From Planctomycetota bacterium (GTDB lineage Bacteria; Planctomycetota; UBA1135; GCA-002686595), in contig JAIOPM010000004.1 of NCBI GenBank assembly GCA_021413885.1, positions 23,895-87,894 on the forward strand: 64,000 nucleotides of DNA. The letters are read 5' to 3'. Of the stretch, positions 1 through 64,000 are shown piece after piece (the first letter of the stretch is position 1; each line of letters begins with the position of its first letter). Below the pieces are notes generated by a model, which was not told the origin of the DNA, ran no database searches, and worked only from the letters and a program-made list of their open reading frames with translations. The translations under genes were made by a program, and so were the position numbers.

Positions 1-414
1 GCCGTACACCGCCGGGATCTTGCGTCCGTCCGCCGGATAGAACGGGCGCGGCGTGATCGACCACTCGACCGCGGCGCCCATGTTCCACCACCAGAAGATC
101 TTCGCGCACGTGAAGGTCGGATCGCGTTCGCGCGCGAGCTCGTAGAGCTTCTTCCCGCGCACCAACGCGTTCGCTTGACGCCACAGCGCGATGTCGAACG
201 TCTCGCGATCGAACCAACCGTTGCCGACGACGCCGTGCTCGCTCGGGAGCTTGCCGGTCAACATCGTCGCTTGCGCGCTGCACGTCACCGCGGGCAGGAT
301 CGCGTTCATCGGCGCACCCGCGCCGGTCTTCGCGAGCTCGCTCAACGTCGGCGTCTCGGGCCCGAGCAGGCGGCTCGTCAACCCGACGACATCGATCAGC
401 ACGACGGGACGCAT
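1..414 (-). CDS. Alkaline-phosphatase-superfamily phosphodiesterase / nucleotide pyrophosphatase-like protein (partial, 3' end off window)
   Basis: The gene reads leftward off the window edge; only the first 138 codons are present and no stop is seen. The N-terminus MRPVVLIDVVGL has the Asp (D8) that binds the first metal in the type I phosphodiesterase/nucleotide pyrophosphatase family. PAVTCSAQATMLTGKLPSEHG (T44 the probable nucleophile) matches the family's 'P..T...+..LTG..P..HG' block. This points to a metal-dependent phosphate or phosphonate ester hydrolase; the substrate cannot be told. No signal peptide is visible, so it is probably cytoplasmic. A TAAGAT hexamer (426-431, minus strand) lies 11 nt before the ATG. 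The gene is divergent from the Rieske gene. The fold assignment is firm, the substrate unknown. Confidence 0.8.
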   Translation of the reverse strand, partial: MRPVVLIDVVGLTSRLLGPETPTLSELAKTGAGAPMNAILPAVTCSAQATMLTGKLPSEHGVVGNGWFDRETFDIALWRQANALVRGKKLYELARERDPTFTCAKIFWWWNMGAAVEWSITPRPFYPADGRKIPAVYG

Positions 415-490
415 GAGGGGCGAAGATCTTACGCGCCGAGCGTCGAACCGCGACGCGTCCGACGTGCGAGGGAATTGCTAAGATCCGCGG

Positions 491-841
491 ATGCTCTCCA
501 AGCTCTTCGGTTTCCTGCGCGGCAAGGGTGTGCTGGTCCAGGGCGTCGACAAGTTGCCCGAGGGACAGGCGAGAATCCTGTCGCTCGGCGATCCGCTCGC
601 CGGCGGCAAGCAGATCGTGCTGTGTCGGCTCGAGGGCAAGCTCTACGCGGTCGATCGAATCTGCCCGCACGAAGGCGGACGGATCAACGAAGGTCCGTTG
701 GTCGACGGCAAGTACTACGTGTGCCCGTTGCACAGCTACAAGTTCGACCCGAAGACCGGCGAGTCGATCGACATCGGCTGCAAGGCCGCGAAGACCTACA
801 AGGTCGAGGCGAAGGGCAAGGACTGCGAGATCTTCGTCTGA
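491..841 (+). CDS. Rieske [2Fe-2S] ferredoxin-like protein (NirD type)
   Basis: A small 116-residue soluble protein with both Rieske cluster motifs: C58-P-H60 and C78-P-L-H81, each followed by the usual Gly/Ser/Lys loop residues. The C-terminal part (CKAAKTYKVEAKGKDCEIFV) matches the short ferredoxin/NirD class, not the quinol-oxidoreductase Rieske subunit. It probably passes electrons to an oxygenase or reductase encoded elsewhere; no partner is adjacent. An extended -10-like TGCTAAGAT (476-484) ends 6 nt before the ATG and there is no Shine-Dalgarno, so the transcript may be leaderless. It stands alone, with a convergent gene behind it. Confidence 0.9.
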   Translation: MLSKLFGFLRGKGVLVQGVDKLPEGQARILSLGDPLAGGKQIVLCRLEGKLYAVDRICPHEGGRINEGPLVDGKYYVCPLHSYKFDPKTGESIDIGCKAAKTYKVEAKGKDCEIFV

Positions 842-851
842 GCCGGTGAGC

Positions 852-3386
852 TCAGTCGCGGAACTCCGCGCGCGCGTTGGCGTCGGTGGTGACGACGACT
901 TCGATCGGCGAGCCGATCGCTCGCGCCGAATGTCCGTCGCGGTCGGAGTGCTCGCGCCACTCGACTTCGACGACGTACGCGCCCGGCAACAGCGCGTCGA
1001 AGAACGCCGTCGGCGGCGAGCGCTTCGGCTGGATCTGCGCGCTCACGGAAACGCTCTCCGACGGATCCTTCGAACGGACGCGCGCTCGATACTCGCCGCC
1101 CGGCGGCGGCTCGCCTTGGTGCGCGACCACGACGATCAAGCGACCTTGCCGCGGCACGACGACGCGCAGGTCGCCGGCGAGCGGATCGACCTCGCGTTCA
1201 TAGGCTCGACCGCCGATCGTCAACGTCGCGGTGACGGACTCGCCGGGCAGATCGCGAAGCTGGAACGTGTTCGGCTTGCGGCGGCGCACCGAGAGCTCGG
1301 GATTCTGCGGCGCGCGGACCTTGCACTCGTCGGTGGGCACCTCGGTGCCGAGATCGTCGACGACTTCGAGTAGGAGCTCGTGCGCCGCGTGCAGGCGGAA
1401 CTCGGCGGGCTCGGCGTCGAGCACCAGCTCGTAGTCGGCGATCTCGATCGGCGAGAAGCCGTCGCGGTCGACCTGCAGCGCGACCTTACCCGGCGCCAGG
1501 CCTTCGAAACGGAATTCGCCGGCGGCGTCGGTCAGTTCGGATTCGCTGGTGCGCAGCGAGCGCAGGTTGAGGCGCACTTTCGCGCCGGCGAGCGACGCAC
1601 CCAGTTCGTCGACGACGCGGCCCGCGAACGCGCCGCCGGGGGAGTCGAGCTTCACCGCCTCCTCGCGCACTTCGGTCGTACCGAGCGTGATCTTGCGTTC
1701 CTCGAGCGTGCGTCCGAGCCCGTCGACGATGCGCAACAGGAACGGGCTCGCGAGATCGCTGAGCACCGCGCGTCCCTTGTTGTCGCAACGGAAGCGCGTC
1801 ACGACGCCGCCGCTGTCGCGCAACTTGAAACTGCTCTCGCTGTTGGTGCCGCCGCTCTCGACGTGCGTGCGCGACGGCCGCGTCGGATCGTCGCCGAGGA
1901 AGAGCACGTCGGACCGCGTCAACACGAACCTGCGGCGCGGGATCGGCGCGCCGGTCGCGTCGACGAACGCGAGCGTCCACACGTTGGTCGGTTGCAACAC
2001 GACTTCGGTCGGAGCCTCGCCGCCGATCGGAACGTCTTGCGGATGGAAACCGAGCTTGCCGACCGAAGCCGTGTCCGCTTCCGAGACGTGGACGATCGTC
2101 GCGCGTCCTTCGGCGTCGCTCTTCGCGCGCGCTTCGCCCGCGAGCACGATCGCGCCTTCGATCGGCTTGCCCGCCGGATCGTGGATGACCACCGAGAAGC
2201 CGCGCGCCGGCGCGAGCACGACGTCGCCGACGTCCCAACGCGAAACCATCGTCGCCGCTTGAATCTCGATGTCGACCGACGCCGCGTTCTCGCCGCGATC
2301 GATCGTCAGTCCGACGCGCTCGGTGGGCGGCAGATCCGCGGCGCTCGCGAGCTTCCCCGGGCCGAAGCCTTTCGGCAGATCGAGCAACATCCGGAACCGA
2401 CCCTCGCCGTCGCTGATCGCCTCGCCGTTGAAGTCGGAGACCGTGCGGCTGCGCGAGCGATCGGGATTCGCGTAGGCCAACCACCCCGAGAGCCGCGCCT
2501 CGGCGACCGCGGTGCCGTTCGACTCGACGATGCGTCCGGTCACCGCCGGCAGCGCGAGCAGGTCGACCGCGATTTCGGACGCGAGCTGCGTCAGCCGCAC
2601 CGCGCGGCGTTCGAGGATCGCACCCGGCCCGACGACCGCGGACACCACGTACGCGCGCGGCACGTCGATGCGACCGCTGAACGGATCGGTCAGGCCGCGG
2701 AACACGAAGTCGCCGTGCACATCGCACTTCGCCTGCAAGCGCGTCGCGTCGTAACCGTCGAGCCCGAGGAACGTGCGCACGTTTGGCGCGAACGACGCGG
2801 TGTCGAAGAGCGTGCGTTCGGAGACGAGCTCGAACTCGAGCTCGACGTTCGGCTCGGCGCCGTCGACGCGCGCCTTGCCGCGCAGGATGTCGCGCGCGGG
2901 CTCGTCGAGACGCCGCCTGCCCGCGGTCAGATCGGCGTCGGCGATCCACGGGACGAAATCCGCGCCGCGGACGAGCACACGTCCCGCGCCCTTGCCCGCG
3001 CGGAGCTTCGCGACTCCGGCGTCGTCGCTCTCCGCGTTGTCGACGAGACCGGAGTCGTCGAACGCGCGCACCTCTGCGCCGGCGAGCGGTGTTCCGTCCG
3101 GCGCGTGGAGTTCGAGCTCGAGCGGCGGCGGAGGCGGCGCGTCGAGCATCTCGGAGCCCGCGGGCACGATCTTCGTGCGCTCGTCCTCGCCCGACGGCCG
3201 CGCGTCGACCACCAACTTCGGCGGAGGCTCTTCGCGCCGCTTCGGCGTCGTCGCGAGCTCGCGCGACGTTCCCGCGACTTCCATCGGCCGCGTGGGTTCC
3301 GAACGCAACGTCCACCAGGCCGCGGCTGCGATGCCCAACACGAGCATCACGAGCACCCACGGTCCGATTCGCGCTCTGTCGGTCAT
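852..3386 (-). CDS. Membrane-anchored carboxypeptidase-regulatory-like repeat protein (paralogue 1)
   Basis: This 844-residue protein has one N-terminal membrane segment (about residues 9-26, WVLVMLVLGIAAAAWW) and is otherwise extracytoplasmic. It contains several beta-sandwich modules of the carboxypeptidase-regulatory-like type. Typical signatures are 'PDGTPLAGAEVRAFDDSG', 'DPAGKPIEGAIVLAG' and 'VDELGASLAGAKVRL', each followed by 'DAEGR' or 'AAGEFRFEGLAPG'. Such modules are structural or adhesive in many secreted proteins; no catalytic site is visible. It resembles the next gene upstream (3439-5919) in layout, so the pair is probably a tandem duplication. TAGACT (3395-3400, minus) lies 8 nt before the ATG. 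Function unknown beyond a cell-surface or periplasmic location. Confidence 0.85.
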   Translation of the reverse strand: MTDRARIGPWVLVMLVLGIAAAAWWTLRSEPTRPMEVAGTSRELATTPKRREEPPPKLVVDARPSGEDERTKIVPAGSEMLDAPPPPPLELELHAPDGTPLAGAEVRAFDDSGLVDNAESDDAGVAKLRAGKGAGRVLVRGADFVPWIADADLTAGRRRLDEPARDILRGKARVDGAEPNVELEFELVSERTLFDTASFAPNVRTFLGLDGYDATRLQAKCDVHGDFVFRGLTDPFSGRIDVPRAYVVSAVVGPGAILERRAVRLTQLASEIAVDLLALPAVTGRIVESNGTAVAEARLSGWLAYANPDRSRSRTVSDFNGEAISDGEGRFRMLLDLPKGFGPGKLASAADLPPTERVGLTIDRGENAASVDIEIQAATMVSRWDVGDVVLAPARGFSVVIHDPAGKPIEGAIVLAGEARAKSDAEGRATIVHVSEADTASVGKLGFHPQDVPIGGEAPTEVVLQPTNVWTLAFVDATGAPIPRRRFVLTRSDVLFLGDDPTRPSRTHVESGGTNSESSFKLRDSGGVVTRFRCDNKGRAVLSDLASPFLLRIVDGLGRTLEERKITLGTTEVREEAVKLDSPGGAFAGRVVDELGASLAGAKVRLNLRSLRTSESELTDAAGEFRFEGLAPGKVALQVDRDGFSPIEIADYELVLDAEPAEFRLHAAHELLLEVVDDLGTEVPTDECKVRAPQNPELSVRRRKPNTFQLRDLPGESVTATLTIGGRAYEREVDPLAGDLRVVVPRQGRLIVVVAHQGEPPPGGEYRARVRSKDPSESVSVSAQIQPKRSPPTAFFDALLPGAYVVEVEWREHSDRDGHSARAIGSPIEVVVTTDANARAEFRD

Positions 3387-3438
3387 CGCTCGACAGTCTA
3401 GGACCGAGCGCGAGCTCCCGCACTCGCCGTCGTCGCGT

Positions 3439-5919
3439 TCACGGAGTCAGAGCGATGTTCGTCGTCTGCTCCGCGACGACGCGGAAGCGCACCGGCACGC
3501 GCGTCGCGTCGGCGTCGCTGCACTCGAAGCACGCTTGGTAGTCGCCGGGCAGCAGACGTTCGAGGCTCGCGGCGGTGCTGCCGAACGGGAAGTACGCGCG
3601 TTGCGGCGCGAGGTTGCCGTCGACATCGCGCACCGCGACCGAGAGCGGCGTGCCGCGCTGCGTCCACGCGTCGCGGCTCTCGTTCGACGCGAACGTGATC
3701 TGGAATTCGGCGCGTCCATGGTCGGGGACGGGGACGACGAGCTCGCTCTCGTCCGCGCCGAGCGCTCGCGCGTACGTCGCGCCCGCGACTTGGACCTCGA
3801 CGCGCGCCGGTTCGCGCGGCGCGACGTCGGTCGCGTAGCCGGAGGCCGGAAGGCGTTGCAACAAGACCTCGGGCGCCGTGTCCCACGCGATGCGCAACGC
3901 GTCGAGCGGCACGCCGCGGCCGCTGCGATCCTCGGCGCGAACTTGCAGTGCGCGCGACGCGAGCAACGTGAAGTGGAAGTGCGCGTCGCCGACGCCTACC
4001 GTGCGCTCGACGTCGAAGCTCGGCGCGAAGCCGCTCTTCTGGATCGAGAACGTCACCGAGCCTGGCGTTGCGTAGGGAACTTCCACGGTCCCGTCGGCGC
4101 CGGACTGCAGCGTGACGACGCTGTCGCCGCGTTCGAGGTAGAGCGTCGCGTCGTGCAGCGGCCGCTGCGCTCCGTCGGTGACAACGCAATGGAGCGTCGA
4201 CGTCGGACGCGTCAGCGCGAGGTCGAAGGTCGCGCGTTCTTCGGGCCCGAGCCTGACGTGGAAACGCTCGAGCTCGTCCTCGAACGCGCTGACCGCGACG
4301 AGTTCGATCGGCACGTTCGCGTTGACTTCGCACAGGACGAGCTCGCCCGCGCGATCCGCGACGACGCGGTCGCCGTTCGCTTCCGGTCGCGCCTCGACCA
4401 CGCCGAGTCCGACGTTTGCGGCAAACGCGGTGTCGTCGACGGCCGCCGCGAAGACCGCCGCGCGATCGAGCGCGATCCGCAGGCCGCTCGCCGGAGTTCC
4501 GTCGATTTGGCGCAAGCGCAAGTGCAGGCGATTGGTCGGCGCGAGTTCGACGACGATCGGCTCCGAACTCGCCTTCGGCACGTCGACGCGCGCGGCGCGG
4601 AAACCGAGCGCGGCGACGTTCGCTGCCGGCGTTCCGTACAGCGGCCGTTCGAGCTCGACGCGCCCGCGTTCGTCGGTGTCGGCGTGGTGCCCGCCGTAGG
4701 TCACGGTCGCGCCGCGGATCGGAGCGCCGGCGCGCGCGCGAACCTCGAAGCGAACTCCCTCGAGCACTTCGTCGGAGAAGGCGAACTCGCCGAGGTCGAA
4801 GCTCGAGCGCATCTCCGCGGCGAGCCGGATCGTCTCCTGATGTCCGGTGCGCCCGGGCTCGCGCAACCGCACCGAAACCGCTGCGAGGTCGGGCCAACTC
4901 GGCTTCGACGCTCCGTCCGCGCGCATCGCTTCCGGCAACCAGATCGCGAACGAACCGTCCGCGGCGGTGCGCGTCGGTAGGTACGGAACGTCCGATTCAG
5001 CCAGCGGCGAGCCACCGGTCACCGCGTACCTCGGCATCAACGCGACCGAAAGTCCGCCGATCCCGCGACCGCCGGCGCGATCGACGACGCGCCCGGTCAA
5101 ACGCGGTCGTTGGAAAACGTCGAGCCCGAGATCCGCGCGCGCTTCGCCGATGCGCACGCGGTTCTTCGGACGCGCTTCCGCCGGCGGATCGGCGGCGACC
5201 AACGTGCATTCGGGGCCGACGCGCAACGTGCCGCTCCACGGTTCGGAGAGGCCTTCGAACCGAAAGCGACCGCCGGCGTCGGCTTGTAACGTGCGATGGA
5301 TCGGATCGAGCCATTCGGCTTGCACCGCCGAGCGCACCGCGTCGGGCAGTCCGTCGTCGACGAACCACGGACGGTCGCTCGCGAGCTCGAGGCTGACGAT
5401 GCGATCGAGGCGCGCGTCGAGCGGCCGCAACACGCCCGCGAGGACTCCGCCGGGGAGCTCGACGCGCGTCGGCGCGGACGCGAGCTCGACGGCGCGAAAA
5501 TCCGGCGCGAGGTTCGGGCCGGCGATCAGCAAGCGCGTGCTCCGTTCGCCGCACGCGAGGTGCACGTGTCCGTTCGCGTCGGTGACGTCGCGGTCGAGCA
5601 GGCGAGCCGTGCCGAACGCGGCGACCGTCGCGCCGATCACCGGCCGTCCGCCGACGAAGGTGAAGACGAACTCGTGCTCCGGGCCGGTCGCGGACGCGCG
5701 CTCGATGTCGGAGCGCGACGTGTCGGGCGATCCGGGATCGATCGGTAGCGCGAGAGGCTCGGTTCTCGCGCTTCGCGTCGGAGCGGCGTCGCCGTTCGCT
5801 CGCGCCGCCGTCGTCGGTGCGCGCGGCGTGAACAGTCGCGCGCCGAGCGCGCCGACGCCGGCGAGCAAGGCCGCCGCGAGGGCGATCCAGGAGACGGTGT
5901 GCTTGCGTCGGGGGCTCAC
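3439..5919 (-). CDS. Membrane-anchored carboxypeptidase-regulatory-like repeat protein (paralogue 2)
   Basis: An 826-residue protein starting at GTG, with a basic N-terminus (SPRRKH) and one membrane segment at about residues 11-29. The rest is beta-rich, with repeated carboxypeptidase-regulatory-like turns such as 'GGRPVIGATVAAFG', 'DRAGGRGIGGLSVAL', 'ARAGAPIRGATVTYGG' and 'AADGSFAIW'. The order of domains parallels the downstream paralogue at 852-3386, 52 nt away in the same direction; they are probably cotranscribed and carry out related extracytoplasmic structural roles. No enzyme motif was seen. The gene is divergent from the arsenic operon. Confidence 0.85.
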   Translation of the reverse strand: MSPRRKHTVSWIALAAALLAGVGALGARLFTPRAPTTAARANGDAAPTRSARTEPLALPIDPGSPDTSRSDIERASATGPEHEFVFTFVGGRPVIGATVAAFGTARLLDRDVTDANGHVHLACGERSTRLLIAGPNLAPDFRAVELASAPTRVELPGGVLAGVLRPLDARLDRIVSLELASDRPWFVDDGLPDAVRSAVQAEWLDPIHRTLQADAGGRFRFEGLSEPWSGTLRVGPECTLVAADPPAEARPKNRVRIGEARADLGLDVFQRPRLTGRVVDRAGGRGIGGLSVALMPRYAVTGGSPLAESDVPYLPTRTAADGSFAIWLPEAMRADGASKPSWPDLAAVSVRLREPGRTGHQETIRLAAEMRSSFDLGEFAFSDEVLEGVRFEVRARAGAPIRGATVTYGGHHADTDERGRVELERPLYGTPAANVAALGFRAARVDVPKASSEPIVVELAPTNRLHLRLRQIDGTPASGLRIALDRAAVFAAAVDDTAFAANVGLGVVEARPEANGDRVVADRAGELVLCEVNANVPIELVAVSAFEDELERFHVRLGPEERATFDLALTRPTSTLHCVVTDGAQRPLHDATLYLERGDSVVTLQSGADGTVEVPYATPGSVTFSIQKSGFAPSFDVERTVGVGDAHFHFTLLASRALQVRAEDRSGRGVPLDALRIAWDTAPEVLLQRLPASGYATDVAPREPARVEVQVAGATYARALGADESELVVPVPDHGRAEFQITFASNESRDAWTQRGTPLSVAVRDVDGNLAPQRAYFPFGSTAASLERLLPGDYQACFECSDADATRVPVRFRVVAEQTTNIALTP

Positions 5920-6032
5920 GCGTGGGTCGCGACGCGCTTAGGCATCGACGACGCGACGGGTACGAGCGTAATCGTTTTGTTGTGAGCGGCGAATCCGTGC
6001 GGCAGGAGCGCCGCGGCTCCGGTTCGGTTCAT

Positions 6033-6064
6033 AGATTGACCAATCTCGATGGATGGGCTAGCAT
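6033..6064 (+). promoter_or_regulatory. arsR promoter with overlapping inverted repeat (candidate ArsR operator)
   Basis: TTGACC (6037-6042) and TAGCAT (6059-6064) are separated by 16 bp and form a plausible sigma-70 promoter. An inverted repeat AGATTG-AC-CAATCT (6033-6046) covers the -35 box, where a repressor would block polymerase. The -10 ends 8 nt before the ATG at 6073, so the message would be almost leaderless. That ArsR is the ligand is inferred from position. Confidence 0.55.
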
Positions 6065-6072
6065 CGGAACCC

Positions 6073-6408
6073 ATGGCACGCACGAAGACCGCCGACGCCG
6101 AGTGCTGCGCCCCGACGGGGCGCGCCGGCGGACGCGCCACGCGGCCGTACGTGCAGCTCTGCAAGGCGCTCGCCGACGAGACGCGCTTGGAGGTGCTCGG
6201 CATGCTCGCCGAAAGGGCGGGGGAGCTCTGCGCGTGCGAGATCGAGGCCCATTTCGATCTTTCGCAACCGACGATCTCCCACCACCTGCGGGTCCTGCGC
6301 GAAGCGGGCCTGATCCGTGCCGCGCGTCGCGGCACCTGGAACTACTACTCCCTCGAACGCGGAGCCCTCGACCGGCTCGGCGAGCTGCGTGCGCTGCTCA
6401 CCGGTTGA
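6073..6408 (+). CDS. arsR: ArsR-family arsenic-responsive repressor
   Basis: A 111-residue winged-helix repressor of the ArsR/SmtB family, expected to leave its operator when it binds As(III). The core has the family motif ELCACE (C53, C55) at the start of the recognition region, followed by LSQPTISHHLRVLREAGLI. A vicinal pair C11-C12 near the N-terminus, with C55, matches the three-cysteine arsenite site described for Corynebacterium ArsR. I chose the ATG at 6073 because a promoter -10 ends 8 nt upstream; an in-frame ATG at 6049 would lie inside the promoter. It is the first gene of arsR-arsM-channel-arsC and is presumably autoregulated. Confidence 0.9.
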   Translation: MARTKTADAECCAPTGRAGGRATRPYVQLCKALADETRLEVLGMLAERAGELCACEIEAHFDLSQPTISHHLRVLREAGLIRAARRGTWNYYSLERGALDRLGELRALLTG

Positions 6409-6434
6409 CGCTTTCGTGTCCATAACATCGAGAA

Positions 6435-6444
6435 AGATCGATCT
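6435..6444. promoter_or_regulatory. 10-bp perfect palindrome directly before arsM
   Basis: AGATCGATCT is self-complementary and abuts the arsM ATG at 6445. It shares an AGAT/ATCT core with the inverted repeat upstream of arsR. It may be a second ArsR-type site, or it may act in the translation-initiation region; this is position-based inference only. Confidence 0.3.
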
Positions 6445-7284
6445 ATGAGCTCCACCGACCACGAAGAGTTGAAGCGCATCGTTCGCCAACGCTACGGCGA
6501 GGCGGTCCAAGCGAAGCTCGCCGGAGGTTCGACTTCCTGCTGCGGGTCGAAGAGCTCCGGATCGAGTTCGTGCGATCCGATCACCACCGATCTCTACGGC
6601 GCCGACGAGGCGCGCGAGCTGCCGGGCGATGCGCTCGCCGCGTCGTTCGGTTGCGGCAATCCGACCGCGCTCGCGGAACTGCGGCCGGGCGAAGTCGTGC
6701 TCGACCTCGGCTCCGGCGGCGGGATCGACGTGTTGCTCTCCGCGCGGCGCGTCGGACCGACCGGCAAGGCGTACGGCCTCGACATGACGCCCGAGATGCT
6801 CGAGGTCGCTCGCAAGAACCAGCGCGAGTCCGGCCTCGCCAACGTCGAGTTCCTGCGCGGCGAGATCGAGAACGTGCCGCTCCCCGACGCGAGCGTCGAC
6901 GTGATCGTCTCCAACTGTGTGATCAACCTCTCCGGCGACAAGGACCGCGTGCTGCGCGAGGCGTTCCGCGTGTTGAAGCCCGGCGGACGTTTCGCGGTGT
7001 CCGACGTCGTGCTGCGGCGCGAACTCGGGATCGAGGCGAAGCGCTCGATGGAGCTCTTCACCGGCTGCGTCGCCGGCGCGCTCGTCGAGCACGACTACAT
7101 CGCGAAGCTCGGCGCCGCCGGTTTCGTCGACGTCGCGATCGAACCGACGCGCGTCTTCGGCCGCGACGACGCGAAGCGCATGGTCGCCGACGCCGGCATC
7201 CGCGGGGCGGACTTCCGGTGTTGCGTCGATTCCCTCGACGGCGCGGTGATGAGCGCGTTCGTCCGCGCGACCAAGCCGGCGTGA
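6445..7284 (+). CDS. arsM: Arsenite S-adenosylmethionine methyltransferase
   Basis: A 279-residue class I methyltransferase that converts As(III) to methylated, partly volatile arsenicals using SAM. The SAM loop is DLGSGGGID (87-95). Cysteines C43, C70, C158 (SNCVINL) and C208 (FTGCVAGAL) correspond in context to the four conserved ArsM cysteines; the C158/C208 spacing of 50 equals that in the characterised algal enzyme. There is an additional C32-C33 pair near the N-terminus and C259-C260 near the end. It follows arsR by 36 nt and overlaps the channel gene by 4 nt (GTGA), so the products should be made together. Confidence 0.95.
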
Positions 7285-7949
7285 ACGCTCACTCGCTCGG
7301 CGCGCGCGCGACGGCGGAAGCGTTGGGCAGCGCCTTCCTGCTCGCCGCGGTCGTCGGTTCCGGGATCATGGGCGAGCGTCTGTCCGCCGGGAACGCCGCG
7401 GTCGCGTTGCTCGCGAACACGGCCGCGACCGGCGCGGCGCTGTTCGTGTTGATCACGACGCTCGCTCCGATCTCGGGCGCGCACTTCCATCCGTTGGTGA
7501 CGCTCGGCGCGACGTTGCGGCGCGCGCTCGCGGCGCGGGACGGAGCCGTCTACATCGTCGCGCAGCTCGCGGGCGCGTTGCTCGGTGTCGCGTGCGCGAA
7601 CGCGATGTTCGGCGCGGCCGTCTTCGAAGCCTCGACCAAGTTGCGCGACGGTTCGGGCCGATGGCTCGGCGAATTCGTCGCGACCTTCGGACTGATCGCG
7701 GCGATCGAACTCTCGTCGCGGCACACGCCGTCGCGCACTGCGCTCGTGGTCGCCGCGTACATCTCGGCCGCCTACTGGTTCACGTCGTCGACTTCGTTCG
7801 CCAACCCGACCGTCACGCTCGCGCGCGCGACGACCGATTCGTTCGCGGGCATCGCGCCGTCGTCCGTGCCGGGCTTCGTCGTCGCGCAATGTCTCGGTTG
7901 GGGCGCGGCGAGTCTCCTGCTCCGCGCCACGCGCACTTCGACACCATGA
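7281..7949 (+). CDS. MIP/aquaporin-family channel, probable arsenite (AqpS-like) permease
   Basis: A 222-residue integral membrane protein starting at GTG inside the arsM stop. It has six hydrophobic helices and the two half-helix loops of the MIP family. The first loop reads SGAHFHPLVTL, with H70-P71-L72 in place of Asn-Pro-Ala. The second reads FANPTVTLARATTDSFAGI, with N175-P176-T177 and R182. MIP channels in arsenic operons let arsenite flow out down its gradient after ArsC has made it. No ArsB or Acr3 pump is present here, so this channel is the only visible efflux route. The noncanonical first loop could change selectivity. It overlaps arsC by 4 nt (ATGA). Confidence 0.85.
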   Translation: MNAHSLGARATAEALGSAFLLAAVVGSGIMGERLSAGNAAVALLANTAATGAALFVLITTLAPISGAHFHPLVTLGATLRRALAARDGAVYIVAQLAGALLGVACANAMFGAAVFEASTKLRDGSGRWLGEFVATFGLIAAIELSSRHTPSRTALVVAAYISAAYWFTSSTSFANPTVTLARATTDSFAGIAPSSVPGFVVAQCLGWGAASLLLRATRTSTP

Positions 7950-8350
7950 AGACGATCCTCTTCGCGTGCATTCACAACGCCGGTCGTTCGCAGATGGCCG
8001 CGGCGTTCTTCGAAGAGCTCGCGGAGCCGACGCTCGCGCGCGCGATCTCGGCCGGCACCGAGCCGGGCGACCATGTGCATCCCGAAGTCGTCACGGTGAT
8101 GCGCGAGGTCGGTCTCGAGCTCGGCGCGAAGCGACCGCGCAAGTTGACGCCGGAACTCGCGCGCGACGCCGAACTGCTGATCACGATGGGCTGCGGCGAA
8201 GCGTGTCCGAACGTGCCCGGCCCGCGGCGCGACGACTGGCCGCTGCAGGATCCGAAAGGCGCTGGGCTCGAAGCCGCTCGACGGATCCGCGACGAGGTTC
8301 GCGCGCGTGTGCGGACGCTGCTCGAACGCGAAGGCTGGTCGCGGCGCTAG
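7946..8350 (+). CDS. arsC: Arsenate reductase, low-molecular-weight phosphatase (thioredoxin-coupled) type
   Basis: A 134-residue protein reducing As(V) to As(III). It has the phosphatase loop C8-IHNAG-R14-S near the N-terminus, the redox pair C83 and C87 (MGCGEACP) that relays the disulphide, and the general-acid loop DDWPLQDP (D102). Length and motif order fit the pI258-type ArsC that is recycled by thioredoxin. It is the last gene of the ars operon, translationally coupled to the channel. Its TAG stop shares the sequence CTAG with the stop of the convergent gene at 8347. Confidence 0.95.
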   Translation: MKTILFACIHNAGRSQMAAAFFEELAEPTLARAISAGTEPGDHVHPEVVTVMREVGLELGAKRPRKLTPELARDAELLITMGCGEACPNVPGPRRDDWPLQDPKGAGLEAARRIRDEVRARVRTLLEREGWSRR

Positions 8351-8583
8351 CGCAGCGCGATCTGCTCGTCGAAGAGGATCTCGAAGCGCAGCGTCGCCAG
8401 GTCGGCGAGACGTTTCGCGTGCAGCGCCGGATCGCCGCCGCACAACGGGCACTCCGGCGGCGGCGGATCGTCATCGAGTCCGATTGCATCCGACGGAAGC
8501 ACCGACTGCGGCCGGAACGACGCCAGGGCGAACACGCCGACGGCGAGCAGGACCGGAACGATCGCGGCGGGCTTCAGCTTCAT
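8347..8583 (-). CDS. Small exported or membrane-anchored protein with a CPLCGG motif
   Basis: A 78-residue protein of no recognised family. The ATG at 8583 has a GAGG 7 nt upstream and gives a signal-like N-terminus (MKLKPAAIVPVLLAVGVFALASF); an ATG 12 nt further up is possible. The mature part is acidic and proline-rich, then has CPLCGG, half of a zinc-ribbon or a redox CxxC, then an amphipathic tail. It converges on arsC with a 4-nt overlap of stop codons. Function unknown. Confidence 0.6.
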   Translation of the reverse strand: MKLKPAAIVPVLLAVGVFALASFRPQSVLPSDAIGLDDDPPPPECPLCGGDPALHAKRLADLATLRFEILFDEQIALR

Positions 8584-8614
8584 CGGTGACCTCATTCGGC
8601 TTGCGAGACGCGAC

Positions 8615-9814
8615 TCAAACTACGCCTCGCGGCTGGAACGCGCAATCGGCCGGGCTCGGCGGGCCGACCCACGAGAACTCGGTGCGCAGGGCCTGGTACT
8701 CCGGGAGGCGGCAATCGCCCCAGAGCGCGAGCTCCGCGAGGATTCGCCCGATCATCGGCCCGAACTTGAAGGCGTGGCCGGAACACGCCGACCCGAACAC
8801 CAAACGCGGGTTCGCGGGGTGCGGCGCGAGCACGAAGTCCTCGGTCGCCGTGCAGGTGTACATGCAGGTGTCGGCGCCGGCGAGGCCGCGCACCGCGGGC
8901 ACGAACTCGCGGATCGCGAACGCGCGCAGGTCCTCGAGCGCGTCCTCGTCGAACGTGCCCGACGGCGTTTCGGGATCGTCGTCGCGTGCGGTGGTGACAT
9001 GGCGCGCGACCTTGACGCCCGGATGATCGAACTCGGGCAGGCCGTAGTAGAAATCGTTCTCGCCCGCGCCGATGCGCGCGAAGACCGGGAAGCGACCGAC
9101 GCGAAACTCTTCGCGCGAGCCTTCTAGTTCGAAGTACGCGAGGTTCTGTCGCGCGACGAAGAGGCGGGGCGCGAGAGCGGGCGCGAGCTCGCTCATCCAC
9201 GGACCGGCGGTGACGACGACGCGCTCGGCGAAAATCTCGCCGCGGTCGGTCTCGATGCGAATGGGATCGTGCGTCGGATCGATCGCGAGCACGCGCGTGC
9301 CGCTCTGGATCTCGGCGCCGCCGGCGCGCGACACGCGCTCGAGCGCGCGCAGCACGCGAGCCGACGCGATCAACGCCGCGGTGCGATCGTGGAGCGCGAA
9401 GTCGCACTCGCCGAAGCGCAGCATCGGGAACATCGCTCGCGCCGTGCGCAGATCGAGGCGATCGACTTCGACGCCCGCGTCGGCGACGGCTTTCGCGTAC
9501 GCATCGATCGGTCCGTTCGGCGGACCGAAGAAGACGCCGGAGCTCCGGAAGAGCAACGGCTCCTCGGCGGCGCGTTCGAGCCGCGGCCATTCCTCGGCGA
9601 ACGTCGCGCGCATCAGGCGCACGTAGCCGACGTGCGGGTACGTCGAGCGCGCGATGCGCGACGGACCGTGGGAACTCGCGCGATCGTGGCCGACTTGGAA
9701 GCGCTCGAGCAACAGCGGCCGCGTCGCACCGAGGCGCAAGCCATGGAACAGCGTCGCGAGCCCGTTGAGCCCGCCGCCCACGATCACCATCGAGCGGACG
9801 TCGACTGCTGCCAT
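8615..9814 (-). CDS. FAD-dependent oxidoreductase, monomeric sarcosine oxidase / N-methyltryptophan oxidase family
   Basis: A 399-residue flavoenzyme. The N-terminus has the dinucleotide fold VIVGGGLNGLA (10-20). SSHGPSRIAR (H49, R53) matches the 'SSHG..R' stretch near the flavin in monomeric sarcosine oxidase. C317 in ADTCMYTCTATEDF corresponds to the cysteine that binds FAD covalently in that family, and the C-terminal GSACSGHAFKFGPMIG is the matching glycine-rich block. It should oxidise a secondary N-methyl amine to imine, releasing H2O2; the exact substrate is not predictable. The nearest genes give no pathway context. Confidence 0.85.
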   Translation of the reverse strand: MAAVDVRSMVIVGGGLNGLATLFHGLRLGATRPLLLERFQVGHDRASSHGPSRIARSTYPHVGYVRLMRATFAEEWPRLERAAEEPLLFRSSGVFFGPPNGPIDAYAKAVADAGVEVDRLDLRTARAMFPMLRFGECDFALHDRTAALIASARVLRALERVSRAGGAEIQSGTRVLAIDPTHDPIRIETDRGEIFAERVVVTAGPWMSELAPALAPRLFVARQNLAYFELEGSREEFRVGRFPVFARIGAGENDFYYGLPEFDHPGVKVARHVTTARDDDPETPSGTFDEDALEDLRAFAIREFVPAVRGLAGADTCMYTCTATEDFVLAPHPANPRLVFGSACSGHAFKFGPMIGRILAELALWGDCRLPEYQALRTEFSWVGPPSPADCAFQPRGVV

Positions 9815-9919
9815 TCACCCGCCTTCCTCGACGCATTGGAGGAAAACGCGGCGCCGAATTGAAGGCGGGGCTCGGAATCCCCAGGCTCGTCGCGCCTCCA
9901 ACTCCGGGAGAAGCACGCG

Positions 9920-10369
9920 ATGCCGCCGCTCGTCCGCCGTTATCTCAAGACGTCCTTCTGCTTCCTCGTCTTCGGCTTGTTGACGGGTTTGCACGTTTCT
10001 GCCGCCGAGTACATGGGCTGGGGCGTGCTCCGTCAGGGCTACGTTCCCGCCCACGCGCACCTGATCCTGGTCGGGTTCCTCTTGATGCTGATCCTCGGCG
10101 TCGCGCTGTGGATGTTTCCGAAGCCGGCCGAGGGCGACGTGCGTTGGAAGCCCGGGCGCTTCGAATTCGTGTACTGGATGTTGGTGCTCGGCGTGCTCGG
10201 GCGCACCACCGGAGAGATCGTGCGCGAGTACTCGACGAACCGCGCGTGGGGCGCGTTGGTGTTCGGCGCGTCGTCGCTCGAGACGCTCGGCGTGATCGTC
10301 TTCGTCGTCAGCCTCTGGCCGCGCATTCGCAGCCCGCGCGAAGACGTGGCGCGCAACGTGTCACGTTGA
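9920..10369 (+). CDS. Four-helix heme-copper-oxidase-like (COX1-like) membrane protein
   Basis: A 149-residue protein with four predicted membrane helices (about 12-30, 45-66, 86-106, 118-138). The block YVPAHAHLILVGF (H45, H47) followed by a helix ending in WMFPK resembles the 'H.HL...G' helix in heme-copper oxidase and NorB subunit I. The protein is far too short for a complete subunit I (normally more than 450 residues) and has no CuB histidines visible, so it cannot be a working terminal oxidase on its own. It may be a heme-binding or redox-sensing stand-alone domain. A GGGAGAAG lies 6 nt before the ATG. It is convergent with the ABC permease. Confidence 0.7.
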   Translation: MPPLVRRYLKTSFCFLVFGLLTGLHVSAAEYMGWGVLRQGYVPAHAHLILVGFLLMLILGVALWMFPKPAEGDVRWKPGRFEFVYWMLVLGVLGRTTGEIVREYSTNRAWGALVFGASSLETLGVIVFVVSLWPRIRSPREDVARNVSR

Positions 10370-10375
10370 ATCGGC

Positions 10376-12370
10376 TCAGGCGGTGACGATCAACGGCGCG
10401 CCGAGCGGCGCGGGTTTCGCGCTCGCGAGCGTGCGCGGTCGACGCGGTTCGAGCGCGCGGCACGCGACCCACGCGAGGAAGCCGAAGAGCAACGTCGCCG
10501 CGATCCACAGCGCGCGCGCGACGCGTTCGCTCGGCGCGTCGCCGAGTCGGCGGCGCACGTCGAACGCGAGGAAGAGCGCGAACGCGAAGTGCACGTACCA
10601 GATGGGCCGCGTTCCGAAGAGCGCGAGTTCCGTGCGCGCGTCGCGCACGACGCCGTCGTCGCTCATCAAGCCCGCGGCGGTCGCGAGCGGCGCGTGCGCG
10701 AGGCCGAGGATGCGCGTGCCGGCGGCGAGCGCGCGCTCGAGCGGCCTGCGCGGCGCGTAGTCGTAGCTGAGGAGCTCGCGACCGCTCGACGGATCGAGTA
10801 CCGCGATCACCGGCGACACGCGATCGCCGTCGACGCGGCGCACGAGGTATTCGGCGCGCTCGGCGAACTTCGAGGGCTCGACGAACCACTGGTCGCTCTT
10901 CCACGCGAGGAATTGTTGGGCGACGTGGATGTAGAGCCCGCGTTCGCCGACGACGGCGAGACGGTCGCTGTAACCGAACGGCTCCCACAGTCCGAAGCGT
11001 GCGCGGAAGTTCCCTTGGAGTTGCTCGACGCCGACGATGCGATCGCCGTCGGGGAGCGAGAGCGGCACGAGCTTCGGCTCGCCTTCCAAGTCGACACGCC
11101 ACGCCGTTTGGTCGCCGAGGTCGACCAACGCGCCGGTCGAGCTGTTGTCTCCGCCGCCGTAGACGATCACGGTGCGATCGGAGAAACCGTGGTGGTCCGG
11201 CCGCTGCAGATCGAAGCGTTGCACGGGCGCGTCGTCGCCGCGACGGTAGGCGAGGAGCTCGCGTCGCTTGCTGCCGAACCACACGCCCCACTTCGCGCCG
11301 GCGTTCTCGCCGAGCACGACGTGTTGCCACGAACCCGAGAAGAGGAACGGCGACGTCCACACGCGCAGCTTGGACGGGTCGCCGGACGGCGCGTTCCACT
11401 CGAGCGGCGTCACGGAGTGGGCGTAGAGCGTCCAGTAGCGCGCATCGGCCGCGGTGTCGAAGCGCTTCCAACCTTCGAGCGGAGCGCCGATCGGTTCGCC
11501 GCTCTCGACGTCGACGCGTCGCCAACCGGCGTTCGTCTCGCGCGCGGGGAAGACGTTGCGTTCTTGGTCCGCGAGGATCCACGGACGTTGCGTTTCGAGC
11601 GCCGTCACCAGTCCGCGTTGGTACGAGAAGAGCAGCGCTTCGCCGATCGGCACGCTGAGGGCGAGCGCGATGAGTACGGTCGCGAAGTGCAGGCTCGGTG
11701 CGAACGGCAAGTCGCCGTCGTCGCCCGCCGCGAACATGCGCCGCGCGAGCGTCAGTCCGACGGCGGTCAGCGCGGCGAGCACCGCGAGATAGAGCGACGT
11801 CGAGCTGCTTCCGGCGCCGAAGAGCGCTTGCGACGCGACGCCCGCGCACGCGATCGTTCCGCCGGTTGCGTACAGCGCGCACGTGATGCGCACGCCGACG
11901 TTCGCGCGCAGTTGCGAGGCGAGCACCGCGAGCGCGTGCGCGGGGACGTAGCCGAGCGAGAGCCAGAACACGTCGATCAACACGTCCCACCGCGCGATCG
12001 CCGCGTTCGGATCGAGCAGCCACGTGCGCGCGACGAACGTCGCGAGCCCGACGGCGAGGAGCACCGGCAACGCGGCCCACGCCGCGAAGCACTTCGCGCG
12101 GAACGCGGCCACGTACCCGCCGCTGCGGTGCACGAGATACGACTCGGTCGCTTGCGCGCGCTCGAGCTGGAACTGGAGGAACCCGATCGCGGCGCCGACG
12201 AACGCGAATGCCGTGAAGATCACGGGCCACGCTTCGACGCCGCCCATCGACGGCTCGCCGAGCGGGATCATCTCGCTCCCGAAGAACGAAACGCCGAGCG
12301 CCGATGCCGCGGCCAACGTCCAGACCGGCGACGCGATCTGGCGCCATTCTTTGCGGAAGAGAGCGTTCAT
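10376..12370 (-). CDS. ABC transporter permease with large extracytoplasmic insert
   Basis: A 664-residue membrane protein starting MNALFRKEWRQI, as ABC-2-type permeases do. The first about 260 residues hold a cluster of membrane helices. A long soluble stretch (about 280-570) rich in 'YGGGDN', 'WRVD' and 'YIHVAQQF' repeats looks like a beta-propeller, and two helices close the protein. It is the last gene of a gntR-ATPase-permease operon and overlaps the ATPase by 4 nt (ATGA). The class is YtrA-regulated exporters; the cargo is unknown. The propeller-like insert is unusual for this permease class. Confidence 0.8.
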   Translation of the reverse strand: MNALFRKEWRQIASPVWTLAAASALGVSFFGSEMIPLGEPSMGGVEAWPVIFTAFAFVGAAIGFLQFQLERAQATESYLVHRSGGYVAAFRAKCFAAWAALPVLLAVGLATFVARTWLLDPNAAIARWDVLIDVFWLSLGYVPAHALAVLASQLRANVGVRITCALYATGGTIACAGVASQALFGAGSSSTSLYLAVLAALTAVGLTLARRMFAAGDDGDLPFAPSLHFATVLIALALSVPIGEALLFSYQRGLVTALETQRPWILADQERNVFPARETNAGWRRVDVESGEPIGAPLEGWKRFDTAADARYWTLYAHSVTPLEWNAPSGDPSKLRVWTSPFLFSGSWQHVVLGENAGAKWGVWFGSKRRELLAYRRGDDAPVQRFDLQRPDHHGFSDRTVIVYGGGDNSSTGALVDLGDQTAWRVDLEGEPKLVPLSLPDGDRIVGVEQLQGNFRARFGLWEPFGYSDRLAVVGERGLYIHVAQQFLAWKSDQWFVEPSKFAERAEYLVRRVDGDRVSPVIAVLDPSSGRELLSYDYAPRRPLERALAAGTRILGLAHAPLATAAGLMSDDGVVRDARTELALFGTRPIWYVHFAFALFLAFDVRRRLGDAPSERVARALWIAATLLFGFLAWVACRALEPRRPRTLASAKPAPLGAPLIVTA

Positions 12371-13284
12371 CGAGCTACCTCGTGTTCGTGCGCGATCGTG
12401 GGGGCCGCATCGGCGGTGAGCTCGACGAACAAGTCCTCGAGCGACGGCGCGACGCCGAGCGCATCGCTTCCGCCGGCCGCGGCGAGCGCGCGGCGCGTGT
12501 CGTCGGCGATGTCGAGCAGGAAGAGCTCGTGCCCCGCCGCCGTCTTCCGCGCGCGCAAGCAGCGCGGGATCGTTCGCTCGAGCTCCGCGCGGTCGCCGCC
12601 GCGCACGAAGCACGTCGTGACCCGGCGTTTGAGGTCCTCGAGCGATGCGTCGACGATCAAGCGTCCGTCGTGCAGGATCCCGACGCGGTCGGCGATGCGC
12701 TCGACGTCGCTCAGGATGTGCGTCGAGAACAGGACGCTCGCGCCGGTGTCCGACAGCAGGTCGATCATCACGCCGAGCAAGTCGCGGCGCACCACGGGGT
12801 CGAGGCCCATCGCGGGATCGTCGAGTACCAAGACGTCGGGACGGCCGCACGTCGCGGCGAGCAACGACAGTTGCGCGCGCTGTCCGCGCGAGAGCTTCGC
12901 GACTTTCGCGCGCGGGTCGAGGCCGAGGCGTTCGCGCAGCGTGCGCGCGTGGGCGAGGTCGAACCGCTCGCGCGTGCCGGCCTCGAATTCGAGGACGTCG
13001 GCGACGGTCATCCAACCGTAGAGCGCGTGTCCCTCCGACACGAGTCCGACGCGTTCGCGCACTTGCGCGCTCAACACGCGGCTGTCGACGCCGAGCAACG
13101 CGCTCGAACCCTGCATCGGCGCGAGGAAGCCGAGCAAGATGCGCATCGCCGTCGTCTTGCCCGCTCCGTTGCGGCCGAGCAGCGCGTAGACCTCGCCGGG
13201 ACGCACCTCGAGCGAAAGACCGCAAAGGACCGCGCGCGAACCGAACCGGCGATGCACGTCGTCGAAGCGAATGGGGGCGTTCAT
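12367..13284 (-). CDS. ABC transporter ATP-binding protein (YtrB-like exporter class)
   Basis: A 305-residue ATPase. Walker A is GRNGAGKT (37-44), the signature is LSRGQ (131-135), Walker B is VLVLDDP (151-157) and the switch histidine is in FSTHIL. The usual catalytic glutamate after Walker B is an aspartate (D156), a substitution that can slow hydrolysis. A C-terminal extension of about 85 residues follows the nucleotide-binding domain. It overlaps both neighbours by 4 nt (ATGA at 13281-13284 and 12367-12370), so repressor, ATPase and permease are coupled. It should energise the adjacent permease. Confidence 0.9.
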   Translation of the reverse strand: MNAPIRFDDVHRRFGSRAVLCGLSLEVRPGEVYALLGRNGAGKTTAMRILLGFLAPMQGSSALLGVDSRVLSAQVRERVGLVSEGHALYGWMTVADVLEFEAGTRERFDLAHARTLRERLGLDPRAKVAKLSRGQRAQLSLLAATCGRPDVLVLDDPAMGLDPVVRRDLLGVMIDLLSDTGASVLFSTHILSDVERIADRVGILHDGRLIVDASLEDLKRRVTTCFVRGGDRAELERTIPRCLRARKTAAGHELFLLDIADDTRRALAAAGGSDALGVAPSLEDLFVELTADAAPTIAHEHEVAR

Positions 13285-13679
13285 GGTTCTCTCTTGGTCG
13301 GCAAGGGCGCCGAGGACAGTCGTTCGGACAACGCGTCGCGCAGCTCGCGCGCGCCGAAGCCGAGGTGGAAGCCTTCGGTGACGAGCCGTTGGACGAGGTC
13401 GTCGAGTCGACGCTTGCGCTCGCTGTTCGAGAGCGCGTTGCCGCGTTCGCTGACGAAGCAACCGGAGCCGTGGCGCCGCACGATCACGCCGTCGGACTCG
13501 AGCGACTCGTAGGCGCGCGCGACGGTGTTCGGGTTGATCGCGAGGTCCTTCGCGAGCTCGCGCACCGAAGGCAGGCGATCGCCGCTCTTCAACGAGCCGC
13601 CTGCGACCGCGTGCTTCACGCGGAAGACGATCTGTTCGAAAATCGGCTCGGAGCTGGAGGGGTCGACGCGGAAGAGCAT
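13281..13679 (-). CDS. GntR-family repressor, YtrA subfamily
   Basis: A 132-residue regulator with an N-terminal winged helix (LPSVRELAKDLAINPNTVAR as the recognition part) and a short C-terminal helical dimerisation tail instead of a ligand-binding domain, the mark of the YtrA subfamily. These usually sit first in ABC-exporter operons and repress them, as here. A perfect inverted repeat overlapping the -10 lies just upstream (13693-13717). The ATG is 22 nt from the inferred transcription start. The inducer is unknown; in known relatives it is cell-envelope stress. Confidence 0.9.
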   Translation of the reverse strand: MLFRVDPSSSEPIFEQIVFRVKHAVAGGSLKSGDRLPSVRELAKDLAINPNTVARAYESLESDGVIVRRHGSGCFVSERGNALSNSERKRRLDDLVQRLVTEGFHLGFGARELRDALSERLSSAPLPTKREP

Positions 13680-13692
13680 CTCGATTGACTCA

Positions 13693-13735
13693 ACTGTACT
13701 AGGACAGATAGTACAGTGTTGCGCGGCCCCGTCAA
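13693..13735 (-). promoter_or_regulatory. gntR-ABC operon promoter with perfect inverted-repeat operator
   Basis: On the minus strand TTGACG (13730-13735) and TACTAT (13708-13713) are 16 bp apart, a good sigma-70 promoter. ACTGTACTA (13693-13701) and TAGTACAGT (13709-13717) are perfectly complementary 9-bp arms around a 7-bp spacer. The right arm overlaps the -10, so a bound dimer would block initiation. The first gene encodes a GntR/YtrA repressor, which is the probable ligand. Confidence 0.75.
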
Positions 13736-14063
13736 TCCTCGGCTCGAGGTTTTCGAGCAGCGCGACTCGTAGGCGCTATGACCTGATCGCCGCTGGACAC
13801 CGCGGTGCCGGACATCCGCCCGTGCGGCATCCGCTCCGCAGCTCATAAGCGACTACTAGAGCACGAGTTAGAACGGCACAGCGCCGCCGGCCTCCGCGCC
13901 CGGGACGGACCGCTGCCGCGACGGTCCGTTCGGGCTGGCCGCGAGTCTCGAACGTCCTACAGCGACAGCGGCCGAAGACTCCGCATAACCTGGTTCGCGG
14001 TCCTTGGCGCGCGCCGCCGCAGGCCGCGCACCCATCCCGTCTCCTCTCGACCCAGGCGAGTCC
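13736..14063. other. Intergenic region, no gene recognised
   Basis: 328 bases between the gntR promoter and the substrate-binding protein gene. It has open frames on both strands but none with a recognisable protein. No convincing promoter for the downstream importer operon was found; CATAAC at 13984-13989 is the only AT-rich candidate -10. Confidence 0.5.
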
Positions 14064-15185
14064 ATGAAGCTGAAGGCACTGATCTTCTTTGTCCTGTTGA
14101 TCGCGGGGTTGTGGGCCGCCAACCACTTCCTCAACGGACCGCGAAGTTCGGTCATCGACTCGGTGCCCAACACCGTGCCCAGCGACGAGGCCGGCAAGCC
14201 GACCGCCGTGCGCGAGCAGTTCACCGTCGGCTTCCTGCCGGTGACGTGTCACCTCACGTGTCCCGTGACTAGCTGGGTGACGCAACATTCCGGCGCGGGC
14301 ACCGTGTTCGCGCCCCAGCGCTTCGGCGACTTCGCGTCGATGAAGGAGGCGCTGATCGCGCGCAAGATCGATGCGACCTTCATGATCGCGCCGCTCGCGA
14401 TGAAGCTCGCAGCCGACGGCGTGCCGGTGAAGATCGTCTACCTAGGACATCGCGACGGCAGTGCGCTCGTCGTCGCGACCGACAGCGAGATCAAGACGTT
14501 CACCGACTTGAAGGGCAAGAAGGTCGCGATCCCCAGTCGGTTCTCGAACCAGAACCTGTTGATGCGGCGCATGATGAAGCAGAACGGGATGGCCCCCGAC
14601 GACATCCAGTTGATCGAGACGCCGCCTCCGGATCATCCGGGTGCGTTGGCCGCCAAGGCGGTCGATGCGTACATCGTCGGCGAGCCTCACTGTGCGAAGG
14701 CGGAGATCGCGGGCTACGGTCGCGTGCTCTACTTCATGAAGGACCTGTGGCCCAATTTCATCTCGTGCGTGCTGGTCGTGCGCCAGGAGGTGATCAACGA
14801 TCGGCCGCAGCTGGTTCAGGAGCTCGTCAACGGAATCGCTGCGTCGGGTAAGTGGCTGGACGAGGACAAGAACGACGGCGCCGCGCACCGCAAGCAAGCG
14901 GCGGTCGTCGTCGGCAAGATGTTCTACAACCAGGATCCGGCGCTGCTCGAATTCGTGCTGACCAAGCCGTTGGACCGTGTCTCGTACACCGCCTTGAAGC
15001 CGCCGAAGGACACGTTCGAGGAGATCATGAACCTCGCGGTCGAGACCGGGGTCATTCCGAAGCACATGGAGTTCGAGGAGTACTGCGACGTCAGCTTCGC
15101 ACCGGATCTCGTGACGGTGAAGATGCCGTTCCAAGACCTGCCGATGCCGACCGAGGCGGAACTCGCTAGTCTCGGCAAGAAGTGA
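14064..15185 (+). CDS. ABC transporter substrate-binding protein, NMT1/SsuA/NrtA superfamily
   Basis: A 373-residue periplasmic binding protein. The ATG at 14064 gives a hydrophobic N-terminus (MKLKALIFFVLLIAGLWAA) with no lipobox, so it is an anchor or a cleaved signal. The binding domain starts FTVGFLPVTCHLTCPVTSW. Position and 'GFLPVT' match the first strand of nitrate/bicarbonate/sulfonate binders, but C62-H-L-T-C66 replaces the usual loop. Later blocks DLKGKKVAIPSRFSNQNLL and DAYIVGEPHCAKAEIAG are typical of the superfamily. It forms an importer with the permease (4-nt GTGA overlap) and ATPase behind it. The substrate is unknown; the clustered Cys/His are atypical. Confidence 0.85.
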   Translation: MKLKALIFFVLLIAGLWAANHFLNGPRSSVIDSVPNTVPSDEAGKPTAVREQFTVGFLPVTCHLTCPVTSWVTQHSGAGTVFAPQRFGDFASMKEALIARKIDATFMIAPLAMKLAADGVPVKIVYLGHRDGSALVVATDSEIKTFTDLKGKKVAIPSRFSNQNLLMRRMMKQNGMAPDDIQLIETPPPDHPGALAAKAVDAYIVGEPHCAKAEIAGYGRVLYFMKDLWPNFISCVLVVRQEVINDRPQLVQELVNGIAASGKWLDEDKNDGAAHRKQAAVVVGKMFYNQDPALLEFVLTKPLDRVSYTALKPPKDTFEEIMNLAVETGVIPKHMEFEEYCDVSFAPDLVTVKMPFQDLPMPTEAELASLGKK

Positions 15186-16048
15186 AATACAGCCTTTGGC
15201 CGTTCATCACCGTCGCGGTCGCGACCGTGATCATCTATGGCTCCCGTCGATTCCGTGAGGTCGCGCAGCGCCTGATCCTTCCGCTCGCAGCCCTGGCGAT
15301 CTTCGTCTCTGCGTGGCAGTTCGGATGCGATCTCAAGAAGTACGAGCTGCGCTCCCCGGACGGCACGATACGACTGCTCGAGGTGTTCCCGACGCCGTGG
15401 CAGACCGTGGTCGAACTCGGACGCATGGTCACGGACGGCACGTTGCTGCGCTACACCGTCGCGAGCATGTACCGCGTCGCCATCGGGTTCGGACTCGCAG
15501 TGCTGATCGGGATCCCGGTCGGTCTCACGATGGGCTGGGGCGCCCGGACCTTCCGAGCACTCAATCCCCTGGTCCAGGGTCTACGTCCGATCTCGCCGAT
15601 CGCGTGGATCCCGATCGCGATCCTCTGGTTCGGCGTCGAGGACGCGTCGGCGATCTTCCTGATCTTCCTCGCTTCGTTGTTCCCGATCGTGACGGGCTCG
15701 TTCACCGCCGTTCACACGATCCCGTCCGTCTACGTGCGCTCCGCGCGCAACTTCGGACTCCGGCGGTTCGAGCTCCTTCGCTACGTCATCTTCCCGGCCT
15801 CGCTCCCGCAGATCATCACCGCGCTCCGCCTCGCACTCGGCATCGCGTGGATGGTCATCGTCGCGGCCGAGATGATCGCGGTGCAGTCCGGCCTCGGCTA
15901 CGTGATCACCGACGCGCGCAACGGCAACAACTACGCGCGAGTTTGCGGCGCGATGGTGTGCCTCGGCGCGCTCGGTGTCTTCTTGGACTACGCCATTCGC
16001 CAGTTGCAGCGTCTCGACGAGGTGCGTTGGGGCTTCTCCAAAGTCTGA
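15182..16048 (+). CDS. ABC transporter permease, SsuC/NrtB/TauC type
   Basis: A 288-residue inner-membrane protein starting at GTG within the stop of the binding-protein gene. Two N-terminal helices precede the standard six-helix importer domain. The cytoplasmic coupling loop reads ARNFGLRRFELLRYVIFPAS, the 'EAA' region of type I importers, and is followed by LPQIITALRLALGIAWMVIVAAEM, as in SsuC and NrtB. It forms the pore for the upstream binding protein and is driven by the ATPase 3 nt downstream. Confidence 0.9.
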   Translation: MKYSLWPFITVAVATVIIYGSRRFREVAQRLILPLAALAIFVSAWQFGCDLKKYELRSPDGTIRLLEVFPTPWQTVVELGRMVTDGTLLRYTVASMYRVAIGFGLAVLIGIPVGLTMGWGARTFRALNPLVQGLRPISPIAWIPIAILWFGVEDASAIFLIFLASLFPIVTGSFTAVHTIPSVYVRSARNFGLRRFELLRYVIFPASLPQIITALRLALGIAWMVIVAAEMIAVQSGLGYVITDARNGNNYARVCGAMVCLGALGVFLDYAIRQLQRLDEVRWGFSKV

Positions 16049-16050
16049 AC

Positions 16051-16821
16051 ATGGGCGACGCAACGCAGAACGACTCCAAGGTAGTGGTTCGTGGACTCGG
16101 CAAGGTCTTCGAGCGCAAGGGCGACGGTCTCGTGGTCCTCGACCAAGTGGACCTGACGATCGCCGCGGGCGAATTCGTCTGCTTGCTCGGTCCGTCCGGT
16201 TGCGGCAAGTCGACGTTGCTCAACATCATCGGTGGGTTCGAGAAGCCGACCGTCGGGAGCGTCACGATCGATGGTGCGCCGGTCGTCGGTCCGGATCCGC
16301 GACGGGTCTTCGTCTTCCAGGAGTACGGAGTGTTTCCGTGGGCGTCGGTTTGGGACAACATCGCCATCGGACTCCGCCATCTTCCTCGCGCGGAGCGAGA
16401 CGCTCGGATCCACCGCTACGTGGAACTGATCGGGCTCGAGGGGTTCGAAAAGACCTACTCGAGCGAGCTCTCGGGCGGCATGCGCCAGCGTGTCGCGGTC
16501 GCGCGCGCTCTCGCAGTATCGCCGGATGTCATCTTGATGGACGAGCCCCTGGGCGCTCTCGATTCGCTGACGCGCTTCCAGATGCGCACCGAGATCCTGC
16601 GCTTGTGGCAGAAGGAGCGGATGACGATCCTCTTCGTCACGCACGACGTCGATGAGTCGGTTCAGCTCGCTGATCGCGTGGTCGTGATGAGCCCGCGTCC
16701 CGGTCGGATCGCAGCGGTGGTGCCGATCGACATGCCGCACCCGCGGGAACTCGGCAGCCCCGCCTACGCCGCGCTCAAGACGAAGCTGTACGAACTCCTG
16801 AGCGTCACTCACGCAGTCTGA
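16051..16821 (+). CDS. ABC transporter ATP-binding protein, SsuB/NrtD type
   Basis: A 256-residue importer ATPase. Walker A GPSGCGKS (47-54), Q-loop VFVFQEYGVFPW, signature LSGGM (140-144), Walker B VILMDEP (160-166, catalytic E165), D-loop GALD and switch histidine in FVTHDVDES are all present. The FPW after the Q-loop is characteristic of nitrate/sulfonate/taurine importers. It starts 2 nt after the permease stop. mutM follows after 22 nt and may be cotranscribed. Confidence 0.93.
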   Translation: MGDATQNDSKVVVRGLGKVFERKGDGLVVLDQVDLTIAAGEFVCLLGPSGCGKSTLLNIIGGFEKPTVGSVTIDGAPVVGPDPRRVFVFQEYGVFPWASVWDNIAIGLRHLPRAERDARIHRYVELIGLEGFEKTYSSELSGGMRQRVAVARALAVSPDVILMDEPLGALDSLTRFQMRTEILRLWQKERMTILFVTHDVDESVQLADRVVVMSPRPGRIAAVVPIDMPHPRELGSPAYAALKTKLYELLSVTHAV

Positions 16822-16843
16822 CGGCGGACCGCGAGTCGTCCAC

Positions 16844-17707
16844 GTGCCCGAACTCCCCGAGGTCGAGACCGTCGCGCGGTTGTTGCGGCCGAAGCTCGTC
16901 GGTCGCGCCTTTCGCGGAGGCGAGGTGCGATGGGCGCGGACCGTCGAGTCCGGCGAGCCCGAGGCTTTTCTCGCCGGCCTCCGCGGAGCGCGTTGCGTGC
17001 GCGTGTGGAGGCGCGCGAAGTTCGTCGTCGTCGATCTCGAGCGGCGCGGTCGGCCGGCGGGGCACCTCGTCTGCCATCTGCGGATGACCGGACGCCTACA
17101 CGTCGAGAAGCCGAGCTTCGACGCCGGGCCTCACCTGCGCGTGCGGATCGCGCTCGACGACGGGCGTGAGCTCTTCTTCATCGACGTGCGCAAGTTCGGG
17201 CGCATGTGGTTCGTGCGCGAGCTCGATGCGCTCTTCGCGGAACTCGGGCCCGAGCCGCTCGACGATGCCTTCGACGTCGACAGCTTCCACACGGCGTTGC
17301 GCGCGCGCAGTCGCTTGCTCAAGCCGTTGTTGCTCGACCAGAGCTTCGTCGCCGGCCTCGGCAACATCTACGTCGACGAGTCGCTCTTCCGCGCGAGGCT
17401 GCATCCGCTCGCGAACGCGGCGCGCCTCGATCGCGCCGCCGCCGAGCGTCTGCACTCGGCGATCCTCTCCGCGGCGATCGCGCGCGAAGGTTCGAGCTTC
17501 GACACCTTCTACCGCACGCCCGAAGGCAAGCCCGGCGGCTTCCAGGACGAATTCCAGGTCTACGATCGCGCCGGATTGCCGTGCACGAACTGCGGCGCGC
17601 CGATCGTGCGGACCGTCGTCGGCCAACGCGGCACGCACTACTGCCGCGCGTGCCAGCCGCGTTCGCTCAAGCGAGCCGCGCGCGCCAGAGCTTCTCGATC
17701 GAAGTGA
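16844..17707 (+). CDS. mutM: Formamidopyrimidine-DNA glycosylase
   Basis: A 287-residue DNA repair enzyme removing 8-oxoguanine and formamidopyrimidines and nicking the abasic site. It starts at GTG; the mature N-terminus PELPEVET carries the catalytic proline and glutamate. K59 (RRAKF) matches the conserved lysine. The helix-two-turn-helix lies in DQSFVAGLGNIYVDESLF (165-182). The C-terminal zinc finger is complete (C247, C250, C267, C270) with R262 in GQRGTHYC. Full length for the family. Its last 41 nt overlap the 3' end of the convergent gene at 17667. Confidence 0.97.
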   Translation: MPELPEVETVARLLRPKLVGRAFRGGEVRWARTVESGEPEAFLAGLRGARCVRVWRRAKFVVVDLERRGRPAGHLVCHLRMTGRLHVEKPSFDAGPHLRVRIALDDGRELFFIDVRKFGRMWFVRELDALFAELGPEPLDDAFDVDSFHTALRARSRLLKPLLLDQSFVAGLGNIYVDESLFRARLHPLANAARLDRAAAERLHSAILSAAIAREGSSFDTFYRTPEGKPGGFQDEFQVYDRAGLPCTNCGAPIVRTVVGQRGTHYCRACQPRSLKRAARARASRSK

Positions 17708-18140
17708 TCTCGGGCCATTGTTGGGCCGCGAGCGCGAGGTACGTGGTGACGTCGTCCTTCACGTACTTTTCGTCGAGCTCCTTCACCGCCGCCGCGACCT
17801 TCTCGTCGTCGGGCAGGTTGTCGTGCGCGTCGTCGATCATGCCGTTCTCGTGCGCGACGCCGGTCGCGTCGAGGAAGGCGATCACGAGCTCGCGGTGATC
17901 CTTGATCAGGTACGTGCCGAGGAATTCGTAGGCGAGCTCGGCGTTCTTCTGCGCGAGCAACAACGCCTTCGCCTTCCGCGCGCGTTGCGCCATCGGCACC
18001 TTGCGGATCGCTTGCGGCCGGAACTTCAGCAGCTTCGCGACTTCGCCGTCCAACGGGCCGAAGCCCTCTTGGGCGAGCGCCTCGTACATCATCAGGAAAC
18101 GTTCGTCGCTCAGGACGCGGATCTGCTCGAGGGTTTGCAT
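17667..18140 (-). CDS. Conserved hypothetical cytoplasmic protein
   Basis: A 157-residue, mostly helical protein with no family I recognise. It begins MQTLEQIRVLSDERFLMMYE, has a basic middle (PMAQRARKAKALLLAQK) and an acidic C-terminal half (IDDAHDNLPDDEKVAAAVKE). No signal peptide, membrane segment or metal motif is visible. The coding frame is clear of stops and codon use matches its neighbours. TACACT (minus strand) lies 15 nt before the ATG. It overlaps mutM tail to tail by 41 nt. Confidence 0.65.
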   Translation of the reverse strand: MQTLEQIRVLSDERFLMMYEALAQEGFGPLDGEVAKLLKFRPQAIRKVPMAQRARKAKALLLAQKNAELAYEFLGTYLIKDHRELVIAFLDATGVAHENGMIDDAHDNLPDDEKVAAAVKELDEKYVKDDVTTYLALAAQQWPEITSIEKLWRARLA

Positions 18141-18177
18141 GGCGGTTGGAGCGGGAGTGTAGCGACGGCCCGCGGAT

Positions 18178-18912
18178 TCAGCGCAGGAGGATGTCCGAGA
18201 TCGACTCGCGGCGCGTGAAGGCCTCGCGCGTGCCGCGCAGGGCGAGGAAGAGGTAGACGTGCGGCGCCGCGAACGCGATCCACAGCAGTGAGCGAGCCCA
18301 GCTCGAGAGCTTCTCCCGCGCGCCGATCCAATCCGCGAGCGGACGATCGAGCATCAGTCCGAAGAGCGGCAGCAGCACGAACACGCCGAGCTGCACGCCG
18401 AACAGCACGCGCGTCGAGCGCCACTGCGTGCGCACCGAACGGAAGTTCGACGGCGGAACGAGCGCGAGCATCCCCATCGAGAGCATCAGTCCGCCCGCGC
18501 CGGCGAGCACCGCTCGCGCGGTATCGCCACCGGCGCTGTCGAACCAGCCGAGCACCGCCGCGGCGCGCAGCAACCACTCGACGCTCCACAGCAACGCCGC
18601 GACGCCGAGCCACGAGGAGACGTGCCCTGCCTGTTGAGCGCGCGACACGAGCCACGTCGCGTAGACGAACGCCGCCGCGCCGATCAGGCCGAACCAGCTC
18701 GCGATCAAGTGAACTTGCAGTCCCGCAACCCACTTCGCGAGCACATCGAACGAGAGCAGCGCCGGCACTCCGACCGCGAGCACGACGACCGCGAAGCCGT
18801 TCGCTTGCCAGGGCAGCGCCATGCGCAGCACGCGACGGAACGAGTCGGGGCCGGTCACGCGGGCCGGATCGTGACGCACTGCTCCGGCGCGGTCAATTCG
18901 CGGCGCGCTCAC
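18178..18912 (-). CDS. Multi-pass membrane protein of unknown function
   Basis: A 244-residue protein with about six hydrophobic segments (about 38-55, 65-87, 97-118, 130-147, 168-185, 203-225) and a basic N-terminal tail. The start is GTG (VSAPRIDRAG); a later in-frame ATG in RVLRMALPWQ, closer to the first helix, is an alternative. No transporter, heme-ligand or catalytic motif stands out. It lies 37 nt upstream of, and in the same direction as, the hypothetical gene at 17667. Confidence 0.6.
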   Translation of the reverse strand: MSAPRIDRAGAVRHDPARVTGPDSFRRVLRMALPWQANGFAVVVLAVGVPALLSFDVLAKWVAGLQVHLIASWFGLIGAAAFVYATWLVSRAQQAGHVSSWLGVAALLWSVEWLLRAAAVLGWFDSAGGDTARAVLAGAGGLMLSMGMLALVPPSNFRSVRTQWRSTRVLFGVQLGVFVLLPLFGLMLDRPLADWIGAREKLSSWARSLLWIAFAAPHVYLFLALRGTREAFTRRESISDILLR

Positions 18913-19005
18913 GACGCGTCGCGAACGCCGCCGAGCGGTCGCGGACGCAACGCGCCGCGCACCAGGCTCTTAGCGAGGGCGGCGCCGGCTGGGGCGTCCG
19001 CCTGC

Positions 19006-19033
19006 TTGACATAAAGTCGCCAGCTTTTAGGCT
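19006..19033 (+). promoter_or_regulatory. glnA promoter candidate
   Basis: TTGACA (19006-19011) and TAGGCT (19028-19033) are separated by 16 bp, about 95 nt before the glnA ATG. The surrounding 19005-19060 is distinctly more AT-rich than nearby coding DNA. The consensus -35 makes this the best sigma-70 promoter in the window. The leader of about 90 nt could carry regulation, but I see no defined riboswitch in it. Confidence 0.55.
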
Positions 19034-19128
19034 TCATGCGCCGCGTTTTAGTCTCCAGGACGAGACCTCAAGCCTAGCCGACGCCCTCTCCAGGCAAATC
19101 CCGACCTCCCGAGCCGGATCCGACCCCC

Positions 19129-20565
19129 ATGGAAACCGTACCCCTGCGCGACTTCCTCGAAATCCCGTACGACCAGCTCGAGGAGATGAACCTCGCCGCG
19201 AAACAACAGCGTCTCGACCGCGTCGATCCGGACAAGGTGCGCAAGGAGCGCGTCAAGTACCTCGAGACCGAGAAGCGCATCAAGGCGGTCACCGTGTGCT
19301 TCACCGACCTCGAAGGTCGGATGCACATGCTCGACTACGACAAGAAGTTCCTGCTGAAGAGCTACGACAACCTGACCTTCGACGGTTCGTCGATCCGCGG
19401 CTTCTCCCAGCAAGCCGAGAGCGATCTGCGCCTCGCGATCGACTGGGCCGCGTTCTACTGGTTGCCGTCGGACGTCTTCGGCACCGGCAAGGTGCTCGTC
19501 TTCGGCGAAGTGCTCGGTCGCGACGGTCAGCCGTACGAAGGTGACATGCGCGGTCGGCTCAAGCAGTACCTCGCGAAGCTCCACGCGAAGTCCGGCCACA
19601 CCTGCTACGCGGCGAACGAGATCGAGGGCTTCCTCTTCAAGGGCCGCGACGCCGAGCGTCACTTCGACGAGACCGGCAAGTTCGAATACTGCTCGACCGG
19701 CGGGTACTACCACTCGCTGCCGAGCGATCCGCTGCGCAAGTTCATCGACGCGTCGGCGGAAGCGCAGCGCGCGATGGGCTTCGCGAACGAGAAGGATCAC
19801 CCGGAAGTCGCGCCGTCGCAGTTCGAGATGAACTTCTCCTACTCGGAAGCGCTGATCGCGTCGGATCAGTTCCAGCTCTACAAGCTGCTCTGCCGCCAAG
19901 TCGCCGCGAAGATGGACATGACGGCGTCCTTCCTGCCGAAGCCGGTCGTCGGCATCAACGGCAGCGGCGCGCACACCAACATCTCGGTCGGCAAGGCCGG
20001 CAAGAACCTCTTCTTCGAGAAGGGCGGACAGGACGGCGTTTCGAAGCTCGCGTGGGAGTTCATCGATCGCATCCTCGCGAGCGGTTCGGACATCTGCCTC
20101 GTCCTCAACCCGAGCGTCAACGCGTACCGTCGCCTCGATCCGCACTTCGAAGCGCCGAACCAGATCAAGGTCAGCCCGATCGACCGCGGCTCGATGATCC
20201 GCATCCCGCTCGGCAACGAGAAGAGCGCGCGGATCGAAGTGCGCTCGGTCGGACCGGACACCAACATCTACCAGACGCTGTACACGCTCTTCCGCACCGG
20301 CTTCGAAGGCCCGAACGGCGAGAAGGACGAGGCGAAGCGCGCGCGCACGCGTTTCCTGCCCGACAACATCTTCGACTCCATTCGCCTCTTCAAGCAGAGC
20401 AAGTGGGCCCTCGACCTCTTCGGCGAGAACGTCCACGCGAAGTTCGCGGAGCTCAAGCTCGCGTCCGCCGAGCGTTGCCCGAAGGCGCTGGGCACGATGG
20501 TCAAGGCCGGCGAAGTCCAGTTCCACCACGAGGTCACGAACCAGTACCTCTGGAACCACTTCTAG
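19129..20565 (+). CDS. glnA: Glutamine synthetase (GSI family)
   Basis: A 478-residue enzyme making glutamine from glutamate, ammonia and ATP. It has FDGSSIRGF (84-92), the metal-site stretch EVAPSQFEMNF (226-236), the nucleotide/glutamate loop GINGSGAHTN (275-284) and NPSVNAYRRL (327-336). The terminal adenylylation motif with tyrosine (NLY-like) seen in GSI-beta enzymes is absent, so control by adenylylation is unlikely. The N-terminal about 50 residues are longer than in standard GlnA. It has its own promoter and shares a hairpin terminator with the convergent speA. Confidence 0.93.
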   Translation: METVPLRDFLEIPYDQLEEMNLAAKQQRLDRVDPDKVRKERVKYLETEKRIKAVTVCFTDLEGRMHMLDYDKKFLLKSYDNLTFDGSSIRGFSQQAESDLRLAIDWAAFYWLPSDVFGTGKVLVFGEVLGRDGQPYEGDMRGRLKQYLAKLHAKSGHTCYAANEIEGFLFKGRDAERHFDETGKFEYCSTGGYYHSLPSDPLRKFIDASAEAQRAMGFANEKDHPEVAPSQFEMNFSYSEALIASDQFQLYKLLCRQVAAKMDMTASFLPKPVVGINGSGAHTNISVGKAGKNLFFEKGGQDGVSKLAWEFIDRILASGSDICLVLNPSVNAYRRLDPHFEAPNQIKVSPIDRGSMIRIPLGNEKSARIEVRSVGPDTNIYQTLYTLFRTGFEGPNGEKDEAKRARTRFLPDNIFDSIRLFKQSKWALDLFGENVHAKFAELKLASAERCPKALGTMVKAGEVQFHHEVTNQYLWNHF

Positions 20566-20584
20566 TCGGAAGCGAGAAATCAGC

Positions 20585-20619
20585 GCGGCGGCGTCGAGCT
20601 TCGAGCTCGGCGCCGCCGC
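20585..20619. terminator. Bidirectional hairpin between convergent glnA and speA
   Basis: GCGGCGGCGTCGAGCT (20585-20600) pairs with AGCTCGGCGCCGCCGC (20604-20619) around a TCG loop: a 16-bp stem with one G-T pair. It begins 20 nt after the glnA stop and 23 nt after the speA stop on the other strand. No long T-tract follows on either side, so termination would depend on stem strength. Confidence 0.7.
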
Positions 20620-20641
20620 TTCGTTCTCGACCGGACCGCGA

Positions 20642-22648
20642 TCAGGGCTGCGGTTGCGGCTGCGGCGTGATCTCGACCTGGGGCAAAGCGGCGTTCGTCG
20701 TCCCCGGTCCCGGTGTCGTCGGATCGACGGTGTCCTTCTCGCGCGCGAGGTACGTGTAGCTCTGCAAGCCCGCCTCGTACGCGCGTTGCAGGCGCGCGGA
20801 TTCCTCGATCGTCATCCGGCCCTCCTCGAGCGAACGCTCGATGTGTCGGCGCAGACGCGTGAGGACGTCCTGCTCGAAGTACTCGACGTACGAGAGCACC
20901 TCTTCGGTGCGATCGCCGCGCACGACGTGCGTCAGACGCGGACGACCTTGCTCGTCGATGTCGACGTGCACGATGTTCGGATCGCCGAACAGGTTGTGCA
21001 TGTCGCCGAGGATCTCTTGGTACGCGCCGACCAGGAAGAAGCCGACGTAGTAGGGCTCGTTCGAACGCAGCGGGTGCAGCTCGAGCGTGCGCTTGACGTC
21101 GCGGAGATCGATGAAGCGATCGACCTTGCCGTCGGAGTCGCACGTGATGTCGGCGAGCACCGCGTGACGCGTCGGTTGCTCGTTCAAACGATGGAGCGGC
21201 AGCACCGGGAACAACTGGTGGATCGCCCACGCATCGGGCAGCGACTGGAACACCGAGAAGTTCAGGAAGTACGTGTCCGCCATGTCGCGTTCGAGGTTCG
21301 CGAGGTCGTCGGGGACGTACGGTTGCTCGCGCACGATGCGGAGGATCTTCTGGCAGGTGCGCCAGAAGAACTCTTCGACGCGCGCGCGTTCGCGCAGCGT
21401 GATCTGCCCGACGTTGAAGAGCACCATCGCTTCGTCGCGCAGTTGCAGCGCGTCGTGGTAGCTCTCCTGGTAGTTCTTCGCGGTGACGCCGTCGCACACG
21501 GCCTGCGCGTTCTTGAGGATCTCCTTGTCGTCCTCCTCGTCGTTCAACGGCACCGGGTTGGCGGCGGCGGCGTTGTCGCTGACGCCGAGCACTTCGGCGA
21601 CCAGCACGGCGTGGTGGGCGGTCAGGGCCCGGCCCGATTCGGTGACGATCGCGGGCTCGGGGATGGCGGCTTCGCGGCACGCTTCGGAGATGTGGTAGAC
21701 GACGTCGCGCGCGTACTCGGCGAGCGAGTAGTTCATCGACGACTCGAAGTTGGTCGACGAGCCGTCGTAGTCGATGCCGAGGCCGCCGCCGACGTCGAGG
21801 AACTTGATCCGGCAACCCATCTCGGTGAGGTCGATCAACGTGCGCGTCGCTTCGCGCAGCGCGTTCTTGATCGCGCGGATGTCGGTGACTTGGCTGCCGA
21901 CGTGGAAGTGCAGGAGCTCGAGGCACTGCAGCTTGTTCTGCTTGTCGAGCGTCTCGACCACCTCGACGATCTGCCGCGTCGTCAGACCGAACTTCGAACG
22001 GTCGCCGCCGGATTCGCTCCAGCGTCCCGAACCACGGCCGCCGAGTTTCGTGCGCACGCCGATCGCCGGCCGGATGCCGAGGCGATCGGAGACCTTGAGG
22101 ATCGTCGCGAGCTCGCTGTACTTCTCGACGACGATGATCGGGTAGATGCCGAGCTTCGACGAGAGCAACGCGGTCTCGATGTACTCCTCGTCCTTGTAGC
22201 CGTTGCACAAGAGGAGCGAACCGCCGTCCGCCTGCAGCGCGACCGCCGCGAGCAGCTCGGGCTTCGATCCGACCTCGAGGCCGGTGCCGTGCTTGCGGCC
22301 TTCCTCGAGCAGCGACTCGACGACGTGCCGCTGTTGGTTGACCTTGATCGGATAGACGCCGCGGTAGGGGCCTTGGTAGTTGAACTCCGCGCGAGCGGCG
22401 TTGAACGCGAGGTTGAGCTCGCGCACGCGCGAACGCAGGATCCCGTCGAACCGCAACAGCAGCGGCGTCTCGATGCCGCGGCGTTGGATCTGACCGATCA
22501 ACTTGTGGAGGTCGATCCCGATCGGGCCGTTGTTCTGGCTGTCGACCACTGCCTCCACGTTGCCTTCGGAGTTGATGCGGAAGTATCCGCAGCTCCATTT
22601 GGCAACGTTGTAGAGGCCTTCACCGTCTAGGTGTGTCCAGGGCGCCAT
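20642..22648 (-). CDS. speA: Biosynthetic arginine decarboxylase
   Basis: A 668-residue PLP enzyme of fold III converting arginine to agmatine, the first step to putrescine and spermidine. The PLP lysine is K102 in GVYPIKVNQQ. Other family blocks are GLEVGSKPEL, LLHFHVGSQV, LDVGGGLGIDYDGS and VTESGRALTAHHA. Length matches SpeA. The C-terminus ends in a QPQPQPQP tail that is outside the family fold. A TATACT hexamer (minus strand, 22680-22685) lies 31 nt before the ATG. Convergent with glnA, divergent from the dehydratase gene. Confidence 0.95.
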   Translation of the reverse strand: MAPWTHLDGEGLYNVAKWSCGYFRINSEGNVEAVVDSQNNGPIGIDLHKLIGQIQRRGIETPLLLRFDGILRSRVRELNLAFNAARAEFNYQGPYRGVYPIKVNQQRHVVESLLEEGRKHGTGLEVGSKPELLAAVALQADGGSLLLCNGYKDEEYIETALLSSKLGIYPIIVVEKYSELATILKVSDRLGIRPAIGVRTKLGGRGSGRWSESGGDRSKFGLTTRQIVEVVETLDKQNKLQCLELLHFHVGSQVTDIRAIKNALREATRTLIDLTEMGCRIKFLDVGGGLGIDYDGSSTNFESSMNYSLAEYARDVVYHISEACREAAIPEPAIVTESGRALTAHHAVLVAEVLGVSDNAAAANPVPLNDEEDDKEILKNAQAVCDGVTAKNYQESYHDALQLRDEAMVLFNVGQITLRERARVEEFFWRTCQKILRIVREQPYVPDDLANLERDMADTYFLNFSVFQSLPDAWAIHQLFPVLPLHRLNEQPTRHAVLADITCDSDGKVDRFIDLRDVKRTLELHPLRSNEPYYVGFFLVGAYQEILGDMHNLFGDPNIVHVDIDEQGRPRLTHVVRGDRTEEVLSYVEYFEQDVLTRLRRHIERSLEEGRMTIEESARLQRAYEAGLQSYTYLAREKDTVDPTTPGPGTTNAALPQVEITPQPQPQP

Positions 22649-22746
22649 CGTCGTCTCGGGTTCTCCTTTCGAGGCCGGTAGTATAGGCAGGTCTCGAGCG
22701 CGCGACGTACCTCGACTCGCGACCTTTCTTCAGCGAACCGAGATCG

Positions 22747-23733
22747 ATGACTCCGACGCACTTCCTCCAACGCATCCGGGTGAGCGACGCGGCCGCGCGT
22801 TTGAAGGGTGTCGTCAAGCGCACGCCGCTCGCGCCGTTCGACGCCGCGGACGAGCGCGTCGAGCTCCGCCTGAAGCTCGAATGCCTGCAGGAAACCGGCG
22901 CTTTCAAGGCGCGCGGCGCGTGGAACCAGATCTCGCAGCTCTCCGACGCCGAGCGCGAGGCCGGCGTCGTCACGTTGAGCTCCGGCAACCACGGCAAGGC
23001 CCTCGCGTGGGCCGCCGCTCGCGCCGGCGTGCGCGCGACGATCGTGATGCCGCACGACGCCTACCCGAACAAGATCCAGGCTTGCCGCGACTTCGGCGCC
23101 GAAGTCGTGCTCGCGCCGAGCCGCAACGCGTGCGACGAGCTGTGCGCCGAACGCGTGCGCGCCGGAGCGACGCTCGTCCATCCTTACGACGCCGAGCGCA
23201 CCGCCCAAGGCGCCGGCACGGTTGGTCTCGAGATCGCCGAAGACTGGCCCGAGGTCGACGTCGTCGTCACGCCTGTCGGCGGCGGGGGACTCGCGTCGGG
23301 AGTCGCGCTCGCGATTCGTCAGGCGCTCGGGAGTCGACCGGCGATCGTCGGCGTCGAGCCCGAGGGCTCGGCGACGCTCGCCGCCGGCGTCGCGCGCGGC
23401 GAGCCGGTCCACTTGGTCAACTCGAGCGCGGTGCAAGGCCTTTGTCCGCCGTACTCGGGCGCGTTGAACATCGCGGTCGCGAAGGAGACGGGGCTCGAGC
23501 TCGTCGCGCTCTCCGACGCGCAGATCCTCGCGGCGCAAGCGGTGTTGGTGCGCGTCGGCGGTTGGGTGGTCGAGCCCGCGGGCTCCGCCGCGTTCGCCGT
23601 CGTCCGCGAACGAGCTCTGCCCGCGCGTCTCTACGCCGGCCGCAACGCGCAGAACAAGTTGCGCGTCGCCTGCATCGTCTCCGGCGGCAACCCGGATCCC
23701 GCACAACTCGCGCAGGTGCGGAGCGGAGCGTGA
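22747..23733 (+). CDS. PLP-dependent threonine/serine dehydratase (ammonia-lyase) family
   Basis: A 328-residue fold-II PLP enzyme. K54 in ETGAFKARGA binds the cofactor, SSGNHG (78-83) binds the substrate carboxylate and GGGGL (178-182) holds the phosphate. There is no C-terminal regulatory ACT-like domain, so it resembles catabolic threonine ammonia-lyase or serine racemase more than the isoleucine-pathway IlvA. The reaction is L-threonine (or serine) to 2-oxobutyrate (or pyruvate) and ammonia; the preferred substrate cannot be decided from sequence. Confidence 0.88.
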   Translation: MTPTHFLQRIRVSDAAARLKGVVKRTPLAPFDAADERVELRLKLECLQETGAFKARGAWNQISQLSDAEREAGVVTLSSGNHGKALAWAAARAGVRATIVMPHDAYPNKIQACRDFGAEVVLAPSRNACDELCAERVRAGATLVHPYDAERTAQGAGTVGLEIAEDWPEVDVVVTPVGGGGLASGVALAIRQALGSRPAIVGVEPEGSATLAAGVARGEPVHLVNSSAVQGLCPPYSGALNIAVAKETGLELVALSDAQILAAQAVLVRVGGWVVEPAGSAAFAVVRERALPARLYAGRNAQNKLRVACIVSGGNPDPAQLAQVRSGA

Positions 23734-23781
23734 GGCCTCTCGACGACGTCGCGAGCATTCGAAGTTGACGAGGTCGTTGCG

Positions 23782-24108
23782 ATGTTCGGCGGCTTGAGCG
23801 CGAAGCCCGCGACCGCGGGTCTGCTCGCGCTCGCCGGCGTTGCGTGGAGCGTCGCGCTCGCGCGCGGCGAGAGGCCGATGACGCTCGAGCGCACCGGCCC
23901 GATCGCGTTCTTCGTGATCGCGAGCTTCGGCGGCGCGGTCGCGGTGTGGATCGCGCACAAGCGCGCGGCCCCGGCGACGGCGACCGACGCCGAGCCCTCC
24001 GATCCGAACGGCGTCTTCGTCGGCGCCGCGCTCTTCGGGTGCGTTTCGTTCGTCGGCGCGTTGCTCGTGCTGTTCGCGGGCGACTTCGTGGAGCGTTACC
24101 TCGATTGA
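23782..24108 (+). CDS. Small membrane protein of unknown function
   Basis: A 108-residue protein with three hydrophobic segments (about 10-26, 39-57, 76-97) and a charged loop. No family recognised. Its stop overlaps the next gene's TTG (TTGA), and that gene in turn overlaps the methyltransferase gene by ATGA. This coupling supports it as a real gene in a three-gene unit. Confidence 0.6.
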   Translation: MFGGLSAKPATAGLLALAGVAWSVALARGERPMTLERTGPIAFFVIASFGGAVAVWIAHKRAAPATATDAEPSDPNGVFVGAALFGCVSFVGALLVLFAGDFVERYLD

Positions 24109-24404
24109 GCGACCAAGTGCACGAGACGTGGTGGGTGTTGCGGCCGCTTCCGCGTCGGCTGCGAGTCGCGCTCTGGATCGGCGGCACCCTCGTCGGCGTG
24201 TGGTGGCTCGTGAGCTACGGCTGGCCGGTGACGCGGCAACTCTTCACCGAAGGCGCGCCGCCGCCGCAGGTCCGCGACTTCGCGATCTATGGGCTCGGCC
24301 TCGCCGTGGTCGGTTTCTTCGCGCTGATCGCCGGCGGAGTGTGGGTGTTCCTGAAGTTGCAGAGCGAGTTCAAGAAGCTCCACGAAGAGGATTCGAAGCG
24401 ATGA
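24105..24404 (+). CDS. Small two-helix membrane protein
   Basis: A 99-residue protein translated from TTG at 24105 (overlap TTGA) or from GTG at 24117. It has two membrane helices (about 22-41 and 64-86) and ends in a charged helix (LQSEFKKLHEEDSKR) likely to face the cytoplasm. It shares 4 nt (ATGA) with the methyltransferase start. Its frame was judged real because of this double coupling and the clear helix/charge pattern. Function unknown. Confidence 0.6.
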   Translation: MSDQVHETWWVLRPLPRRLRVALWIGGTLVGVWWLVSYGWPVTRQLFTEGAPPPQVRDFAIYGLGLAVVGFFALIAGGVWVFLKLQSEFKKLHEEDSKR

Positions 24405-25207
24405 AACGTGTCGTGCTCGTGCGACCGACCGGTCCGCGCAACGTCGGCGGCGTGATGCGCGCCGTGGCGAACTTCGGGCCGGCCGAGCTGTGGCTCGTGC
24501 GCCCCGAGCGCCCGTCGATGTTGATCCATCCGGACTTCGATCAGATGTCCCACGGCGTCGAGAACGTGCGCGAACGCATCCGCGTCGTCGATTCGCTCGA
24601 CGAGGCGCTCTCCGAGTGCAACCTGACGATCGGCTTCACCGCGCGACCGCGCGGCGAACGCTGGCGCGCCGATTGGCGCGAGATGGTCGAAGAGACGAGG
24701 CCGACGGCGCTCGCCGAGGATCAACGTCTCGCGCTCGTCTTCGGCAGCGAGTGGAACGGCCTGACCGACGACGAACTCGATCGCTGCCAACACGCGTCGC
24801 GCTTGCCGACGGCCGAGGAGCACACGTCGCTCAACCTCGCGGTCGCGGCGAGCATCGTGCTCTACACGCTCTTCGAAGGCCGCGGTTCGTACCGTCACGA
24901 AGGCGGCGCGCGGATGCTCTCGTTCGAGGAGCGCGCTTTCTTGAAGCAGCACCTGATCGCAGTGCTCGCGCACAAAGTCGCCCGCGGCGACGCGACCGTT
25001 CGCGACGTCGAAGCGTCGATCGAACGCGTCTTCTCCCGCGCGCCGCTCGAGAGCCGTGACGCGCGTGCGTGGCACAAGCTGATGCGCGCGCTCGGCAGCG
25101 ACCTCGAGCCCTCCGACTTCGACCTCCAGCCGAATCAGAAGGGCGAACGTCGCGACGGCGCCCTCGAGCGCAATCGGAAGAAGCGCGAGCCGGGAAGCGA
25201 GCGCTAG
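24401..25207 (+). CDS. SpoU/TrmH-superfamily RNA 2'-O-methyltransferase, TrmJ-like
   Basis: A 268-residue SPOUT methyltransferase. Motif 1 is RPTGPRNVGGVMRAVANFG (8-26), motif 2 is LVFGSEWNGLTDDEL and motif 3 is LPTAEEHTSLNLAVAASIVLY; these make the trefoil-knot SAM site. The C-terminal helical extension suits TrmJ, which methylates the ribose of tRNA position 32, but another RNA target is possible. It is coupled by ATGA to the small membrane protein before it. The TAG stop doubles as the start of a TAGAAT hexamer for the next gene. Confidence 0.85.
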   Translation: MKRVVLVRPTGPRNVGGVMRAVANFGPAELWLVRPERPSMLIHPDFDQMSHGVENVRERIRVVDSLDEALSECNLTIGFTARPRGERWRADWREMVEETRPTALAEDQRLALVFGSEWNGLTDDELDRCQHASRLPTAEEHTSLNLAVAASIVLYTLFEGRGSYRHEGGARMLSFEERAFLKQHLIAVLAHKVARGDATVRDVEASIERVFSRAPLESRDARAWHKLMRALGSDLEPSDFDLQPNQKGERRDGALERNRKKREPGSER

Positions 25208-25210
25208 AAT
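25205..25210 (+). promoter_or_regulatory. -10-like TAGAAT 6 nt before the pduO-type gene
   Basis: TAGAAT overlaps the stop of the preceding gene and is followed by CCCACG and the ATG at 25217, with no Shine-Dalgarno. This is the same geometry seen at about a dozen other starts in the window. It suggests an internal promoter giving a leaderless message. Confidence 0.35.
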
Positions 25211-25216
25211 CCCACG

Positions 25217-25795
25217 ATGGTTCGCCTCAACCGCATCTACACGAAGTCCGGCGACGACGGCACGACCGGGCTCGGCGACGGAACGCGTCTGCCGAAACAT
25301 CACCTGCGCATCCAGTCGTACGGCACCGTCGACGAGACGTCGTCGGTGATCGGGCTCGCGTTAGTCGGCGGCGTCGAAGAACCGCTCGCGGCGCGTTTGA
25401 AGACGATCCAGAACGATCTCTTCGACGTCGGCGCGGATCTCTGCGTGCCCGGCGCGGCGGGGGAGAAGCTGCGGATCACCGCGGACTACACCGCGCGGAT
25501 GGAGCGTTGGATCGACGACGTCAACGACAAGCTCGCGCCGCTCAATTCGTTCGTGCTGCCGGGCGGGCGTCCCGCCGCGGCGTGGTTGCACTTGGCGCGC
25601 ACGGTGTGCCGGCGCGCGGAGCGTTTGGTCACCGAACTCGCGACGCTCGACGGCGAGCACGATCGCGTCAACCCCGAGGTCGTGCGCTACCTCAATCGTC
25701 TGTCCGACCTGTTGTTCGTCTACTCGCGCGCCGCGAACGACGGCGGCAAGCTCGACGTGCTGTGGAAGCCGGGCGCCGGACGGGGCGCGCAGTGA
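25217..25795 (+). CDS. ATP:cob(I)alamin adenosyltransferase, PduO type
   Basis: A 192-residue trimeric adenosyltransferase that makes adenosylcobalamin from cob(I)alamin and ATP. The ATP site is YTKSGDDGTTGLGDG (8-22). Further family blocks are NSFVLPGG, the helix CRRAERLVTEL with the conserved arginine/glutamate, and YLNRLSDLLFVYSR. Length is normal for PduO. It implies that a B12-dependent isomerase or reductase exists elsewhere. It overlaps the acylphosphatase by 4 nt (GTGA). Confidence 0.95.
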   Translation: MVRLNRIYTKSGDDGTTGLGDGTRLPKHHLRIQSYGTVDETSSVIGLALVGGVEEPLAARLKTIQNDLFDVGADLCVPGAAGEKLRITADYTARMERWIDDVNDKLAPLNSFVLPGGRPAAAWLHLARTVCRRAERLVTELATLDGEHDRVNPEVVRYLNRLSDLLFVYSRAANDGGKLDVLWKPGAGRGAQ

Positions 25796-26085
25796 CCGCG
25801 ATCGCGCGGCGCGTCGGGATCCGCGGACTCGTGCAGGGCGTCGGCTTCCGCTATCACACGCTCGATCGAGCGCGCACGCTCGGCCTGGTCGGTTGGGTGC
25901 GCAATCGTCTCGACGGCACGGTCGAAGCGTGGGTCCAAGGCGACGAAGCTCGCGTCGCGGAGATGCTCGCGTGGCTGAAGGGCGGTCCGCGCGCCGCGCG
26001 GGTCGAGCGCCTCGACGTCGACGAAGAAACGCCGGGCGCGTTCGTGACGTTCGAGATCCGACGCGGTCACTTGTCCGCGTCGTGA
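25792..26085 (+). CDS. acyP: Acylphosphatase
   Basis: A 97-residue ferredoxin-fold enzyme hydrolysing acyl phosphates. The phosphate loop is VQGVGFRYH with catalytic R20, and N38 lies in GWVRNRLDGTVEAW; their 18-residue spacing equals that of the characterised enzymes (R23/N41). It starts at GTG inside the stop of the adenosyltransferase gene. The C-terminus carries the usual 'FEIR' strand. It is convergent with the histidine kinase. Confidence 0.93.
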   Translation: MTAIARRVGIRGLVQGVGFRYHTLDRARTLGLVGWVRNRLDGTVEAWVQGDEARVAEMLAWLKGGPRAARVERLDVDEETPGAFVTFEIRRGHLSAS

Positions 26086-26089
26086 GTTC

Positions 26090-28525
26090 TCACGCGTCGG
26101 GCTTCGGCCGACGATCCTGCTGACTCAGCGTTTCGCGCGCAGCTCGCGTCCAACGCTCGAGGACTTGGGCGAGCGTGTCCGGGTTGACCGGCTTCGAGAT
26201 GTAGTCGTCCATGCCCGCGGCAAGGCACGCCTCGCGGTCGCCTTGCATCGCGTTCGCCGTCATCGCCACGACGGGAAGGTGCGCGCCGCTCTGCTTCTCG
26301 CCGGCGCGGATCTGCTTCGTCGCCTCGAAGCCGTCGAGCTCGGGCATCTGGCAGTCCATCAACACGACGTGGAACTCGGTGCGTTCGAGGGCTTCGAGCG
26401 CTTCGCGTCCGTTGTTCGCGATCTCGCAGCGGTAGCCGAGCCTCTTCAAGAGCTTGACCGCCACCTTCTGGTTGACGACGTTGTCCTCGGCGACCAGGAC
26501 GCGCAGACGTTCGCGTTCGGCCATCAGCTCGAGTTTCTCGCGCGTCAGGATGCCGGTGCGCGCCAAGACTTCTTGCGGTCGGCCGGTGCCCATCAACACC
26601 GCGATGCAGTCGAAGAGCTGCGATTGCTTGACCGGCTTCGACAGGCACGCGGAGAAGCCCGCGTTCTTGAGCTTGATCGCCTCGGAGACGCCCCACATCG
26701 ACGAGAGCAACACCAACGGGACGCCGCCGATGTCGGGGTCGGAGTTGATCGCCTTCGCGACCATCTCGCCGTCCATGTCGGGCATCTGGTAGTCGAGCAG
26801 CACGAGGTCGAACGTGCGCTTCTGCGCCTTCGCGGCGCGCAGCGCGTCGATCGCCTTCGGGCCGTAGTCGACTTCCTCGCTCATCGCGCCCCACGCCGCG
26901 AGTTGCTCGCGGAGGATGCGGCGGTTGGTCGCGTTGTCGTCGACGATCAGCACGCGGAGACGGCCGAAGCGGCGCGGCAGCGGCGCTTCGATCGCTTGCA
27001 CGTTGCGCTGTTTGGCGAACGGCAGCACGAACTGGAACTGCGAGCCCTTGCCCATTTCGCTCTCGACCGACATCGTGCCGCGCATCAGCTCGACGAGCTG
27101 CCGCGAGATCGCGAGCCCGAGGCCGGTGCCGCCGTACTTGCGCGTGGTCGACGCATCGACCTGCGAGAACGACTGGAACAGTCGGTTCATGCGATCCGGC
27201 GGGATGCCGATGCCGGAGTCCTTCACGGAGAAGCGCACGGTCGCTTCGTCGCGCGCGTCATGCTCGAGCGAGACCTCGAGCAGCACTTCGCCCTGCTCGG
27301 TGAACTTGACCGCGTTCGAGAGCAGGTTGAGCAGGATCTGACGCAGGCGCCCCGGATCGCCGCGCAGGAGCGGCGGCACGTTCGCGTGCACCAGGCACGC
27401 CATCTCCAACTTCTTCTCCGCGACGCGGTGCGCGAGCATGTCGACCGAGTCCTCGACCAACGCGCGCAAGTCGAAGTCGACGACTTCGATCTCGAGCTTC
27501 CCCGCCTCGATCTTGGAGAAGTCGAGGATGTCGTTGATGATCGTCAGCAGACCTTCCGCCGAGTTCATCACGGTTTCGGCGAGCTCGCGTTGCTCGTGGT
27601 TCAGTCCGGAGTCGAGCAACAGGCCCGTCATCCCGATCACCCCGTTCATCGGCGTGCGGATTTCGTGGCTCATGTTCGCGAGGAACTGCGACTTCGCGAT
27701 CGCCGCTTGCTTCGCTTCGTCCATCGAGACGACGAGTTGACTGTTGACTTCGCGCAGCTCCGCGGTGCGCTTGTCGACCTTCTCCTCGAGGTGCTCGCGA
27801 TGCTCGGCGAGTTGTCCATCACGGGCTTGGATCTGATCGAGCATCCCGTTGAACGCGGTCACGACGTCTCCGATCTCGTCGTCGTCGCGCCGCGCGGCGC
27901 GCATCGAGTAGTCGCTGTCGCGGGCGATGCGTTTCGCGGTGTCCGCGAGCTCCAGTAGCGGCTTCGAGATCGTGTGCTGGAGGCGGCTCGCCAGGAGGTA
28001 GGTCGCGAGCAGCGCGATCGAGAGCACAACCACCAGGATCATGCCGTAGCTCGCCAGTCGATCGGTCAAGCCGCGCAGGTCGGACTCGAGGTAGACCGTG
28101 CCGATGCGCTTGCCGTCGCTCAGCACCGGATGGAAGAGCCGCAGCGATTGCGCGGTGAACTCGTGCCCCGTTTCGCCGGGCACGACCGGGAGCGCGACCG
28201 TGAAGTCCGGATCTCCGCGCTTCCAATCGGTGAATTGCTCGCCCGCCGCGTTGAAGATCCGCGCGGCCTGCAACTGCGGCTTCGCTTCGAGGCGTTCGAG
28301 CACGTCGGCCGGGAAGTCGCGGTCGTCGAAGTCGAGCGCCGAGCGCACGTTGACGCCGACCATGTCCGCCATCACGTCGAGGTCGCGCACCAGCGCCGAA
28401 CGCGCCTGCGTGTAGTCGTACGCCGCGAGCAGCGAGATCGCGAGCATCAGGCCGGCGGCGGCCGTCAGCATCATCATGCGCGTCAGCTTGACGCGGATAG
28501 AGTTCGAACTCTTCACGCCGAGCAT
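26090..28525 (-). CDS. Hybrid sensor histidine kinase (CHASE8-like, HAMP, HisKA, HATPase, two receivers)
   Basis: An 811-residue membrane sensor. Two membrane helices (about 18-36 and 161-180) enclose a periplasmic domain whose [19 protein letters not shown] and 'IFNAAGEQF' resemble the CHASE8 domain of YfiN-type proteins. HAMP follows (about 181-235). Then come HisKA with phospho-acceptor H287 (MSHEIRTP), HATPase (N-box [19 protein letters not shown]), and two receiver domains with phospho-sites D578 and D724 and matching K630/K778. No HPt or output domain is present, so a separate phosphotransfer protein must exist. Its ATG overlaps the yfiR stop (TGATG). Confidence 0.93.
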
Positions 28526-29220
28526 CAGTCGGGCTCCGTTTCGACGACCACCGCGAGCTTCAGGATCTGCGAGCTGATCTCGAGCCGCGCCTTCTTCGCC
28601 ACGTTCTTGTTGATCGCGAAGCGCAGCTTCTTGTTCTCGAGGTAGACGCCGACGATGCCGCCGCGCTTCGCGAACTTCGTCGCGTCGCCGAACAGCAGCA
28701 CGGGCTTGTCGGCGAGCCCCTTGATCGCGTCGAGCTGAACGGCTTTCTCCGTCGACGTGACGTAGACCATGTGGCACTTCGCCGCGTCCTCGATCGTCGA
28801 GCAACGCTTGATGACGACCGCGCGTCCGTTGATGAGCTTGTCCTTGAACGTCCGGTCGAGGTCGCTGCCGAACGGATCGCGACCGAGCACGCCGACGATC
28901 AGCGGCGCCAACTCGACGACCGGCGGCGTCGCGTCGTTCGTCTTGTCGGCGAAGCACTCGCTCGGCCAACCGACGTAGCCCGCGAATTTGTAGAGCAGCA
29001 GCGCCTTGGCTTCCCACTCGGTCGGCGCGTGGACCTGAGCGGCCTCGCCTTCGGCCGGACGCGCGACGGCGCGCACGGGCGAGACCAGCGACAGCCCGAA
29101 CAGCACCGCGCACGACACCGCGAGGCGCGTGCGTCGAACGGCCGCCGACGAAGCGAGCTTCGCCGACGGGGGCTTCGACATCGCCGGAGCGATGGGCGTC
29201 TGGGACACGGGCGGCGGCAT
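28525..29220 (-). CDS. YfiR-family periplasmic regulator (DUF4154)
   Basis: A 231-residue exported protein. The signal region is [23 protein letters not shown]; the ATG at 29181 would give a more ordinary signal length than the one at 29220, and neither has a Shine-Dalgarno. The mature part has the YfiR/DUF4154 pattern: [18 protein letters not shown] at the start, '[10 protein letters not shown]', 'VYVTSTEKA', and the terminal [14 protein letters not shown]. Characterised YfiR binds and restrains the CHASE8 domain of a diguanylate cyclase. Here the partner in the overlapping gene is a histidine kinase with a similar sensor, so YfiR probably controls that kinase. A 7-bp hairpin (29237-29253) lies 16 nt before the start. 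Confidence 0.88.
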
Positions 29221-29489
29221 GGAATGTCGCGGGGGGATCGAGGGCTCCTCGATGGGGGTGCGACTCGAATCGGCTTCCCGACGCCGCGGGATGAACTACC
29301 GTGTTGCACAACCGACCCTCGACCCCCGTCTCTCCCAGCCATGGGCCGCCGGAGGCCCGCGGAGCGGGTTGCGCGGCCGCGGCGGTCGGAACGAAGCGAC
29401 GAAGAAGGCGGCGGGCCCGGGTGGACTCGCCGCCTCGTTTCGAAGTCGGAGTTGCCAGGCCGAAGCGGTTCGCGCTCGGCCCGCGAGCC
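29221..29489. other. Intergenic region with a small hairpin
   Basis: 269 bases between the M14 peptidase stop and yfiR. ATCGAGG (29237-29243) and CCTCGAT (29247-29253) form a 7-bp hairpin with a GCT loop, which would sit in the yfiR leader. No gene or clear promoter was recognised in the rest. Confidence 0.4.
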
Positions 29490-31253
29490 TTACGGCAGGC
29501 GCCCGTCGCGCGTCGTCGCCCGCGCTTTTTCGCCGCGCCATTCGACCGTGAAGTCGCCCTTGCCGCGCACCAACCAGCGCACGAGCACTTCACCTTCGCC
29601 GCGCACACCGCGTTCGGAGATCAGACGCGCGGGTTCGCGTTCGGCGAGCTCGATGCGCTCGGGCCGGAAGCGATCGGTGCGGAAGCCGCCCGCGACGACT
29701 TCGAGTCCGTCGCCGCGGATCGAGAAGACGTCCGGCGTGCCGACCTTCATCTGGCGCGCGCGTTCGGTGCGCGTCGGGATCAGGTGATCGTTCGCGAACG
29801 TCGCGTCGACGGCGAAGAGTCCGTCGCCGAGCGCGGTCGCTTCCAACCTATCGACCTTCACTCTCGGCATCTCGCCGGCGTGCTTCAGACAGAAGAGCGC
29901 GTTGCGATGCGCCTCTTCCTCGATCATGAAGCTCGGCGGCACGCGGCCGTAGTCCTTCTTGAAGCCGCCGACCAACACCTCGCCGTAGAACGGATGTTGG
30001 ACCGGATGCCAATCGACGAACGCGTCGCCGCTCATCACGAGGTCGTTGAAGACGAAGCGCTTCTTCTGGAACGAGCCGAAGTCGAAGTCGCCTCCGTCGC
30101 CTCTTCGTTCGGTCGGGAAGAGCCGATCGGTCGACCACATCTCGTTGGTGAACGAGATCACGCCGAGGCCTTCGTAACCCCACGTCGCGAAACCGCCCCA
30201 CACCGTGTAGAGGTCCTTCCAGATCACCATGTACTTGTAGAACGGAAGCATCTTCTCGCCGTCGCGGCCGATCGAGTCGAAGACGCGCACGTCCTCCTGC
30301 GGATACTCGCCGAAGTCCTTCGCTCCCGGTCCGCGCAGGATCATGCCGCCGTTGTTGTGGAAGGATTGCAGCGCGGCGAGGTTCGCGTGCTCGAGCAAGA
30401 AGCGCGCGATCGCCCTCGTTTCCGGCCAATAGAGCGGATACGGCCCCGCGCCGTACTGCACGTAGTTCGGCGCCCACATCGAAGGCCACGCGCGGTTCAT
30501 GTCGTAGCCGCCGGCTTCGTCCTCGTTGATGCGGCCGTCGCCGTCGTTGTCGAAACCTTCTTCGCCGAGCGCGATCCAGTCGCCCTTGATGCCGAACGGA
30601 TTCGGAGCGACGGGCTCGAAGATGCGCGGGTCGTCGGCGTTGCGACGGTGCGTGCCTTCGCCGGGCACGTGCTTCCACATCTGCGTGATGTTGCCGTCGC
30701 CGTCGAGGTCGTCGGGTCCGTCCTCGTCCGCGACTCCGTCGTGGTCGTCGTCGATCGGTCGGCGGCCGCTGCGCGACGAGCTCGAATCGTGCGCATCGCG
30801 GAACCAACTCGCGCGGCCGTCGGGGTTGACCATCGGCAGGAAGTAGAAGGTCGAGCCGTCGACGAGCTCGGTGATCTTCGGATTCGTCCCGTAGTTCTCG
30901 AGCAGGTACCACGCGGTGTAGACGACCGCTTCGGAGCCCTGCACTTCGTTGCCGTGCACGTTGCCGTCGATCCACATCGCCGGCTTCTCGACGTCCTTGC
31001 CGGTCGTCGGTTGGTTGAGCGTGTAGACGCGCATCTCGCGGTTCTCGACCGAGTAGCCGATCACTCGGTGCGCGAGCAACTTCGGATATCCCGCCTCGAG
31101 CCGATCCATCAACGCGTACACGCCGTCGAAGTCGTAGAGCCGGTTCCACGCGATCTCGACCTTCGGCGCCTTGCCGGCCGGCGTTCCGGCGAAGCCCGCG
31201 CCGGACGGATTTTGCGGCGCGAGCACCGCGAGCAAGAGTGCGAACGAGATCAC
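29490..31253 (-). CDS. Exported M14-family zinc carboxypeptidase
   Basis: A 587-residue secreted peptidase. The GTG start at 31253 overlaps the stop of the upstream gene (GTGA) and opens a signal peptide ([19 protein letters not shown]). Zinc ligands are H100 and E103 in [12 protein letters not shown] and H299 in [13 protein letters not shown] (143-146) and GYDMNRAW match the substrate-binding blocks 'NPDG' and 'DLNRNF'. An inserted acidic stretch with [21 protein letters not shown] and [12 protein letters not shown] looks like calcium-binding thrombospondin-3/EF-type loops. It is probably an exopeptidase used on external protein or peptidoglycan peptides. Confidence 0.92.
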
Positions 31254-32941
31254 GGCTTCACCTCCACGTTGCGGTGCGCGAGTCCCAGGTTGTCGCTGTC
31301 GACGTCGAGCTCGAGAGCCTTCGGCGTCTTCGTGCGCACGAGCCAACGCAGCTCCTTGCGTCCGCCCGAGCCGGGCAGATCGCCGACGAGTTCCCGGCGC
31401 GAGCCCGCGAGCAACACGTCGCCGTCGCCGAGCCCGAGCGTCACGCGCGCCGGCCGCGCCGCTTCGTTGCGCCGCGCGGCGGCGCTCGAGATCGGCAGGT
31501 ACGCCGCGTTCTCCACCGCGGCCCGCACTTCGAACACGTTCGAGCCGAGCGCCTTCGCCGTGAACTCCGCGATCCCGACGCGCGGCAACAATTCGCCGAG
31601 GCCGAGCACGAAGTCCGCGTGCTTCTTCGCGATCTCGGCGCGTTCCTTCTCCGGAGGCTCGATCCTCGCGTACGGCGCGAGTCCGCCGATCTCGACTTCA
31701 CCGAGCTCCGGATGGGTGAACTTGCGCCACGGCACGAAGCGCGCGGTCTCGCCGGTCGCGTCGATCCACTTCAAGCGCTTCGAATCCTCGCTCGCCTCGC
31801 GCTTGGGCTTCTCCGGCTCTTTCGCGTCCGGTTTCTTCTCCGCCTTTTCATCGGACGCGGCATCCGCGGCCTTCGGCGCTTCGAGCGGCAGCTCCCACGG
31901 ATGCGCGGCGAAGACCCAGAGGCCGCGGTACTCGTACGCCCAACCCTGGAAACTCCCGGCGTCGTCGCGCACGCCTTTCGACTTGTTGCCGGTCGCGTCG
32001 GCGTAGCGCTTGCCGATTTCTGCGAGCAAATTCGCGTCGCCCTCGATCCAACCGCTCGGCAGTCCGTCGCCGCCCTCCTTCGACGCCTTCGGTTTCTCGA
32101 CGAGATCGTCGTAGCCGCCGAGCGTCACCACCGCCGCGATGTCGGAGTGCGTCAGCACGAACTCGCACAACGCGCGCGCGCCGAGCTCGTCGGTCGCGAA
32201 GAGTCCGGCGTGCGGATCGTGCTCCTTCCAACCGAACGGAAAGTTGAAGTTGAGCCACGTGTCGGCGAGCGGATCCTCGGCGACGCGCTCGTCGTGATCG
32301 AGGTCGCGGCCTTCGACGTAGAGCTTGTAGCGCCCGCGTTCGCCGAGCGCGCGATCGGCTTGGACCAGTGCGCGCGGATCGTTGGGATCCTCGAGCCATT
32401 CGCCTTCGGGATCGAGTTTGCGCATCGCGGTGATCATTCCGTCGCCGTCGACGTCGCTCGGCCCGTCCTCGCCGGCGCGTCCGTCGCGGTCGTCGTCGAC
32501 ACCGCGTCCGGTCGCGAGCACTTCGGCGAGCGGCTTCGCGAAGCGCGCCTCGGCCGCGTCGACGTCGAGGCGCGGGATCACGTAGAGCGTGGTGGTCGCG
32601 AGGAACTTCTTGGTCGCGTCGTCGCTCGCGTTCGCGGCGCGTTCCGCGAGAGCGAGCGCGATCGAGCTCGAGAACACCTGCGGCCCTTCGAGGTTCGCGA
32701 CCACCAACAACGCCGGCCGCGCGCGCTCGTCGGGCTTCTCCGAGATGCGCAGGCACCAGACGTCGCGTTCGCCGCGCGAACGGCCGATCGGCGCGAGCAT
32801 GCAGCGTTCGGGGTGCGCGTGCTCGAGTGCCTTCAACTTGCCGGTGAGCGCCGCGTGGTCGAGCAACGGCGCGGAATCCTGGGCCGACGCGAGCGCGCAC
32901 AACGTCACGCTCGCCAACAGGGACGAAGACATCGCTTCCAT
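31250..32941 (-). CDS. Degenerate M14 carboxypeptidase paralogue lacking zinc ligands
   Basis: A 563-residue exported protein (signal SSSLLASVTLCALASAQ), colinear with the peptidase gene it overlaps. The zinc box GNVHGNE of the neighbour aligns with ANLEGPQ here, so His is E85 and Glu is Q88. The third ligand in LQSFHNN aligns with VVTLGGYDD (Gly). The acidic loops are kept (DDDRDGRAGEDG, DVDGDGMIT). A charged insert 'EKAEKKPDAKEPEKPKREA' lies around residues 370-395. Without ligands it cannot be a working M14 enzyme; it may bind peptides, or partner or regulate the active protein. GAGG lies 6 nt before the ATG. Confidence 0.8.
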   Translation of the reverse strand: MEAMSSSLLASVTLCALASAQDSAPLLDHAALTGKLKALEHAHPERCMLAPIGRSRGERDVWCLRISEKPDERARPALLVVANLEGPQVFSSSIALALAERAANASDDATKKFLATTTLYVIPRLDVDAAEARFAKPLAEVLATGRGVDDDRDGRAGEDGPSDVDGDGMITAMRKLDPEGEWLEDPNDPRALVQADRALGERGRYKLYVEGRDLDHDERVAEDPLADTWLNFNFPFGWKEHDPHAGLFATDELGARALCEFVLTHSDIAAVVTLGGYDDLVEKPKASKEGGDGLPSGWIEGDANLLAEIGKRYADATGNKSKGVRDDAGSFQGWAYEYRGLWVFAAHPWELPLEAPKAADAASDEKAEKKPDAKEPEKPKREASEDSKRLKWIDATGETARFVPWRKFTHPELGEVEIGGLAPYARIEPPEKERAEIAKKHADFVLGLGELLPRVGIAEFTAKALGSNVFEVRAAVENAAYLPISSAAARRNEAARPARVTLGLGDGDVLLAGSRRELVGDLPGSGGRKELRWLVRTKTPKALELDVDSDNLGLAHRNVEVKP

Positions 32942-33007
32942 GGGGATCCTCGGGGGGCGCGAGAGACTAGCGCGTCGTCTGCTCGCGCGCCGTGCGGAAC
33001 TCGACTC

Positions 33008-35290
33008 TTACCGCTCGCTCGCGGTCAACGCTTCGCGTCGTCGGTGAATGATCTCGACGTACGGATGGTTCGCGAGATCGAGCGCTTTCAGCATCGCCTC
33101 GGCCTCGTCGTAGTGCACCAACGCCTCCTCGCGCCGACCCTGAGCTTCGCGCAACCGACCTTGGTTGATCAGGACCACCGGGATGTCCGGGTGCCGTTCG
33201 CCGTAGAGCTCGTGGTACATCGCGAGCGCGTCGGCGTACGACGACTCGGCGCTCTCGAATTCCTTGCGAGCGAGCGCCACGTTGCCCGCCAATACGAAGA
33301 ACTGCCCGCGAGACACGTCGAGCTTGCCGAAGAGGTGATCGAGCTCCGCGCGACAGCGTTCGACGACCGCCGAGGCTTCGTCAAGCTCGCCGAGATCGAT
33401 CAACATCGTCGCGAGGCTCATCGAAGCGATCGCGCGGTGGGCATCGCTCGCCTTGCCGTCCGCGGCGTAGAGTTCGACCGCGCGTCGGATGTGCTCGACG
33501 GCTTCGACGAAGGACTGCTGGTCGTACAACGCGCCGCCGAGGTTGCATTCGATCGCCGCGACCGCCGACCCGACGCCGCCGTTGAGCCGGCTCTGTCCCT
33601 CGAGCGCGCGACGAAAGAGTTTGACGGCGTCGTCCGTGCGACCCGCGCGTTGCACCGCGGTCGCGAGGCTGTTCAGCGCGAGCAACGCGTACTCGCCGAG
33701 ATGTCCGTTCGTCTTCTCCTCGACCTCGACGGCGCGTTCGAGCAACGGGATCGCTTCGTCGTAGCGCCCGAGCGCGCGGTACGAATCGCCGAGCAACAGC
33801 AGCGCGCGCGCTTGCATGCCGGGCCGCGACGCGAGCTGGTCGACCGATCGCGCCATGTCGGCGAGGACTTGTTCGAGCGTCCGTTGCGCACCGCCTTCGT
33901 CGGGCTTCGCGGATTGGACGATGCTCGTCAAGTAGAGCAACGTCGACTCCGCGTCCTCGGTCGCGATCTTCTGCTTGGCGAGCGCGTCCTGTTCGCTCTT
34001 CAACGAACGCTCGAGCGTCGTCGCGTAACGCGTCTTCTGCGCGAGCAACGCGCTCGGGATTCCGACCGCGAGCACGACGGCCGCGAGCACGCCGACGCTC
34101 GCCGTCGGATGGCGCCGCACCCAACGCGCGGAACGCACCGCGGCGCCGACCGGCCGCGCTTCGATCGGTTCGTGCGCGAGCACGTGCTCGAGATCGCGCG
34201 CCAACGCCGCCGCCGAGGCGTAGCGGCGACCGCGCTCGAGCTCGAGCGCGACCGAGCAAACCGTCTCGACATCGGCGCCGACGCGCGGGTTCAGCGTGCG
34301 CACCGACGCGCGCAGGCCGGCGAGGATCGCGGTCTGGATCGAGTGCGCGGTCGGACCGTCGAACGGCGCGCGCAACGTCAGGAGTTCGTGCAGCGTCGCG
34401 CCGACGGAGTACACGTCGCTGGTCGCGTCGAGGCGCTCGCCGCGCACTTGCTCCGGCGACATGTACTGCAACGTGCCGAGCTGCGCGCCGGAACGCGTCA
34501 AACGATCGTTGCTCTCCGCGCTCGTCAGCCCGAAGTCGAGCAGCAGCGCGCGCCCGCGGCGCGTCAACATCACGTTCGACGGTTTTACGTCGCGGTGCAG
34601 CAGGCCGCGTTCGTGCGCGTGCGCGAGCGCGTCGGCGATCTGGCGCGCGATCTCGACGCACGCTTCGACCCACGGTCGCTCGAAGATCGAACCGGGCTCG
34701 ATCACGCACGGCGCGCCGGTGCGCCGCGCGACTACGCCGGCGAGGTCGGCGCCGCTGACGTCCGAAGGCGCGCGCGCTGCGAGCTCGACGAGGCACTGCG
34801 CGAGCGTCACGCCTTCGACGAGCTCCATCGCGAAGAACGGGATCCCGCGCTCCTCGCCGACCGCGTAGACCGGAACGATGCCGGGATGTTGGAGCTTCGA
34901 GATCGCGAGCACCTCGCGCCGGAAACGCTCGCGCGCGCTCGGCAGGAAGAGCAAGTCGGGCCGCACGAGCTTGAGCGCCACCTCACGATCGAGCGACGTC
35001 TGCCGCGCGCGCACGACGACGCCCATGCCGCCTTCGCCGAGCTTCGCGCCGAGGCGGAATTCGCCGAGCGTCTCCGGCAAATCGCCGCGCGGGTCGCCCG
35101 CGACGAGTCCGATCGCGCGCAACGCCGCGAGCCGCGAACGGATCTCGTCCGCGTGTTCGGGATGTGACGCGACGAGCTCGGTGAAACGCGACGCTTGCTC
35201 GGCCTCGGGCGCCTCGAAGCACGGCGCCATCAACGCCTCGACGGGATCGGAACCGTCGGAGTCGAGACCGTCGGCGGAACCGTCGCGCAT
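33008..35290 (-). CDS. Transmembrane Ser/Thr protein kinase with TPR-like C-terminus
   Basis: A 760-residue PknB-type kinase. The catalytic domain (about 77-360) has the glycine loop GEGGMG (85-90), ATP lysine K107, HRD with D234 and DFG with D252, plus GTLQYMSPEQ. One membrane helix follows (TASVGVLAAVVLAVGIPSALL), then about 330 residues of TPR-type helical repeats ('LGDSYRALGRYDEAIPLLERA', 'GRREEALVHYDEA') outside the membrane. This kinase/TM/TPR layout is common in Planctomycetota. TACGCT lies 6 nt before the ATG (35297-35302, minus). Probably an envelope-sensing signalling kinase. Confidence 0.93.
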   Translation of the reverse strand: MRDGSADGLDSDGSDPVEALMAPCFEAPEAEQASRFTELVASHPEHADEIRSRLAALRAIGLVAGDPRGDLPETLGEFRLGAKLGEGGMGVVVRARQTSLDREVALKLVRPDLLFLPSARERFRREVLAISKLQHPGIVPVYAVGEERGIPFFAMELVEGVTLAQCLVELAARAPSDVSGADLAGVVARRTGAPCVIEPGSIFERPWVEACVEIARQIADALAHAHERGLLHRDVKPSNVMLTRRGRALLLDFGLTSAESNDRLTRSGAQLGTLQYMSPEQVRGERLDATSDVYSVGATLHELLTLRAPFDGPTAHSIQTAILAGLRASVRTLNPRVGADVETVCSVALELERGRRYASAAALARDLEHVLAHEPIEARPVGAAVRSARWVRRHPTASVGVLAAVVLAVGIPSALLAQKTRYATTLERSLKSEQDALAKQKIATEDAESTLLYLTSIVQSAKPDEGGAQRTLEQVLADMARSVDQLASRPGMQARALLLLGDSYRALGRYDEAIPLLERAVEVEEKTNGHLGEYALLALNSLATAVQRAGRTDDAVKLFRRALEGQSRLNGGVGSAVAAIECNLGGALYDQQSFVEAVEHIRRAVELYAADGKASDAHRAIASMSLATMLIDLGELDEASAVVERCRAELDHLFGKLDVSRGQFFVLAGNVALARKEFESAESSYADALAMYHELYGERHPDIPVVLINQGRLREAQGRREEALVHYDEAEAMLKALDLANHPYVEIIHRRREALTASER

Positions 35291-35334
35291 CGCTCCAGCG
35301 TAGGAGCCCGAGCGACGGCTCGCCACGGCGAGCG

Positions 35335-36420
35335 CTAACGCTTCGGTGCGGGCAGCGCCTTGTGCGCGTCGAGCCAACCGCGTGCTGCGCCAGCGCCGAC
35401 CGTCGGCGACTTCGCGAGGTAGGCGTCGAGCTTCGCCGCGAACTTGTCCTCCGCCTTGCCGCGCTTCGCGGGGAATTGCGGCGGCCGTTCGCCTTCGAGC
35501 GCGAGCCATGCGCTCCACGCCGCGACTTCGTTCGCCTTCGTCGGATCCGCGGCGAGCGCGTCGAGCGACGTGCGACACGCTTTCGCCTCGGCGCTCTTCG
35601 GGAACGCGAGCTCGACGTCGCGCACTGCGCGCAACGAGGCTTCGACGCTCCCGGAGTCGTGCGCCGCGCGCGCGGCGTCGATCAGCTTCGTCTTCGTGGT
35701 CTCGGCTTTCTCCGCGAGCTCGCGCGCCGCGGTCGCGATCTTCGGCGCGGCGGCGTCCTTGCGCTTCGTGAAACGCGCTTCGACCTTGCGCGCGAGATCG
35801 AGCGCCTTGTCGAACGCGCCGTCGACGTACGCGGCGACCGCGTCGGCGACTTCCGGCGGATAGGACGCGCCGAGCGGTTCGCACCTCGGCGCGCGCAACG
35901 CGCGTTGCACCGCGGTGAGGCACTCGTCGAGGTGCGTGCTCGGATCGCCGTCCCACACGATGCCGCCGTGGCGACCGACGACGTAGACGTACGTCAACGA
36001 GTGTTGGTTGGTGTTCAAGTACGGCGACGAGTCGCCGAAGTAGCTCGAGAAGCCGATCGCGTGGCGGATGCCCAGCTTCTGCGCTTCGGGGACGAGCTCG
36101 CGATCGCCGTCGTCGCCCCACGTGCTGGTCAACGAAATCACTTCGAGCTCGCCGGGATGCGCCGCGCGCAACGCGAGTACCGTCGGAATGCCGACCGCGA
36201 CGCACGACGGGCAGTAGTAGCCGTACGTGTGCACGAGCACGACTTCACCGCGCAACTTCTCGAGGTCGGGCGCGGGCGCACCGATCGGGAGCTGCACCCA
36301 ACGCGTCTCGCCGATCGGCGGCGCGACCGCGCCGGACTTCGGGAGCGGAAGTTCGGGTTTGATTTCCTCGCGCTCCTGGAGCGGCGCGGCGAGAGCGAAG
36401 AGCAGCAGAGCGTGGAGCAT
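35335..36420 (-). CDS. Exported thioredoxin-fold (TlpA/redoxin-like) protein
   Basis: A 361-residue protein. The ATG at 36420 has GAGG 8 nt upstream and starts a signal peptide (MLHALLLFALAAPLQ). The N-terminal half is a thioredoxin fold: GEVVLVHTYGYYCPSCVAVGIP carries the redox pair C70-P-S-C73, and LEVISLTSTWGDDG and SLTYVYVVGRHGGIVW fit later strands. The C-terminal half (about 190-361) is helical, lysine/alanine-rich and has no recognised domain. It probably reduces or relays disulphides in the periplasm. It lies between the two kinase genes in the same direction. Confidence 0.8.
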   Translation of the reverse strand: MLHALLLFALAAPLQEREEIKPELPLPKSGAVAPPIGETRWVQLPIGAPAPDLEKLRGEVVLVHTYGYYCPSCVAVGIPTVLALRAAHPGELEVISLTSTWGDDGDRELVPEAQKLGIRHAIGFSSYFGDSSPYLNTNQHSLTYVYVVGRHGGIVWDGDPSTHLDECLTAVQRALRAPRCEPLGASYPPEVADAVAAYVDGAFDKALDLARKVEARFTKRKDAAAPKIATAARELAEKAETTKTKLIDAARAAHDSGSVEASLRAVRDVELAFPKSAEAKACRTSLDALAADPTKANEVAAWSAWLALEGERPPQFPAKRGKAEDKFAAKLDAYLAKSPTVGAGAARGWLDAHKALPAPKR

Positions 36421-36505
36421 GGGCGCGACCTCGGTGTCGAAGAGTCCTTCCGAGTCCACGCGCCGAACGGCGTGACCGCGCGCCACGAATCTCGGTAGAA
36501 CCGGA

Positions 36506-38542
36506 TCAGCGCGCCGCGGCGAGCACCGCTTCCGCCGCCGCGCGGTCGGGATGATCGACCGGCAACGCGTTCGCGAGCACGGCGTTCGCGCCGCGCGCGA
36601 AGCTCACGGCCTCCGCGTCGCGGCCGAGCCGTTCGAGCACCGACGCGAGCCGCGCACGCGCGACCGCGGTCTCCAACGCGTCTTCGCCCTTCGCGCGCGC
36701 GAGGATCGTCGCGGCACTGCGGAGGTGCGCCTCGGCGTCGTCCCACGCGCCGCGGGCGGACGCGATCGACGCGAGTGTCTTCAGGACCGCGGCGAGCGAC
36801 TCGTGCTCGGCCCCGAATTCCGCGACGTAGAGCTCACGCGCGCGCCGCGCCGCCTGCTCCGCGCCGTCGAAGTCGCCGAGCGCGAGACGAGCCTCGGCCG
36901 CGCGATTCGACGTGATGCCGCGCAGGAACGCCGAGAGTTCCGGATGGGCATTCTGGATCGCCGTCGCTTCGCCGAGCACGCGCAGCGCGTCGTTCGGTCG
37001 GCCTGAAGCGGTCAAACACAGCGCGAGTTGGTGGAGCACGCACAGGAGCTCCGGATCGCCGGGCTCGTCGAGCTCGCGGCGCAGCGCGAGCATCTGATCG
37101 AGCTCGTGCACCGCGCGTTCGCCGTCTCCGAGTTCGCGCCACGCGTCCGCCAACACCGCGTGGACTTCCGCGCGCGCTTCCGGCACGTCGGCGAGTTCCG
37201 CGGCGACCCGCGCCGACGCGTCGGCGAGGACGTCGGCGAACGCGCGTTCGCCCGACGGCCGTCCGGACGGCGCCGTCGACTGCAACACCGAGCAGAGGAA
37301 CGCGGTGACGCGTTCGGAGCGCGCGCGCTCGCTCGCCGCCGTGCGTGCGCCGCGCCACGCGATCACCGCGAACGTCGAGGCTCCGAGCAGGCACAAGCCC
37401 GCCGCGACCGAGAGTGCGCGTCGATGGCGATACACGAACGTGCGCAAGCGCCAACGCGCGCCGACACCGCGCGCCGCGACCGGCTCGCCGCGGCGCAGGC
37501 GCGCGAGGTCGCTGCAGAGCTCGTCGGCGTCGGCGTAGCGCCGCGACGGCTCCTTCTCGAGCGCGCGCATCACGATCGCTTCGAGGTCGCGCGAGACGTG
37601 CGTCGCCAGCGCGCGCGGCGGCGTCGGCGCGGTCTCGCGGATCGCGTCGGCGATCTCGGTCAACGAACGGCCGGCGGTCGCGTGCGGCAGCGCGCCGGTG
37701 ACGAGCTCGTACAGCATCGCGCCGAGCGCGTACACGTCGCTGCGCTCGTCCGCCGCGCGCGGATCGGCGCATTGCTCGGGGCTCATGTACGCGAGCGTGC
37801 CGAGCCACTCGCCGGTCAACGTGCGCCGTCCTTCGTCGCCCGCGAGGCGCGCGATGCCGAAGTCGATCACCTTGACGCGTCCGTCCGCGTCGATCAGGAC
37901 GTTCTGCGGCTTCAAGTCGCGGTGCACGACGCCGCGGCGATGTCCGTGCGCGACCGCCGCGCACACCGACGCGAAGAGCGCGAGCCGCGCGTCGAGGTCG
38001 AGCACGCGCTCGTCCGCGAAACGCATCAAGTCGCGCGCGCCTTCGACGAGTTCGAGCGCGAGGTACGGCGTCTCGCGGCCGTCGAGCTCGAGCGTGCCGC
38101 ACTCGTGGACGCGCGCGATCGAAGGGTGGTCGAGTTCGGCGAGCACTTGCGCCTCGGCGAGGAAGCGTCGCACCGCGGCGTCGGAGCGCGAGCCGTGGAG
38201 CAACAACTTGAGCGCGACGCGACGCTTCGGCGCTTCCTGTTCGACGGCGAAAACGACACCGGAGCCGCCGACGCCGACGATCGTCAACACACGGAAACGA
38301 CCGAGCCGCGTGCCCGGCGTGAACGTCGAGCCGCGCGAAGCGTCCCACGTCGCGCGCGGATGCGCCGGCGCGTCGAGGAACCCGGCGGCGGCGGTGTGCA
38401 GCGCGAGCCAACGCTCGAGTTCCGCCGCGCGCTCCGCGGATTCGGCCGCGATTTCGGCGAGACGGCGCGCGCGGTCGGGCGCGGAGAGTTCGAGCAGCTC
38501 GACGAACTCCTCCTTGCAGACGTCGAATTCGTTCGGGCTCAT
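36506..38542 (-). CDS. Transmembrane Ser/Thr protein kinase with TPR-like C-terminus (second)
   Basis: A 678-residue kinase. An N-terminal acidic helical region (1-55) of the type found in planctomycete kinases precedes the catalytic domain: glycine loop GVGGSG (90-95), lysine K112, HRD D209, DFG D227, GTLAYMSPEQ. A membrane helix follows (ALSVAAGLCLLGASTFAVIAW), then TPR-like helices with 'LGDGERAVHELDQMLALRREL' and 'LGDFDGAEQAARRARELY'. Its ATG overlaps the sigma-factor stop (ATGA), so the kinase and ECF factor are made together. A functional pair is likely: the kinase may phosphorylate or be controlled through the sigma factor. Confidence 0.93.
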   Translation of the reverse strand: MSPNEFDVCKEEFVELLELSAPDRARRLAEIAAESAERAAELERWLALHTAAAGFLDAPAHPRATWDASRGSTFTPGTRLGRFRVLTIVGVGGSGVVFAVEQEAPKRRVALKLLLHGSRSDAAVRRFLAEAQVLAELDHPSIARVHECGTLELDGRETPYLALELVEGARDLMRFADERVLDLDARLALFASVCAAVAHGHRRGVVHRDLKPQNVLIDADGRVKVIDFGIARLAGDEGRRTLTGEWLGTLAYMSPEQCADPRAADERSDVYALGAMLYELVTGALPHATAGRSLTEIADAIRETAPTPPRALATHVSRDLEAIVMRALEKEPSRRYADADELCSDLARLRRGEPVAARGVGARWRLRTFVYRHRRALSVAAGLCLLGASTFAVIAWRGARTAASERARSERVTAFLCSVLQSTAPSGRPSGERAFADVLADASARVAAELADVPEARAEVHAVLADAWRELGDGERAVHELDQMLALRRELDEPGDPELLCVLHQLALCLTASGRPNDALRVLGEATAIQNAHPELSAFLRGITSNRAAEARLALGDFDGAEQAARRARELYVAEFGAEHESLAAVLKTLASIASARGAWDDAEAHLRSAATILARAKGEDALETAVARARLASVLERLGRDAEAVSFARGANAVLANALPVDHPDRAAAEAVLAAAR

Positions 38543-39090
38543 GCGGAGGCTCCGCGCCCGACGTCGTCGAACAACCACACACGCGCCGCTTCGAAGTCGC
38601 GCACGACGGAGCGCTCGGAGATCGCGAGCACTCGCGCCGTCTCCTCCACGCACAGACCGGCGAAATAGCGCAACTCGACGACGCGGAAGAGGTCGGGATG
38701 GATGCGCTCGAGTCGCGCGAGCGAACGATCGAGGACGATCAGGCGTTCGCAGTCCGCGTCGGACTGCACGTCGAGCGCACTGAGCTCGTCCGCGCCGTCG
38801 AGTTCGACCCTGCGCAGCTCGCCGCCGTGCCGCGCGCGCGTCCGCCGTCGCGCTGCTTCGACCAGGATCCGCCGCATCGCGGTCGCCGCCGCCGCGAAGA
38901 ACTGCGCGCGGCTCGCCCAATCGACGTGGCGTTCGCGCGAGAGCCGCAACCACGCCTCGTGCACCAACGCGGTCGCCTGCAAAGTCGCGCCGCCGCGCTC
39001 GCGCAACATCTCGGCGTGCGCCAAGCCGCGCAATTCGTCGTAGACCGCCTCGAAGAGTCGATCGGCCGTGTTCGGAATCGCTTTCCTCAT
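38539..39090 (-). CDS. ECF-type RNA polymerase sigma factor
   Basis: A 183-residue sigma-70-family factor. Region 2 is RLFEAVYDELRGLAHAEML with ATALVHEAWLRL, and region 4 is VVELRYFAGLCVEETARVLAISERSVVRDFEAARVWL. This is the ECF subgroup (pfam07638-like) commonly linked to Ser/Thr kinases in Planctomycetota and Acidobacteria. No anti-sigma factor is adjacent; the coupled kinase gene downstream replaces it. The ATG at 39090 was chosen over one 108 nt further upstream because that extension is Arg-rich and looks like non-coding shadow. Confidence 0.92.
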   Translation of the reverse strand: MRKAIPNTADRLFEAVYDELRGLAHAEMLRERGGATLQATALVHEAWLRLSRERHVDWASRAQFFAAAATAMRRILVEAARRRTRARHGGELRRVELDGADELSALDVQSDADCERLIVLDRSLARLERIHPDLFRVVELRYFAGLCVEETARVLAISERSVVRDFEAARVWLFDDVGRGASA

Positions 39091-39219
39091 CCTGCTCGCC
39101 CGCCGACTCCAGTACCCGACTCGACGCGCTCGGTTGTGTTCGATCTTGGTTGGATGCGCGGCGTGACGTCGTCGCGCAGGCCGTCGAGCTCCTCGCACGC
39201 GAACGCGCGCTGCGCTGAC

Positions 39220-40404
39220 TCAGATCCGCCAGAAGCCGGTCTGCGCGATCGCGGGGAGATCCTCGCCGCCGACGAAGGCTTCGATTTCCGCCTTGCGCTT
39301 CCACGCGTCGGCCTCGCCGATCTGGATCAGCGACTTCATGTAGTCGGGTTGGAAGAGGACCATCGAGAGGGAGTCGGGGCTCTTCGCTTCGCGCGAGCCC
39401 ATGCCGCGCATCAGGAAGCGGAACATGCCAGGCAACGCGGCTTCGTGTTGCGACGCGAGCTTGCTGATGTCTTGCGACGGACGCAGCAGCAGCAGACCCG
39501 CGGGTCGCAGGCCTTGACGCTTCTCCGGCGGCAGATCGCGCAGGTAGTCGTTGAGGCGCTGCATGTTCATCGCGTCCTGATCGAGCATGTCGAGGAACAC
39601 CGACGACAGCAGCACGCCGATCACGGTCGCGGGCGGCGGGTAGGGCTCTTCCTCGGTTGCATCGGCGTCGACGTCGAAGCTCGCGCGCGCGAAACGCGTC
39701 GAGATCGCGATCAAGCGATCGGCGCCGAGGTGCAGCGCCGGCGCGAGCGGCGCGGTCAAGCGAATGCCGCCGTCGCCGTGCCACGCGCCGCCGATGCGGA
39801 TCGCGGGGAAGAAGATCGGCAACGCGCTCGACGCCATCACGTGATCGACGGTGATCGAAGTGCGCGCGCTGCGGCGGAAGGGACGGTTCCAGTCGTGGTA
39901 GTCGCTCGACTGGACCCACGTGACCGATTGGTTGCCGGAGTAGCGCGTCGTCGTGATCGCGAGCGAACTCAAGCGCCCGTCCGCGATCTTCTTCGCGACG
40001 TTGGGCAACGTGCCGTCGGTCGTCTTCAACATGCCGCAGACGTATTCGCGCAGCGGCGAGGTGTCGACCATGCCGTGCGTCGACGGGCCGACGCGCGCTC
40101 CGCCGGAGACCAAACGCACGCCCCAACGCGCGGCGTGGTTCGCGAGCGACAACGAACCCGCGTGGAAGACGCGATCGACGGTCAGGGTCTCCCACGCCTT
40201 CGCGAGGTCCTCGACCGCTTCGCCGAACTGGCCCTGATGGTTCGCGAGGAACGCTGCGCTGATCGCGCCGGCCGACACGCCGGTGAGGATCGGCGGATCG
40301 AGCCGCGGGAACATGTGCCCGAGCGCTCGCAGGAAGCCGACTTGGTACGCCGCGCGCGCACCGCCGCCGCCGAGCACGAGAGCGAGATCGCCTTGCGAAG
40401 CCAT
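39220..40404 (-). CDS. Patatin-like phospholipase
   Basis: A 394-residue lipid acyl hydrolase. The oxyanion loop is GGGGARAAYQVG (12-23), the nucleophile is S44 in GVSAG (42-46), and the dyad aspartate is D211 in GDGG. It lacks a signal peptide or outer-membrane domain, so it acts in the cytoplasm or at the inner leaflet. TAGAGT lies 11 nt before the ATG (40416-40421, minus). It lies 129 nt upstream of the sigma factor in the same direction, without coupling. Confidence 0.93.
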   Translation of the reverse strand: MASQGDLALVLGGGGARAAYQVGFLRALGHMFPRLDPPILTGVSAGAISAAFLANHQGQFGEAVEDLAKAWETLTVDRVFHAGSLSLANHAARWGVRLVSGGARVGPSTHGMVDTSPLREYVCGMLKTTDGTLPNVAKKIADGRLSSLAITTTRYSGNQSVTWVQSSDYHDWNRPFRRSARTSITVDHVMASSALPIFFPAIRIGGAWHGDGGIRLTAPLAPALHLGADRLIAISTRFARASFDVDADATEEEPYPPPATVIGVLLSSVFLDMLDQDAMNMQRLNDYLRDLPPEKRQGLRPAGLLLLRPSQDISKLASQHEAALPGMFRFLMRGMGSREAKSPDSLSMVLFQPDYMKSLIQIGEADAWKRKAEIEAFVGGEDLPAIAQTGFWRI

Positions 40405-40464
40405 GCAGCTCGCCGACTCTAGGGAGCGCAGCGAGCCTGTTCCAGGACCCGCATGCCGAGAGCG

Positions 40465-40896
40465 TTACTTCGCCTCGAACATCTTCGCGAACCGCGTGCG
40501 GAACATCTCGAAGCGCTTCTTCGCCTCGCCGGAGTTCGCGACCATCCACTCCGCGTTGCGGAACGCGGTCGGCGCGGTCTCCTTGCGGAAGCGTTCGAGG
40601 TGCGGCGCGACCTTCGCGAAGAGCAACATGCCTTCGCCCGTGTTCTCCGCGAGGAAGTCGGCGTTCACCACACCGTGGCGCGCGAAGCCGAACGCCATCT
40701 CGAAGTAGCTCGACACCTGACGCCACGCGGCGTTGTCGTGGTGTTGGGGCTGCGTGACCGCGATGAAGTCCTCCCAGTTCTTCGGCATCCACTGCGCGAT
40801 CGCGTTGCGCGACGCGCGCATCACCGGCTCGCGGCGCAGGTCGTAGAGCTTCATGACGATCTCGGCGTCGTGGTGGTCGGGAGTTTCTTTGCTCAT
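40465..40896 (-). CDS. Conserved hypothetical protein (DUF4760-like)
   Basis: A 143-residue helical protein beginning MSKETPDHHDAEIVMKLYDLRRE. The pattern 'DAEIVMKLYDLRREPVMR' followed by 'WRQVSSYFEMAFGFARHGVVN' and 'TGEGMLLFAKVAPHLE' resembles a family of small helical proteins found in Planctomycetota and Acidobacteria (DUF4760-type by memory, not verified). Its ATG overlaps the stop of the methyltransferase gene (ATGA), so the two are coupled and may form an enzyme/accessory pair. No catalytic motif is visible. Confidence 0.7.
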   Translation of the reverse strand: MSKETPDHHDAEIVMKLYDLRREPVMRASRNAIAQWMPKNWEDFIAVTQPQHHDNAAWRQVSSYFEMAFGFARHGVVNADFLAENTGEGMLLFAKVAPHLERFRKETAPTAFRNAEWMVANSGEAKKRFEMFRTRFAKMFEAK

Positions 40897-41546
40897 GGCT
40901 TCGATCTGCACTGCAGGGACATGTGGCGGTCGGTGTCGATCACGACTTCCGCATCGACGCCGGCGTCGCGCGCGATCCGACGGAGCTCGTCGGGCTCGAA
41001 CGCGGCGCCCAGGCTCGCGCGGAAGAGCCCCTGTTGATACGCGTCGGCACCTGCCGCGTGCAAGCGCACGAGCTCGTCCGCGCGCTTTTCGTCGCCCGGC
41101 CGGAAGAGATCGCGGATCAAGAGCACGCCGCCCTTGCGCAACACGCGCCACGCTTCGGCGAGGAAAGGCTTCGGATCGGGGATGTGGTGGAGGATCGTGT
41201 TCGAGTACACGCAGTCGAATTCGCCGTCCTCGAAGTCGAGGCCCTTCGCGTCGGCGAGGCGAAACTCGATGCGCTCCGCGAAAGGCGAGGCGAGTCGATG
41301 GCGCTCGGCGTGGCGCAGCATGTTCTTCGAGAGGTCGACGCCGACGATCCGCGAGCCGGCGATGCGCGCGCAGACGAGCAACGGGATGTGACCGGGCCCG
41401 GTGCCGATGTCGAGGATCCGTCCGCGAGCTCCGAGCTCGACGAGCCGCGCCAAGAAGTTGGCGTTGGGCTCGGAGTGGTCCATCGAGTCGTAGCCGTCGG
41501 CCTCTTCCGCCGTGTCCATCACCTCGGGTTCGAGGATGCGCTTCAT
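40893..41546 (-). CDS. Class I SAM-dependent methyltransferase
   Basis: A 217-residue methyltransferase. The N-terminal MKRILEPEVMDTAEEADGYDSMDHSEPN is followed by the SAM loop ILDIGTGPGHIP, acidic strand VGVDLSKNML, LADAKGLDFEDGEFDCVYSNTILHH and VLRKGGVLLIRDL, all as in the Methyltransf_11/25 group. The substrate is unknown. The ATG at 41546 has TAATGT 5 nt upstream; an ATG 9 nt earlier is possible. The first 22 nt of this gene, with its -10-like hexamer, recur in the relic at 42641-42745. Confidence 0.9.
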   Translation of the reverse strand: MKRILEPEVMDTAEEADGYDSMDHSEPNANFLARLVELGARGRILDIGTGPGHIPLLVCARIAGSRIVGVDLSKNMLRHAERHRLASPFAERIEFRLADAKGLDFEDGEFDCVYSNTILHHIPDPKPFLAEAWRVLRKGGVLLIRDLFRPGDEKRADELVRLHAAGADAYQQGLFRASLGAAFEPDELRRIARDAGVDAEVVIDTDRHMSLQCRSKP

Positions 41547-41633
41547 GGCGGACATTAGAACGTGCGCGCGTTCGTTCGGCATGCCTTCGCTGGCGTCATG
41601 GATCCGAGACTGCGTGTTACCCTCGGCGCCGAC

Positions 41634-42617
41634 ATGGACCGGCGTGCGTCAAATGGTTGCCGCGTCACGATCTTCCTGGCTTTCGTCATGAGTTGTGCGA
41701 CGACCCAGGAGCGCGAGATCGTCTCCGTGCCGCATCCGGCGCAAGCGAAGGATCTCGCACCGGTCGAAGTCCAGCGTCTCGTCGACCGCAGCGGGCCACG
41801 CGAACTGTGCGCGACCACGACGCAGGCGGACGACAAGAGTGAGGCGACCGTACTGCGGATACGGGGTGACGTGGCCGAGCCGCTCAGGACGCAGCTCGAC
41901 ATTCCGGGCCGACTGGTGGACGCGTGCTTGTTCGAGTCCGGCGTTGTCGTTGCGGCGTACTACGCCAACAGATTGCCGGCCGAGGAGCGACGCCTCGCGT
42001 TTGGCATCCAACAGTTGGACACCGTCGGAATGCGCGTCTGGAACGCTCAGGGCGAAATCGTTCAGTCGATCGAGGTTCGCCGAAAGGGGCGGCGGATCTC
42101 CCATACGACGCCTTACCCGGAGATCGTCGGCGTCGACAAGCTCGAGTGGAGCCACATGGCTCTGGTGCGCTTCAACGAAGGTCTGCTGCAGAGCGGGGGA
42201 GCATCGTGGTGGGCATTCGAGACACGCTTCGGCGGCCTCTACAACGTCTTCCTGCCGAGCCAGTTCGATGCCGCAGCGAAGGCGGCGCAAGGCGCTCTGC
42301 TGAACGTCACTGTCTGGGAAGACGAGAAGTTGATCGCCGTCGTGTGGAGTAACGAGGAGATCACGAAGTGGGTCGGCGACGAGCCCTTCGGTGACGCGCT
42401 CACGCTCTTTTCGTTCGAGGCCGTGCCCGCGGTGGTTTGGAGTCGAAGCCTGCGACGGCTTTGGCCCGACGGAAGCGCTGAAGATCGCGTCGGTGTGATC
42501 GGCGTCGAGCACGGCCGACTTCGGCTCAAGCGACTCGACGGTCCGGAATACCTGATGTCGATCGAGCGGTTCCCCGAAGGCAGCGTGCGTGCGCGACTCG
42601 ACCCTGCGAACGACTGA
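41634..42617 (+). CDS. Putative lipoprotein, unknown function
   Basis: A 327-residue protein if translation begins at the ATG at 41634, which yields a lipoprotein signal (RVTIFLAFVMSC, cysteine at about residue 21); in-frame ATGs at 41562 and 41598 are alternatives. TACCCT lies 10 nt before 41634. The mature protein is beta-rich, with repeated aromatic strands ('VWNAQGEIVQSIEVRR', 'ASWWAFETRFGGLYNVFLP', 'LFSFEAVPAVVWSRSL') but no family I recognise. Codon use is visibly less GC-extreme than in the flanking genes. It lies opposite in direction to its neighbours, next to a relic of both flanking genes. Confidence 0.7.
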   Translation: MDRRASNGCRVTIFLAFVMSCATTQEREIVSVPHPAQAKDLAPVEVQRLVDRSGPRELCATTTQADDKSEATVLRIRGDVAEPLRTQLDIPGRLVDACLFESGVVVAAYYANRLPAEERRLAFGIQQLDTVGMRVWNAQGEIVQSIEVRRKGRRISHTTPYPEIVGVDKLEWSHMALVRFNEGLLQSGGASWWAFETRFGGLYNVFLPSQFDAAAKAAQGALLNVTVWEDEKLIAVVWSNEEITKWVGDEPFGDALTLFSFEAVPAVVWSRSLRRLWPDGSAEDRVGVIGVEHGRLRLKRLDGPEYLMSIERFPEGSVRARLDPAND

Positions 42618-42640
42618 CGCGTCGACCGCGGCGATTGCCT

Positions 42641-42745
42641 AGCCGAACTTTATCGAGCGGCGCGTCAGCGAGCCCGCCCAGAAGCCGGTGAGCGGGAACG
42701 CGATCCTTAGTTGGGTTCGAGGATGCGCTTCATGCGCGCACTCTA
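42641..42745 (-). pseudogene. Chimeric relic: methyltransferase 5' end joined to DOPA-dioxygenase-like 3' end
   Basis: Bases 42713-42734 are identical to 41526-41547 (start of the methyltransferase gene), with a TAGAGT hexamer 6 nt before the ATG (42740-42745). Bases 42641-42706 match 44362-44427, the last codons of the dioxygenase gene, with about five mismatches. On the minus strand it reads MKRILEPN-stop, then the codons for IAFPLTGFWAGSLTRR and a TAG. The differences from the intact gene (I to L, V to I, Q to K, TGA to TAG) suggest decay from a paralogous copy, not a recent copy. Confidence 0.75.
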
Positions 42746-42774
42746 ACGCAAGAGCTCGCGGAGGGCCTCGTTCG

Positions 42775-44289
42775 TCACTTCACGGGCTTCAGCGGCAGCT
42801 CGATCTCGACGATGCGGTCGCGCACGGCTTCGACTTCAGCTGAGACGGTCTCGTACGTCACGCCGTTCTCGTCCTCGCTACCGAATAGGGCGCTGAAGTT
42901 GTCGACGCGAATGACGTACTTGCCCGGCGCGTCGAAGCCTAGGTCGATCCAGTCCGTGTGGTTGTAAGTGCGCTGGGAGTGGCGGGCCGCCGTCTGTTCC
43001 ACCGCGCTGAGGTAGACCGAGTCCGGCCACGGAACGCGCTTGCCGTCCTGCACCGCGAAAACTCGCACGCGCACGAACGGCGCGAACGGCACTTCGATCA
43101 CGTTCACGCCGGGCGCGATGTGGACGGGTTCGAAACGGATCGGTTGCTCGGCGTCGGAGAGGTTGAGCACGATGTCGCCGATCGGCGCGGTGAAGCAATA
43201 GCCGCCGCGTGAGGGAACGTAGCTCACGCGCGTGCCGGTGATCGAACTCGGTTGCGGCGGCGGCATGCCGTACCAGCTGAGTTGCTCATCGTCGATCGGC
43301 GCACCGGTGCGCTTGTCGATGAGCTTGATGCACACGTCCGCCGGCGGCGGGATGACGAGCGCGAAGTCCGACGCCGACTTCGGGTCGTAGTCGAACATGA
43401 AGCTCCACATGAACGGCCTGACCAGCGCCATGTAGCGATCCGCGTCCTGCCGTCCCGCTCCCCAACTCCACACGTTCGGTTCGAGCGCGGTGACCAGCGG
43501 TCGACCGATCCACACGAACGAGTCCTCGAGCCGCGCGAGTTCGATCGAGAAGTCGATCGCGCCCCACTCGGGCGGAATGCGCAAGCTCCCGAAGAGCGAG
43601 CGCTCACCCGGCGCCGGCGTCACGGGATCGAGGGAGAGCGCGACTTCGACAGCAGCGCCTTCGCTGACGGTCACGTCGGCGAACGCGAGCGCCGTGAACG
43701 ATGAGTCGTCCAGGCGCTCGATGGTTGCGCGGTAGGCGCCGGGTGCGAGGCTGTCGATCTCGATCGGGTCCGCGCCGGTCGAGAGCTGTGTCGCGATCCA
43801 CTCGCTCATGCCGTCGCGCGCCAGGCGCAGGAACAGTTCGTCCTTCCGTTCGCTCGCGGTCGCAGTGAGCAGGAGCACGCCCGCGGTTGCGAGCTCGATG
43901 CGTTGATCGCCTGCGGTCGACTCGTCGTACTCGAAACGCGTCCACGCGTAGCCCGGAGCTCGCAGCCACCACGTTCGGATCGATTCTCCATCCGGGAGCT
44001 TCGGCGCTTGCGCGAGGAGCTCGGAGAGCTCGAGCGGCGAGCTCAGGTCGCGACCGATGCGAACCGCGTCGTCCGGCGGGCGGATGAGTCGATCGGACAC
44101 GACGACTTCGACGCCGTGCGCGAACTCGCGTCCGGTCGCCTTCGAGAACACGCGCAGCACGGCGGGCGCGGTGCGTGCCGCGGGTGCGAGCACGGGCTCG
44201 GCGACTTGCTGCGGCGTCTTCGGCGCCGACGAACACGCCGCGATCGCGAAGAGAGCACTCAGCCACACCGATCGGACGAGGAGATTCAT
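42775..44289 (-). CDS. Putative lipoprotein with beta-rich repeats, unknown function
   Basis: A 504-residue protein with a clear lipoprotein signal: MNLLVRSVWLSALFAIAAC, lipobox IAAC, lipidated cysteine at residue 19, then CSSAPKTPQ. The mature part is beta-rich, with 'SLAPGAYRATIERLDDSSF', 'APGVNVIEVPFAPFVRVRVFA' and 'DAPGKYVIRVDNFSALF', similar in style to carboxypeptidase-regulatory-like modules but not clearly of that family. No catalytic residues stand out. It lies in an interval with the other orphan lipoprotein gene and the chimeric relic. Confidence 0.75.
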   Translation of the reverse strand: MNLLVRSVWLSALFAIAACSSAPKTPQQVAEPVLAPAARTAPAVLRVFSKATGREFAHGVEVVVSDRLIRPPDDAVRIGRDLSSPLELSELLAQAPKLPDGESIRTWWLRAPGYAWTRFEYDESTAGDQRIELATAGVLLLTATASERKDELFLRLARDGMSEWIATQLSTGADPIEIDSLAPGAYRATIERLDDSSFTALAFADVTVSEGAAVEVALSLDPVTPAPGERSLFGSLRIPPEWGAIDFSIELARLEDSFVWIGRPLVTALEPNVWSWGAGRQDADRYMALVRPFMWSFMFDYDPKSASDFALVIPPPADVCIKLIDKRTGAPIDDEQLSWYGMPPPQPSSITGTRVSYVPSRGGYCFTAPIGDIVLNLSDAEQPIRFEPVHIAPGVNVIEVPFAPFVRVRVFAVQDGKRVPWPDSVYLSAVEQTAARHSQRTYNHTDWIDLGFDAPGKYVIRVDNFSALFGSEDENGVTYETVSAEVEAVRDRIVEIELPLKPVK

Positions 44290-44359
44290 GCGCTGTCTTC
44301 GCTCGACCGCGCGGAGCGCAACGCGCTTTCGCGAAACTCCGCTCGCGCCCGGACGAGTC

Positions 44360-45277
44360 TCAGCCGAACTGTACCGACCGGCGCGTCAGCGAGCCCGCCC
44401 AGAAGCCGGTGATCGGGAACGCGATCTTCGTTTCGTCGGCGGCGGCGCCGAGGGCGGCGAGCACCGGAACGAAGTGCTCGGTGGTCGGCAACGCGATCTC
44501 GACGCCGGGAGCCCGTCGCTCGAAGTCGACCAACGCGTCGACGTCGCGGCGCGTCAACGCGTCGGCGGCCCATGCGTCGAACTCCTCGGCCCACGCGGGC
44601 GTCGCGGGCTCGGGCCCGAAGTCGATGCGGCGCAGGTTGTGGGTGAGGAAACCGCTGCCGACGATCAACACGCCTTCATCGCGCAACGGCGTGAGCGTCT
44701 TGCCCAGCGCGAAGAGCTCCGGCCCCTCGAGGCTCGGCAACGACATCTGCAACACCGGCACGTCGACCTTCGGGTACATCGCGACCAACGGCACGTACGC
44801 GCCGTGATCGAGGCCGCGTTCGGACTCGACGACGTCGTGCTCCACCGCGCCCATGAGTTCCTTCACGCGCCGCGCGAGGTCGGGCGCTCCGGGCGCCGCG
44901 TACTGCTGCTCGTAGTACTTCTGCGGGAAGCCGTAGAAGTCGTACACGAGCGGCACGGCCCGCGTCGCGCCGAGCGTGATCGGTCGCTGCTCCCAGTGCG
45001 CCGACAACATCAAGATCGATTTGGGAGTCGGCAGCGCGCGACCCCAGCGCGCGAGCTCGTCGACCCAACTCTCGATGTCGAGCAACGGCGGCGCACCGTG
45101 CGCGATGAAGATCGTCGGCATGCGCTTCGGCATCGCGTCGGGCAGTACGTCGCTTCGGGGCGCGGTCTGCAAGCGCGGATGGAGCTCGGGCGGCGCCGCG
45201 ACTGCGGCGATGCCGGTCGCGAGAACGCCGAATGCGGTGCGGCGAGAGATCTCGTGCGGTCGAGGGGCGGCTTCCAT
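44360..45277 (-). CDS. Class III extradiol (4,5-DOPA dioxygenase-like) enzyme with Tat signal
   Basis: A 305-residue member of the LigB/YgiD group, which opens catechol rings with a bound metal. Candidate ligands and catalytic residues are H60 (IFIAHGAPP), H94 (LSAHWE), H158 (GLDHGAYVPL), H213 (GFLTHNLR) and H268 (TTEHFVPVLAALG). The N-terminal about 50 residues are extra compared with YgiD and hold a Tat signal (SRRTAFGVLATGIAAVAAPP), so the enzyme is probably exported folded with its metal. TAGGGT lies 9 nt before the ATG (45287-45292, minus). The last 21 codons have a decayed twin at 42641-42706. Confidence 0.88.
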   Translation of the reverse strand: MEAAPRPHEISRRTAFGVLATGIAAVAAPPELHPRLQTAPRSDVLPDAMPKRMPTIFIAHGAPPLLDIESWVDELARWGRALPTPKSILMLSAHWEQRPITLGATRAVPLVYDFYGFPQKYYEQQYAAPGAPDLARRVKELMGAVEHDVVESERGLDHGAYVPLVAMYPKVDVPVLQMSLPSLEGPELFALGKTLTPLRDEGVLIVGSGFLTHNLRRIDFGPEPATPAWAEEFDAWAADALTRRDVDALVDFERRAPGVEIALPTTEHFVPVLAALGAAADETKIAFPITGFWAGSLTRRSVQFG

Positions 45278-45321
45278 GGAAGCGCGACCCTAGGCGACTT
45301 CCCGCGATCGCTCACGGGGGC

Positions 45322-45339
45322 CGCGGAGAAATTTCCGCG
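45322..45339 (-). terminator. Weak hairpin after the coiled-coil gene
   Basis: CGCGGA (45322-45327) pairs with TCCGCG (45334-45339) across a 6-nt AT-rich loop, just after the stop of the coiled-coil gene at 45349. It could terminate that transcript before the dioxygenase gene, but the stem is short and has no T-tract. Confidence 0.3.
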
Positions 45340-45348
45340 CGACGAGGT

Positions 45349-46380
45349 TCAGCCCCGCGCGGGCTCTTCCGCGACCAGGTCCTGCGTGCACGACTGAAGC
45401 GTCGCTTCGAGCTCGCGGATCTTCGGGCGCAGCTCGGTCAGCGCCGTCAACGTCGCCGCGAGTTGTCCGTCGTGCTTCTCGCGTTCCGTGCGGCGCACTT
45501 CGAGTTGCCCGAGCGCGGCGTTCAACGCCTCGTCGAGTCGACGGTTGTCCTGTTGCGCGGTCGACAGAGCCGCGGCATTCGCGTCGCGCTCGGCGCGCAG
45601 CGCGCAGGACTCCTCGGAGAGCTGGTGCACGCGCGCGTCGCGTTCGACGACCGTCGCGTCGCGTTGCGCGAGCTGCGCGCGCGTCGCTTCGAGCTCGGCC
45701 TTCGTCGACTCGGCCCAGTGACGCGTGCCTTCGAGCGCGTGGTTGCGCTCCTGCAGCTCGGCCTGGAGCTGCGCGAGCTTCGCGAGGCCGTCCTTCTCGA
45801 CGGCGTCGCGCGCGACGCGGCTCTCCTCGAGCCAACGCTCGAGGCGTTCGATCTGCTGCGCGGCGTGTTCGCGCTCTTGGGCGGACTGAGCGACGAGCGC
45901 GTCCTTCTCGCGCTGGCGGTCGCCGAGGATCTCTTCGAGCTGACGGATGCGCTCGCGCAGTGCGACGACTTCGCCGCCGAGGCGTTCGACCTCGGCGAGG
46001 CGCCGTTCCGATTCGGCTTGGACGTTCGCGCGCGCTTCCTCGCTCGCGCGGTGCGCTTCGATCGCGACTTGGCGGTTCTCCTCCAACGCGCGGTGCGCGC
46101 GTTCGAGCACGCCGAGCGCCTCACGCAGCGTCGCGAGCTCGCGTTCCCGTTCCGCGAGTTCGCGTGTCACCGGCTCGAGCGTCTGCACGCGCGTCATCAA
46201 TTCGACGACGCGCGAGCTCTTCTGCCACGCCTCCGCCAATTGTTCGGTGCGACGACGCTCGAACTCGCGTTCGAGGTCCCACATCTCCGGATTCTCGGCG
46301 CGCGCGGTCGGACCGCGGCGTTGGGGGAGCGAGGCTTCCGGGGAGACGGACGATTCCGACGGAGACGATTCGTGATCCAT
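45349..46380 (-). CDS. Long coiled-coil protein
   Basis: A 343-residue, highly charged protein without signal peptide or membrane segment. From about residue 35 almost to the end it is continuous heptad-like helix: 'ERERELATLREALGVLERAHRALEE', 'LRERIRQLEEILGDRQREKDAL', 'QAELQERNHALEGTR'. The first 30 residues are serine/proline-rich and disordered. It lies 27 nt downstream of a second coiled-coil gene (46408) in the same direction; the two products may assemble together as a cytoskeletal or scaffolding element. No enzyme domain present. Confidence 0.75.
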   Translation of the reverse strand: MDHESSPSESSVSPEASLPQRRGPTARAENPEMWDLEREFERRRTEQLAEAWQKSSRVVELMTRVQTLEPVTRELAERERELATLREALGVLERAHRALEENRQVAIEAHRASEEARANVQAESERRLAEVERLGGEVVALRERIRQLEEILGDRQREKDALVAQSAQEREHAAQQIERLERWLEESRVARDAVEKDGLAKLAQLQAELQERNHALEGTRHWAESTKAELEATRAQLAQRDATVVERDARVHQLSEESCALRAERDANAAALSTAQQDNRRLDEALNAALGQLEVRRTEREKHDGQLAATLTALTELRPKIRELEATLQSCTQDLVAEEPARG

Positions 46381-46407
46381 GGCGTGCGCGCAGTTCCTGC
46401 GTGGGAC

Positions 46408-48588
46408 TCAGCGTTCGGAGACGTTGCCGTCGAAGCCGAAGTCGGGCTCGGTCGGCGCGATCGGGTCGTTCTGCGTGTGGTGGACGATGTCGAACTCTTC
46501 GCGCGCGGTCGGCAGGTCGATGTCGGCGCCGAAGAGTTGGATGCTGGCGAAGCGCTGGTCGGGATTCACCGGCGTCGGCACGCGCGGCAACGCGGCGGGC
46601 GGTTGGGCGAGCGTCGCCGCGACCGGCGTCGGAGCGACGTTCGCGGGCGCCGTCGCGTGCGCGACGGCGGGCGCTTCCCACGCGAGCTCGACCAGCGCCG
46701 TCAAGTCCGCGGCGAGCGCGTCTTGGCGAGCACGCAGGCTCTCCTCGATGCGGCGGCCGAGCGCTTCGAGGTCGGCGCGCAGACGGTTCGCCGATTCCTC
46801 GGCGTCGCGCACGAGCTTCTCCGCGTCCGGCTTCGACGCGCCGAGTTCGCGCACCGCCGCGAGCTCGCGGTCGAGGCGTTCGAGACCCAGATCGATCCGC
46901 GTGCCGAGCGCTTCGATGCCGACGCGCACCGCCGCGAGGTCGTCGCGCAACGTCGCCGTTTCCTCGCGCACGCGCTGTTCGAGGCCCGGCGCGATTCGGT
47001 CGATGCCGGCGACCAGTCCGTCGTGGGCGCGCTGCGTCGAGTCGCCGAGCGCCGTCAAGCCTTGTCGCAATGCGGCGTCGCCGCTCGCTCGCGCCGTTTC
47101 GATGCGCGCACGCAGCTCGGTCCAACGCGAGCTCTGCTTGGCCTCGAGCCCTTCGAGTTCCTTCTCGACGCGCAGCGTGAGGTCGGTCATTTCGCCGCGC
47201 AGGTCGACACGAGCCTCGGCCACCGCGCGCGCGGTCGTGCGTTGCTCTGTCGCCAAGGCGTGCGTCGCGTCGCGCAGGACGTGCTCCAAGCGCGGCGCGA
47301 CCGCCGCGACTTCGACGGCGAGTTCCTGACGCGAACGCTGCACCATCTCGGTGATCGAGTTCATCCCGTCCCGCAGCGACTGAGCGCTCTGAGCCGCCTC
47401 GGCTTCGATGCGCGCGGCGAGTTCCTGCAGCGCGCGGCCGTGTTCGCCGTCGAGTTTCTCGAGTCGTTGGCTCAACACCTCGCGCACGTCGCGCACTTGC
47501 ACTTCGAGCGTCTGCCCTTGGACCTCGAGGCGCGCCTCGAGGGTTCCGCGCAGCAGCTCGGCGCCGGCGATCGAATCCTGCGACGCGCGTTGCACGGCTT
47601 TCAGCGTCGTCGCCGAGCTGTCGTTCAGCGCCGCGCGTTGGAGCACGAGCTCCTCCGCGAGCTGCGTCAACGCGTCGAGCGCGCGATCGATGCGTCCGCG
47701 ATTCTCGACCGACGCGGTGGCGAGCGTCTCGAGCGACTTCTGCAGCCGCAATTGGTTCGCGGTGAGTTGTTCGTCGACGTGCTCGCCGAGTTCCTCGACG
47801 CGTGCGACCACCGACTGCTGGGTCTTCGTCACCGACTCCATCGCGAGGACGAGCTCCGTGCGCAACGCGCGGAAGCGTTCCTGCATCGCGAGGTCGACGC
47901 GCTTCGCGAGTTGGTCCTGGCTCGCGGCGAGATGGAACATCGACGTTTGGATCTCGGGGTTCGCCGCGAGCTTGGTGAGCTCGTCGAGTCGGCGTTGCAC
48001 GAGCACCAACTCGCCGTACACCGAACCGGTCGCGTGCGAGCTCTCGCCGACGAGCTTGCGCAGCGCCTGCCCGCCATGCGCGACGTCGTCGATGCGCGCG
48101 GACTCCGAGCGCACCGCGGCTTCGAGCGCGACCAACATGCGGCGCACGCGACCGATCCCGTAGAGCAACGCGCCGCCGAGCGCGAACGCCGCGCCGACGA
48201 CGTGCGGGTTGCCGAGCCGCGCGATCACTTGCGCGATAGACGGCGCGACGTGCGGCGTGGCGACGATCGCGACGCCGCCGCAGACACCGAGGATTCCGGC
48301 GAGACCGTACAGGCGATCGAGCACGCCGGACTTGACGGCGACGTTGGTCTCGACGGGGACCCGAACGTTCGCTTCCGGCGCGCGCGTCGGCGCGACGACG
48401 ACCGGCGGGGCGATGACCGGGAGAGCGGCGACCGGCGCGACCACGGGCTCGACCGGAGTCGCAACGGTCGCGACCGGGGGAACTTCGCTCGTCGGCGCCG
48501 CGTTCGTCGCGGCTTGGGCGCTCGGGGCGACCGACGGGGTTTGGTCCGTGGTGAGTGTGCTCGGTTCTCGTTCGTCCTGCGGAGACAT
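46408..48588 (-). CDS. Membrane-anchored coiled-coil protein with disordered N-terminus
   Basis: A 726-residue protein. The first 85 residues are low-complexity Ala/Pro/Val/Thr. Two membrane helices follow (about 93-115 and 130-146). Residues 150-640 are long coiled-coil with repeated 'RIDRALDALTQLAEEL', 'RLEKLDGEHGRALQELAARIEAE' and 'RIDLGLERLDRELAAVREL' units, in the style of apolipoprotein-like or methyl-accepting helical rods but without the signalling hairpin. The C-terminus is again Pro/Ala-rich, then acidic (REEFDIVHH, EPDFGFDG). AGAGG lies 4 nt before the ATG. Probably a structural or membrane-organising protein. Confidence 0.75.
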   Translation of the reverse strand: MSPQDEREPSTLTTDQTPSVAPSAQAATNAAPTSEVPPVATVATPVEPVVAPVAALPVIAPPVVVAPTRAPEANVRVPVETNVAVKSGVLDRLYGLAGILGVCGGVAIVATPHVAPSIAQVIARLGNPHVVGAAFALGGALLYGIGRVRRMLVALEAAVRSESARIDDVAHGGQALRKLVGESSHATGSVYGELVLVQRRLDELTKLAANPEIQTSMFHLAASQDQLAKRVDLAMQERFRALRTELVLAMESVTKTQQSVVARVEELGEHVDEQLTANQLRLQKSLETLATASVENRGRIDRALDALTQLAEELVLQRAALNDSSATTLKAVQRASQDSIAGAELLRGTLEARLEVQGQTLEVQVRDVREVLSQRLEKLDGEHGRALQELAARIEAEAAQSAQSLRDGMNSITEMVQRSRQELAVEVAAVAPRLEHVLRDATHALATEQRTTARAVAEARVDLRGEMTDLTLRVEKELEGLEAKQSSRWTELRARIETARASGDAALRQGLTALGDSTQRAHDGLVAGIDRIAPGLEQRVREETATLRDDLAAVRVGIEALGTRIDLGLERLDRELAAVRELGASKPDAEKLVRDAEESANRLRADLEALGRRIEESLRARQDALAADLTALVELAWEAPAVAHATAPANVAPTPVAATLAQPPAALPRVPTPVNPDQRFASIQLFGADIDLPTAREEFDIVHHTQNDPIAPTEPDFGFDGNVSER

Positions 48589-48844
48589 TCGTACCTCTGA
48601 GGCCGCGCGCGACGCGCGCTCGTTCGGTTGAGCTGGGGCGGAGTCGCCGACTGCGCTTCTCTCGCAGTCGTTCGACGAGCCGCTGATCGGGAGTCCAAAC
48701 GTTCGACCTTGAGGGGATCCCCGTCGGACGGACGTTCGTTCCGACTCCGCTCGACGAGCGCTCGCCGGGGCGCCGAAGACGTTGCTTGGCTGCGACGTCG
48801 AAGCGTCGCCGACCGCCCGGCGGCCCGAGTTCAGCCCTTCCGAC
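48589..48844. other. Intergenic region with small hairpins
   Basis: 256 bases between the PVC dehydrogenase stop and the coiled-coil gene. CGACTGCG (48648-48655) and CGCAGTCG (48663-48670) form an 8-bp hairpin, and GGGGATCCCC is palindromic further right. No gene was recognised; the first hairpin could serve as a terminator on the minus strand but has no T-run. Confidence 0.4.
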
Positions 48845-51800
48845 TCAGTCCGCGATCGGCGTCAGCCGCACGGTGCGGAACTCGATCTCCGAGCCTTCCG
48901 ACTGCAAGCAGATCGGCCCGGCGACTTCGGCGCACCAGTGCGCCACGTTCTGCACGAGGCCGTTGACCTCGAGCGAGAGCTCACCCTCGCGCAACGTGAT
49001 GCGATAACGATTCCACTCGCCGATCGGCTTCTCGTTGCACGGGAACTCCTTGGTCGTGTGGCGACCTTCGGTGCGTTCCTTCGCGGCCTGCATCGGGAAC
49101 TCGTCGATGTTCCAGATGTCGCCGGCGTTGCGGTGCATCAGCTGCGCCTCGATGCTCTTCGGCCACACCTTGTCGGCGCCTTGCATGCGCATCAGCACGC
49201 CGGAGTTGCCCGGCGGAAGACCTGGGACGAAACGCCACTCGACCTCGAGGACGAAGTTCGTGTACGCCGCTTCGGTGCGCAGGTAGCCGATCGGATTGCC
49301 CTTGCAGTGCAAGACGCCGTTCTCGATCGACCACACGTCCTCCATGCGCGCGTTCGGAGCGTCGAGGTAGAAGGTCCAGCCCTTCAAACTCTTGCCGTCG
49401 AAGAGCTCGATCGGCGCGCCGAGTTTCGGCGGTGCGGTCGGATCGTGGAGGAGGAACGCGGCGAGGTCGGCGAGCTCTTCCGTCGAGAGCCCGAGCGCGA
49501 CGTTGTCCGGCATCACCGACGTCGTCTGACGCACGGCCTCCTCGACTTCGCTCTCGGGGAAGACGACGCGTTGGCCCGTCGTGTCCTTGAGCACGACCGT
49601 GCCCGTGCCGCTCGCGCCCGCCGCGAGATCGCCGGCTTGGAGGAAGCCGGTGTGCACGAGTCCGTCGCGCGTCTCGACGATCCACGCTTGGTAGCCGAAC
49701 TCGATCGCCTTGTTCGGATGGAGGACGTGGTCGAGCAGATCGGCTTTCGCGTACTTCGCGCGGATCGACGTCAGGTCGGGCCCGACTTCGGCGCCGCGGC
49801 CGCGCACGACGTGGCAGGTCGAGCAGCTCGCCTTCGTGCCGAAGAAGACGCCTTCGCCGCGGCGCCGATCGCCGACGGCGGCGAGCGCGCCTTCGAGGCT
49901 CGGACCGACTTTGCGCGCGGTGTCGAGCGGCGGGAAATGCCCGACCGCCAACGCGCGCACCGCGGGATCCGGATGGAGTTGCACGGTGTCGCCGATCGCA
50001 TCGCGGGTCGCTTCGCTGAGACGACCTTGCGCGGCGAAGTGGATCAGCGCGAGCGCGCCGTCGCGCGTCTTCACCAGCTCGAGCGCCGCGCTCTTGCGGT
50101 CCGCTTCGCCCGCGTTCGCGTCGACGACCTTCACGAGCGCCGCGGCGTACGGACGATCGTCGGCGGGCGCGTCGATCCAGACCTGGAACTCGACCGAAGT
50201 CAGCGTGCCCGCTTGCCGCGCGCCGCCGTCGTCGGGCCCGAAGCGACCGACGAGACGCGTGAAGCCCTCCTTCGGGACGCGGAAGACGATCTCGGAGTTC
50301 GCGTGCGTGCCGATGCCGTGCGCGAACGTCGCGCCGTCGACCGCGAGCGCGCCGCCGTTGCAGTTCTTGTCGACTTGGACCGAGCCCCAACCCGCGTTCG
50401 CCTCGACCCACGCTTCGCGCGCGAGGTCGACTTCGCCGACGGCGCCGACGAGCTTCGGCTCGATCCAATTCGCCCAGTCGTAACCGTTGCCGTTGCCGCC
50501 GTCGGTGACGACGAGGAAGACGTTGCGCGCGCCGGCGATGTCGACGTCGAGGTCGCGCGCGCCACTCTTCACGACGCCGCTCGACCACGCGAGCTTCGCG
50601 TTCTTGCGATCGGAGTTGCCGAGCTCGTCGCCCAGCCCGTACGCGCTCCAGTCGTTCGTGTCGCGGAACTTCACCCACCACGCGGCGTACGAGCGCAAGT
50701 CCTCGGGCCCCGCGAGCGCGACGTCGAGCATCGCTTCGGCCGCGCGGCGCTCGCCGACGAACGCGACGCCGTCGAGGGCGCGGCGCCGGAGCTCGAGCGA
50801 CGCATCCGAACGCGCGACCGCGAGCAACGCGTCCAACGCCGCCGGCGGATGCAGACGCCAGGCGAACGCGAACGACTGCTCCGACCAACGCGGGTTGCGC
50901 GCGGACCGCGCGGCCAATTCGGCGTAGAGCTCCGCCTCGTGATCGCTCGCGGCGATTCCGAGCGCCTCCAGCTCGAAACGATCGGACGTGTCGGCGAGTT
51001 CGGCGAGGCGCACGACGAGTTCTTTCCTCTCGGCCCACGGCACGTCGCGGATCGCGATCGCCGTTTCCGCGCGCACCGCCGGCGAGCGATCGTTCGCGGT
51101 GAGACGCACCGGCCCGAGCAAATCGCGCTTCGCCGCGCGCAGCGCGCGCAACGCCGCGATGCGCAGGTTCACGTCGCGATCGGTCAACGCGGTCTGCACC
51201 GTCGTGACGCCGCGGTCGAGCCGCGCGAGCAGGAACAGCGCGCGAGCCCGTAACCGCGGATCGGCGTTCGCCGCCAACGCTTGCAACGCCGCGAGCGCTC
51301 GGTCACCGCGCGCCGCGAGCTTGGTCCACGCCTGCCAACGCACGTCGACCGCCGGACTGCATAGGCCCGCGATCTCCTGCTCGAGGCTCTTGAGCGGATT
51401 GCGCGTGAGCCCGGTGCGCTGCGCCGTCGACGCGACGCGCAGGATGCGGCCGTAACCCTTCTGATCCGCCATGCCGTGCCCGCCGACGCCGGGATCGAAC
51501 CAATCGGCGACGTACGCCGCTCCGTCGGTGCCGAGCGCGACGTCGCTCGGACGGAAGAGGTGCGCTTCGTCGTCGTGGCCCGCGCCGAAGCGCGAACGGA
51601 TCAGGAAGCGCTTCTCGAGCTCGAAGCCCGCGCCCTTGCGTTTCGGCAGGTGCGCGTAGACGACGTTCGCTCCCGCGTCGGCGTTGAGCACCGCGCCGTC
51701 GAGTTCCGCGCCGAGCGCATCGCCTTCGTTGACGACGACGCCGGTCGGACCGCCCGCGCCGTTGATCGTGCCCATCGGCACGACGCCGGGGTCGTCTTGG

Positions 51801-52786
51801 TGCCAGTGCGCGGTGAGCACGCTTTGGCCCGGCCGTTTGTCCGCCGACCAGAAACGCGAACCATCGGCCGCGAAGTAGCCGTGGTTCCCGCCCTCCATGC
51901 ACCACAACGTGCGGCAACCTTGCGAGCCGTCGTCGTCGTTGTCGCTCTGGAACATGTTCCCGAACGAGTCGAGCGCGACCTCGTAGTTGTTGCGGAAGTT
52001 GTGGGCGAGCACCGCGAGGTTCTTGCCGTCGGGATCGATCGAAAGGACGAGTCCGCCGGTCCACACGCGGCCGTCGTCGCTCTTCATCCGCGGACGGTTG
52101 TCGGCGAGCGTCGGTCCGCCGTCGTTGTAGATCGAGCCCGCGCGCAACGTCCAACCGCTCTTGTCGGTGACGATGTGCGGCCCCGCGTTGCCGGTGTTGA
52201 ACCACAGACGTCCGTCGGGTCCGCCGACGAACGAGTGCAGACCGTGGTCGTGATCGCGGCCGCCGAAACCGGTGAGGAGAATCTCCTTCTTCTCCGGCAC
52301 GTCGTCGCCGTTCGCATCGGTGTAGACGATCGCGTTCGGCGAACAGGAGACGATCACGCGCTCGCCGAGCACCGCGATCCCGAGCGGCGCGACGAGATCG
52401 ACGTCCTCGATGAAGACCTTCGACGAATCGCACACGCCGTCGCCGTTCGTGTCCTCGAGGATCACGACGCGATCGCCTTTCGGGAACTCGAGGCCGGGGT
52501 TGCGCCCGTTCCACTTGCGATAGTTGACCGCCTCGGTGACCCACAAGCGTCCGCGCGCGTCGACGTCGATCGCAGTCGGGTTGTAGAGCGACGGCGATTC
52601 GGCCCAGAGCGTCACCGCGAGTCCGTCGGCGACTTCGAAGCGCTCGCCGAGGTCGAGCGGCACTTGCGTCGGCGACTTCGAAGCCGAGGGGTGCGCAGCG
52701 GCTCCGACGGCCGCGGAGTTCGCGGTCTCCGATCCCGATCGACAACCGAGCGACACGAGCAGCGCGACGACTCCGAGGTGCTTCAT
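48845..52786 (-). CDS. PVC-type dehydrogenase / HEAT / NPCBM / cytochrome c / DUF1080 multidomain lipoprotein
   Basis: A 1313-residue exported protein. The ATG at 52786 gives a lipoprotein signal (MKHLGVVALLVSLGC, C15), and TACGCT lies 7 nt upstream. Domains in order: six-bladed PVC-type sugar-dehydrogenase-like propeller (about 50-450, with 'EDTNGDGVCDSS' and 'QSDNDDDGSQG'); HEAT repeats (about 470-695); NPCBM carbohydrate-binding module (about 730-870); c-type heme domain with C988-S-T-C991-H992 and 'NKAIEFGYQAW'; DUF1080 concanavalin-like hydrolase domain (about 1118-1313, 'ELFDGKSLKGWTF', 'GNSGVLMR'). It probably binds and oxidises or cleaves glycans at the cell surface and passes electrons to the heme. 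Confidence 0.9.
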   Translation of the reverse strand: MKHLGVVALLVSLGCRSGSETANSAAVGAAAHPSASKSPTQVPLDLGERFEVADGLAVTLWAESPSLYNPTAIDVDARGRLWVTEAVNYRKWNGRNPGLEFPKGDRVVILEDTNGDGVCDSSKVFIEDVDLVAPLGIAVLGERVIVSCSPNAIVYTDANGDDVPEKKEILLTGFGGRDHDHGLHSFVGGPDGRLWFNTGNAGPHIVTDKSGWTLRAGSIYNDGGPTLADNRPRMKSDDGRVWTGGLVLSIDPDGKNLAVLAHNFRNNYEVALDSFGNMFQSDNDDDGSQGCRTLWCMEGGNHGYFAADGSRFWSADKRPGQSVLTAHWHQDDPGVVPMGTINGAGGPTGVVVNEGDALGAELDGAVLNADAGANVVYAHLPKRKGAGFELEKRFLIRSRFGAGHDDEAHLFRPSDVALGTDGAAYVADWFDPGVGGHGMADQKGYGRILRVASTAQRTGLTRNPLKSLEQEIAGLCSPAVDVRWQAWTKLAARGDRALAALQALAANADPRLRARALFLLARLDRGVTTVQTALTDRDVNLRIAALRALRAAKRDLLGPVRLTANDRSPAVRAETAIAIRDVPWAERKELVVRLAELADTSDRFELEALGIAASDHEAELYAELAARSARNPRWSEQSFAFAWRLHPPAALDALLAVARSDASLELRRRALDGVAFVGERRAAEAMLDVALAGPEDLRSYAAWWVKFRDTNDWSAYGLGDELGNSDRKNAKLAWSSGVVKSGARDLDVDIAGARNVFLVVTDGGNGNGYDWANWIEPKLVGAVGEVDLAREAWVEANAGWGSVQVDKNCNGGALAVDGATFAHGIGTHANSEIVFRVPKEGFTRLVGRFGPDDGGARQAGTLTSVEFQVWIDAPADDRPYAAALVKVVDANAGEADRKSAALELVKTRDGALALIHFAAQGRLSEATRDAIGDTVQLHPDPAVRALAVGHFPPLDTARKVGPSLEGALAAVGDRRRGEGVFFGTKASCSTCHVVRGRGAEVGPDLTSIRAKYAKADLLDHVLHPNKAIEFGYQAWIVETRDGLVHTGFLQAGDLAAGASGTGTVVLKDTTGQRVVFPESEVEEAVRQTTSVMPDNVALGLSTEELADLAAFLLHDPTAPPKLGAPIELFDGKSLKGWTFYLDAPNARMEDVWSIENGVLHCKGNPIGYLRTEAAYTNFVLEVEWRFVPGLPPGNSGVLMRMQGADKVWPKSIEAQLMHRNAGDIWNIDEFPMQAAKERTEGRHTTKEFPCNEKPIGEWNRYRITLREGELSLEVNGLVQNVAHWCAEVAGPICLQSEGSEIEFRTVRLTPIAD

Positions 52787-52863
52787 GGCGAGGAGCGTAT
52801 CGAGCGACCTGCTCCCGTGCATCTCGCTCTTCCGAGCGAAGCGCTAGACTCCGCGCACTCGCC

Positions 52864-53346
52864 GTGAAACGAACGAAATCCTGGTTGGCGATCGCGCTGG
52901 TCGTCGCGGTCGCGCTCGCGAAGTGGCTGCTCGGCGGCGAGGACGCAAGTTCGCGCGGCGACGTCGCGAAGACGGCAGCACGCGGTTCGACGGCGACGGC
53001 CACGGAACTCGCGCGGAGCGCCGACGCGCTCTACACCGCGATCCGCGACCACCGTTCGAGCGAATGGGTCGAAGGCTCCGCGCGCGTCGTCAAGAATCTG
53101 CCCGACGACAAGGACGGCGATCGGCATCAGCGCTTCCTCGCCGAACTCGACGACGGCTCGAGCTTGCTCTTTGCCCACAATATCGACGTCGCGCCGCGCG
53201 CGCCGGTCGAGAAGGGCGACGTGATTCGCTTCCGCGGTCGCTACGAATGGAACGACAAGGGCGGCGTCGTGCACTGGACGCATCACGACGACCGCGATCC
53301 GGCGCGCGGCGGTTGGTTGCGGCTCGGCGACGACGTCTTCGAGTGA
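52864..53346 (+). CDS. DUF3465 domain protein
   Basis: A 160-residue exported protein starting at GTG, with a hydrophobic N-terminus (SWLAIALVVAVALAKWLLGG). The mature part matches the DUF3465 pattern strongly: SARVVKNLPDDKDGDRHQRF, LLFAHNIDVAPRAPVEKGD, RFRGRYEWNDKGGVVHWTHH. The family has an OB-like fold and no established function. TAGACT lies 13 nt before the start. It is convergent with the gene at 53363 and not obviously linked to its neighbours. Confidence 0.85.
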   Translation: MKRTKSWLAIALVVAVALAKWLLGGEDASSRGDVAKTAARGSTATATELARSADALYTAIRDHRSSEWVEGSARVVKNLPDDKDGDRHQRFLAELDDGSSLLFAHNIDVAPRAPVEKGDVIRFRGRYEWNDKGGVVHWTHHDDRDPARGGWLRLGDDVFE

Positions 53347-53362
53347 GGCGCGAGCGCGGAGC

Positions 53363-54559
53363 TCACTTCAACTTCGCGAGCGGCTCGACGACCTTCGAGT
53401 CGAACGAGCGCAGTTCCGCGGCGGTGACGCTCGCGTTCGCGCCGAGCGCTTCACGCACGATCGGCAACGCAGCGGCTTCGTCGAAGAAGAGCACATCGAC
53501 GTACTCGCGCTCGCGCCCGTCGACCCAACCGACGACGGTGCCGGCGTGGGCGGCGCGCAGGCGCGCGTCGAGATCGTTCGCGACCGCGTCGCGGAGCGTA
53601 CTGATCGCGAGATTCGAATCGGTGTCGAGCGGACGCCGTTCGAGCGCGTGCGAGAACGCGACGAAGCCCGCGCCCGCGCCGCTCTGCGCGACGCGGCCGA
53701 GCGTCTCGGTGCTCTCGAGCAGTTGGTAGTCCGCGACGAGATCGATGAAGCGCGACGCGCCACTCAACGTGTCGCCGAGGCGCGTTCCGGCGGCGTGCTC
53801 GCGTTCGGTGGGACCGTAGTGTTCGAGCACCTCCTCCGGCGCTTGGACGACGTCGAACTCCTCGCCGCGCAGGAACTCGACCAACGTCGGGTAGAGCTCG
53901 TCGCCGGTGAGCACGCCTTCTTCGTCGTCGGCCGGCGCGCTCTCGAGCAGGCGGATGTCGTGCGGACAACGCCGCAACATCGCGGCGCCGAGCGCGCGCT
54001 CGATCAAGCGTGTCGCCATCTGTTCGCGGTCCTTCACAACGAGCAACGTGAAGCCCTCGTGCCACACCGCGAGGTCGAGGCGCAACGCATCGCCGTCCCA
54101 ACTGCACGCGACGCGGAAATCGCTCGGCATCAAGTCGTGAGCACCGAGCTTCCCGAGCGACTGCGTCATGTCTCCGGGCGGACGCCACGCCACGAACTCC
54201 CAACCGGGAATCGCCGGCATTGCGGCGACGAGTTCCGCGCCGAGCAATTGCGTCAGACGATCGTCGCCGGGAACGAGGCAGATGCGCACCGACTCCGCCA
54301 CGGCGCCGTTCTCGGCGGAGAACGCGAGGCCGGGCGCGAGCTCCTTCAACTTCGCGCCGAGCTCCTGCGTCACCTGGGCGACGACGCTCGGCTCGCGCGC
54401 GAGCAAACCGGGCCGATAGGCGTCCGCGTGCGACGCGAACCACGCCCAGAATACCTGGACGCGCGAGCGGAACGACGCGGGCCGTTCTTGCGCGACGACC
54501 GGCAGCGCGCCGAGGACGAGCACCGCGACACCCAGACCTGCGAGGAAGCGACGGTTCAT
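53363..54559 (-). CDS. Exported protein of unknown function
   Basis: A 398-residue protein. The ATG at 54559, with TATTCT 6 nt upstream (54566-54571, minus), opens a signal peptide MNRRFLAGLGVAVLVLGALPVVA. The mature protein has 'VQVFWAWFASHADAYRPGL', 'GWEFVAWRPPGDMTQS' and 'TPTREREHAAGTRLGD'-like stretches that fit no family I know; an alpha/beta pattern is likely. A possible longer frame upstream is Arg-rich and was rejected. Divergent from the DUF1549 gene with about 200 nt between. Confidence 0.65.
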   Translation of the reverse strand: MNRRFLAGLGVAVLVLGALPVVAQERPASFRSRVQVFWAWFASHADAYRPGLLAREPSVVAQVTQELGAKLKELAPGLAFSAENGAVAESVRICLVPGDDRLTQLLGAELVAAMPAIPGWEFVAWRPPGDMTQSLGKLGAHDLMPSDFRVACSWDGDALRLDLAVWHEGFTLLVVKDREQMATRLIERALGAAMLRRCPHDIRLLESAPADDEEGVLTGDELYPTLVEFLRGEEFDVVQAPEEVLEHYGPTEREHAAGTRLGDTLSGASRFIDLVADYQLLESTETLGRVAQSGAGAGFVAFSHALERRPLDTDSNLAISTLRDAVANDLDARLRAAHAGTVVGWVDGREREYVDVLFFDEAAALPIVREALGANASVTAAELRSFDSKVVEPLAKLK

Positions 54560-54767
54560 CGCCGGAGAATACGCGACGGCGCTCGCGCCGTCTCCGCCGC
54601 GCCCGGGTCGTCGCGCGGCGCGCAACGCCGCGCCGATGAAATCGCGGCCGGGTGCGCGGCTCGACGGATCGGCGGTTCCTCTCGTAACCTGGTGCGCATG
54701 GCGTCGCCGAGTCGGAACCGTCGCTCCGGGCGTCGCTCGAACGGCCCGGATTCGTAGAGTGAGTTCC

Positions 54768-57700
54768 ATGGCGTCGTCGCGTCCGCTGTTCGTCGTGTCC
54801 TGCGTCACGGTGTTCGGCGTCGTCGCGGCGCTCGGCGCGGCTTCGAGCGGGGATCGCCCGGCCGCGGCTCGCGAGCCCGTGCGCTACGACCGCGACGTGC
54901 GGCCGATCCTGTCGGACCGTTGCTTCAAGTGTCATGGCTTCGACGCGGCGAGTCGCAAGGCGGAACTCCGGCTCGACGTCGCGGAGAGCGCGTACGCGGA
55001 GCGCGACGGTGGTCATGCGCTCGTCCCCGGCGACGTCTCGGCGAGCGCAGTCCTCGCGCGCATCGCGACCGACGATCCCGACGAGCAGATGCCGCCGGTC
55101 GACAGTCACAAACGCAAGCTCTCCGCCGACGAAGTCGCCGTCGTGCGCCGTTGGGTCGAAGAGGGCGCGAAGTACGAAGCGCATTGGTCGTTCGTCGCGC
55201 CGGTGAAGAGCGCGGTGCCGACAACGGAGCACGCGACGCGCAACGAGATCGACGCGTTCGTGCTCGCGAACCTTGAGCGTCACGGACTCGCCCCGAGCGC
55301 CGAAGCGCCGCGCGACGTGCTCTTGCGTCGGCTCTTCCTCGATCTCACCGGTCTGCCGCCGACGCCGGAGGAACTCGACGCCTTCCTCGCCGACACGCGG
55401 CCCGATGCGTACGAGCGTCGCGTCGATCAGCTGCTGAACGAAGAACCGTACAAGAGCCGCTACGCCGAGCGCATGACCGCGCCGTGGCTCGACCAAGCGC
55501 GTTACGCCGACACCAGCGGCATCCACATGGACGCCGGCCGTCAGATCTGGCCGTGGCGCGATTGGGTGCTCGCCGCATTCCGCGACGACTTGCCGTTCGA
55601 TCGTTTCGTGATCGAGCAACTCGCCGGCGACTTGCTGCCGAACGCGACGCAGGACCAGAAGATCGCGAGCGGCTTCAACCGCAACCACGTCACCACCGAC
55701 GAAGGCGGCGCGATCGACGAGGAGTACAAGGTCGAGTACGCGGCCGATCGCGTGAACACGACCGGCGCCGTGTTCCTCGGGCTGACCGTCGGTTGCGCGC
55801 GCTGCCACGATCACAAGTTCGATCCGGTCACGCAGGACGAGTACTACTCGCTGTTCGCGTTCTACGACTCGATCGAGGAGCCCGGCCTCTACTCGCAGGT
55901 CCCCGACGCGAACCGAGCGCTCGAGCCGTTCCTGCGCGTGCCGTCGAAGGCGCAGGAGGAGAAGCTCGCCGCGTTGGTCTCGGACCTCGCGACCGCGACG
56001 AAGGCGCTCGACGAACCGGTGCCCGGCGAGGACGAGCAACGCGCGAAGTTCCTCGACGACGTACGCGCGCGCGCCGGACTGCGTTGGGCCGAGGCTTCGC
56101 TCGCGAGCGCGTCGTCGAGCGGCGGCGCGACGTTGACGATCCAGCCGGACGGTTCGGCGCTCGCGAGCGGTACGAATCCGCCGATGGACGACTTCACGTT
56201 GACGCTGCGCACGCAGGCGACCGACCTGCGGCTCGTCGCGCTCGAGGCGTTGACCGACGAACGTCTGCCGAACGCGCGCGTCGGGCGCGCGCACAACGGC
56301 AACGCGGTGTTGACCGACTTCGAGGTCGACGCGGTTTCGCTCGTCGATGCTTCGAAGACGGAGCGCGTCCACTTCACGTGGGCCGTCGCCGACTTCGAGC
56401 AAGCGAACGGCGACTTCCGCGTGCTCAACACGATCGACGCGTCGGAGTCGAGCGGTTGGGCCGTCGACGGACACAATCGCACCGACGGACGCGCGGCGCT
56501 CTTCCTCGCCGATCGGCCTTTCGGTTTCGCGGGCGGCACCGAGTTGCGCGTCGTGCTGCGCCATCGCTCGATGTACACCGAGCACACGCTCGGCCGCGTG
56601 CGCGTGTCGTTCGCGTCGATCGCGGACGACGGGATCGCGCTCTTGCCGACCGCGTCGAGCGGTTGGTACCTCGCCGGACCGTTCGAGACCTCGCGCGAGA
56701 AGGTGTTCGACACCGCGTTCGGGCCGGAGAGCGTCGCCCAGCTCGATCTCGCGGCGAAGTTCGATGACAAGGGGGCCAAGGGCTGGAGCTTCGTCGAGAC
56801 GTTCGCCGACGACCGCGCGAACGGCGAGTTGCCGCAAGGCTCGAACGCGAGCTACGTCGCGAAGCGCGTCGTCGCGCCGAGCGCGCGCAAGCTCTCCATC
56901 TCGCTCGGCAGCGACGACGGCGCGCGCGTCTTCGTCGACGGCCGCGAGGTCTTCCAGAAGAACGTCGATCGCGCGCTCGCCGCGGATCAGGACGCGTTCG
57001 ACGTCGAGCTCTCGGCCGGCGAGCACGCGATCGTCTTCAAGATCGTCAACACCGGCGGCCAAGGCGGTTTCTATTGGCACGCGAAGGAACGGACCGGCGA
57101 ACTCGCCGGCGATCTCGTGTGGGCCGCGGGGCCGAAGACGGCGCTCGCCGCCGAGCGCGAAGCGCGTTTCGTCAAGGCGTGGCGCGTCGCCGAGTCGCCC
57201 GGTTTCCGCGCGGCGCTCGGGCGCGTCAATGATCTCGCGAAGAGCATCGCCGACGTCGAGGCGAGCGTGCCGTTGACGATGGTGATGAAGGAACTCGCGA
57301 TGCCGCGCGACACCTACGTCCTGACGCGCGGTCAGTACGACAAGCCCGACAAGAATCGCAAGGTCGAGCGCTCGGTGCCGCGCGCGCTCGGAACTTTGCC
57401 CGCCGACGCGCCGAAGGATCGTCTCGGTCTCGCGCAGTGGTTGGTGTCGAAAGACAATCCGCTGGTCGCGCGCGTCGCCGTCAATCGGTTGTGGGAGCTC
57501 TTCTTCGGCGCCGGTCTCGTGCGCTCGAGCGAGGACTTCGGTCATCAAGGCGAATGGCCGTCGAATCCGGAGTTGCTCGATTGGCTCGCGGTCGAATTCC
57601 GCGACGGCGATTGGGGCGTCAAGTCGATGGTGAAGCGCATCGTCACCAGCGCGACGTACCGTCAGAGTTCGCACGTCGATCCGAAGGCGCGCGAGCTCGA

Positions 57701-58364
57701 TCCCGACGACCGTTGGCTCGCGTACTACCCGCGTCGTCGCATGGGCGCCGAGCAGATTCGCGATCAAGCGCTCTACGTCGCCGGCCTGTTGGTCGAGAAA
57801 TTCGGCGGCCCGTCGGTCAAGCCGTACCAACCGGAAGGTCTGTGGCAGGAAGTCGCGATGCTGCAGTCGAACACGCGCGTCTACGAGCGCGGCATGGGCG
57901 ACGATCTGTGGCGCCGCAGCCTCTATACGTATTGGAAGCGCGCGTGTCCGCCGCCGTCGTTGATGACGTTCGACGCGCCGACGCGCGAGTTCTGCACGAT
58001 CCGTCGGCCGTCGACCAACACGCCGTTGCAGGCGTTGGTGCTGTGGAACGACGAGCAATACGTCGAAGCGGCGCGCGCTCTCGCCGAGCGGTCGTTGCGC
58101 GGGAGCGGGGACGAGCGCGCGAAGCTCGCGACGATGATCCGCCGCGCGACGGCGCGTCTTCCGAACGACGAAGAGCTCGCGCTCTTCACCGAGGCCCTCG
58201 GCGCGTTCCGCGAGCGCTTCCGCGCGGCGCCCGACGACGCGAAGAAGTTGGTCGCGGTCGGCGAGCGAGCGACCGACATGGAGCTCGATCCCGTCGAGCT
58301 CGCGGCGTGGGCGATGGTCGCCGGCGCGTTGCTCGATCTCGACGCGACTCTCTCACAGAGCTGA
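54768..58364 (+). CDS. DUF1549/DUF1553 planctomycete-type cytochrome protein
   Basis: A 1198-residue exported protein with signal (PLFVVSCVTVFGVVAALGAA). Order: planctomycete cytochrome c domain with C52-F-K-C55-H56 and 'LVPGDVSASAVLARI'; DUF1549 (about 150-370), containing LTGLPPTPEELDAF, WLDQARYADTSG and a second heme-like CARCHDHKFDP; a beta-sandwich/PA14-like insert (about 420-790, 'GSDDGARVFVDG'); DUF1553 (about 880-1190, NPLVARVAVNRLWELFFG, FGHQGEWPSNPELLDWLA). Such proteins always pair with a DUF1501 gene, as here: it starts 2 nt after this stop. Role proposed for the family: surface polysaccharide or sulfated-glycan processing; unproven. TAGAGT lies 7 nt before the ATG. Confidence 0.94.
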   Translation: MASSRPLFVVSCVTVFGVVAALGAASSGDRPAAAREPVRYDRDVRPILSDRCFKCHGFDAASRKAELRLDVAESAYAERDGGHALVPGDVSASAVLARIATDDPDEQMPPVDSHKRKLSADEVAVVRRWVEEGAKYEAHWSFVAPVKSAVPTTEHATRNEIDAFVLANLERHGLAPSAEAPRDVLLRRLFLDLTGLPPTPEELDAFLADTRPDAYERRVDQLLNEEPYKSRYAERMTAPWLDQARYADTSGIHMDAGRQIWPWRDWVLAAFRDDLPFDRFVIEQLAGDLLPNATQDQKIASGFNRNHVTTDEGGAIDEEYKVEYAADRVNTTGAVFLGLTVGCARCHDHKFDPVTQDEYYSLFAFYDSIEEPGLYSQVPDANRALEPFLRVPSKAQEEKLAALVSDLATATKALDEPVPGEDEQRAKFLDDVRARAGLRWAEASLASASSSGGATLTIQPDGSALASGTNPPMDDFTLTLRTQATDLRLVALEALTDERLPNARVGRAHNGNAVLTDFEVDAVSLVDASKTERVHFTWAVADFEQANGDFRVLNTIDASESSGWAVDGHNRTDGRAALFLADRPFGFAGGTELRVVLRHRSMYTEHTLGRVRVSFASIADDGIALLPTASSGWYLAGPFETSREKVFDTAFGPESVAQLDLAAKFDDKGAKGWSFVETFADDRANGELPQGSNASYVAKRVVAPSARKLSISLGSDDGARVFVDGREVFQKNVDRALAADQDAFDVELSAGEHAIVFKIVNTGGQGGFYWHAKERTGELAGDLVWAAGPKTALAAEREARFVKAWRVAESPGFRAALGRVNDLAKSIADVEASVPLTMVMKELAMPRDTYVLTRGQYDKPDKNRKVERSVPRALGTLPADAPKDRLGLAQWLVSKDNPLVARVAVNRLWELFFGAGLVRSSEDFGHQGEWPSNPELLDWLAVEFRDGDWGVKSMVKRIVTSATYRQSSHVDPKARELDPDDRWLAYYPRRRMGAEQIRDQALYVAGLLVEKFGGPSVKPYQPEGLWQEVAMLQSNTRVYERGMGDDLWRRSLYTYWKRACPPPSLMTFDAPTREFCTIRRPSTNTPLQALVLWNDEQYVEAARALAERSLRGSGDERAKLATMIRRATARLPNDEELALFTEALGAFRERFRAAPDDAKKLVAVGERATDMELDPVELAAWAMVAGALLDLDATLSQS

Positions 58365-58366
58365 CG

Positions 58367-59830
58367 ATGAACCCGCTCGAAGAACGGCACCTCGGGCTCA
58401 CGCGGCGGCGGTTCTTCGCGTCGTCGGCGAAGACGTTCGGCGCGGGGCTCGGGTCGCTCGCGATGTCGTCGTTGCTCGGGGATTCGCTGTTCGCGCGCTC
58501 GACCGATGCCAACGGCGCACCGCGCGGCCCGCACTTCGCGCCGAAGGCGAAGCGCGTCATCTACATGCACATGGAGGGCGCGCCGAGTCAGCTCGACCTC
58601 TACGACTACAAGCCCGAGTTGCGCCGACGCTTCGACCAAGATCTGCCCGACTCGATCCGCCAAGGCCAACGCCTGACCGGGATGACCAGCGGCCAAACGC
58701 GCTTCCCCGTCGCGCCGTCGATCTTCAAGTTCTCGCGCTACGCGAACAACCAGGACGGCGTTTGGTTGAGCGAGCTCCTGCCGCACACCGCGAGCGTCGC
58801 GCACGAGCTCTGCGTCGTGAACTCGATGCGCACCGACGCGATCAACCACGAGCCCGGCATCACGTTCTTCCAGACCGGCAACCAACAGCCCGGTCGTCCG
58901 TCGTTCGGCGCGTGGACGAGCTACGGCCTCGGCAGCATGAACGCGAACCTGCCGACGTTCGTCGTGTTGATCACGCAAGGCCTCGGCAACATGCAGGCGC
59001 TCTCCGCGCGCTTCTGGGGTTCGGGTTTCCTCCCGAGCGAGCACCAAGGTTGCAAGCTGCGCAGCTCCGGCGATCCGGTGCTCTACCTGAAGGATCCCGA
59101 CGGTGTGACGCGCGCGGATCGGCGGCGCATGCTCGACCTCGTCGCGGCGATGAACGAGCGCGAGTCCCGCGCCAGCCTCGACCCCGAGATCGACGCGCGC
59201 ATCGCGCAGCACGAGATGGCGTTCCGTATGCAGATGTCGGTGCCCGAGCTCGTCGACTTCTCCGACGAGGACGAGGAGACGCTCGCGCTCTACGGCGACG
59301 ACGCGCGCAAGCCCGGCACGTTCGCGTCGAACTGCTTGCTCGCGCGCCGCCTCGCCGAACGCGGCGTGCGCTTCATCCAGCTCTACATGCGCGGTTGGGA
59401 CCAACACAACGGCCTGCCGAACGAGATCAAGCTCCAGGCGAAGGCCGTCGACCAAGGTCAGGCCGCGTTGATCAAGGATCTGCGGCGACGCGGTTTGCTC
59501 GACGACACGCTGATCCTGTGGGGCGGCGAATTCGGGCGCACCGTCTACAGCCAAGGCACGTTGACCGAGACCGACTACGGTCGCGATCACCATCCGCGGT
59601 GTTTCTCGGTGTGGCTCGCCGGCGGCGGGATCAAGCCGGGCATCACGTACGGCAAGACCGACGAGTACAGCTACAACATCGTCGAGAACCCGCTCGAGGT
59701 GCACGACCTCCACGCGACGATGCTGCGGTGTCTCGGGCTCGATCACTTGCGGTTGACGTACTTCCACGAAGGCCGCGACTATCGGTTGACCGACGTGTCG
59801 GGGCGCGTGGTGCCCGAGCTCCTGAGCTGA
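58367..59830 (+). CDS. DUF1501 Tat-exported sulfatase-like protein
   Basis: A 487-residue protein of the alkaline-phosphatase-like fold. The N-terminus has a twin-arginine signal (LTRRRFFASSAKTFGAGLG). Family blocks: VIYMHMEGAPSQLDLYDYKP, ELLPHTASVAHELCVVNSM, QTGNQQPGRPSFGAW, LYMRGWDQHNGL and LWGGEFGRTVYSQG with DYGRDHHPRCFSVWLAGGG. Family partner of the DUF1549/1553 gene, translated after a TGA-CG-ATG junction. Metal-dependent hydrolase activity is expected from the fold but not shown for the family. Confidence 0.94.
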   Translation: MNPLEERHLGLTRRRFFASSAKTFGAGLGSLAMSSLLGDSLFARSTDANGAPRGPHFAPKAKRVIYMHMEGAPSQLDLYDYKPELRRRFDQDLPDSIRQGQRLTGMTSGQTRFPVAPSIFKFSRYANNQDGVWLSELLPHTASVAHELCVVNSMRTDAINHEPGITFFQTGNQQPGRPSFGAWTSYGLGSMNANLPTFVVLITQGLGNMQALSARFWGSGFLPSEHQGCKLRSSGDPVLYLKDPDGVTRADRRRMLDLVAAMNERESRASLDPEIDARIAQHEMAFRMQMSVPELVDFSDEDEETLALYGDDARKPGTFASNCLLARRLAERGVRFIQLYMRGWDQHNGLPNEIKLQAKAVDQGQAALIKDLRRRGLLDDTLILWGGEFGRTVYSQGTLTETDYGRDHHPRCFSVWLAGGGIKPGITYGKTDEYSYNIVENPLEVHDLHATMLRCLGLDHLRLTYFHEGRDYRLTDVSGRVVPELLS

Positions 59831-59832
59831 CG

Positions 59833-61413
59833 ATGGCGCCGCCGTTTCCCGCGTGGCTCGAGGTGTTCGGTCGCTTGCACCCGCTGGTGTTGCACTTGCC
59901 GATCGGACTGTTCGTCGGGTTGGCGGTGGTCGAGTTGCTTGGCGCGTTCGGCGTGTTCGAACTTCCGCGCCGCGTCACCGGCGTCTGGGTCGGGCTCGCG
60001 GCGTTGAGCGCCTGCGCGACGGCGGCGAGCGGTTGGGTGCTCTCGCACGAGAGCGGCTACGGCGGTGAGACGCTCGAGCGGCACGAGACGTTGGGTTTGA
60101 TCGTCGGCGGGCTCGCGCTCGTCGTCTCCGCGTTGCACTGGATGACGCGCGGCGGTTCGCGCGTCGGCGTCGTGCGCGTCTATCGCTTCGTCCTCTTCGT
60201 CGCCGCCGCGGTGCTCGTGCCGACCGGACATTTCGGCGCGACGTTGACGCACGGCGAGGACTTTCTGCTCGAGCCTCTGCGCGAAAAACCCGCGCCGCCG
60301 GTCGAAGCCGCGCCCGTCGCGTCGACCTACGCAACCGTGATCGCGCCGATCCTCGCGTCGCGTTGCACCGCGTGCCACGGCGAGTCGAAGCACAAGGGCA
60401 AGCTCGCGCTCCACACTCCGGAAGCGATCGCGAAGGGCGGCGAGTCGGGACCGCCGATCGATCGCGCGCGGCCGAGCGAGAGCGAGATGCTGCGTCGCTT
60501 GAAGACGCCGCTCGACGACGACGATCACATGCCGCCCGGCGAGAAGCCGCAGCCGACCGCGGAAGAATCGGCCGCGCTGGAAGCGTGGATCTCGGCCGGT
60601 GCGCCGTTCGAAGGTGTCGTGAACGGCGTCGCAACGACGAGCGCGCGCACGAGTGCGATCGAAACACCGACTCCGCCGAAGCCGCCCAAGCCGATTGGCC
60701 CGTCGGACGACGCACTCGCCGCGTTGTCGACGGCCTTCATCCACGTCGAAACCGTCGAGCGCGAGACGCACTCGCTGTGGATCGATTTCTCCGCGGTTGC
60801 CACCGACACGGACGACGCGGCGGTCGAGCGCCTGGTCGCGCCGGTCGGCGAATTCGTCGCGGAGCTGACGCTCGCGCGCACGAAGGTCGGAGCCGGAGCG
60901 CTGGCGCTCGCCGCGAAACTCCCGCGCTTGCGCCGTCTCGATCTACGCGCCGCGCCGATCGACGACGCGGCGCTCGCGAAGCTCGCCGGTCACGCCGCGC
61001 TCGCGGAACTCGTGCTCGCGCAGACGAAACTGACCGACGCGTCGGTCGACACGTTGCTCGCGCTGCCCGCGCTCACGCGCGTCTTCCTGTGGAGGAGCGG
61101 TGTCGGCGCCGAAGGTCTCGCGCGTTTGCGCGCCGCGCGTCCGACGCTGATCGTCGACGCGGGCGACGAGCCCGACTCCGCGCCGACGAACGCGGAGACC
61201 GAGATCAAACTCACGAGCGACGCGCCGCTGCCCGGCGCCGCGCCGATCGTCGCTTCGCTCGTGCCGATCAACACGAAGTGCCCGGTCTCCGGCTCGCCGA
61301 TCAACCCGAAGTACTCGGTGGTCCACGACGGCAAGGTGATCGGCTTCTGCTGCCCGAACTGCCCGAAGGAGTTCTGGGCCGACCCGACGAAGTTCCTGTC
61401 GAAGCTCGAGTGA
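59833..61413 (+). CDS. DUF2231-like membrane protein fused to cytochrome c, leucine-rich repeats and YHS-like domain
   Basis: A 526-residue protein. Four membrane helices (about 18-38, 50-70, 86-105, 117-135) form a DUF2231-like domain, with HPLVLHLPIG at its start and conserved His at H16, H21 and H84. A planctomycete cytochrome c domain follows with C178-T-A-C181-H182 and 'DHMPPGEKPQPTAEE'. Then leucine-rich-repeat-like strands (about 300-430, 'LPRLRRLDLRAAPIDDAALAKL'). The C-terminus (473-526) is YHS/TRASH-like with CPVSGSPINPKYSVV and FCCPNCPKEFWADP, which may bind a metal. Third gene of the cytochrome operon (TGA-CG-ATG again); its stop lies inside a long inverted repeat. Confidence 0.88.
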   Translation: MAPPFPAWLEVFGRLHPLVLHLPIGLFVGLAVVELLGAFGVFELPRRVTGVWVGLAALSACATAASGWVLSHESGYGGETLERHETLGLIVGGLALVVSALHWMTRGGSRVGVVRVYRFVLFVAAAVLVPTGHFGATLTHGEDFLLEPLREKPAPPVEAAPVASTYATVIAPILASRCTACHGESKHKGKLALHTPEAIAKGGESGPPIDRARPSESEMLRRLKTPLDDDDHMPPGEKPQPTAEESAALEAWISAGAPFEGVVNGVATTSARTSAIETPTPPKPPKPIGPSDDALAALSTAFIHVETVERETHSLWIDFSAVATDTDDAAVERLVAPVGEFVAELTLARTKVGAGALALAAKLPRLRRLDLRAAPIDDAALAKLAGHAALAELVLAQTKLTDASVDTLLALPALTRVFLWRSGVGAEGLARLRAARPTLIVDAGDEPDSAPTNAETEIKLTSDAPLPGAAPIVASLVPINTKCPVSGSPINPKYSVVHDGKVIGFCCPNCPKEFWADPTKFLSKLE

Positions 61414-61524
61414 GACGTACGGAGCCAGCCTCGCCTCGGCCGTTTTCACCGGCCCGCGTCCTTCCAGTTGCTACGTCGTCGGCCGGCGAAAACGGCCGAG
61501 GCGAGGCTGGCTCCGTACGTCTCA
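61411..61524. repeat. Long perfect inverted repeat carrying the stop codons of two convergent genes
   Basis: Left arm 61411-61447 and right arm 61488-61524 are perfectly complementary over 37 bp (TGAGACGTACGGAGCCAGCC..., ending GTTTTC). After one mismatch, CCGGCC (61449-61454) pairs with GGCCGG (61481-61486). The loop is 26 nt. The first TGA is the stop of the gene at 59833 and the last TCA is the stop of the convergent gene at 61522. It should terminate transcription from both sides. The arm recurs at 63968-64000, so it is a dispersed element. Confidence 0.92.
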
Positions 61525-62406
61525 GTAGCCCGCGGTCCAATCGACGACGTTGAGCAGCGGCTCGCCCTTCGCGAAGCGGCGCAAGTTTTCCGCGAAGAGC
61601 GCGTCGGCGCGTTCTTGCGTCAACGCGGCCTGAGCCGCGACGTGCGGCGTGATCAAGACGTTGTCGAGCTGCCACAGCTCGTGATCGGCCGGCAGCGGTT
61701 CGGGATCGGTGACGTCGAGGCACGCGCCGCCGAGGTGCTTCGACTTCAGCGCGTCGATCAGCGCCGCGGTGTCGCACACCTTGCCGCGCGCGATATTGAT
61801 CAGGATGGCGCCGGGCTTCATCGCGGCGAACGCTCGTGCGTCGAACAGATGCTCGGTCTCGGGCGTCAGCGGCACGCAGAGCACGACGACGTCGGACTCC
61901 GGCAGCAACTCGAAGAGCTTGTCGGCGAGCTCGACGCGATCGACGAACGCCGGCGCGTCGGTTCCGCTACGGCGCGTCGCGACGACGCGCATCTCGAAAC
62001 CCTTGGCGCGCCGCGCCACTTCGGTGCCGATGCCGCCGAGGCCGACGACGCACAGCGTGCGGCCCGCGAGCGCGAACGGCTCGTGCTCGCCGCCTTCGCG
62101 ATTCCAACGGCCTTCGCGTTGCGCTCGCCACGAGCTCGGCAGATCACGCGAGAGCGCGAGCAACATGGCGAAGACGTGATCGGCGATCGCCGGTCCGTGC
62201 ACGCCGCGCAAGTTGCAGAAGACGATCTCCGAGCGCGCCTTCAATGCGTCGAGGCCGAGGTAGCGATCGACGCCGGCGCTCATCGCCTGCACGTAGCGCA
62301 GCTTCTTCGCCGCGGAGAGGAATTCGCTCGACACGAACCGCGCGTCGCAACCGTCGGCTTCGGCGGCGCGCTTCAGCGCTTCTTCGCGCGAGAGGTTCGC
62401 GAGCAA
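61522..62406 (-). CDS. D-2-hydroxyacid dehydrogenase (truncated reading frame)
   Basis: The readable frame from a TTG at 62406 gives 294 residues of an NAD-dependent D-2-hydroxyacid dehydrogenase. The Rossmann loop is GLGGIG (122-127). Catalytic residues R207 (NIARGKV), E236 (DPEPLP) and H255 (TPHVAAQ) are all present. The first strand of the substrate domain is missing: codons for ELLFLAGEISEDEQDRLYAL continue in frame upstream to a TAG at 62515-62517, and beyond it to an ATG at 62658. No proper start exists in between. Either this TTG starts a shortened protein, or the gene is broken or read through. Confidence 0.8.
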   Translation of the reverse strand: MLANLSREEALKRAAEADGCDARFVSSEFLSAAKKLRYVQAMSAGVDRYLGLDALKARSEIVFCNLRGVHGPAIADHVFAMLLALSRDLPSSWRAQREGRWNREGGEHEPFALAGRTLCVVGLGGIGTEVARRAKGFEMRVVATRRSGTDAPAFVDRVELADKLFELLPESDVVVLCVPLTPETEHLFDARAFAAMKPGAILINIARGKVCDTAALIDALKSKHLGGACLDVTDPEPLPADHELWQLDNVLITPHVAAQAALTQERADALFAENLRRFAKGEPLLNVVDWTAGY

Positions 62407-62658
62407 GCGGACGTTCGGCGCGAGCGCGTAGAGTCGGTCCTGCTCGTCCTCGGAGATCTCGCCGGCGAGGAAGAGGAGCTCCTTCTTGCCGCCCTCGGTT
62501 TCGAGCGCGACGCGCTAGCCGCGGTCGGAGCCGATCGCCTGCGCGTCGGTCAGGCTCGCGACCGGTGTCGGCGGCGCGACCTTCTCCGCGGCGCGACACG
62601 CGGAGACGGCGACGAGCAGGAACGCGAGCGACGCGACACGACGCGGAGTGGCTTGCAT
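62407..62658 (-). pseudogene. 5' part of the dehydrogenase gene: lipoprotein signal, amber codon, N-terminal strand
   Basis: From the ATG at 62658 (TACGAT 6 nt upstream) the frame gives MQATPRRVASLAFLLVAVSAC, a lipoprotein signal with lipobox VSAC, then a linker of 26 residues ending IGSDRG. A TAG stands at codon 48 (62515-62517). After it, the same frame continues RVALETEGGKKELLFLAGEI into the dehydrogenase without further stops. The intact product would be a lipid-anchored, exported dehydrogenase. A single-base nonsense change (for example CAG to TAG), a sequencing error or suppression could explain it. Confidence 0.7.
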
Positions 62659-62678
62659 CCGCGCATCGTAGCCCGCGG

Positions 62679-63962
62679 TCACGGCGCGAGCACGACGCGG
62701 GCGGAGTACGCGAGCTCGGGATCATTGCGCTCCGCCGTCGCGAGCAACGTCGCGAGCGTGCGCTTCGGTTTGCCCTTGAACACCTGCGTCTCGCCGAGGA
62801 ACACCGTCACGTCCTTCTCCATGTCGACGAGCGCATCCTCGAGCAGGACGGAGAGTCCCTTCGCGTCCGCGTCGCACACGACACGGATCTCGTTCTTCGC
62901 GCGATCGACTTCGGCGACGACGGTCGCGCCGCGGTTCGGCGTCTCCCAGAAGAGCCAGTAGAACTGACGCTTCCACGACAGCACCGGTTGCCACACGACC
63001 TTCGTCGGATGCGCGTCGCGGCGCTTGTCCGCGATCTTCGCGAACAACGCGTCGAAGCCGCCGGGCGGCAAACCGTGTTGACGGTTCGGAACCTCCCAGT
63101 ATTCGAAATCGAAACCGCCCCAGCGCGCGCGCGCTTTCTCGAGCGCCTTCGCCGCCGCGCGGTTCGCGTCGGGCGGCACTTGCGGATCGTCGTCGCTCTG
63201 GTAGATGCGGATCGGCACGTTGCGCAGGTTCGGAATCACGCCGAGGTCGATGTCGTAGACCTTGCCCTGCCTGTCGAAGATCGGCGTCGGCGCGCCGGCT
63301 GAAGGCGCGAGCGCGCAGACGAGATCGGCGTGGTGCGCACCGAGCGTCCACGTTCCGTAGCCGCCCATCGAGTGGCCGGAGAAGACCACGCGATCGCGGT
63401 CGAGCTTCCACGTCGCGAGCGCGGCCTCGACGAGATCGATCACGAACTCTTCGGAACCCGAGTCGGTCCACCCGTGCTCGGTCTTCTCGAGCACTTCGGG
63501 GAAGAGCGCGAGCCAGCCCTGCTTCTTCGCGTCGGAGTCCATCGCTCCGTGCGCCGACCACGCGTCGCCGGAGCCGACTCCGCCGCCGTGCATGCCGATC
63601 ATCAGGCCCTTCGGCTTCTTCGTCTCGCCGCCGACGATGAAGAAGCCGCGACCGGCGGCGCCTTTCTTTTCAGCGGGCCAGAACCATTGGGCGCCGTCCT
63701 TCTTCTCGAGCTCGTGCGCTTGCTTGGCGGAGAGCTTCGCTAGCTTGTCGCGCCAAGATTTCACATCGCTCGTGCCGAGTTCTTTCGCCGACTCGATGCG
63801 CGCGAGCAGAGCGAGCTCTTCCTTGCGGCCGTCGACGGTGCGCCCGTCGAGTTCGATGTAGCGCGCGACCGTGTCTTGGACTTCCTTCGTCGTCGGCGGT
63901 TTGACGGCGTCCTGGGCGAGTGCGGCGAGGAGGAACAGCGACGTGAAGTTGGGCACGGCCAT
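62679..63962 (-). CDS. Exported alpha/beta hydrolase (PHB-depolymerase/esterase-like)
   Basis: A 427-residue protein with a short signal (MAVPNFTSLFLLAALAQ). After a helical N-terminal region (about 25-85) the hydrolase domain has the oxyanion strand LMIGMHGGGVGSGDAW, nucleophile S198 in GHSMGG, acid D258 or D259 in QSDDDPQVP, and H296 in NRQHGLPPGG. This is the layout of LpqC/poly(3-hydroxybutyrate)-depolymerase-like esterases. A beta-rich C-terminal domain (about 330-427) follows. It probably hydrolyses esters outside the cytoplasm. It is 20 nt upstream of the interrupted dehydrogenase gene, in the same direction. Confidence 0.88.
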   Translation of the reverse strand: MAVPNFTSLFLLAALAQDAVKPPTTKEVQDTVARYIELDGRTVDGRKEELALLARIESAKELGTSDVKSWRDKLAKLSAKQAHELEKKDGAQWFWPAEKKGAAGRGFFIVGGETKKPKGLMIGMHGGGVGSGDAWSAHGAMDSDAKKQGWLALFPEVLEKTEHGWTDSGSEEFVIDLVEAALATWKLDRDRVVFSGHSMGGYGTWTLGAHHADLVCALAPSAGAPTPIFDRQGKVYDIDLGVIPNLRNVPIRIYQSDDDPQVPPDANRAAAKALEKARARWGGFDFEYWEVPNRQHGLPPGGFDALFAKIADKRRDAHPTKVVWQPVLSWKRQFYWLFWETPNRGATVVAEVDRAKNEIRVVCDADAKGLSVLLEDALVDMEKDVTVFLGETQVFKGKPKRTLATLLATAERNDPELAYSARVVLAP

Positions 63963-63967
63963 AGTCT

Positions 63968-64000
63968 GACGTACGGAGCCAGCCTCGCCTCGGCCGTTTT
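63968..64000. repeat. Second copy of the palindrome arm, cut by the window edge
   Basis: The last 33 bases are identical to 61415-61447 (GACGTACGGAGCCAGCC... to GTTTT). The rest of the element lies outside the window. Here it sits just upstream of a start codon, not between two stops visible in this window; it could be the terminator of a gene further right. Confidence 0.85.

Follow-up and report, generated by a model that had tools for sequence, protein, structure and literature searches.

TAnnnT hexamers at a fixed short distance before start codons point to leaderless messages at many presumed operon-first genes of a planctomycete genome

In a 64-kb stretch of a Planctomycetota genome (GCA_021413885.1, contig JAIOPM010000004.1, positions 23,895 to 87,894; the window), a sequence-only reading noticed twelve genes described as operon-first that have a TAnnnT hexamer 5–11 nt before the start codon and no Shine-Dalgarno (SD) site, and proposed widespread leaderless transcription. 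Are these hexamers promoters so close to the ATG that the messages would begin with it? We give a probability of roughly 0.9 to the reading that at many presumed operon-first genes TAnnnT is a predicted sigma70-type −10 element, placed at a fixed 6–9 nt before the start codon and yielding leaderless messages.

With d as the number of bases between hexamer and start codon, all twelve hexamers were found at the distances given here, and GGAG, GAGG, and AGGA were found in the region from −20 to −5 of none of the twelve genes. On the plus strand, the predicted −10 elements are TAAGAT (479..484; d6 to the ATG at 491, Rieske domain protein; TAGCAT 8 nt before the ATG in the same-genus ortholog), TAGCAT (6059..6064; d8 to the ATG at 6073, ArsR-type HTH; TACACT 9 nt before the ATG in the ortholog), and TAGAGT (54755..54760; d7 to the ATG at 54768, PSCyt1/PSCyt2/PSD1 planctomycete cytochrome-type protein; not kept in the ortholog L082). 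On the minus strand, they are TAAGAT (426..431; d11 to the ATG at 414, which is divergent to 491 across a 76-nt gap), TAGACT (3395..3400; d8 to the ATG at 3386, carboxypeptidase-regulatory-like domain; TAGAAT 9 nt before an ATG in the same-genus best hit, 49% identity), TACGCT (35297..35302; d6 to the ATG at 35290, protein kinase with TPR repeats), TAGAGT (40416..40421; d11 to the ATG at 40404, patatin-like), TAGGGT (45287..45292; d9 to the ATG at 45277, LigB-type dioxygenase; TAGTCT 6 nt before an ATG in the ortholog), TACGCT (52794..52799; d7 to the ATG at 52786; TAGACT 8 nt before the ATG in the ortholog), TATTCT (54566..54571; d6 to the ATG at 54559, divergent to 54768; TATCCT 6 nt before the ATG in the homolog in L083, 52% identity), and TACGAT (62665..62670; d6 to the ATG at 62658, whose frame is interrupted by a single in-frame TAG). 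The remaining hexamer, TAGAAT (25205..25210, plus strand; d6 to the ATG at 25217, cobalamin adenosyltransferase), is doubtful.

The description of all twelve genes as operon-first stands for six, whose neighbor is on the opposite strand, and is presumed for five on the basis of a same-strand gap of 20–71 nt. It does not hold for 25217, which starts 9 nt after its same-strand neighbor and should not be counted, since the first three bases of the TAGAAT are that neighbor's stop codon. A motif-blind gene caller picked the same start in 8 of the 12 genes. The other four starts lie in the called frame with coding scores below the best one by 2.4 (3386), 7.0 (45277), 1.0 (52786), and 3.4 (62658); the frame of 62658 is a short, low-scoring ORF (best score, 13.6). 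By called starts, TAnnnT at d5–11 was present in 7 of the 34 presumed operon-first genes and 2 of the 17 internal genes of the window. The sequence-only reading named hits only. For one protein of the window, the three nearest of 78 loci were in Planctomycetota MAGs (73–77% identity).

We predicted 1283 genes, with computed start codons, on 1.64 Mb of the same genome by a method blind to upstream motifs, and sorted them into divergent genes, genes with a same-strand gap of at least 60 nt or of 20–59 nt, and internal genes (gap under 20 nt). Compared with dinucleotide shuffles, TAnnnT at d4–11 was found at 66 sites in 364 divergent genes (6.8 expected), 27 sites in 379 genes with a gap of at least 60 nt (5.7 expected), 27 sites in 164 genes with a gap of 20–59 nt (2.6 expected), and 9 sites in 365 internal genes (3.1 expected). 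The small excess at internal genes counts against the leaderless reading. When near-best starts were admitted, TAnnnT at d6–9 was present in 68/364, 34/379, and 29/164 genes of the three presumed operon-first classes, respectively, and in 9/365 internal genes, while eight distance-shifted control sets (d14 to d45) gave 11–18, 7–16, and 0–7 for the three classes. These distance controls were used in place of a reversed-pattern control, which was not composition-matched (119 vs 115 at d=6). A free EM motif search in the 22 nt upstream of divergent genes was dropped: with a zero-order background it moved off to a GC motif, and its mixture fractions were 0.77–1.0 everywhere, control regions included. 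The distance-shifted controls carry the estimate.

The peak has a sharp edge at d6. The proposed range of 5–11 nt therefore holds for 6–11, where the peak lies, and not for d5, which has 1 site in 1272 genes. A ratio of 227 to 14 overstates the peak because the d2–5 control runs low in this genome (5 sites vs ca. 17 per four distances at d12–44 in the 1.64 Mb); against the d12–44 control the peak is about 5-fold (82 vs about 17). A genome-wide peak at −7 to −13, on which the sequence-only reading had staked its interpretation beforehand, was found and is strong, on about one-third of the genome by gene calls. The interpretation as leaderless transcription is supported, and we infer leaderlessness itself from promoter position. 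By strict TAnnnT, leaderless messages are likely for about 11% of presumed operon-first genes, and "widespread" is apt as a density and not as a majority.

In the proposed mechanism, TAnnnT would act as a predicted sigma70-type −10 element, and RNA polymerase would start ca. 6–7 nt past the hexamer, which would put +1 on the A of the ATG when d is 6. The message would then begin at, or a few bases from, the ATG, and ribosomes loaded with initiator tRNA would bind the 5′-terminal AUG without SD pairing, as in other bacteria. SD 4-mers were found in 16 of 131 TAnnnT genes, 199 of 776 other first genes, and 157 of 365 internal genes, and the anti-SD at the 3′ end of 16S rRNA was intact and normal. 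With frequent SD sites inside operons and an intact anti-SD, the cell probably uses leaderless and SD initiation side by side. The base before the start codon was C-rich about equally in TAnnnT genes and other first genes; C at −2 was somewhat commoner in TAnnnT genes.

The hexamers could be real promoters of short-leadered messages, with translation from a downstream in-frame codon or a 5′ end several bases upstream. The d10–11 sites (e.g., 414 and 40404) would leave about 4–5 nt of leader, and 4 of the 12 starts were not the first choice of the gene caller. However, the motif is anchored on the ATG itself: in annotation-free counts, among the 64 trinucleotides that can follow TAnnnT, ATG ranked first (145 vs 55.4 expected, z 12.0). 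A different start would also give no reason for the sharp edge at d6. In addition, TAnnnT is kept in orthologs, ahead of a start close to the aligned start: in a same-genus genome (G001), the arrangement was kept in 6 of 8 best-hit orthologs, compared with 2 of 25 other first genes, and the motif was not kept in 2 of 8. In strain Pla86 the single ortholog offered did not keep the motif (0/1), and a further genome (G320) held no ortholog to test. We regard this explanation as unlikely.

Returning to the leaderless reading, a second alternative takes TAnnnT to be a signal for translation and not a promoter: a non-SD site rich in A/U, for instance, bound by the ribosome or by S1. Leaderless initiation and S1 were not separable in one planctomycete genome as treated in PMC5397173, and some other A/T-rich families were mildly up before ATG. 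TANNNT ranked first of 64 XYNNNZ families before ATG in the annotation-free counts, and others such as TTNNNG (z 9.5) were also up, yet by 1.3-fold vs 2.6-fold for TANNNT. In 528 divergent and gap-20–59 genes, TANNNT occurred at 75 sites (10.9 expected, z 19.4), while among its nine one-base variants only TANNNA was clearly up (7 vs 1.8, z 3.9); ATNNNA was mildly up (15 vs 7.2). An A/U-rich S1-type site would be expected to occur at first and internal genes alike and to tolerate A/T-rich variants, which is not what we found: the hexamer was scarce at the internal genes, which need translation too. It was also accompanied by a −35 element, weak but placed at exactly 17 nt: with spacer 17, TTGACA was matched at four or more positions in 8 of 131 genes, compared with 0–3 genes for any one of 33 other spacers (4/68 vs 0–3 when the count was restricted to divergent genes). 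These results make a translational signal very improbable. Chance with selection by the reader, or TAG/TAA stop codons of upstream genes, fits a report that gave hits only and the case of 25217, but is refuted by the genome-scale counts, since divergent genes, with no same-strand upstream neighbor, show the 66 vs 6.8 excess, and stop codons of the called upstream gene explain only 2 of 131 TAnnnT cases in the 1.64 Mb.

Among 294 Planctomycetota genomes, the signal/control ratio was at least 3 in 80, below 1.2 in 134, and between these values in 80, and by family the same pattern was seen in some and none in others. We lean towards the view that leaderless initiation was repeatedly gained or lost among Planctomycetota families, being strong in the source family and in roughly twelve more, and absent in several families that are well sampled and have near-complete genomes; if so, the phylum offers a natural experiment on what makes bacteria retain or lose leaders. 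By gene calls, Deinococcus radiodurans MP1 had 8 sites in 87 operon-first genes vs a background of 2.1, and Escherichia coli showed no TAnnnT enrichment (6 sites in 132 operon-first genes vs 11.6). The annotation-free ratio in D. radiodurans was only 1.30 (59 vs 45.3), less clear-cut though leaderless genes are known there. CarD was considered as a factor behind the weak −35 promoters and rejected. PF02559 matches occurred in 27 of 28 hand-picked Planctomycetota genomes (14 signal-positive and 14 signal-negative), each in an open frame of 752–2022 aa, presumably Mfd-like given this length. Because stand-alone CarD was found on neither side in these 28 genomes, it does not explain the split.

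The trait is patchy within Planctomycetota, and with both positive and negative families at hand, the conditions that permit leaderless initiation can be tested by comparison. Strain Pla86, which we take to be a cultured strain, was placed in the same family as the source genome, making the prediction directly testable. The first 400 kb of its sequence (CP036296.1) held 20 TAnnnT sites at d6–9 for 225 presumed operon-first genes. SD-expecting gene callers likely misplace starts in such genomes, as even the motif-blind caller put 4 of the 12 starts below its first choice.

Previous work touches this phylum at a few points. Nakagawa et al. (2017; PMC5397173) included one planctomycete genome, whose positive bias, A/T-rich at about −20 to −10, was read as leaderless and/or S1; motif, distance, and operon position are not tested in that account, and the two causes stay unseparated. 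Genomes with leaderless transcription were predicted by GeneMarkS-2, as described in PMC9581028, whose main text has no word beginning "planct", and PMC10783764 names Planctomycetota in its anti-SD classes. Among the matches listed from open-licence PMC papers, none was a transcription-start map for any planctomycete. In Deinococcus-Thermus, according to Zhong et al. (2025; PMC12340547), leaderless genes have TANNNT beside the ORF as their promoter, which a −35 at 17 bp strengthens; expression is disturbed when the motif lies too near the start codon. TANNNT next to the ORF and the −35 spacer of 17 are shared here; their system was reporter-tested in D. radiodurans, whereas ours is known from sequence. 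The main text of PMC12340547 has no "planct" words, its Fig. S7 (common phyla) lying outside that scope. A close likeness is to the TA-led genes of Actinobacteria and Deinococcus-Thermus (Zheng et al. 2011; PMC3160421), for which 207 of 953 bacterial genomes were positive: TANNNT with an uninformative middle, in a high-GC genome, with the first T about 12 bp before the start and counts above dinucleotide shuffles. Kasugamycin is reported in PMC3160421 to leave leaderless messages unaffected. As for TA-led genes, the hexamer here exceeds shuffles, is concentrated at operon-first genes, goes with few SD sites, and is conserved in the same-genus genome. Unlike here, the positive groups described in PMC3160421 hold no planctomycetes, and its main text has no word beginning "planct", so that a Deinococcus-like density of leaderless-type genes is extended to a phylum outside that list. 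As leaderless genes are known in other phyla, the trait is of a known kind in a little-tested clade.

An earlier sequence-only reading proposed widespread leaderless transcription in a planctomycete, citing TAnnnT hexamers shortly before a dozen start codons (414, 491, 3386, 6073, 25217, 35290, 40404, 45277, 52786, 54559, 54768, and 62658). All 12 hexamers were present at these starts, and none of the 12 has a Shine-Dalgarno (SD) 4-mer at -20 to -5. Six of the cited genes are divergent from their neighbour. The cited start was the first choice of a motif-blind gene caller in 8 of the 12 and lay within a called frame, at a lower score, in the remaining four. Start 25217 is located 9 nt behind the neighbouring gene and should be removed from the list because the TAG of its hexamer is the neighbour's stop codon. 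With called starts and misses counted, the hexamer occurred at d5–11 (d, bases between hexamer and start codon) in 7/34 presumed operon-first genes (divergent, or same strand with a gap of at least 20 nt) and 2/17 internal genes (gap <20 nt or overlapping) of the window. Both genes of the divergent pairs 414–491 (intergenic gap, 76 nt) and 54559–54768 (208 nt) carry TAnnnT at 6–11 nt; thus, each gap would hold two back-to-back leaderless promoters. On the reverse strand, the frame that opens with the ATG at 62658 and runs to the stop at 61522 contains a single in-frame TAG near 62516, which could reflect a nonsense mutation, a misassembly, or a genuine interruption of the gene.

We called 1283 genes on 1.64 Mb of the source assembly (4.74 Mb, 62 contigs), comprising the window and 1.57 Mb of further sequence, using our own caller, which takes coding hexamers, start codons, and gene overlap as input and never upstream motifs. 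The 1272 genes sortable by upstream neighbour were compared with 20 rounds of dinucleotide shuffles. TAnnnT sites at d4–11 numbered 66 in 364 divergent genes (6.8 in shuffles), 27 in 379 same-strand genes with gaps of at least 60 nt (5.7), 27 in 164 with gaps of 20–59 nt (2.6), and 9 in 365 with gaps <20 nt or overlaps (3.1). The onset among divergent genes was sharp, with 2 sites in total at d0–5 and 13, 13, 16, 10, 7, and 6 sites at d6, 7, 8, 9, 10, and 11, respectively. In contrast, SD 4-mers showed the opposite trend, occurring in 77/364 divergent and 157/365 internal genes (control region, 38 each).

To estimate the share of genes, any ATG or GTG start with a coding score within 10 of the best was allowed, and background was averaged over eight sets of distances lying between d14 and d45. 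TAnnnT was found at d6–9 in 131 of 907 presumed operon-first genes, an excess of ca. 101 genes (11%) after subtraction, compared with ca. 2% of internal genes. The d10–13 set, which is outside the 11% figure, was likewise elevated (29, 18, and 6 in the three operon-first classes). In the 528 divergent and gap-20–59 genes, TANNNT gave 75 sites against 10.9 expected; among its nine one-base variants only TANNNA rose clearly (7 vs 1.8), and among four other families tested ATNNNA was mildly raised (15 vs 7.2). The -35 element of the TAnnnT genes is weak: TTGACA matches peaked where the spacer was exactly 17 nt, with 8/131 genes having at least four matches (0–3 of 131 at each of 33 other spacers), including 4/68 divergent genes. 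A logo of 119 aligned sites (98 ahead of ATG) displayed G at -2 and C at -1 from the hexamer.

Without gene calls, TAnnnT was followed by ATG 6–9 nt on in 145 cases against 55.4 expected from d14–49 (z 12.0). ATG ranked first of 64 trinucleotides at this distance, and CAT second (110 vs 54.2), as expected when C precedes ATG. Among the 64 XYNNNZ families ahead of ATG, TANNNT ranked first and TTNNNG second (z 9.5, 1.3-fold). In D. radiodurans MP1 the annotation-free ratio for TAnnnT ahead of ATG reached no more than 1.30, and in E. coli it was 0.95, indicating that this test alone is weak on small samples with richer backgrounds.

Other genomes were run through the same pipeline, counting sites at d6–9 in presumed operon-first genes against background (class sums are ours). 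An excess was observed in the source genome (95 sites per 907 genes vs ca. 7.6 in shuffles), a same-genus genome, G001 (20 per 223 vs 4.1), Pla86 of the same family (20 per 225 vs 3.3), and D. radiodurans MP1 (8 per 87 vs 2.1). No excess was observed in G320, which belongs to a different family of planctomycetes (3 per 248 vs 3.3), or in 200 kb of E. coli K-12 (6 per 132 vs 11.6). Pla86 (CP036296.1) is a cultured strain of Engelhardtia mirabilis, a species name found in the taxonomy. In its first 400 kb, SD sites were not in excess at divergent first genes (16/98 vs 16 in the control region) and were in excess at close internal genes (23/52 vs 9).

Orthologs were defined as one-way best matches with at least 40% identity and 60% coverage, overlapping matches being removed. 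In 400 kb of G001, orthologs were available for 8/131 TAnnnT genes, and six of the eight kept TAnnnT at d6–9 ahead of a start codon that was in frame and close to the aligned start, compared with 2/25 other operon-first genes with orthologs. Inner bases and spacers were altered in the kept sites (e.g., TACGCT at d7 to TAGACT at d8), and five of the six genes belong to the 12 cited. Pla86 yielded one such ortholog, lacking the motif (0/1), and G320 none. Elsewhere, the homolog of the 54559 gene at locus L083 has TATCCT at d6, and the motif of the 54768 gene was not kept at locus L082. The 54768 protein matches Planctomycetota MAGs at 73–77% identity and Pla86 at 54%.

Across 294 Planctomycetota genomes, we counted the stricter TANVMT followed by SSATG at d6–9 (signal) and d2–5 (control). 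The d6–9/d2–5 ratio was at least 3 in 80 genomes, <1.2 in 134, and intermediate in 80; d2–5 clearly exceeded d6–9 in 12. Among families with at least three genomes, thirteen had a median of at least 3 (f71, f27, f63, f69, f1, f26, f73, f35, f47, f15, f21, f43, and f81), some including single genomes <2. Families near 1 include f32 (n = 16), f49 (n = 15), f23 (n = 12, one at 2.7), and f39 (n = 12). The ratio was <1.3 in 41/180 low-background genomes; therefore, high background does not cause every negative. The source genome gave 227 vs 14, a ratio inflated by depletion of its d2–5 control. In its 1.64 Mb, TANVMT was scarcer 2–5 nt ahead of SSATG than farther off (5 vs ca. 17 per four distances). 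No stand-alone CarD was found in 28 chosen Planctomycetota genomes, all PF02559 matches lying in frames of at least 752 aa.

The promoter part of the leaderless proposal is well supported by sequence, with a TAnnnT excess of ca. 11% of presumed operon-first genes; the 5′ ends of these messages and their translation we infer. Since sigma70 RNA polymerase starts ca. 6–7 nt past the -10, +1 would fall on the A of ATG at d6, with leaders of 0–3 nt at d7–9. The sharp lower limit at d6 fits a rule that polymerase must not start within the codon, and translation would then proceed from a 5′-terminal AUG. SD sites occur at many internal genes, and the 16S gene carries an intact anti-SD. In the portions of the literature examined, we found neither tests of the motif, its distance, its operon position, and its orthologs for a family of planctomycetes nor a patchy spread of the signal over Planctomycetota. 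Leaderless genes of the TA-led type are already a known kind: they are defined in other phyla (Zheng et al. 2011, PMC3160421) and tested in Deinococcus (Zhong et al. 2025, PMC12340547), and a compatible bias is reported in one planctomycete genome (Nakagawa et al. 2017, PMC5397173).
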